Shown: one piece after another, positions 1 through 26,439 of the stretch
How positions within the stretch are numbered: position 1 is the stretch's first letter
How the letters are laid out: each line of letters begins with the position of its first letter
IMG/VR virus record: IMGVR_UViG_3300049825_000796
Location: 1 to 26,439 of that record
Length of the DNA stretch: 26,439 bases
Source: a virus
Direction: 5' to 3' (one strand)
Program-made: the position numbers and the translations under genes
The notes under the pieces: generated by a model
The model's input: the letters and a program-made list of their open reading frames with translations, nothing else
The model's database searches: none
What the model was told of the DNA's origin: nothing

Positions 1-2550
1 GCCCAACTCGCTGCCATAGACCTCAAGCCGGCAGAAGGCCCCGCCGCCGCCGCCGGTGCCGCCCAGCCGCGCCGCAGCCGCAGCAGCAGCGCCGCCGCCG
101 CCACCGCCGCCGCCCGCGCCAATCGCCTCCAGCGTCACCTTGGTGACATTGTTGGGAACCGTGAAACTGCCCGACGCGGTGAACACCGCCACGCCGCCGT
201 CGATCACATGGCTGCGCCAATTGCTCCCGTCCGTGTAGTAGATGCGCTCGGCCCCTGGATAGTCGGTCGAGGTGGCAACGCCATCCACCGTCTCGGCGGC
301 GTTGGGATCGAAGGCCACCGTGGCAGCGCCCACCGGGTTTGAATTCTTGGCGATGAACCAGAAGCCGTCACCGAAGCTGGAGGCCGCCGCCGCCGTCGAC
401 AGCGTGAACGAGCCGCCCGAGACATCGATCGTATAGCCCCGGTCCGCCGCCACCACGGTGTAGTTGGCGGTCTTGGCGGCGTAGCGCAGCGCCGGTTTGA
501 GCGTCACCACATTGGACGTTGGCCCCGAAATCGTCAGGCCTTCGCCCGCCAGCGTGTTGAATTGGAGATCGACACCCACCTTGGAGGAGAACAAGCCGGT
601 GCCGGTGCCCTGGTTGGAGGCGGTGTTGGCCTCGCCGCCGCCGGCGCCGGGCGGCAGCGACCAGGTGCCGTCGGCGCGCAGGAAGTTCGCCGTGCCGCCG
701 CCGGAGGCTGGCACCACGCCCTTGAGGGCCGAGGTGAAGGCATCGAGCAGGGTTGTCGCCTGCGTCCCGGTCAGTTCCTCGGGATCGCCAGCCCCCGCCG
801 TGATCCGGCCCAGGAGGCGCGCCGTCGCCGAGACGTCCTGCATCTTGGCGTAGCTCACGGTGTTGGCGGGAATGGTCAGCGCCAACGAGCCCGCCGAGGA
901 GGTGGCATCGCCGGTGTGGGCCGGGGCCTGGGCGGCCTGCAAGGTGCCGGTGGCTTGCGTGGTGAGATTGACCGAGGAGGCGGTGGCCAGCGTGCCCAAT
1001 CCGGACACATCGCCCGAGGCGATGGCGAGCAGCGCCTTCACCTGCGTGGGCGTCAGCGCCAGCGGCGTGGCGGCGGCCCCGGTGTTGTTGCCCTGAAGGG
1101 AGTTGGCGGCGAGGTTCGCCTGCTTGGCCAGCGTCACCGCGCCATTGGCGATAGTGCAGGCCCCGCCGGCGGCGGCGCAGGACACGTCGCCCGAGCCCAA
1201 GGCCGGAAGCCTGGCGGCGCCCAGCGTGCCGCTGGCAATGTTCGTGGCATTGGTGGTGTCGGTGGTGGCCGAGGTGGCAAGCCCGGTGATGGTGGAAGCC
1301 GCCTGGGTGCCGGTGTGGCTGGCGCGCGCCAGCACCGACACGTTGTCGATCGAGATGCCGGTGTCGGCGTTGAGCGTGCCGAGGCCAAGGTCGCCGCCCG
1401 TGGGCGCGCCCAACTGTAACCCCTGTTGAACGCTGCCGCGCAGGCCATCGGCGCCCGCCACGAGGGTATAGAAATCGATGGCCCCGGCTTCCGCGCCATC
1501 GGTGACCGTCAGCATGCGGCCCCGGACTTTGCCATAGACCGTGACGTTGGCGGCGCTGTCGTTGCCGCGATAGGAGATATCGCCCGCCGTCGCGCCGTTG
1601 GCCGGGCTTGCCGTGCCATTGCGGGCGAGGAGGGAGAGCCCGCCCGCCGGATTGACAAACTCGGTGAAGGAATTCTGGAATGTCTTGGTGCCGGTCACGG
1701 TTTCGCTGGCGGTCAGCGACACCTTGTCATTCAGCGCCGTCTGCGTCGCGGTCGAAACCGGCTTGGCCGTGTCCGCCGTGTTATCGACATTGGCCAGCCC
1801 CACGGCGGCCTTGTCCAGCGTTTGGAAGGTCTTGTCGCCGCGCCAATATTGCGCCGCCGTTCCCGCCGTGATCGTGGCTTCTTTGCCATTCAACGCCGTC
1901 TGCGTCGCGGTCGACACCGGCTTGGCCGTATCGGCGGTATTGTCGACGTTGGCCAGGCCCACGGCGGCCTTATCGAGGGCCTGGAAGGTCTTGTCGCCGC
2001 GCCAATATTGTGCGGACGTTCCCGCCGCGATCGTGGCTTCCTTGCCATTCAATGCCGTCTGCAAATCGGTCTGCGCCGAAATCGTGCCGGTGATGGCGCC
2101 CCAGGCCGCGCCGCCGCCTCCGCCGCCGGTGGTGGGATAGGGCACCCGGTAGGCCGCGCCATCCCACACCGCGATGTAGGTGGCGGCCGCCAGCTCGCCC
2201 GCCGCGAAATCGGCGCCGGTGCGGGTTTTGACCCCGGCCACGCCGGGCCCTTCATTGAGGGTCACCGCCCCGGTGTTGGCCGCCGTCGTGGTGAACAGAA
2301 TGGCCTGGCCGGCAACCCGCGCCGCGATCGCGGGCGAGGCCGTCGCGGTCCAGGCATTGGGGCCGCCCGCAAGCGTCAACAGCGCATTGGCGCGCGATCC
2401 CAGCGCCGCCAGCTCCTCGGCGCAACCGGAAAACCCCACCGCCGTGGAGGTGGAGCCGGTGACGAAATCGCAATTGTAATTGACCGCCGCACGGGCCGGC
2501 GCGGCAAGCAGCAGCGCGAGCAGCAGAAGCGGGCGCAGGTGACGGGCCAT
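1..2550 (-). CDS. Large tail-fibre-like protein with signal peptide (partial, runs off left edge)
   Basis: The frame from the ATG at 2550 is open to base 1 without a stop, giving 850 visible residues; the C-terminus is outside the window. An AGGAGG ribosome-binding site lies 5 nt before the ATG. Residues 1-21 form a Sec-type signal peptide: MARHLRP, a Leu/Ala core, then APARA before AVNYNC. The next part is Ala/Thr/Gly-rich. Two 53-residue tandem repeats containing QYWRGDKTFQ and VGLANVDNTADTAKPVSTAT follow at about residues 165-270; such repeats are typical of phage tail fibres. Many short beta-type segments come next. The visible end (about residues 800-850) is glycine-rich, with IGAGGGGGGGG and GGTGGGGGAF, as in Gly-rich fibre tips. 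I infer a virion fibre or adhesin that may contact the host. The signal peptide is odd for a protein that should assemble in the cytoplasm. It is the last visible gene of the late operon, 9 nt after the 141-aa gene. Confidence 0.75.
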   Translation of the reverse strand, partial: MARHLRPLLLLALLLAAPARAAVNYNCDFVTGSTSTAVGFSGCAEELAALGSRANALLTLAGGPNAWTATASPAIAARVAGQAILFTTTAANTGAVTLNEGPGVAGVKTRTGADFAAGELAAATYIAVWDGAAYRVPYPTTGGGGGGAAWGAITGTISAQTDLQTALNGKEATIAAGTSAQYWRGDKTFQALDKAAVGLANVDNTADTAKPVSTATQTALNGKEATITAGTAAQYWRGDKTFQTLDKAAVGLANVDNTADTAKPVSTATQTALNDKVSLTASETVTGTKTFQNSFTEFVNPAGGLSLLARNGTASPANGATAGDISYRGNDSAANVTVYGKVRGRMLTVTDGAEAGAIDFYTLVAGADGLRGSVQQGLQLGAPTGGDLGLGTLNADTGISIDNVSVLARASHTGTQAASTITGLATSATTDTTNATNIASGTLGAARLPALGSGDVSCAAAGGACTIANGAVTLAKQANLAANSLQGNNTGAAATPLALTPTQVKALLAIASGDVSGLGTLATASSVNLTTQATGTLQAAQAPAHTGDATSSAGSLALTIPANTVSYAKMQDVSATARLLGRITAGAGDPEELTGTQATTLLDAFTSALKGVVPASGGGTANFLRADGTWSLPPGAGGGEANTASNQGTGTGLFSSKVGVDLQFNTLAGEGLTISGPTSNVVTLKPALRYAAKTANYTVVAADRGYTIDVSGGSFTLSTAAAASSFGDGFWFIAKNSNPVGAATVAFDPNAAETVDGVATSTDYPGAERIYYTDGSNWRSHVIDGGVAVFTASGSFTVPNNVTKVTLEAIGAGGGGGGGGAAAAAAARLGGTGGGGGAFCRLEVYGSELG
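1739..2056 (-). repeat. Two tandem 159-bp repeats inside the fibre gene
   Basis: Two nearly identical units with a 159-bp period (1739-1897 and 1898-2056) each encode 53 residues. A further partial unit begins at 2057 and diverges quickly. The period is an exact multiple of three, so copy-number change would keep the frame. The encoded motif (RGDKTFQ, then AVGLANVDNT, then KPVSTATQTALN) is a widespread tail-fibre shaft repeat. Confidence 0.85.
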
Positions 2551-2559
2551 GGAAGCCTC

Positions 2560-2985
2560 CTATTGAAAACCGGGAATGATGCGGAACGACGCGCCGTTCA
2601 CCAGGCGCAACAGGTAGTCGACGTTGGGATTGACATCGTCCGCCGCCAGCGCCGCGCCATTGGGCTTGGTCACCGGCAGATAGGCGAGGCCGGTCCAGCG
2701 CAGCCGCCCCGGTCCGGTGTTGGCGTTGGCAAAACGCACCAGGCACAGCGCGGTGGCGGGATAGGAACTCGCCCCGGCGGGGAGAGGCGCGGTGTAGTCG
2801 TTGGTCCCCGCCGCGTCGCCCAGAATGTAGACGTTGGCGCTGCCGTTGGCCGCCGGCGCCGCGCCGTTGCGGATGCTGCCCGAGATCGCCCGCCGCTCCA
2901 GAACGGCGCCGATCTTGAGGCTGCTGGGATTGAGCGCGCCGATACGCGCGGCGATCGCGGCGCGGGCTTCGATGCGCGCCGTCAT
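2560..2985 (-). CDS. Hypothetical virion-associated protein, 141 aa
   Basis: I do not recognise the family. The ATG at 2985 overlaps the TGA of the upstream gene by 1 nt (TGATG), which fixes the start by coupling. The first 20 residues are Ala/Arg/Ile-rich and could be helical. The rest looks beta-rich, with alternating hydrophobic residues, Gly/Asn/Pro turns and a closing segment containing NVDYLLRLVNGASFRIIPGFQ-type strands. No signal peptide or membrane segment is visible. Its position between a baseplate-like protein and a large fibre suggests a tail or fibre-attachment role, but this rests on context only. The fibre gene starts 9 nt beyond its stop. Confidence 0.65.
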   Translation of the reverse strand: MTARIEARAAIAARIGALNPSSLKIGAVLERRAISGSIRNGAAPAANGSANVYILGDAAGTNDYTAPLPAGASSYPATALCLVRFANANTGPGRLRWTGLAYLPVTKPNGAALAADDVNPNVDYLLRLVNGASFRIIPGFQ

Positions 2986-3362
2986 CACCCGGGCTCCACG
3001 GTGAATTCGAACACGCCCTCGGCATCCGGCTCGTCGCGTCCGTCCTTCCAGACGGTCAGCCACACGCTCACGGTTTCGGCGTTGACCGAGGTCAACGGCA
3101 GCAGTTGCATCTGCGCCGCCGATAGCGAGATCGCCAGGGTGCCCGCCGTGGGCGCGCCAACCACCGTCAAACCGGTGCCCGGCGAACTCGCCAGCTCGAA
3201 ACTGCCGCCCGCGTAGGTGACCGTCGCCGAGAGGTCGCGGGCCTGCAACGAATAGGGCCCGATATCCTGTTCCGTGATGGGATCGAGAAGCCGCAGCGGA
3301 ATGACGATATACTGCCCGCGCCCGGTGCGCTTGCGCAGCGTCCACAGATCTTCGCAGGCCAT
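2985..3362 (-). CDS. Small beta-rich protein, possibly BppU-N-like baseplate/fibre adaptor, 125 aa
   Basis: The ATG at 3362 lies 4 nt after the TAG of the upstream gene. The protein reads as an immunoglobulin-like beta sandwich: RGQYIVIPLRLLDP, a strand with LSATVTYAGG, GTLAISLSAAQMQLLP, then SVWLTVWKDG and a closing EFTVEPG. This order (linear input, 'allowed values', a Ser/Ala-Gln-Met turn, final strand) resembles the N-terminal domain of phage upper-baseplate proteins (BppU family) and similar small proteins next to tail fibres. That link is a pattern judgement, not a demonstrated homology. It is followed by the 141-aa gene with a TGATG overlap. Confidence 0.65.
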   Translation of the reverse strand: MACEDLWTLRKRTGRGQYIVIPLRLLDPITEQDIGPYSLQARDLSATVTYAGGSFELASSPGTGLTVVGAPTAGTLAISLSAAQMQLLPLTSVNAETVSVWLTVWKDGRDEPDAEGVFEFTVEPG

Positions 3363-3366
3363 GCCG

Positions 3367-3624
3367 CTACCTCATCTCGCCGCGGCGCAAGCTGCCGCCG
3401 TCGATCTTGTCTTCGATGCGGGTCAACTGCACCCGCACCAGGTCGAAGCCAACTTCGATGCGGGTGACGCGATTGCTCAAATCGAGCAGCGAGGGCTGAT
3501 CCTTTTCCAGCTGCCCGACGCGATGCTGGATATCGGAGGCCCACCACGAGCCGCCGGCCGTTTGCACCATAAGCGCCAGCAGGAACGGCCACAGCCGGAT
3601 CACGTCTTCGACGGTGCGCGGCAT
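3367..3624 (-). CDS. Small membrane protein with coiled coil (XhlA- or i-spanin-like candidate), 85 aa
   Basis: The start chosen is the ATG at 3624, one base after the holin stop (TGAcATG); a longer frame upstream only re-reads the holin gene. Residues about 8-28 (RLWPFLLALMVQTAGG...) form one membrane segment. Residues about 30-80 are a charged heptad-like coiled coil (HRVGQLEKDQ, LSNRVTRIEVGF, VQLTRIEDKID), ending in a basic tail. This topology fits small lysis-cassette proteins: XhlA-type membrane proteins, or a short inner-membrane spanin whose coiled coil crosses the periplasm. It is shorter than classical Rz proteins and no lipoprotein partner was found in another frame. A lysis role is inferred from position. 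Confidence 0.6.
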   Translation of the reverse strand: MPRTVEDVIRLWPFLLALMVQTAGGSWWASDIQHRVGQLEKDQPSLLDLSNRVTRIEVGFDLVRVQLTRIEDKIDGGSLRRGEMR

Positions 3625-3625
3625 G

Positions 3626-4042
3626 TCACTTCCCCCATACCGTCTTGGCGATTTTCTCGAGCGAGCGCCCGCCGACATAGCCGCCGACGCACAGCGAGGT
3701 GAGGCTGAAGAAATATTGCAAGCCGGCCTCGCCGAAACGCACCTGCGGGAGAACGCCCCACTGCACGAAGAAGGCGTAGGGAAACACCACGAACCAGCAC
3801 GAGAAGAACGCGGTCAGCGCCACGACGGGCCGCCAGTTGCGCTGCAACCAGCTTTCGCCTTGCGCCTCCGCCAGGATGACCTTGGCGGCTTCGGCTTCGA
3901 TCTGCGTGGCGTTGGCCATCAAGGCCGCCTCGAGATCGGCCTGGATGCGGGCCCGGTCGGTCTTGGCGCCGATATATTTTTCGACCACCGCCGTGACGGG
4001 CCCCAGTAGTGAGCCGAGCAGCAGTTTGACGATGGGGTTCAC
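3626..4042 (-). CDS. 3TM holin of the GTA-holin type, 138 aa
   Basis: The start is the GTG at 4042, overlapping the upstream stop by 4 nt (GTGA); no ATG fits the conserved N-terminus. The N-terminal segment (VKLLLGSLLGPVTAVVEKYI) is hydrophobic. A charged helix rich in Ala/Glu follows, then the family-like block EAQGESWLQRNWRP leading into a long membrane segment (VVALTAFFSCWFVVFPYAFF), and a third hydrophobic stretch near YFFSLTSLCVGGYVGGRS. The acidic helix, the 'WRP' before the second TM and the overall length match the 3TM holin family first described for gene-transfer-agent release. It would form inner-membrane holes that trigger lysis. It lies inside a four-gene lysis cassette. Confidence 0.75.
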   Translation of the reverse strand: MNPIVKLLLGSLLGPVTAVVEKYIGAKTDRARIQADLEAALMANATQIEAEAAKVILAEAQGESWLQRNWRPVVALTAFFSCWFVVFPYAFFVQWGVLPQVRFGEAGLQYFFSLTSLCVGGYVGGRSLEKIAKTVWGK

Positions 4043-4314
4043 TTGGACACCCCCACCGGGCCGGTGGTGCGGTAGCGCAGCCACATGAAGATGACGGTCA
4101 GCGCCAGGATGACGCCCGGCACCGCCTTGGCCGATACATATTGGGTCCAGTCGAGGTCCTTCAGATAGGCCGAGAGTTCGGCCAGGAACGGCAGGCCGCC
4201 CGCCCACGCCGAGGTCAACGCGCCGAAGGTTTGGGTGCGCCAGCCTTTGAACCAGGGGCCGAAGGCGACAACGAGCGACACCGCGACGAGAGCGAAGAGG
4301 ATCAGAGCCAGCAT
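4039..4314 (-). CDS. Two-TM lysis-cassette membrane protein (holin/antiholin candidate), 91 aa
   Basis: The ATG at 4314 follows the endolysin stop after one base (TAAcATG). Residues 1-20 (MLALILFALVAVSLVVAFGP) and about 64-82 (VPGVILALTVIFMWL) are membrane segments separated by an amphipathic region containing WRTQTFGALTSAW and YLKDLDWTQYV. The C-terminus, LRYRTTGPVG, resembles the end of small phage membrane proteins often found beside endolysins (LRxxTTxPVG). It may act as a second holin, an antiholin or a lysis regulator; the sequence does not say which. The next gene starts within its stop codon (GTGA). Confidence 0.65.
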   Translation of the reverse strand: MLALILFALVAVSLVVAFGPWFKGWRTQTFGALTSAWAGGLPFLAELSAYLKDLDWTQYVSAKAVPGVILALTVIFMWLRYRTTGPVGVSK

Positions 4315-4315
4315 G

Positions 4316-5077
4316 TTATTTTCTCCAGGAGCGATAGATGAGGAAGGCGCCGCCGCAGATCAGCGCCGCCGCCCCGGCGACGAGCCACGGATGGCCGCTG
4401 AAAGCGCTGAACGCCGCCGCCAGCGCGCCGCCCCCCGCCACCGCCACGCCCACCGGCCCCGCCGCCGTTTTGGCGGGCGGCGCTGCGGGCGACGGCGGCT
4501 TTGGGGCTTGGGGCGCAACGGGCTCGGGCGTGGGCGCGGGCTGGCGGGCCTTCCCCGCCACCAGCGCCGAGGTAATGGCGCCCAAGAACTTGGAATAAAT
4601 CTTGGCGATCTCCCTCGCCTTGTCGGTGCCGTTGATGATCTTGCGCGCGCCGATGGGATCGTCCGCCGTGGCGTTGAAATAGTGCTTGAGGGCGCGTGTG
4701 GTGAACATGCCCTTGAGCATGCCGTCGAACAGCGGCACCAGGCAGGCCGGCCACTCCATGAGTTGCCCCGGCGCGGTCGCGCCGAACTTCCGGTGGTTCC
4801 CCTCCCATGTGGTTTGCACCAGGCCCTCGCCGACCCACGGGTAGTATTTCTTGGAGCGCAGATATTTTTCGCCGCCCCTTTCCCGGATCGGCTGCATCGT
4901 CTTGGCGGTTTCCCAGAACACCGTCGCCAGCATGTAGGCGAGGAAGCGCGGATCGGCGAGTTGGCGGCGCTCCCATTCGTCGAGAATGCGGCTCATGCCG
5001 TCGACCTGCAGGCGCGAAAGCGCGCCGCCGAACAGGTTTTTACGCACGGCGGCGAAAAAGGCTTTCCGTTCGATCAT
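4316..5077 (-). CDS. Endolysin, GH19-like, with C-terminal hydrophobic hairpin, 253 aa
   Basis: Peptidoglycan-degrading lysis enzyme. The ATG at 5077 is preceded by GGAGG about 7 nt upstream, placed over the tailspike stop. The N-terminal domain (about 1-170) carries the pattern of GH19-like phage endolysins: SRLQVDGMSRILDEW, LAYMLATVFWETAKTMQPI (E56 is the likely catalytic acid), GEGLVQTTWEGN, and GARKIINGTDKA near the end. A Pro/Ala-rich linker (about 172-203) follows. The last 50 residues form two hydrophobic segments (VGVAVAGGGALAAAF and WLVAGAAALICGGAFLIY) and a basic end, RSWRK. There is no N-terminal signal or SAR segment. The C-terminal hairpin suggests membrane tethering before holin triggering (inference). 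Confidence 0.8.
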   Translation of the reverse strand: MIERKAFFAAVRKNLFGGALSRLQVDGMSRILDEWERRQLADPRFLAYMLATVFWETAKTMQPIRERGGEKYLRSKKYYPWVGEGLVQTTWEGNHRKFGATAPGQLMEWPACLVPLFDGMLKGMFTTRALKHYFNATADDPIGARKIINGTDKAREIAKIYSKFLGAITSALVAGKARQPAPTPEPVAPQAPKPPSPAAPPAKTAAGPVGVAVAGGGALAAAFSAFSGHPWLVAGAAALICGGAFLIYRSWRK

Positions 5078-5080
5078 CTT

Positions 5081-7360
5081 CTAACCTCCGCCATCGTCCG
5101 GGTAGACGAACCACGAGCGGTTCGCACCCACCGGCACGCTGGTGTTTTTCCACTTGATCGAGCAGCCCGTGGGCAGGCGGATTTCGAGCGGGCCCTCGCC
5201 ATGCCAGTTGTCGCCGAAGCGGGTGGCGGTGCCGCCCGAGACGAAATCGGCGGGCCCGCGGAACTTGATGTCGTTGACGCCCAGAATGGCGGCGGGCACG
5301 AAGGGCTGCGCCGCGCCCCAGCCGCCGGCCGCCGTGTAGCGATACCAGACGATCGGGTTCTGGTCGGTGGCCACATAGGCGAAGCCGTCCGACGGCGTCG
5401 CCGGCCGGGCCGCCAGCGTGCCGGTGCCGGGCCCCGCCAGCTTCAGCACCATGATTTGATCCTGGCCGCTCAGATTGTTGTACCAGGTGTCGTCCACCAG
5501 GGCTGGCTGCGTCGTGGTGACCGGCGTCACCACCAGCCTGCCGGTCCAGTCCTCGGCGGGGGTCAGGATGCGCGTGCCCTGCGCGCCCCAGCTGCCGTCG
5601 GTCGCCGTGGGGTTCTTGATCCGGCTCTGCGAAATCGTCGCCATGTAGGGCCGATTGATAATGTTGCCGACTATCTTGCCGCCCCCGCTTCCATTGGTAA
5701 TGTCTATCGCCCAATCGAGATCGACGAACGAGCAGGCCTCAAAAATGTTGTAATTGAACGCATCGGATCGGTTGCGAACTCCGAGTTCGCACACCGAAAT
5801 GTTGCAAGCGACGAATTTGTTGGCGTTAATCCGGCCCTCGGTGAAGTCTATCGACACGGCGTTATTGCCGCCAGTACAATTCACGAACATGCACTCGTTG
5901 GTGTGTGAAATTTCCCAGCCGCGCCCATACCAGTTGCCGCCCGACGAGGCGCCGCGCGCGGAACAGCGCTGCACCAGGCAGACAGTGAACCCATGGATCG
6001 ATATTCCCGCCGCATCGGCGGACTGAAGATTGTTTTGCGCGAATATATCTTGCAGAGTTAAGCTGTTCCAATAGACCCCGGAACTCCCCGGTGCCACCTC
6101 ACCCACCTCGCCAAATTGTAGCAGCCTGCCACCTGATAGTTGGTCAGGTTTGCCGATGATCCAAAATCCTCCGATAATGCCGCTGCCAGTCGGGCGCTGA
6201 CTGTTGGCCAGTGGCCCGGTGAGGTTGGTCCACTGCATGTTCGGCGAAGGCAGGTTGTCGGCAAAACGAAAGATGACCGTTGGCTTCCCCGCGCCTAGGA
6301 ACGACGGCAGGGCCCCGGCTTGAGGACCCAGATCGACGATTGTCTGCGAATTGAAGTAATAGGTGCCGTTGGGCCAGAAGCCGTTGCAGTTCAATTCCAG
6401 GCACGATTGAATGTGATCGGTAAAAATCGCAGAGTTGTCAAAACTGGGTCCGCCTTCCTTGAGGCCGCAGCGCTTGGCGTCGAGAATGCCGATCGGCTCG
6501 TTGGCGACCAGCGCCACGGTGCCGCCGTTCATCACCAGGTGGTGGCGCTTCACCGTGCCGGGAACCGCGTTGAGGCGGGTATAGCGGCCCTCGCCGCCGT
6601 CGCCCCGGGTGTAATAGCCCAGAATGCGCACCGCGCCGCAGGTGGCGGGAATATAGGCCGCCTGCGCCGTGGCGAAGGTGTCGAACACCATTTCGGTGTT
6701 GGCCGCCGGCAAGGCGTAGATATAGGGGTCCGACCACGTTCCCGCCGCGCCTTGGCGGATATAGTAGACCGGCGGGGTTTGATCGGTGGCCAGATATTTA
6801 AAGCCCTCCGCCTGGGCGTCATAGGCGGCACGCCCCGCCAGGGTGCCGCGCGCGTCGATGTCGTTGCCCACCACGCTCAGCAGCAGCGACAGGCGGCCGT
6901 CGAGGGCGAGATCGACGGCGGCGAGCGCGGCCTCGGCGCCAAGCGCGCGCAACCGCTCCGTCACCACGCTTTGCGCGACGTCGTTATTAGTGGCCGCAAG
7001 ATCGCCGATCTGCCGGGCCTGGTCGTCGAAGGCCCGGTCGAGCGCCACATTGTCGTAGCCGTGCAACTGCTTGAAGTCGGTTTCCTGGCGCGGCGGCGTG
7101 CGGCGCTTGACATCAAGGGTGCCGGCCGCCAGCGGCGGATCGGCTGACACCATGAGCCGGGCCTGCCCGGTTTCGGCCGCCCCCGACACGGTGAAGCCCG
7201 AGAACGGCGTCAGCGGCTGCGGCACGGCCCCCGGCGTGTTCGCCAGCCAGCTGGCCTCCAGATCGTCGATGTGACGGAACGACAGCCCGGCCAGCACGAA
7301 ATCCGTGGCCGTTCCGTCGGTCGGATAGCTGCGGGCGTTGTCGGCGGCATCGGCCAGCAT
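5081..7360 (-). CDS. Tailspike/tail fibre: T7-fibre-like N-terminus plus beta-helix, 759 aa
   Basis: Receptor-binding protein. The N-terminal 120 residues resemble the virion-attachment domain of T7-like fibres: TDFVLAGLSFRHIDDLEASW, a beta strand ending RRTPPRQETDF, then the helix VALDRAFDDQARQIGDL. A helical stretch to about residue 170 is followed by a module ending YLATDQTPPVYYIRQ-like and TWSDPYIY (172-215). The centre (about 300-610) has the Asn/Gly/Ile-rich repeated turns of a right-handed beta-helix (GSGIIGGFWIIG, FVNCTGGNNAVSIDF, KIVGNIINRPY), as in depolymerase tailspikes; no active site can be assigned. A second copy of the flanking module (about 642-687, YVATDQNPIVWYRY) precedes the C-terminus. 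The beta-helix DNA (about 5640-6460) is visibly less GC-rich than its surroundings. No strong ribosome-binding site precedes the ATG at 7360. Confidence 0.85.
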   Translation of the reverse strand: MLADAADNARSYPTDGTATDFVLAGLSFRHIDDLEASWLANTPGAVPQPLTPFSGFTVSGAAETGQARLMVSADPPLAAGTLDVKRRTPPRQETDFKQLHGYDNVALDRAFDDQARQIGDLAATNNDVAQSVVTERLRALGAEAALAAVDLALDGRLSLLLSVVGNDIDARGTLAGRAAYDAQAEGFKYLATDQTPPVYYIRQGAAGTWSDPYIYALPAANTEMVFDTFATAQAAYIPATCGAVRILGYYTRGDGGEGRYTRLNAVPGTVKRHHLVMNGGTVALVANEPIGILDAKRCGLKEGGPSFDNSAIFTDHIQSCLELNCNGFWPNGTYYFNSQTIVDLGPQAGALPSFLGAGKPTVIFRFADNLPSPNMQWTNLTGPLANSQRPTGSGIIGGFWIIGKPDQLSGGRLLQFGEVGEVAPGSSGVYWNSLTLQDIFAQNNLQSADAAGISIHGFTVCLVQRCSARGASSGGNWYGRGWEISHTNECMFVNCTGGNNAVSIDFTEGRINANKFVACNISVCELGVRNRSDAFNYNIFEACSFVDLDWAIDITNGSGGGKIVGNIINRPYMATISQSRIKNPTATDGSWGAQGTRILTPAEDWTGRLVVTPVTTTQPALVDDTWYNNLSGQDQIMVLKLAGPGTGTLAARPATPSDGFAYVATDQNPIVWYRYTAAGGWGAAQPFVPAAILGVNDIKFRGPADFVSGGTATRFGDNWHGEGPLEIRLPTGCSIKWKNTSVPVGANRSWFVYPDDGGG

Positions 7361-7365
7361 GGAGA

Positions 7366-7389
7366 GGCGGCACCCTTGAGGTGCCCGCC
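7366..7389 (-). other. Hairpin in the tailspike leader
   Basis: An imperfect inverted repeat (GGCGGgCACC / GGTGCCGCC in transcript sense, one bulged base) ends just before the tailspike ATG at 7360. It could cover the start region, where no clear Shine-Dalgarno is seen, and so modulate translation. This is a structural observation only. Confidence 0.4.
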
Positions 7390-7424
7390 GCCAACGTGTT
7401 CGCCGGAAGCCGGACTAGGCGACG

Positions 7425-7441
7425 GCAAGCCGATTTGTCAA
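7425..7441 (-). promoter_or_regulatory. Late-promoter-like 17-bp repeat, copy C (tailspike/lysis module)
   Basis: Exact copy of TTGACAAATCGGCTTGC read on the coding strand, 64 nt before the tailspike ATG. It has the TTGACA core but no -10 hexamer at 16-18 nt. Downstream of the 17 bp it diverges from copies A and B. The TGA stop of the upstream 909-aa gene lies inside TTGACA. It would provide fresh transcription of tailspike, lysis and distal fibre genes. Confidence 0.65.
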
Positions 7442-10167
7442 CCCGGGACTTGGATCGCCCCGCTGCCGGGGCCGGGTTTCTTGGCCCGGGGGCGTTTGAA
7501 GCCGCGTTCCTTGTCGCGGAACTGGCGGTTGAGCCGTTGCATCTTCTTGCGCTGCTTCTGCGCCGCCTTGTAATCGTCGATGGATTTCAACCCGGCGAAG
7601 GCCGGATCATAGGGATCGCCGCCGTCGCGGCGGATCTTGTTGGCGAGCTGGCCTTCCTTGAAGGTCCGCAGCACGTTGCCGAAGTCCGGCGCCCGTTGCG
7701 GGATCAGCCCGCCGCCGGGTTCGCCGAAGAAATCGTTGCCGCTGTTCGTGCCTTGGGCAATGCGGCGGCCCTTGAAGCTCAGCTCCGCATTGGGATCGAC
7801 CAGGCGCTGGGCTTCGTCGAACAGCAGCCGCTGGGCGGCGTAACGCAGATACCACAGCGATGAGCCCGGCGTGTAGAGCGCCGCATATTTCACCGCGTCG
7901 CGCCCGAACTGCGATTTGCCGCTGCCCACCGCTTCCACCGTGTTGCCCGCCAGGAGGCCGAGGGTATCGGCGCCGAAGCCCACCACCGGCCCGGCGGCGG
8001 CGGCGTAGCGCGAGGCGCCGAAGCGGGAGTTGGCGGCGAACAAAAAATCGCCGAACAAGCCGAGCCCGCCGCCTTGCAGCATCGCCGCCAGCATGAATTT
8101 GGGCGAGTTCATCGGGCGCGGGTCCTTGCCGTTGGCCAGTTCCTTGAGCTGGATGGCGAGCGCCCCCATCACCGTCGTGGCGGTCACCAGATGCGCGGCA
8201 TAGCCAAGCTTGTTCCACGCCCCCTGTTGCGACGCGGCGCGCGCCACATGGGTGTGCATCAAGGTGACCGCGAAATTCTTATACATCAAGGTCGAGCGCA
8301 CCAGCTCGCCCGGAATGCTGCCGGGCCTGGCATCGCCCAGCACCGAGGCCTTGCCGAGCAGCGAGGCCGAGGGCACCGCGAATTCGGTTTCGCTCTGGAT
8401 CATGTCGAGCAGTTTGGTGGCCAGCTCGTCGGCGTGTTTGGGATCGAGATCGGCGCGGCGCATGAGATCGTCGGGGCGCAGGAACCCGCCTTTTTCCGGT
8501 GCGTAAATCGAGGTGGCGCGGATATGGTCCCAGTCCTCCGCCGTGATGTTGTAGTGTTTCAGCGCCCGTTGCAGTTCCTTGGACAATCCGCCATGGCCTT
8601 TGCCGGCGTTGTCGGCGAGCAGGCCCATGAACTCCATGCCGAAGGCCCAGCGCCCCGCCTGGGTCCAGGCCCCGAGGCCGGAGACGCGCAGGATGCCGTC
8701 CGACAGCCGCCGCGAGATTTCGCCCGACAGCTGCTCGCCGCTGTAGCGCATCTGGGTGGCGGCGATCGACGACCATTCCTCGGCGATCAAGCCGAGCCGC
8801 ACCGCCAGCTTGCGGTCTTCATGGCTGGCGGGATTGAGCAGCGCCATCTGCCGCGCCATCACCTTCCAATAGGGCAGGCCATTGTATTTCGCCGTCACCC
8901 GCTGGAAGCCCACGTCGGTGATGGCCGAGATGACGGCGGAGCCCAGTTGCGCCGCCGTCAGGGTTTGCCGCAACGCCACGAAGCCCCGGGCCCAGCGGCT
9001 GTTGACCGGCCGGTTGGCGCTGCCGATGTAGTGGTCATAGAGCGTTGCCAGCCCTTGTGTCTTGCTCTCCGCCCGGTTGAGCGGCGCATTGCCCGGCAGG
9101 GCGGCGGCCTGTTTCAAGGCGCGTTGCGTCAGGAAGGTCACCGTCGCGGACGGATTGGGGCCCATGGCCCGCATCGCGCCAATTTCGCGGGCGCTATCGT
9201 CGATGTGCGCCATCATCGCGTCGAAGGCGTCGCCCTGGCCGAACTTTTGCTGATACGCCAGCCAGCCCTCGGCATCGGCGAAATGCAGAATGCGGCTTTC
9301 CCGGTGACGGCTCGCAATCGGGCTGCCGCGTTGAAAATTCTTCGGCTCGCGCGTATCCCAGCCGCCGCTGCGGATGCCATCGTAAACGTCCCTGAGCAGG
9401 GCGTCGAACTGCCGATCGCCCATCGGCTTGCCGGTGGCGAAATCGAGCATCTTGGCGCGGTCGAGTTTGGGCGCGATCACGTCATGCCATTCTTCGAAGC
9501 TAGCCTTGCGCACCTTCAGCATGTTGTGGTTCTGCGGCAGTATCCAGCTGGAGAGTTTCGGAATGGCCCCGCCCAGCGCGTTGAACTGTTTCCGAAGCTG
9601 CTCCGCCGTCTCTTTCCACGCCGCCGCCATCTCGCGCGCCGCCGCGTTGCCCGTCGTCTCGCCGAAAATTTCCTTGACCACATCGAGCAGCCCCGCCTTG
9701 TCGCGGGCCCGCCCGAAGCTTTTGCGCCGGAAGCGGAACAACACGTCGTTCAGCGTTTGATGCGCCGCCGACTTGACGCGCCGCGCTTCCTGGACAGCGC
9801 CCCGGAAACCCAGTTCGCCCTGGCCGGTGGCGTCCACCACCGATCGCAACAACCCGAATTGATCCGCGAGCTTCAAGCGCTCCTGTGCCGCGTTAAGATT
9901 CTTGGCGATGCGGTCCTGGTCCAGCAGCTGTTGCAGCGCCGCGCGCCGCCTGAGATCGGCGTCGAATTGTGCCTGCTCCAGCGCGTCGATGCCGGCTTGC
10001 CGGGCGCCGCCCAGCGGGCCCTCGGCGTCGAAGCGTTCGCCTTCAATACGCGCGATGTCTTTCAGCAGCTTGCGGGCCCGGGCTTCGTCGAGCAGGCCCG
10101 CCGCCAAGGCGCGTTCGATGCAGGCCTTGCCCTTGCCGTTGCCGGTGGGCGGTTTCACGTCAGGCAT
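7438..10167 (-). CDS. Internal virion / DNA-ejection protein (gp16-like C-terminal part), 909 aa
   Basis: Very long protein in the slot of T7 gp16, after gp14- and gp15-like genes and before the tailspike. The first 170 residues are charged and helical (coiled-coil-like, rich in Ala/Arg/Glu). The middle contains a conserved-looking block around SWILPQNHNMLKV and EEWHDVIAPKLDRAKM. A mostly hydrophobic or amphipathic part (about 400-810) includes LRQTLTAAQLGSAVISAITD, LVTATTVMGALAIQL and Gly-rich stretches such as AAMLQGGGLGLFGDFLF. The C-terminus is strongly basic (KAAQKQRKKMQRLNRQ, KRPRAKKPG). Large size, amphipathic helices and a basic tail fit proteins ejected into the cell envelope ahead of DNA. 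No lytic transglycosylase motif was recognised. The ATG at 10167 overlaps the upstream gene by 13 nt. Confidence 0.75.
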   Translation of the reverse strand: MPDVKPPTGNGKGKACIERALAAGLLDEARARKLLKDIARIEGERFDAEGPLGGARQAGIDALEQAQFDADLRRRAALQQLLDQDRIAKNLNAAQERLKLADQFGLLRSVVDATGQGELGFRGAVQEARRVKSAAHQTLNDVLFRFRRKSFGRARDKAGLLDVVKEIFGETTGNAAAREMAAAWKETAEQLRKQFNALGGAIPKLSSWILPQNHNMLKVRKASFEEWHDVIAPKLDRAKMLDFATGKPMGDRQFDALLRDVYDGIRSGGWDTREPKNFQRGSPIASRHRESRILHFADAEGWLAYQQKFGQGDAFDAMMAHIDDSAREIGAMRAMGPNPSATVTFLTQRALKQAAALPGNAPLNRAESKTQGLATLYDHYIGSANRPVNSRWARGFVALRQTLTAAQLGSAVISAITDVGFQRVTAKYNGLPYWKVMARQMALLNPASHEDRKLAVRLGLIAEEWSSIAATQMRYSGEQLSGEISRRLSDGILRVSGLGAWTQAGRWAFGMEFMGLLADNAGKGHGGLSKELQRALKHYNITAEDWDHIRATSIYAPEKGGFLRPDDLMRRADLDPKHADELATKLLDMIQSETEFAVPSASLLGKASVLGDARPGSIPGELVRSTLMYKNFAVTLMHTHVARAASQQGAWNKLGYAAHLVTATTVMGALAIQLKELANGKDPRPMNSPKFMLAAMLQGGGLGLFGDFLFAANSRFGASRYAAAAGPVVGFGADTLGLLAGNTVEAVGSGKSQFGRDAVKYAALYTPGSSLWYLRYAAQRLLFDEAQRLVDPNAELSFKGRRIAQGTNSGNDFFGEPGGGLIPQRAPDFGNVLRTFKEGQLANKIRRDGGDPYDPAFAGLKSIDDYKAAQKQRKKMQRLNRQFRDKERGFKRPRAKKPGPGSGAIQVPG

Positions 10168-12188
10168 AGTTTGACACTCTCGAGGAAATCGCGGTCACGG
10201 GCGAAATCGGCCATCAGATCGTCGAATGTGGCGAATTCGCCATCGGTCGCCGCCAGCACCCCGGCATCGATCGCCTCGGGGTCCTCGGCCCGCCTGGCCG
10301 CCAGCTCGTCTTCATAGGCCGCCATTTCCTCGGCCCGTGCCGCATGGTCCAAGGGTTCCGGCACCTGCTCCAGATCGGCGGCCATACGGGCCGGATCGGG
10401 CAGGGGATCGGCGTCGCTTAAGGCTGGGCTGTCCGGTGCTGGCGCAGCGCCGCCAGCGTCTTGAGCTGGCTGGCCTTCTGGCGGAGATAGACCGTCTTGG
10501 CCGGATCGTCCTCCGCCTCCGCCGCCCGCTCCAGCGCCGCCGCGTTCCGCGTGAGCTCGGGAACTGTCAGGGAACGGAATGGCGTGGCCGTCGTCATAGG
10601 TGAGGTCCGGAAGTCCTTGCTCGGGGTTGGCATGATAGTCCTCCAGGATCGAACGTTCAAGCGCATCCGCCGCCGCCAGATCGGGCTCGGTCATCCGCAA
10701 TTCGGCGGCGCGGCGCTTGACGTGAGCGGGCAGGGGGTCGGTGACCGCATGGCTCACTTCGTCCAGCGTTTTGTTAATGTGATCGAGATTGGCGGTGTAG
10801 GCCGCCATTTCGTCCGCATGCACCGCGGCGGCATCCTGGTTGAACGGATAGACCCGCTGTCCCCGCTCGTTGCGGTCGATGGCGTCGAGCAGATCGGTTT
10901 CGGTGAGCTTCGAGGGATTGGGCCCGCTCGCGTCATGCAGATAGCCATGGTCGCGTGCCAACTCCAAGGCATCGGATAGGGTGATGCCGCCCTTGCGGGC
11001 CAGCCTGCCATAGAGATGCAGATCGCGCGCCTTGAGCTCGCCGCCCGTATCCTTGATGCCGCCGCGCCGCCGCAGGAATTCGACGATGTCCGGGTTTTCG
11101 TGGGTGACGCGTTTGGGCTTGGCCGAGGCCGCTTCGTCGAGCAGTTGCTGGCGCACCGGCGTGGTCAAGTCGAGGCCGGGTGGCGGGTCCTCGGCGAAAC
11201 GCGGCAACGGTTCGCCGCCGCGCACCGCTTGATCGGCCATGATGGTGCGGCGCACATGCTCGGCCTCGCCGGCGGGGGTTTCGGGCAGCGGGTTGTCCTC
11301 GGCCAATTGCGCCACGCCGTCGAGCGCATCGCGGGTGTCTCTCAGAGGTTTCGGCGCATCGCCCTCCGGGAACGCCCGGTCGAAGGCTTCGACCGCCTGC
11401 CGGGGCGTCACCAGTTTGCCGAGCCCGCGCGCCGCACCCTTGATGACGCCCGCCGTCGCAGCAGCGATCACCGTATCGGCGATCACCTGCGAGGCCTGAT
11501 CGCTGCCCGACAGCGGCTCCAGCCCCAGCTCGGTGCGCCAGCGGTTCTGAAACGGCAGCGCCGCTACCGAAGTGGCTCCGGCCAAGCCGCCCTCGATCGC
11601 CATGGTGGCGGCGATGCCGGTTTCGGGAGCGGCACCCAGCCCCGCCATCAACAAGGATGCGGGATCGGTCATGAAACCGCCCACGCCGCCCACCATCCGG
11701 GCAACACTGGCGCCGAACCCCGGCGAGCGTTGCGCCGTGTCGGCCTCTTGCGCGGCGGCGTCGAGCGTCAGTTCATGAGCGCGTTGCGTCAGTTCCGCGC
11801 CAGTGGCGATGTTTTGGCCGCGCCCTTGCGCCGTCAAGTCGGCCTTGAGGCGCTTCACCGCCTCTTCCTCGTTGGCATCGTTGAGCCGGTCAAGCTGGTA
11901 GAGATCGGGTGGGCCTTGGCTTAGCCCTGGGTCTTGCTCGCGGATCGCCGCATCCATGTAGGGCTTGATGGCGCTGCCGAAATCTTGCCCGGTCGCCTCT
12001 TCGATCTGTTTACGCCGCCGCTTGCGGGCCTCCAGCAACGCATTCCGCTTGGCCGTGATCGGCTGCTGATAGGCGCTGGCGTAATAGGCGGCGGTCAGAT
12101 TGTCGAGCAGCGAACCGTCCGGCCCGTAGCTCACCTCATCGCGCGGCGGCGCGCCCGGCGGCAGCTCTTCGAAGAACGGCCCATCCAT
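10155..12188 (-). CDS. Internal virion protein (gp16 N-terminal-part-like), 677 aa
   Basis: The start is the ATG at 12188 (TGATG overlap with the upstream stop); a GTG one codon earlier is equally possible. The N-terminal 150 residues are charged and helical (KRNALLEARKRRRKQIEEATG). Residues about 160-260 hold several hydrophobic Gly/Ala segments (VARMVGGVGGFMTDPASLLM, VIADTVIAAATAGVIKGA) that could insert into membranes. The C-terminal half is charged and low-complexity, with GGAGAGGGGGG, Pro/Asp-rich stretches and an acidic end (EMAAYEDELAARR, FDDLMADFARDRDF). I see no enzymatic motif. By position it belongs to the ejection core; with the 909-aa protein it may divide the job of the single 1318-aa T7 gp16. 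Lack of a recognised lysozyme-like domain is noted. Confidence 0.65.
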   Translation of the reverse strand: MDGPFFEELPPGAPPRDEVSYGPDGSLLDNLTAAYYASAYQQPITAKRNALLEARKRRRKQIEEATGQDFGSAIKPYMDAAIREQDPGLSQGPPDLYQLDRLNDANEEEAVKRLKADLTAQGRGQNIATGAELTQRAHELTLDAAAQEADTAQRSPGFGASVARMVGGVGGFMTDPASLLMAGLGAAPETGIAATMAIEGGLAGATSVAALPFQNRWRTELGLEPLSGSDQASQVIADTVIAAATAGVIKGAARGLGKLVTPRQAVEAFDRAFPEGDAPKPLRDTRDALDGVAQLAEDNPLPETPAGEAEHVRRTIMADQAVRGGEPLPRFAEDPPPGLDLTTPVRQQLLDEAASAKPKRVTHENPDIVEFLRRRGGIKDTGGELKARDLHLYGRLARKGGITLSDALELARDHGYLHDASGPNPSKLTETDLLDAIDRNERGQRVYPFNQDAAAVHADEMAAYTANLDHINKTLDEVSHAVTDPLPAHVKRRAAELRMTEPDLAAADALERSILEDYHANPEQGLPDLTYDDGHAIPFPDSSRAHAERGGAGAGGGGGGRSGQDGLSPPEGQPAQDAGGAAPAPDSPALSDADPLPDPARMAADLEQVPEPLDHAARAEEMAAYEDELAARRAEDPEAIDAGVLAATDGEFATFDDLMADFARDRDFLESVKLCLT

Positions 12189-14389
12189 CACGGCGTCTCG
12201 ATCGGCAGGATGCGGGTTTGATCCTTGGCCGGTGTCACGTCCGCCACATCCGACGGCGCAATCCGCGATTGGTCTTTCTGCGATGTGGGCGCGACCGGCG
12301 GCGGCTCCGGCACGCGCGATTGATCCTTGGGCGGCTTGACCTTCACCCGCTTCACATAGTGCCCGGCGCCCACATACCGCGCGCCCGGCTGATAGACGGC
12401 GGTTTCGGGGCGCACCGCCGGATCGCCCATGTCGAGTTCGTAGTAACCGCCGGTTTTCGCATCGACCAGATATTGCGCCGGGCCCGCAGCGGGATCGGTC
12501 ATCGACACGCGGTAACGGCCATAGGCCGATTGCACCAGCACCGCTTTTTTGACGTCCTCCGCCGTGGCCGGCATCACCTTGCCGGTCAAGGTCACATGGG
12601 CGGGCGGGTTTTTGCCCACCGCCGCCGCCGCCAGCTCTGCGTCGGTCACCGTGTCCAACGCGCTATCGAATTGGGTGGGCGTCATGTCCATCGGCAGCAT
12701 CACCGGCCGCCCGTTGCGCTTGTGAATGCCGCCGCCCTGTGGCGTGGCCCCCGCCGCTTCGTTCAGCGCCTTGGCATATTCCGCCGCGTCGAGCCCGACG
12801 ATGCCGCGATTGACCGCGCGTTCGGCATAAAGGGCCCGCCCCCCCGCGATCACCGAGGCGCGCGATTGCGACAGCCTGGCATCGAACAGCGATCCGATGG
12901 TCTCGGCTTCGACGACGCCCAATTCGGCATCGGCGGGCAAGGTCACGGCTTTATCGTCCAGCGCCTTTTGGCCCACGAAACCGCGCGCCGCGATATCCTT
13001 GCGTCCGCCGCCCCACGCCGCCAGGGCGGCGAGATGCGCTTCGGCTTGAGCGATGCCGCCCAGGTCGCGGAACATGCGGCTCGCGTCTTCGGCGCCGAAG
13101 CCGGTGATGGTGGATTGCATCAGGGCTTCCTTGCGGTCCGGGGCCGCATCCTTGAACGCCTGCGCCATGGATTGCCGCTCGTTGCCGGTCAGGAACACCG
13201 GCTTTTCCAGCCCGTAGAACTGCGCCACCATGCGCGCCGTCTTGGCCCGGGTGGCAATCGCCTCGGGAGTGGCGGAATTCCAGTCGAGCGGTTGTGCATC
13301 GACCAGGCCTTGATCCTGGGCGAAGCCGATGGGATCGGTGGCCAGGCGTTGCTGCATCTGCTTCACCATGCCGGAGCCGAAGGCCAGCGCCGCGTCGCGT
13401 TCCGGAGAATTTTTATCCGAGGTGCGCAACGCTTCGAGCCTGGCCATGGCCTCGGCCGGCGGCAGGCGCCCCAGGCGCTGCGCGAAACCCAGCCCCACCC
13501 CGGCGGCCGATGCGGCGGCGATGGCATTGGGATCGCCGCTCGCCTCCGCCATGCTTTGCAGCCCGGCCACCTGCTCGGCGCTGGGCAGCGCCTCTTCGTT
13601 CACCTGTTTGACCAGGTCCTCAAGGCCCTTGCGCAATTCGGCGTCGTTGGAGGCCGCGCGCAAGCGCCCGCTGTCGGCGAACTCCGCGTCCAATTGTTCC
13701 TGCGCCGCCGGATCGATATCTGGCGCGGCGCCCTCCTGGAGCAGCTTGCGCGCCGCCCCCGGATCGGCCTCGGCTTGCTTGCGCAGATATTCTTCCTGCG
13801 CCTTGCCCCGGAAGCGCTTCTTCAATTGATCGCCTTCTTCCGGCGTGATCCATCCGGATTTCACATGACGGTCGATATGGCGGGCCGCGACATTGGTGAC
13901 GGCGCGTTCGGCATCGGCGTCGCCGGCATCCGCCGCGTCGCGCGACAGCCCGTCCAGCACCTCGCCCAATTGGCTGCGCGCCGTGGGTTTGGCGCGTTCG
14001 AAGGCCCGGCGCTTGACGCTCCGCGCATAGGCCTGCTGCATCTGCGCCGTGTCGTCGTCGAAGGCCTGCGCCTCGCCGGGGTCGGTCAACTGCGGGCGCA
14101 GGTTTTCGCGCACCTGCTGGGTGCGCGCCACGAAGCGCTCGCCCACCGCGTCGAAATCGGTATCGGGGTCGGTGTCGGCCTCGCCCACGGCCTCGCGCAT
14201 CTGCCGGTGCGCCTCGCCCGCCGCTTGCGCCAGTTTCGAGGTCGAGCGCGCCAGCTCGATGACGTTGCCGAGGCCATGCGCCAGATCCGACAGCCCGCCG
14301 CCGATCGCTTCCGCCACCCCGCTCATGCGCGGCAGGTTGGGAACCTCGGGGATGCGGAGCGACGGTCCGATGGTGGTGATTTCCGGCAT
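12188..14389 (-). CDS. Internal virion protein (gp15-like), 733 aa
   Basis: Large soluble, mostly helical protein, close in length to T7 gp15 (747 aa) and in the same gene position. It starts at the ATG at 14389, 3 nt after the stop of the gp14-like gene. The N-terminal 450 residues are Ala/Glu/Asp/Arg-rich helices (VIELARSTSKLAQAAGEAHR, ARKLLQEGAAPDID). The region about 450-620 is mixed, and about 620-690 looks beta-rich (VHT-like strands, YGRYRVSMTD, GGYYELDMGD). The last 60 residues are a Pro/Lys-rich tail with three short repeats KDQSRV, KDQSRI and KDQTRI. I infer an ejection-core component that leaves the capsid during infection. No catalytic motif is visible. Confidence 0.7.
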   Translation of the reverse strand: MPEITTIGPSLRIPEVPNLPRMSGVAEAIGGGLSDLAHGLGNVIELARSTSKLAQAAGEAHRQMREAVGEADTDPDTDFDAVGERFVARTQQVRENLRPQLTDPGEAQAFDDDTAQMQQAYARSVKRRAFERAKPTARSQLGEVLDGLSRDAADAGDADAERAVTNVAARHIDRHVKSGWITPEEGDQLKKRFRGKAQEEYLRKQAEADPGAARKLLQEGAAPDIDPAAQEQLDAEFADSGRLRAASNDAELRKGLEDLVKQVNEEALPSAEQVAGLQSMAEASGDPNAIAAASAAGVGLGFAQRLGRLPPAEAMARLEALRTSDKNSPERDAALAFGSGMVKQMQQRLATDPIGFAQDQGLVDAQPLDWNSATPEAIATRAKTARMVAQFYGLEKPVFLTGNERQSMAQAFKDAAPDRKEALMQSTITGFGAEDASRMFRDLGGIAQAEAHLAALAAWGGGRKDIAARGFVGQKALDDKAVTLPADAELGVVEAETIGSLFDARLSQSRASVIAGGRALYAERAVNRGIVGLDAAEYAKALNEAAGATPQGGGIHKRNGRPVMLPMDMTPTQFDSALDTVTDAELAAAAVGKNPPAHVTLTGKVMPATAEDVKKAVLVQSAYGRYRVSMTDPAAGPAQYLVDAKTGGYYELDMGDPAVRPETAVYQPGARYVGAGHYVKRVKVKPPKDQSRVPEPPPVAPTSQKDQSRIAPSDVADVTPAKDQTRILPIETP
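12195..12335 (-). repeat. Three KDQ(S/T)R(V/I) repeats at a protein C-terminus
   Basis: Within the 3' end of the gp15-like gene, three copies of a short motif (K-D-Q-S/T-R-V/I) are separated by Pro-rich spacers of roughly 17-21 residues. They form a low-complexity tail that could be a docking segment. Confidence 0.7.
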
Positions 14390-14392
14390 GGC

Positions 14393-14824
14393 CTAGCCCA
14401 GCGCCGGAATGGGGCGCACCGCGCCCAGCAATTGACCGCCGGCGGAGAGTGCCGAACCGAACAGGCCGGCAGCGCCTTGCATCTTGTAGAGCCGCGCCTC
14501 GCTGTCCTTGGCTTCGCTGCGCATCTGGTAACCGGCCCGCGCGTACAGCGCATCGCGCTCGCCTTCGAGCCTGGAATAAAACGCCAGGTCGAGCGAACTA
14601 CCGGCCCCCAGGGCCCGCCCCGACGCGGCGATATCGACGGCCTGCTGGCCCAACGTGAGATCGTTGCGCCGCCGGATCGCGCCTTCTTCGAGCGCGCCCA
14701 TGGTGCGGATGCGCGTTGCCTCCTGGCGGGCCAGCGCCGCGTTGTACTTCGCCTGCTGCATGCCCATGACGCCCTGCGCCACCGACGCGGCGGCCCCCAG
14801 CACGCCAGCGATCGCCATGCACAT
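14393..14824 (-). CDS. Internal virion protein B (gp14-like), 143 aa
   Basis: The ATG at 14824 directly abuts the TAG of the tail-nozzle gene, with a strong AAGGAGG site 8 nt upstream inside that gene's last codons. The protein begins MCMAIAGVLGAAASVAQGVMG, the Ala/Gly-rich hydrophobic N-terminus with an early Cys typical of gp14-like proteins in podoviruses. A charged helix follows (QQAKYNAALARQEATRIRTM) and then a Gly/Ala-rich end. Length is somewhat below T7 gp14 (196 aa). It sits between the nozzle and the gp15-like protein, as in T7-type virions. It is expected to be ejected into the outer membrane early in infection (family knowledge). Confidence 0.75.
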   Translation of the reverse strand: MCMAIAGVLGAAASVAQGVMGMQQAKYNAALARQEATRIRTMGALEEGAIRRRNDLTLGQQAVDIAASGRALGAGSSLDLAFYSRLEGERDALYARAGYQMRSEAKDSEARLYKMQGAAGLFGSALSAGGQLLGAVRPIPALG

Positions 14825-17047
14825 CTAGGGGTCCTCCTTTTCGATGACGCGATCGGTGGCGAGGATTTCAAGCGCGAAGGCATCGTCGGTCCACAGATCG
14901 AGAAAATCTTCGCCGCTCCAATCGACATCGGCGAGGACATTGTCGACCGTCGACGCGATCGACAGCGCCGCCTGCGGCACCGGCGGCGACGGCGTCACCC
15001 GCTCCGCCAGATCGGGCTCGGAGATATCGCCCACGAACAGGTTTCCGAGGCCGATGGCGCGCAAGGCCAGTTCGCGGATGACACGGAGCCGCGCCTCGCC
15101 GGCGCCGTCCGGAAACTGCGCGGCGCTCGGCAACAGCCGCGCGTGCGCGCGGATGGGAAACCCCACCGTCACCCGGTCGCGGTGCTCGCCCAGCGTCGCA
15201 TCGAGAGAAATGCAGCCGCGCTCGTCGATCGTGTGCAGGCCTTCGTCGCCCTTGTCGCTCACCACGCCCACCAAGGCGCCCTTGAGATAGGCGAGGCCCG
15301 ACACCGAGGTGACGCCGCACTTCTCGACGCTGCGCTGGCAATCGAGATAGGGCTGTTTGGTGGGATCGGTGTCGCGCGCCTTGACGAAATAGGGCAGCAT
15401 GCGCTCGACGAAATAATGGGCGCGGCCGCACACCATGCGGCAGGTCTTGAGATAGAGATCGTCCTGGGCGGTCAAATGGTTGGGGATGACGCAAATGTCG
15501 AGCACCTTGCACTCCGTCATCGGGTGCAGGTGCCAGGCCCAGATTTCCTGCTTCGGATTGTAGGTGAAGCCGATCAGCTGGCCGTCGCGGTCGATCATCC
15601 ACACCACCCGGCGCGGATCGCGGGCGAAGGCCATGCGGGTGACGCCCGCCTGCGTCAGATGTTCCGACGGCAGCGAGCGGTCGTCGGTGTCGAAATCGTC
15701 GATCTGGTAATTGTACAGGGTCTCGAGCAGCCGCGTCGCGTCCTTGTTGATGTGCAGCACCGCCGCGCGGTCGCGCACCGGACGCACATTGGCGTTGCCG
15801 TTGGTGGTGGCGGGATTGATGGTCAGCGTCTGGGCGCTGATGCCGCCCGCCACGCTGGAGCCTTGCAGCGAATATTCCTCGCCCGACGTCCCCGCGAACA
15901 GGGTCTTGCCGCTCGACACCCACTGCACGTCGTTGGCCATGCCGGTCGAGGAGCCGAGAAGATCGGAAAACGCCTTGTCCGGGCCTTGGCCGGTGGTGAA
16001 ATCGGTGTAGTCATAGATGGTCGACGCCCAGAAGCGCGGGCCTCGCCACAGATACATGCGGTTCTGGTGAAGGTTGATCTTGCTGGGCCAGCCGTTGCGG
16101 TCGGAGAAGGCCTGCTCGCTCCAGCGCCACGAGCCGCCGGCGTCGTAGTCGCCGGGCACGAACTGGTCGGAGAATTCCTCGGGGATTTGAATTTTGACCA
16201 GGGCGCTGGCGGTGGCGCCGCCGGGGGCCACCGCGGTGATCTCGGCGATGCCGAAATCCTGCCGGATGAAGAGCCAGGTGCAGCCGCTGCCATGGGCCTT
16301 GACCCGGCCATCCTCATGCACCGGCGGCGAGGTGCCGCTGTTGAGGAGGCCGGCCGCGTTGTTCATCTGGCGGTAGAGGCGGCTGTTGTAGACCACATAG
16401 GCGCCGAAGCCGTAACCGGTGTCGGGTTGCCACAGCGGCCACACCCGTTGATCGCCGTCGCGGAATTTGATCTGCTCGCCCACCGCGAAATTGCCGAAGT
16501 TGAAACCATGCGCGGTCAGCGTCACGTTGCCGATAATGTTGTCGGTCGAGATGGTGTGGTTCTTGATGACGTTCTCGTCGGCGAAGGGCCGCACCCGGAA
16601 GGCGAATTCGGTCGATTGCCATTGCGCCGAACCGATGCGGCGCAACTGCCACAGGCCGCGCGCCGGGTGGGTGATCCACAGAAGGTTGCCGACGCGCTGC
16701 CACCACAGATCGTCGAAGTCGGCGGCCACATAGGGGGTGTTGGCCTGGTAGACGGCATTGCCCAGCTTCACCGCCGCCGTGTCGCGGTAGAAGCGCGCAT
16801 GGCCGTCGACGAGCTCGATCACATAGGCATCGCGTGCCCCGATCTGCATCGGGATCAGGCGCGATTTCTCCACCGTGGTGTTAACCCATTCGGTGGGCGG
16901 CCGCCGGGTCAGCCCGCCGCCGTCCTTGACCACCAGATTGCGGCACAGCGCCAGGCCGGTTTGATGCACCCGGTATTCGAAGCGGCCATAGAGGTCTTCG
17001 GAAATCTCGCCGGAGCCAAAACTGGTTTTGGAGGTTTGCTCTTTCAC
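14825..17047 (-). CDS. Tail nozzle protein (tail tubular protein B, gp12-like), 740 aa
   Basis: The start is the GTG at 17047, overlapping the gp11-like stop by 4 nt (GTGA); upstream in-frame sequence only re-reads that gene. The N-terminus carries the hallmark of nozzle and tail-stabilising proteins: FGSGEISEDLYGRFEYRVHQ, then LCRNLVVKDGGGLTRRPPT. The body is beta-propeller-like with repeated WxW/Gly turns, for example LWWQRVGNLLWITHPARGLW, RMYLWRGPRFWASTIYDYTD, VQWVSSGKTLFAGTSGEEYS and WAWHLHPM. The length is near T7 gp12 (794 aa). It would form the tip of the short tail beneath the gp11-like adaptor. Its last codons encode the ribosome-binding site of the gp14-like gene. Confidence 0.8.
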   Translation of the reverse strand: MKEQTSKTSFGSGEISEDLYGRFEYRVHQTGLALCRNLVVKDGGGLTRRPPTEWVNTTVEKSRLIPMQIGARDAYVIELVDGHARFYRDTAAVKLGNAVYQANTPYVAADFDDLWWQRVGNLLWITHPARGLWQLRRIGSAQWQSTEFAFRVRPFADENVIKNHTISTDNIIGNVTLTAHGFNFGNFAVGEQIKFRDGDQRVWPLWQPDTGYGFGAYVVYNSRLYRQMNNAAGLLNSGTSPPVHEDGRVKAHGSGCTWLFIRQDFGIAEITAVAPGGATASALVKIQIPEEFSDQFVPGDYDAGGSWRWSEQAFSDRNGWPSKINLHQNRMYLWRGPRFWASTIYDYTDFTTGQGPDKAFSDLLGSSTGMANDVQWVSSGKTLFAGTSGEEYSLQGSSVAGGISAQTLTINPATTNGNANVRPVRDRAAVLHINKDATRLLETLYNYQIDDFDTDDRSLPSEHLTQAGVTRMAFARDPRRVVWMIDRDGQLIGFTYNPKQEIWAWHLHPMTECKVLDICVIPNHLTAQDDLYLKTCRMVCGRAHYFVERMLPYFVKARDTDPTKQPYLDCQRSVEKCGVTSVSGLAYLKGALVGVVSDKGDEGLHTIDERGCISLDATLGEHRDRVTVGFPIRAHARLLPSAAQFPDGAGEARLRVIRELALRAIGLGNLFVGDISEPDLAERVTPSPPVPQAALSIASTVDNVLADVDWSGEDFLDLWTDDAFALEILATDRVIEKEDP

Positions 17048-17667
17048 TGCGTCCAGCCGTAGCGCGCCGCGATGTAGCCGGGGATGTAGTGGTCGGCGTC
17101 GTAATCGTCCTCGACGCTGTCTTGCTCCAGCGCGTCGATCAGCGTGGCTTTCTGGCGTAAGCCCTCGAGGCGGCGTTCGCAATCGAGCGCCGATTGCCGC
17201 CGGTGCGTCAGCTCCGGGGCCACCGCCAGCGCCAGCTCATGCTCGAACATGGACGCCGCGAGATCGTCCCATTTGGCGAGGTCTTCCACCTGGCGCACGA
17301 AAATCGCCACCGGCGCCGCCGGGGTGGCGCAGGTGAGGATGCGGCGGTTCTCCTGGGTGCGCCACTGGCGCTTGGTGAAGGGCCGCACCGACACGATGCG
17401 GAGCGCGGTTTCGGGCCAGTTCCACGCCTTGGTGAAAATCCCGGTCAGCCCGGACGGGTTGACAGGCGTCAGTTGCTCATCCGCCTTGGCGAAGCCCAGA
17501 TCGTAGGTGCGCAGGATGCGGTCGCGCACATGGCCGAAGTGGTTGCGCAGCACCCGCGCGGCTTTCGAATTCTGCTGGTTGAGATCGGGCAGGGCCGAGC
17601 GGATGCCGATATGGCTCAGCGCGCGGTTGGCGCTGGCCACTTCTCCCGTTTGTTTCGGCACGCCCAT
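17044..17667 (-). CDS. Tail adaptor (tail tubular protein A, gp11-like), 207 aa
   Basis: Start at the ATG at 17667, with GAGAGG 5 nt upstream; a TTG one codon earlier is also in frame. The pattern matches gp11-type adaptors: EVASANRALSHIGIRSALPDLNQQNSKAARVLRNHF, shown here only as its key elements: helix 'ANRALSHIG', 'AARVLRNHF' and 'VRDRILRTYDLGFAKAD'. A beta part (RIVSVRP, RRILTCATPAAPVAIFVRQV) and a helical close (FEHELALAVAPELTHRR) follow. Length is close to T7 gp11 (196 aa). It joins portal to nozzle at the head-tail interface. It is the first gene after the capsid block, behind a long intergenic inverted repeat, and is translationally coupled to the nozzle gene. Confidence 0.8.
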   Translation of the reverse strand: MGVPKQTGEVASANRALSHIGIRSALPDLNQQNSKAARVLRNHFGHVRDRILRTYDLGFAKADEQLTPVNPSGLTGIFTKAWNWPETALRIVSVRPFTKRQWRTQENRRILTCATPAAPVAIFVRQVEDLAKWDDLAASMFEHELALAVAPELTHRRQSALDCERRLEGLRQKATLIDALEQDSVEDDYDADHYIPGYIAARYGWTQ

Positions 17668-17690
17668 CAAGGCCTCTCAGTGTTTTGGTC

Positions 17691-17754
17691 CCGGCGCGCG
17701 GGCGCTTGAGGCGAACAAGCGGTTGCGGGCAATGAGCAATGACCCGCGCGCCGG
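17691..17754 (-). terminator. Long GC-rich inverted repeat between head and tail genes (attenuator/processing candidate)
   Basis: Perfect 12-bp arms (CCGGCGCGCGGG and its complement, 17691-17702 and 17743-17754) enclose a 40-nt loop with a nested 6-bp hairpin (CGCTTG/CAAGCG, 17703-17721). It fills the 97-nt gap between the 161-aa gene and the gp11-like gene. T7 has its major late terminator in the same position, between genes 10 and 11. No U-tract follows here, so partial termination or RNase processing is as likely. Confidence 0.5.
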
Positions 17755-17764
17755 AGCTCTGGCG

Positions 17765-18250
17765 TCAGTCGGTGACGAAGGTGGTTTCGACGAAGGCCTG
17801 CGCCGCCCCGGTGGAAGCGGTGGCGAAGGTCCACACGATGTCGAGTTCGCCGCCCGGATCGGCGGTAAGCCCCGCCAATTGCCAGGCGCGTTTGTTGAGG
17901 TTGGCCAAGGCCACGCCAAACATCGTCTGGCGCACGCCCGCCGCCGCCACGGCCTGGGCGTTCCACAGCACGGTTTTGGCGGCGGTAGCCTCGCCCGCCG
18001 TCATCTTGGCGTGAAAAAAGCCGAGGCTCGCGGTGCAGCCCGCGCCGAACGCGGCGTAATTGACGTCGCCGATATTGACCATGCGGGCCGAGGACGGCAC
18101 GCGGGCCACGAACACGCGGTCGTTGGCGGCGGCGGCCGCCGCCAGGGTGAGGAGCGAGGCGGTGCAGCGCAGCCGCGCCCCCTTGTGGTCGCCGATGACC
18201 TGCGTCGGCGAGTTGGGATTGGGGTAGTTCGAACCATAAAAATCGGCCAT
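17765..18250 (-). CDS. Probable capsid-associated (decoration/head) protein, 161 aa
   Basis: The ATG at 18250 has GGAGA 7 nt upstream. The protein starts MADFYGSNYPNPNSPTQVIG and reads as beta-rich with Ala/Gly turns: RLRCTASLLTLAAAAAANDR, VFVARVPSSARMVNIGDVN and ELDIVWTFATAST. This 'small-molecule-like' layout (start, D-R-V-F-V-A-R-V-P, a later G-G-E-L-D-I strand) recurs in small proteins encoded right after podoviral capsid genes, which I take as head or decoration proteins; the exact role is not proven. No membrane segment is present. It is separated from both neighbours by intergenic hairpins, suggesting independently tuned expression. Confidence 0.6.
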   Translation of the reverse strand: MADFYGSNYPNPNSPTQVIGDHKGARLRCTASLLTLAAAAAANDRVFVARVPSSARMVNIGDVNYAAFGAGCTASLGFFHAKMTAGEATAAKTVLWNAQAVAAAGVRQTMFGVALANLNKRAWQLAGLTADPGGELDIVWTFATASTGAAQAFVETTFVTD

Positions 18251-18290
18251 GGAATGTCTCCGTTGTGGGGATTGACGATGTACGGATGGA

Positions 18291-18315
18291 CGCCGGGGCT
18301 TGTGCGGCCCCGGCG
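18291..18315 (-). terminator. Perfect 9-bp GC hairpin after the capsid gene
   Basis: CGCCGGGGC (18291-18299) and its exact complement (18307-18315) flank a 7-nt loop in the 80-nt gap between the capsid stop and the next start. No U-tract follows on the coding strand. It may be a weak terminator, a 3'-end stabiliser or a processing site. Confidence 0.45.
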
Positions 18316-18330
18316 CTTACGCTGGGAACC

Positions 18331-19272
18331 TCAGCTCGGATCGACGCAATCGATCTTGAGCACTTTCTCGTCCATGATCCGTGCGGCACCCGCCATCTTC
18401 TTGACGTAGACGCGGATGTTGAAACGCTTGCCCGGATCGGGGCCGATGGCCACGGTGTCTTCCTGCCAGTGGGTGCAGTTGATGCCAGACGGCAGCCACA
18501 TCGGGCACCAGCGGTTGCCGTTGGCGGGATCGCGCGGCAGCTCTTCGCTCTCGACGAAATCGACGCCGAGGATCAAAGGCAGATTGCCGCGCTCCAGCGG
18601 CACGCCGTTGATGTAGTCGCTGCTGGTGAGCTTCACGTCCTCGAACAGCTCGTCCCATTGCTGGGCGTTGATGCCGAGTTTGATCGTCTCTTTCCGCACA
18701 TTGCCGCGGATCGCTTTCAGCTGCTTGAACTTCTTGATCCCGGCCTTGATCTTCGAGAGGTTCATGCCCACCGGCGTGGCGCCGCCGGCCGAGCCCACGG
18801 TGGAGGCGATTTTGTAGGTGGCGTCGACGAAGGCGATGGGCCCATTGGTGACGGCGGTGGCCACGTCCTTGCCTTCGAAACGCGGGCCGAAAAACGCCGG
18901 GATGATGACCTTGGTGTCGAGGTCCTCGCCCAGCGCCATGCGGAACGCCATGACCAGGGGCGAGGTGGGGTCGATCACCTGCTTCAGCACGTCGGCCTTG
19001 TCGATCAAATCGCCGCCTTCGATTTCGAGCGGAAACACCCAGGGGCGGTAACGGTCGATTTCGTCCAGCGGCGTGTCGCCATAGCGGTCGGTCTTGATGC
19101 GGGTTTTGGCCTTGCCGAAAATCTGCACCGGGTTGACCGCTTCGCCGGTGGCGGTGTCGGTCGTCACGTGGTCGCGGAACAGGCTTTCGGATTGCTGCGG
19201 TTTGAAGTCGATGTTCGCCTTGAACATCGGAACGTAGTGCTTGGGGATTTCGATCTCGGCGATGCCGGGCAT
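18331..19272 (-). CDS. Major capsid protein, 313 aa
   Basis: Start at the ATG at 19272 with AAGGA 8 nt upstream. The protein (MPGIAEIEIPKHYVPMFKAN...) has the N-terminal helix followed by an arm-like segment with SESLFRDHVTTDTATGEAV. A beta/alpha core contains LDEIDRYRPWVFPLEIEGGD, SPLVMAFRMALGEDLDTKV, a PAFFGPRFEGKDVA segment and a closing beta part (GKRFNIRVYVKKMAGAARI). This matches the layout of HK97-fold coat proteins of the podoviral 'phage capsid protein' type. It follows the scaffold gene and has its own promoter-like repeat and a long structured leader, as expected for the most abundant virion protein. Identification rests on pattern and gene order. Confidence 0.8.
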   Translation of the reverse strand: MPGIAEIEIPKHYVPMFKANIDFKPQQSESLFRDHVTTDTATGEAVNPVQIFGKAKTRIKTDRYGDTPLDEIDRYRPWVFPLEIEGGDLIDKADVLKQVIDPTSPLVMAFRMALGEDLDTKVIIPAFFGPRFEGKDVATAVTNGPIAFVDATYKIASTVGSAGGATPVGMNLSKIKAGIKKFKQLKAIRGNVRKETIKLGINAQQWDELFEDVKLTSSDYINGVPLERGNLPLILGVDFVESEELPRDPANGNRWCPMWLPSGINCTHWQEDTVAIGPDPGKRFNIRVYVKKMAGAARIMDEKVLKIDCVDPS

Positions 19273-19516
19273 GGGACAATTCCTTCACAGAGGCCTAGGA
19301 AACGAGGGGTTCTGTGACGGGGGTGTCCGCAACTGGCGTCTAAGCGCACGGGCCCGATCTAGCCGTTGAAGGGTGGCTGCCCTGGCGGTCTTTGCCGCCG
19401 GTCACCGGGCCTGGCCCCCGCCAGGGTGTCCGGGTGGAAGAGGGGCCCCGCGCCGCTGTGGCGGCGGCGCGGGGATCGGGGGATACCAAACTCAACCGGG
19501 GCCACACGACTCCGGC
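19273..19516 (-). promoter_or_regulatory. Structured 244-nt leader of the capsid gene
   Basis: Gene-free stretch between promoter-like copy B and the capsid ATG. It holds two strong inverted repeats: an 11-bp perfect hairpin with a 7-nt loop (19446-19456 / 19464-19474) and a longer one with 9-bp arms (19380-19388 / 19418-19426) that contains a smaller CCGGT-C-ACCGG palindrome. No U-tract follows either. Possible roles are mRNA stabilisation, blocking of read-through or control of translation. I see no ORF worth calling. Confidence 0.55.
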
Positions 19517-19534
19517 GCAAGCCGATTTGTCAAG
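19509..19534 (-). promoter_or_regulatory. Late-promoter-like repeat, copy B (capsid module)
   Basis: Contains the exact 17-bp core TTGACAAATCGGCTTGC (19533-19517) and matches copy A at 25 of 26 positions including one upstream and eight downstream bases (then GC, C/T, GGAGT). It lies about 245 nt before the capsid ATG. The TGA stop of the preceding 102-aa ORF is embedded in TTGACA. No -10 hexamer at usual sigma70 spacing. Confidence 0.7.
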
Positions 19535-19838
19535 TGCCTCCTATATCGACTACTCCGGTGAGGAAGTGCGCCCGCGCCGTGATGCGAACTCCGCGATTTT
19601 GCGAGTCCTCCGCTTGCGTGATGGTCACTGCATTGGAATTGACAGCCTCCGCAAAGAGTTCGATGGCCAATTTGTTTTTGTTGTCCACTGCGGCGCGGAG
19701 GCGCAGGTCAGATGCTTCGATCACAATCGATTTCTCGAATGTCATGACACCGGCAGCTTTGACGACCAAGTATCCCCTGGCCTCCAAAAACGCCTTTGCA
19801 TTTGCGACGTCAGACAACATTCCAAGTGGGGCGTCCAT
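19530..19838 (-). CDS. Hypothetical protein of atypical composition, 102 aa
   Basis: Not recognised. The ATG at 19838 overlaps the scaffold stop by 1 nt (TGATG); a GTG one codon upstream would give a 4-nt overlap. The protein has a helix (SDVANAKAFLEARGYLVVKA), a short beta hairpin (VMTFEKSIVIEASDLRLRAA), a helix (NKLAIELFAEAVNS) and a final strand (GVRITARAHFLTG). It contains Asn, Lys, Ile and Phe codons rare in its neighbours, and the DNA is clearly less GC-rich. The TGA stop lies inside promoter-like copy B. It may be a recently gained accessory gene placed at the scaffold/capsid boundary. Function unknown. Confidence 0.6.
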   Translation of the reverse strand: MDAPLGMLSDVANAKAFLEARGYLVVKAAGVMTFEKSIVIEASDLRLRAAVDNKNKLAIELFAEAVNSNAVTITQAEDSQNRGVRITARAHFLTGVVDIGGT

Positions 19839-20782
19839 CACGCGCCCCCATAGATCAACCGGTTGAGCTTCTCGCGTTCGGCCAGTTCGCTGGCGTGGCC
19901 GGGGTGGTTTTTGTCGTTGAAGGCCTTGGTCATGTCCGGGTTGGCCTCGCGCCGGGACAGATCGGCGCGGGCTTGATCCGCCGTCGAGGCCAGGGTCTTG
20001 CCGTCGCCGGTGATGGTGGCGGCGCCTTCCATCTTGGCGCCCAGTTGCGCGAAGAGTTTGAGCATGGCGGGCGCGCTCATCTCGCTATTGAGTTGGTCGG
20101 CCAGCGCCGCGTCGATGCCCAATTGCCGCGCCGCATATTGCGCCATTTCGACATGCTTGGGCGCATCGCCGCCCCATTCCTTGGCGAGAGACGCTTGCAA
20201 CTGCTTGCGTTCCTCCATGGTCTTTTGCATCTGAATCTGGGCTTGCCCGGTCATCATCTTGACGCCGAAGTCGAACATATCCTGCGCCATCTCGCGCGGC
20301 AGCGAACGGTCGAAGGCGAACTGCCGGAACGACTTCTCCGCCGTTTCGTCGAAGCTGATGCCTTCCGGCAGCTCCGGCTTGTTCCAGGCATAATCCTCGG
20401 GTTTTTCGAGCCCGCCAAACGCCGCCTTGTTGGCCTTGAAGAATTCGGTGAGCTTGCCGGGCTCCGGCTTGGGCATGAACTTGTCGGCCTGGCCGTGCAG
20501 TTTTTCGCCGTTCATCGCCCAATCGTGCAGGCCTTGCAGGGTGGTGATCTTCTTGGCCGCCATGACCTTGGCGCTGTCGGCCCCGAACATGTTGGGATCG
20601 AAGGCGGTGTCGAGGCCAAGCTGCGGCGTGGCCGAAGCGCGGCCATGCGCCTCGAGCCCGAACTTGACCAGATCGCCCACCGTCTTGACCGCGCCGAACG
20701 CGGCGCGGCCGTCCTCGGGAACGAGGCTGGCGTCGAAGGGGGTATCCGCCGTCAGGGCGGGAGGTGCTGCTGGATCGTTCAT
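19838..20782 (-). CDS. Capsid scaffolding protein, 314 aa
   Basis: Directs procapsid assembly and is absent or reduced in mature heads (family knowledge). The ATG at 20782 overlaps the upstream stop by 4 nt (ATGA). The sequence is acidic, helical and low in Cys. It starts with a disordered Pro/Ala stretch, then EDGRAAFGAVKTVGDLVKF, a KFMPKPEPGKLTEFFKANKA segment, PEDYAWNKPELPEGISFDE (typical of scaffolds of this gene order), long Gln/Met/Lys helices (QAQIQMQKTMEERKQLQASL), and a charged C-terminus with KNHPGHASELAEREKLNRLI. Portal - small gene - scaffold - capsid is the canonical order. No protease motif was seen. Confidence 0.8.
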   Translation of the reverse strand: MNDPAAPPALTADTPFDASLVPEDGRAAFGAVKTVGDLVKFGLEAHGRASATPQLGLDTAFDPNMFGADSAKVMAAKKITTLQGLHDWAMNGEKLHGQADKFMPKPEPGKLTEFFKANKAAFGGLEKPEDYAWNKPELPEGISFDETAEKSFRQFAFDRSLPREMAQDMFDFGVKMMTGQAQIQMQKTMEERKQLQASLAKEWGGDAPKHVEMAQYAARQLGIDAALADQLNSEMSAPAMLKLFAQLGAKMEGAATITGDGKTLASTADQARADLSRREANPDMTKAFNDKNHPGHASELAEREKLNRLIYGGA

Positions 20783-21072
20783 GGTGTTTCGCCTTGTGTT
20801 GTTTGAGTGACGTCATTGACGTGGATCGAGGCCACCGACTGAAGCATGAGGGCCACCTTGCGCTGGCCTTCGCGCAGGCACATCACCTGCGCATCCTCAT
20901 GCCACGTCGTATCGTGCACGAAGCAATAAGCCTCGAGGCCGCGCACGAAATCCTTGTTGCCGAACGCCACCTGCATCGCGGTCAGGATGCGCGCCGCTTC
21001 CGTGCCGAAACACTCGACCAGGAACTGCGCGGTGTCCTCGGCCAGCGGATGGACCGGCGGCGGAATGCTCAT
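20779..21072 (-). CDS. Bbp19-like small protein, 97 aa
   Basis: The ATG at 21072 overlaps the portal stop (ATGA), and its own stop overlaps the scaffold start in the same way. The core reads FLVECFGTEAARILTAMQVA, then GLEAYCFVHDTTWHEDAQVM and CLREGQRKVALMLQSVA. This F-x-T-x-x-G/A-x-x-I-L, then H/D-x-x, then REGxRxVxL arrangement matches the small Bbp19-type domain known from Bordetella phage BPP-1 and many podoviral genomes, usually between portal and scaffold. Its role is not established. The assignment is by motif memory and deserves a profile search. Confidence 0.65.
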   Translation of the reverse strand: MSIPPPVHPLAEDTAQFLVECFGTEAARILTAMQVAFGNKDFVRGLEAYCFVHDTTWHEDAQVMCLREGQRKVALMLQSVASIHVNDVTQTTQGETP

Positions 21073-22700
21073 GCCGCCTTCTTGCCGCCGTCGCGCGGCA
21101 CCGCCTGGATGCCAAGCTTGTTGGCGATGTCGGCGCCCTGCTGGCCCATGGCGAGGGCCTGCTGCATCTGCTCGGCTTGCTGGCGCTGCGCCCGCATCGC
21201 CGCCACGTCGTCGGCGCCGCGCACATTGGTGGCGGGCGCGCCGAAGCCTTCCTGGTAGGAGCGGATCACGTCTTCCTCGTCGATGAAGTCGACCGCCCCC
21301 GGCTTGATCTGCGCGAGCGCGATGGTGCTATCGACCAGGCGGACGGACGCGGCGGCGGTGGCGGACTTCTGCGCATGCGCCATGGGGGAGACGTATTTGA
21401 TCTTGAGATCGCGCCCCGCCAACTCCGGCGGCGGCGGCGGCAACTGGCCCGCCTCCCACAGCATCAAGAAGCGCTGCGACACCGAGGGCGACAGGAACTC
21501 GCGTTGCTGGCGCACCAGCAACGGGCCCAGGCGGCGCATCTTCTCTTCGTCGCGCGACAGGAATTCGACCGCCGCGAGGCCGGTGCGGCTGGCGAGCTGC
21601 AGGAGCGAGGAGAAGAACCCCTCGCGGACCATTTCGTCGCGCGCCTGCATCATCTCGTGCGTCGTCGAAATCCGCCCCGAGGTTTCGAGATACTGCACCA
21701 TGGGCCGCCCGCCCATGCTCATGCCGCCATAGATGGGCTTTCGCGGTTGCGGGCGCGTCAGTTGCAGGGCGTTGCGGTCCGGCATCAACGGCGGCGGATG
21801 GTTGATCATCTCCGCGTTTTCCAGCATCGAGCGGTCCATGGCATTCAAGGTGCGGATATCGGGCAACGCCCGCTGCCCCAGGCCGTAGCCATAGGGCCCG
21901 TTGCCGGCGAGCCGCGGCGTCTGGAAAAAATAACGCCTGCCGCCCCTTTGCAGCTCGTGTTTTTCGTCGAGCATGAAGTAGAGGTCGGAGTAGGGGAACC
22001 CATTCGGTCCGATTTGCCCGTCGGTGTATTCGTCGTTGGCGGTGAGGCAATGCAGCACCATGAACTTCTCGCCGTCCTTGGCGTTTTTCAGGCGCGTCAT
22101 TTTTCCGGCATCGTCGGCGGCCTTCGGCCACTGCCTGAGGATCTGCCGCTTCGACCACCAGAACGGGCGATAGACCGTGTCCACCCGGTAGTAATTGTCG
22201 AGGTCATAATAGAGGTCGAAGGGCGAGTAGCAGATATCGAAAATCTCTTGCCGGTTCGGCATCCACTCGCTGTTGAAGCCGCTGGTGCCCAGCCCCGCCA
22301 TGTCGGCGTAAAGTTCCGGCACCTGCGAATAGAACCCGCACATGGCCGGGCCGTAACTGTTGAGCACAATGCGCGAGACGGCGGCGAGCCACGCCTTGAC
22401 CCGGCCCCAGCGGTTGAGATCGGCGTCGTAGGTTTCGAGCGAGAACCACTCGTTGGCCTCGTTCGACAGGTAGGTGTAGAGATTGCCGACATAGGTATCG
22501 AGCGCGTAGTGCGCGGTCGAGGAGGTGATGTAGGGGTTTTGCTGCGGCGGCATGGTCTCGGGTTTGTAGACCGCGTTCATTTCGAGCCGCAGCGGACGGA
22601 TGTGTTCCGCCACCTCGCGCATCTTCTGCTCCCACGGGGCTTTCGCCGAACGCAATTCGTGGAAGCGTTCGCAGGCGATGTCGGCGGTCAGCGTCGCCAT
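21069..22700 (-). CDS. Portal (head-tail connector) protein, 543 aa
   Basis: Forms the dodecameric DNA channel at one capsid vertex. The ATG at 22700 lies one base after the stop of the small Pro-rich gene (TGAgATG). Length is like T7 gp8 (536 aa). Features of the head-tail connector family: helical N-terminus (ERFHELRSAKAPWEQKMREV), HIRPLRLEM, the SSTAHYALDTYVGNLYTYLS block, NEWFSLETYDADLNRWG, a GTSGFNSEW turn, SPFDLYYDLDNYYRVDTVYR, a PYGYGLGQRALPDIRTLNAM helix region, then MINHPPPLMPDR. The C-terminus is Gln/Met-rich and basic (QRQQAEQMQQAL, DGGKKAA), which may reach into the head. Upstream in-frame residues beyond 22700 are not supported. Confidence 0.9.
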   Translation of the reverse strand: MATLTADIACERFHELRSAKAPWEQKMREVAEHIRPLRLEMNAVYKPETMPPQQNPYITSSTAHYALDTYVGNLYTYLSNEANEWFSLETYDADLNRWGRVKAWLAAVSRIVLNSYGPAMCGFYSQVPELYADMAGLGTSGFNSEWMPNRQEIFDICYSPFDLYYDLDNYYRVDTVYRPFWWSKRQILRQWPKAADDAGKMTRLKNAKDGEKFMVLHCLTANDEYTDGQIGPNGFPYSDLYFMLDEKHELQRGGRRYFFQTPRLAGNGPYGYGLGQRALPDIRTLNAMDRSMLENAEMINHPPPLMPDRNALQLTRPQPRKPIYGGMSMGGRPMVQYLETSGRISTTHEMMQARDEMVREGFFSSLLQLASRTGLAAVEFLSRDEEKMRRLGPLLVRQQREFLSPSVSQRFLMLWEAGQLPPPPPELAGRDLKIKYVSPMAHAQKSATAAASVRLVDSTIALAQIKPGAVDFIDEEDVIRSYQEGFGAPATNVRGADDVAAMRAQRQQAEQMQQALAMGQQGADIANKLGIQAVPRDGGKKAA

Positions 22701-22701
22701 C

Positions 22702-22884
22702 TCATTGCCCCAGCAACAGTTTGCCGCCCAGAGATCCCGCGCGCCCGTCGCCGCCCTGGATGGCGGAGGCGAAGCCGTATTGGGTGCGGCGGCGCGCCTT
22801 CTCGGCTTCGGCCTGCTGAATGCCGGCACTCGGATCGGCGATGGCGAGAGGCTTGGGGAGCGGCGGCGGTTTGAAAAAACACAT
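22702..22884 (-). CDS. Small Pro-rich phage protein upstream of portal, 60 aa
   Basis: The ATG at 22884 has a perfect AGGAGG 6 nt upstream; a start at 22911 lacks this. The product starts MCFFKPPPLPKPLAIADP, continues as a charged helix (GIQQAEAEKARRRTQYGFA) and ends Gly-rich (SAIQGGDGRAGSLGGKLLLG). Short proteins with an 'MCxxxKPPP' N-terminus are found just ahead of portal genes in many podoviruses; their function is unknown to me. The early Cys is not in a lipobox. One base separates its stop from the portal start, indicating coupling. Confidence 0.7.
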   Translation of the reverse strand: MCFFKPPPLPKPLAIADPSAGIQQAEAEKARRRTQYGFASAIQGGDGRAGSLGGKLLLGQ

Positions 22885-22894
22885 GGGCAGCCTC

Positions 22895-23377
22895 CTATTT
22901 GGTCCAGGCATATTGCGCGTAGGGCGCGGGCGCGAAGCCCTGGCACAGGCATTCGAGCTTGGCGCCCAGCCGTTCGATCCAGCGGCAGTTGGCGGTCCAG
23001 CTCGACAGCGCCCGCAGTTCGACGCGGGTTAGCCCCGCCTCGAGGCAGCGCGGAATGAGCCGGTCGCGGATCAGCCGCGTCACGTCGGTGGCGATTTTCG
23101 GCCACTCCGGCGTGGCGATCAGATTGGCCTGGCCGACGCCCGGAGACGTAAGCAGAATTCCAATCAGTGCCACGGGGCGCGGATGGTCGCGGTGCGCCAC
23201 CGCCCACAGCGGCGCGAATTGCTCCGTGGCCTGAACGATTTCGGCGGCGAGGCCGAAGCGGTCCTTGCTGAAACGCGCCGAGAAAATCTCCTCCGCGTCT
23301 TCGCGGCGCATGCGCAGCACCACGTATTCGACATCGTCGGGCGTGGCGGGGCGGTAGGCGAGCGCGCGGTACTGCAT
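22895..23377 (-). CDS. GNAT-fold acetyltransferase-like virion protein (gp13-like candidate), 160 aa
   Basis: The ATG at 23377 overlaps the large-terminase stop by 1 nt (TGATG). It begins MQYRALAYRPATPDDVEYVV and shows an alpha/beta layout typical of GNAT folds: 'RPATPDDVEYVVLRMRRED' start, a PLWAVAHRDHPRPVALIGIL strand pair, then RDRLIPRCLEAGLTRVELRA and NCRWIERLGAKLECLCQGF at the place where GNATs have their C-terminal strand and 'W/Y-ERLG' turn. No clear Q/R-x-x-G-x-G/A acetyl-CoA loop is visible, so catalysis is doubtful. T7 gp13 and its relatives (DUF2833) are GNAT-like and similar in size. Its place between TerL and portal suggests a morphogenesis role (inference). Confidence 0.65.
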   Translation of the reverse strand: MQYRALAYRPATPDDVEYVVLRMRREDAEEIFSARFSKDRFGLAAEIVQATEQFAPLWAVAHRDHPRPVALIGILLTSPGVGQANLIATPEWPKIATDVTRLIRDRLIPRCLEAGLTRVELRALSSWTANCRWIERLGAKLECLCQGFAPAPYAQYAWTK

Positions 23378-24843
23378 CAGCCGAACCCCATCGGGCGCCA
23401 GTTTTCGGCGGCGAGATCGGCGGCGGGCGGCGGCATGTGCAGGGTGCGGCGGCCGTGCAGGATTTCCGGCATGCCGGTCAGATACGACACCGCGAATTCC
23501 GCCGCCTCGCAGGCGTGCGACTCGTCGGTCTTGTCGATGGTGTCGGCGTAGCGTTCGCGCTCGCCCGAGCGCGTCAGCTTCTTGTAGCGGAAATTCTGGT
23601 TGAGGCCGTCATGCAGCATCTCCATCGACGGATCGATCGTGAGCGTGTTCTGCTGCATCGCCGCGTGCAACGGCGCTTCGAGTGCGGCGCGCTTGCTGGT
23701 CAGGCCCGGCACGATCGGCACGCCCAGTTCCGACTGCACGATCAACGCCCACACGTCGTCATCGTCGCGCGAAATGTCGGTGCGGTTGAAGGCGGCGGGA
23801 TCGGCCACGAAGATCGGGTCGAACTCCGGGAACTCTTCCAGCCACTGTTGCTTGAGGGCGCGCCCGAATTCGCGCGGCGGCGTGTTGAACACCGGCAGTT
23901 CCCGCAACCCGCGAAGCCCGCCGGCGATATCGCGCTGCCACCACGACGCCGCCGCGTTCCAGCCTTGGTCGAGGCCGCAGACCAGGCGGCGGCCCTTGAG
24001 CGGTTCGAGCGTCAGGTTGGCGCGGTGAACGAAGGGATTGTATTTTTGATAGACCGGCTTGCCCGAACGGTCATAGCCGAACAAATTGTCGATCATCCGG
24101 CGCTTGGTGTGTTCCGGCGAGCGCTTGGCGATGTCGATGTAGTATTTCCGGCCGCCCGGCAGGTTGTACAGGTTTTCCGCATCGGGATCGAGGCCGCCCG
24201 GCTGGCGGTAGAACGCAAACCCGTCAATCGGCTTGGTGACGAAATTGCGCTCGATGTGATTGCCGAAGTTGGGCGCGTTGCAATCGAGCCAGCCGCCCTT
24301 CCACGATGCACCCGCGAAGCCGATCGCCTTATCGACCGCCGGATAGCGCCCGATGCGCTCGAGCAGTTTCATGTAAAGTTCTTCCGGCTCTTTGTCGGCC
24401 TCCGCGATGTGGAACGAGGTGATCTCAAAGCCGCCGGCGAATTTTTCGATATCGGTTTCGCCCACCGCGGGGAACAGCACGTGCATCTCGCACGTCGTTC
24501 CATCAGGCATACCCCAGACGTGGGTGTCCTCGGCGGGCTCGCCATTGGCGCCGCCGCGCCAGTTGCGGCTTTGGCTGAACCAGTTTTTCCAGGTGCGGAG
24601 CGTGGTGCGCTCCAGATCGCGGTAGGTGGAGCGCACCGAGATGTGGCGGGTCCGCCTCACCCCATCGGGATGCGGGGCTTGGTTCATCGCCACCGGCAGG
24701 AACTTCAACAGCGAGGTCGAGGTCTTGGCGCCGCCGACCGGACCCATGATGCAGCTCAGCATCGACGTGTCCTGAAAGAACGACCGCAACACCCGGTCGC
24801 GCGTCGGAATACCGAAGGCCCTGAGGAGCTGCGGATTGCTCAT
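23377..24843 (-). CDS. Terminase large subunit (ATPase/nuclease), 488 aa
   Basis: Packages DNA into the procapsid. The start chosen is the ATG at 24843 (MSNPQLLRAFGIPTRD), since the frame upstream to 25038 looks like translated non-coding DNA. Walker A is GPVGGAKT at residues 34-41, with an SVRSTYRDLERTTLRTW helix-strand pair after it. A Walker-B-like strand ends in FHIAEADKEPEE, less canonical than hhhhDE. The nuclease half has the RNase-H-like order: LVCGLDQGWNAA (D292), PIFVADPAAFNR (about D348) and TIDKTDESHACEAAEFAVSY near the C-terminus. Length is in the normal range. Its first codon overlaps the stop of a doubtful small ORF (ATGA), and its stop overlaps the GNAT-like gene start. Confidence 0.9.
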   Translation of the reverse strand: MSNPQLLRAFGIPTRDRVLRSFFQDTSMLSCIMGPVGGAKTSTSLLKFLPVAMNQAPHPDGVRRTRHISVRSTYRDLERTTLRTWKNWFSQSRNWRGGANGEPAEDTHVWGMPDGTTCEMHVLFPAVGETDIEKFAGGFEITSFHIAEADKEPEELYMKLLERIGRYPAVDKAIGFAGASWKGGWLDCNAPNFGNHIERNFVTKPIDGFAFYRQPGGLDPDAENLYNLPGGRKYYIDIAKRSPEHTKRRMIDNLFGYDRSGKPVYQKYNPFVHRANLTLEPLKGRRLVCGLDQGWNAAASWWQRDIAGGLRGLRELPVFNTPPREFGRALKQQWLEEFPEFDPIFVADPAAFNRTDISRDDDDVWALIVQSELGVPIVPGLTSKRAALEAPLHAAMQQNTLTIDPSMEMLHDGLNQNFRYKKLTRSGERERYADTIDKTDESHACEAAEFAVSYLTGMPEILHGRRTLHMPPPAADLAAENWRPMGFG

Positions 24844-25112
24844 GCGCCCCGAACCCTCACCCTGGGGTGGCGAGACCGATTTCGATTTCGCCACACAACC
24901 ATGGGAGTGAACCCAAAATCGTGAAGCTGTCTGGAGGACCCGGATAGGGGGCGCGCGCGGCCCCCCCCCCGGGGGGTCTTCGCCGGGCGGGCTTGCGCGG
25001 GGGGTCGCTTTGGTCCTTGATTTCCCATCATGTACCAATTCGAGGATTGTCCAATCATTCCAAGGGGAAAGCCGAAACCGGTAGAGGGGAAGGCGGTAGA
25101 GATTGCCCGCAT
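24840..25112 (-). CDS. Doubtful 90-aa ORF bridging small and large terminase
   Basis: An uninterrupted frame starts in the small-terminase stop (TGATG, ATG at 25112) and ends in the large-terminase start (ATGA). The product starts MRAISTAFPSTGFGFPLGMI and becomes Arg/Pro/Gly-rich (KRPPAQARPAKTPRGGG, WRNRNRSRHPRVRVRGA), with no recognised domain. The coupling at both ends favours a gene. The low-complexity basic second half and the C10G6 tract it crosses favour non-coding DNA that happens to be open. If the homopolymer length is wrong, the frame changes. Confidence 0.3.
   Translation of the reverse strand: MRAISTAFPSTGFGFPLGMIGQSSNWYMMGNQGPKRPPAQARPAKTPRGGGRARPLSGSSRQLHDFGFTPMVVWRNRNRSRHPRVRVRGA
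24961..24976. repeat. C10G6 homopolymer junction
   Basis: Ten C followed by six G (plus strand) lie in the gap between the terminase genes. This is a slippage-prone and sequencing-error-prone tract, and any open frame crossing it is uncertain. Confidence 0.9.
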
Positions 25113-25588
25113 CACGCCACTAAGTCCTTGTTTTCATTGGGCTCGACATCGAAGATCATTCCGTCGGTGGTCTGCGGCCCAGCGACCCGCTGGAACAGGT
25201 CCTTCTCCAGCATCACGGTCAGCGTTTCCTGCTTGGTGACGTCGATCGACAGCGCCGCCTGCTTGGGCGTGGTGGCGTCGACCAGGCGCAGCAGCAGGCG
25301 TTCCTTGATCAGCCCGGCCTTCTCGCGCGTCGGCGCCGCGAAGTCGGCCATGATGCCCTCGAGATCGCCAAACACGTAGCCGGCCAGTTTCATCAGCGGG
25401 TGGATGCCGTAGGTGTGGACCAGCAGCCGGGTGAGATCGCGGTTGAACTTGTTCTGCGCGCCGGGCGGGCGGCCGCCGCGCTTGGTGTCGTCGCCGGGCG
25501 CCGCCAAAATCGCGGTCCCCTGTCTCTCCCCCTCGGGTTTTTCCGGGGGTGCGATCATGTCGAGTTGAGCAGCGCCGCTCGGGTCCAT
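25112..25588 (-). CDS. Terminase small subunit candidate, 158 aa
   Basis: DNA-recognition subunit of the packaging motor (inferred from position just before the large subunit). The ATG at 25588 is the first start after promoter-like copy A (about 45 nt); an internal ATG at 25558 is possible, and neither has a strong ribosome-binding site. The disordered N-terminus includes IAPPEKPEGERQGT. Then comes RGGRPPGAQNKFNRDLTRLL, a 'GRPxGxxNK' DNA-binding-like motif typical of small phage DNA-packaging proteins. A helical stretch follows (LMKLAGYVFGDLEGIMADF, GLIKERLLLRLVDATTPKQA) and an acidic end (DVEPNENKD). No full helix-turn-helix can be drawn with confidence. Confidence 0.7.
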   Translation of the reverse strand: MDPSGAAQLDMIAPPEKPEGERQGTAILAAPGDDTKRGGRPPGAQNKFNRDLTRLLVHTYGIHPLMKLAGYVFGDLEGIMADFAAPTREKAGLIKERLLLRLVDATTPKQAALSIDVTKQETLTVMLEKDLFQRVAGPQTTDGMIFDVEPNENKDLVA

Positions 25589-25624
25589 CTATCCGGCCCG
25601 TTTTTTATTCACCGCGCCTGTTGC

Positions 25625-25650
25625 ACTCCAGCGCAAGCCGATTTGTCAAG
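25625..25650 (-). promoter_or_regulatory. Late-promoter-like repeat, copy A (packaging module)
   Basis: Exact 17-bp core TTGACAAATCGGCTTGC (25649-25633), extended to 26 bp with a single difference from copy B. It is located about 45 nt ahead of the small-terminase ATG, that is, at the head of the whole late gene cluster. No sigma70 -10 hexamer at normal spacing. Confidence 0.7.
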
Positions 25651-25714
25651 CGGCTGATGCATGGCTTCCCCAAGTCCGTGCCGTCGAAGAGCCCGATTGA
25701 GCATGTGTATGCCC

Positions 25715-26016
25715 GGTCACTTTTCGGTCACATCAATCAATCTCTTAAGTTATTGATATATATAATCTATTATGAATATGAATGATGATGTGACCGAGTG
25801 ACCATGTAACCGGGTATACCCCTACACGCGTGCGCCCGCGCGCCCGCACCTGTGCGTCGAGGCCTCCCCAAACCCGGTCACTTCGGTCACATGCCTCATT
25901 CGTGAACCTTATCAAGGTGTTAGGAGTGACCAGCGCAGGTCACATTGGTTACATGGATATTCTCTATATTTATCAATGTGTTAAGCAACTCCACCCGATG
26001 TTTCACCTGGTTACAA
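25715..26016. repeat. Iteron-like GGTCAC(AT)/GGTTACA array with AT-rich core
   Basis: GGTCACAT occurs at 25726-25733, 25885-25892 and 25938-25945, and inverted (ATGTGACC) at 25788-25795. Shorter GGTCAC words are at 25715 and 25876, with inverted GTGACC at 25798 and 25926. GGTTACA(T/A) variants are at 25804-25811 (inverted), 25947-25954 and 26009-26016. A second word, TATCAA(G/T)GTGTTA, repeats at 25910-25922 and 25971-25983. The perfect 12-bp inverted repeat 25724-25735 / 25786-25797 flanks 50 bp with only about nine G/C. Confidence 0.75.
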
Positions 26017-26161
26017 ACGGCTCCCGGAGATCATTTTGACCGATTTCAGGGTGCGGGCGAGGGTGAAAAATGCGCAATAATGCAACGTTTGTGTTGACAA
26101 TCAGCCGTTAAAACGGTGCGCAACGTGCCTGCAAATTGCAATCGAATGGTGACGAGACGCC

Positions 26162-26170
26162 TTATCCATA
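26162..26170 (+). promoter_or_regulatory. DnaA-box-like word
   Basis: TTATCCATA differs from the DnaA box TTATCCACA at one position. A single 8/9 match is weak alone; it is listed because it lies near the AT-rich repeat array. Confidence 0.25.
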
Positions 26171-26204
26171 ACCAAGGATTGGGGCCATACCCTGCTCACG
26201 GGGC

Positions 26205-26250
26205 CCAAAAGAATGCGGCCCGGAGCGGGCTGTCAACACAGTTCGGGCCG
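26205..26250 (-). terminator. Terminator-like hairpin after the right-edge gene
   Basis: CGGCCCG and CGGGCCG (26216-26222 / 26244-26250) form a 7-bp GC stem with a 21-nt loop. On the minus strand it is followed by CATTCTTTT, a modest T-rich tail. It lies about 50 nt after the stop of the partial gene and would end that transcript before the late region. Confidence 0.45.
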
Positions 26251-26296
26251 GGTTTGGGTTCCGCCTGCCGCCGTTTCAGGGATCGCGCGAGGCCAC

Positions 26297-26439
26297 TTAA
26301 GCCTCGCTCGCCTCTTCCTCTTCCGTCTCCGCCGGGGTGGTGTTTTGCTCGCCGAGCACCAGCGCCACCGGCACCAGGAGGCACTTGATCGAAATCCCGC
26401 CCACCCGCGCCGTCTTGTTCATCATCACGCCGGGCAGCC
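26297..26439 (-). CDS. C-terminal part of an unidentified gene (right edge)
   Basis: The last 46 codons of a minus-strand frame end with TAA at 26297-26299; the start is outside the window. The visible part reads LPGVMMNKTARVGGISIKCL, then LVPVALVLGE, and ends in an acidic tail ETEEEEASEA. Alternating hydrophobic residues suggest two beta strands before the tail. Acidic tails of this kind are seen in phage ssDNA-binding proteins, which would fit an early/replication gene next to an origin, but this is speculation; the C-terminal aromatic residue typical of T7 gp2.5 is missing. The gene is followed by a terminator-like hairpin. Confidence 0.6.
   Translation of the reverse strand, partial: LPGVMMNKTARVGGISIKCLLVPVALVLGEQNTTPAETEEEEASEA

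Follow-up and report, generated by a model that had tools for sequence, protein, structure and literature searches.

A directional 17-bp repeat at the packaging, head and tailspike junctions of a BPP-1/HTVC010P-type podovirus fragment, a candidate recognition site for a phage transcription factor

A 17-bp repeat, TTGACAAATCGGCTTGC, occurs in three perfect copies in the phage DNA analysed here, each at the start of a late module, and we put the chances at about even that these copies are recognition sites for a phage factor acting with the host RNA polymerase. The window, by which we mean the whole stretch of 26,439 nt, is an IMG/VR record whose ends coincide with the ends of the window; it therefore lacks the early genes. 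The original prediction had read the repeat as a phage-specific late promoter. What stands of this is a cis element that is directional, particular to the phage and placed at its packaging, head and tailspike modules, with like layouts in distant relatives. The placement also fits a late promoter, but no -10 was found; a role in driving transcription, a phage factor as reader and late action are all inferred.

Gene order and homologous proteins show that the phage is a podovirus of the BPP-1/HTVC010P type. The order terS-terL-GNAT-portal-Bbp19-scaffold-capsid-tail-IVP-tailspike is the same in BPP-1, BcepC6B and HTVC010P. Best protein identities to relatives are about 28-34%, and searches with portal, capsid, terL and tail protein B found no close relative among viral contigs, genome contigs and GenBank phages. 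On the minus strand, the small terminase candidate (158 aa, 25112..25588) has no family match and is named from its position before TerL and the BPP-1 gene order. It is followed by the large terminase (23377..24900, start uncertain; tblastn 30% to BcepC6B TerL), a GNAT-like or internal-virion-protein-family gene that adjoins terL as in BPP-1 and ctQRb9 (22895..23377; phrog_308, 2.4e-6), the portal or head-tail adaptor (21069..22700; phrog_332, 1.1e-96; 28% to pelagiphages), a Bbp19-like protein (20779..21072; PF25181, 1.6e-5), a scaffold or protease-type protein (19838..20782; phrog_3742, 2e-19; phrog_458 protease, 8e-11), a 103-aa ORF without a family match between scaffold and capsid (19530-19841) and the major capsid protein (18331..19272; phrog_3437, 1.5e-40; up to 34% in IMG/VR). 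Further along the same strand are a 909-aa internal virion protein that ends in the third copy of the repeat (7438..10167; phrog_684, 1.7e-176) and a 759-aa tailspike candidate, assigned by position and without a family match (5081..7360). Tail tubes, internal virion proteins, a GTA-type holin and an endolysin also gave family matches. A small ORF occupies the same scaffold-capsid slot in HTVC010P and MW202898. At 26297-26439 (minus strand) lies the 3′ end of a gene whose acidic tail, EEEEASEA, is suggestive of a single-strand-binding protein, and two tandem 159-nt units, 87% identical, are found at 1724-2041.

All three copies of the repeat are exact and lie on the minus strand, the coding strand of the structural genes. 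Copy A (25633..25649) is free-standing, entirely inside a 708-nt gap and 44 nt upstream of the terS ATG (25588). Copy B (19517..19533) is 244 nt upstream of the capsid ATG (19272), and copy C (7425..7441) is 64 nt upstream of the tailspike ATG (7360). Each of the two begins on the stop codon of the upstream ORF, the 103-aa ORF for copy B and the 909-aa internal virion protein D for copy C, and in both this stop codon is the TGA within TTGACA. A scan of the window thus bore out the number, coordinates and strand of the copies given in the original prediction, as well as the agreement of copies A and B at 25 of 26 positions. The scan with up to three mismatches that the prediction called for, over the 26,439-nt record, returned the three exact copies and one extra place, a plus-strand site with three mismatches within terL (24046-24062). 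Many intragenic or opposite-strand copies, the outcome named beforehand as telling against the claim, were not seen, this being the one such site. Dinucleotide shuffles gave a mean of 0.08 matches at this threshold, with none of 100 reaching four. The repeat is the sole 17-mer with at least three occurrences in the window, where order-4 Markov simulations gave 0.03 17-mers with three or more copies per run. Non-coding sequence makes up only about 7% of the window right of 2985, yet all three copies touch a gap; three independent placements of this kind have a probability of about 3e-4. A chance origin of the triplicate is unlikely. The repeat is directional and non-palindromic (2/17 positions self-match). 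Across 2.9 million viral contigs the exact 17-mer had only two matches, one in a dUTPase-like gene and one in an HNH gene (antisense to KPICQ codons); the genes are unrelated, and both matches were judged to be chance. The 708-nt gap upstream of terS also holds eight GTGACC/GGTCAC hexamers in four close pairs (25715-25943), one pair being nearly perfectly inverted (GTGACCTGCGCTGGTCAC); this cluster looks like an origin or operator region.

Repeats were also sought at the same junctions in related phages. BPP-1 carries GGGTGCCCGTGCC four times, always on the coding (minus) strand, at 26283, 24121, 20736 and 6174, where the sites precede terS, GNAT, bbp19 (with which the scaffold/capsid block begins) and the tail fibre. 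An unbiased search of upstream gaps against shuffled controls showed related boxes at like junctions in ctQRb9 (GGGTACCCGTATC) and in Caulobacter phage RapA (CGGTGCGCATGAT), both with mismatch scores well below those of shuffles; the boxes of these two phages are on the minus strand, at 34710, 30481 and 11938 in record L020 and at 38709, 22635 and 2257 in record L025. Across BPP-1, ctQRb9 and RapA, TAnnnT, TAnnnA or AAnnnT stands exactly 15 nt downstream in nine of ten boxes, the sole exception being GATACA in RapA. The -10-like hexamers are TAGAGT, TACTGT, TAGCCT and AAAACT in BPP-1, TAGATT, TAAATT and TAATCT in ctQRb9, and TAAATA, TAAAAA and GATACA in RapA, and copies before head genes usually have the ATG 6-7 nt past the -10. 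The only small protein common to the three phages is a helix-turn-helix (HTH) protein with weak Pfam HTH matches (bbp27, RapA gp3 and UOF81074), encoded just upstream of terS, and this bbp27-family protein is a candidate activator of the box promoters.

Further carriers of the bbp27 family were found by tblastn and then tested for boxes. The predicted arrangement of box, 15 nt and TAnnnT was present at the corresponding junctions in DC33, zth2-2, ctEw122 and BL94, the last with a RapA-type box variant, while phages lacking a bbp27-family gene had box matches only without a -10. A scan of the 2.9 million viral contigs for the pattern GGTRCCCGTRTC-N15-TAGATT found 72 contigs. In these, the spacing of exactly 15 nt to TAnnnT held for 32 of 32 further boxes, and an ATG stood exactly 6 nt after the -10 at 71 of 72 seed sites, counts that come from a redundant set in which the seeds form nine spacer clusters and the further boxes five. 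From the boxes in relatives and contigs it appears that, in one lineage of the family, the junctions occupied by the 17-mer in the window carry a directional class of putative late promoters composed of a GGTRCCCGTRYC-like 13-mer, 15 nt and TAnnnT. The ATG is often 6 nt after TAnnnT in this class, a leaderless-like arrangement. The terS of BPP-1 is annotated from 26318; its box and -10, together with a TerS-like N-terminus, suggest that the true ATG may lie near 26255 (minus strand). Limnohabitans phage DC33 (PQ492659) is filed as Inoviridae, yet has the genes of a BPP-1-type podovirus. The class is more broadly supported than the window's repeat. No earlier description of it was found in the open-access literature searched, which is not proof of novelty because the epsilon15 genome paper (PMC2698709) and a paper on Caulobacter Rauchvirus (PMC9391073) were outside its scope.

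In the window, a profile of the GGTRCCCGTRYC-like 13-mer gave only low-scoring, chance-level matches. Among 44 relatives of the capsid protein, none had a three-copy repeat upstream of the capsid gene and one had a two-copy repeat, which leaves the repeat of the window itself unconfirmed by comparison. The two-copy case (L169) is an exact 16-mer, TAATTATCCAGTTTAC, at 2185-2200 and 5733-5748 (plus strand), one copy lying at the stop codon of terL and the other at that of the scaffold gene, ahead of the capsid gene, and is possibly another case of the same junction layout. BcepC6B, Carin1, ZP6, VP5, MW202898 and HTVC010P had no such repeat clearly above shuffles.

A reading of the copies as ordinary host sigma-70 promoters, in which a perfect -35 is paired with a weak -10, draws on the TTGACA in every copy and is the least probable of those we weighed. 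As originally observed, no copy has a -10 at 16-18 nt. Within 0-59 nt downstream of the three copies there is no -10-like hexamer at a common distance, the best summed -10 scores are within the range of shuffled copies, and a sigma-70 scan of the window reported no site at any copy. Conservation among the copies runs 11 nt beyond TTGACA, which a -35 alone leaves unexplained, and plain sigma-70 is therefore disfavoured. The earlier judgement that a site needing a phage factor fits better than plain sigma-70 is supported, in the form of a factor working with host RNA polymerase. By-eye comparison with sigma-54 spacing (GG-N10-GC), with CtrA spacing and with the alphaproteobacterial GCTANAWC -10 found none that fits all copies. 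Could the repeat instead act in the RNA, in antitermination, processing or translational control at module junctions? Two copies begin on a stop codon, an 11-bp G+C-rich hairpin (19446..19474, minus strand) stands between copy B and the capsid start, about 43-71 nt downstream of the copy, and a smaller hairpin follows copy C. RNA folding found no structure common to all copies, however, the folds are no better than those of shuffles (z -0.5 to -1.5) and an Rfam search gave no match, and we regard an RNA-level role as improbable. The hairpin after copy B was rejected as a terminator, having no U tract.

Promoters for a T7-like single-subunit phage RNA polymerase, one of the options originally preferred to sigma-70, are now disfavoured and seem very improbable. 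The element is contiguous and identical with no separate -10, the match of copies A and B extends to 25 of 26 positions and ends in GGAGT, and T7 promoters precede capsid and tail fibre genes. Against this, the gene order and proteins are of the BPP-1/HTVC010P type, the sequence at the expected place of melting is G+C-rich (as it is downstream of the 17-mer in copies B and C), and the extension beyond the 17-mer is missing from copy C. The RNA polymerase family PF00940 is absent from the window, from 18 known relatives and from 14 contigs with the nearest capsid relatives, several of them 36-44 kb long; the T7 positive control was recovered at 1e-109 in both searches of relatives. The RapA group and skadi are likewise stated to be without a phage RNA polymerase (PMC11053796; PMC10504331), and with the literature and the searches in agreement a phage polymerase is unlikely. 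The main rival, still unlikely in our estimate, is that the copies are operators at which a lysogeny repressor silences late promoters in the prophage. In the epsilon15 record (AY150271), 'repressor' sites of 16-17 bp are annotated ahead of terS, portal and tailspike as well as in the immunity region, so that sites of the same length and almost the same placement exist in a related phage type. CAAnnCGnnTTG forms a weak 8/12 dyad, and BPP-1-type phages are often temperate, with cI and integrase in BPP-1 and BcepC6B. However, those epsilon15 sites that are 17 nt long come close to perfect palindromes, with 12-14 of 17 positions self-matching, and differ from site to site. TTGACAAATCGGCTTGC lacks this palindromic form; the window copies are identical, non-palindromic and in one orientation, and neither a repressor nor an integrase is found in the window.

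Under the reading that we prefer, recognition sites for a phage factor working with host RNA polymerase, a phage-encoded transcription factor would bind the directional 17-mer with its -35-like TTGACA and would recruit the host enzyme to poor promoters without a recognisable -10, switching on three late modules: packaging (terS), head (the capsid gene) and adsorption/lysis (tailspike). In its favour are the exact coding-strand triplicate at the terS, capsid and tailspike junctions and not inside genes, the directional rather than palindromic form and the lack of an RNA polymerase in the kin of this phage. The best support comes from the differently spelled directional repeats at like junctions in distant relatives. 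Its weak point is that the window copies are without the fixed-distance -10 of the relatives. In addition, no bbp27 homologue was found in the window by tblastn with three family members, and the early region where the regulator would be expected is outside the record; copy B is also separated from the capsid start by 244 nt that include a strong hairpin.

We tentatively suggest, at somewhat less than even chances, a common logic of late control in BPP-1-type podoviruses, which have no RNA polymerase gene. Each lineage would have its own directional box at the terS, head and tail-fibre junctions, read by a small phage activator; box and reader would be swapped between lineages, and the window would hold a version that evolved separately and has no canonical -10. 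BPP-1 is a model for tropism switching by diversity-generating retroelements. How late genes are timed in BPP-1-type phages without their own RNA polymerase is undescribed in the literature searched, and the recurrence of such sites at matching junctions across several lineages points to a late regulator that can be tested. For one lineage, the geometry of box, 15 nt and -10 with an adjacent HTH gene may also provide a rule for finding promoters in metagenomic phages.

Three known or newly recognised systems can be compared with the repeat. The late (class III) promoters of T7 are likewise contiguous, particular to the phage and placed ahead of capsid and tail-fibre genes, but they need a phage RNA polymerase, which is absent from the kin of the window phage, and they have no sequence likeness to TTGACAAATCGGCTTGC. 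The epsilon15 (Uetakevirus) sites are also about 17 bp long and repeated before terS and tailspike, and before portal too; they differ in being annotated lysogeny operators of the palindromic form ATTACC-N5-GGTAAT, variable and present in the immunity region as well. The bbp27-box class is, like the window repeat, a lineage-specific directional repeat on the coding strand, often directly after an upstream stop codon, and both have same-strand copies at the terS, scaffold/capsid and tail-fibre junctions. The class is set apart by its GGTRCCCGTRYC-like sequence, to which TTGACAAATCGGCTTGC has no resemblance, by TAnnnT at exactly 15 nt, by a head-gene ATG about 6 nt after the -10 and by an HTH gene adjoining terS. 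On sequence, -10 spacing and HTH gene alike, TTGACAAATCGGCTTGC is outside the bbp27-box class and at best works like its box. Phages are already known to carry repeated sites for late control, and TTGACAAATCGGCTTGC, from a single fragment, adds a new variant to these.
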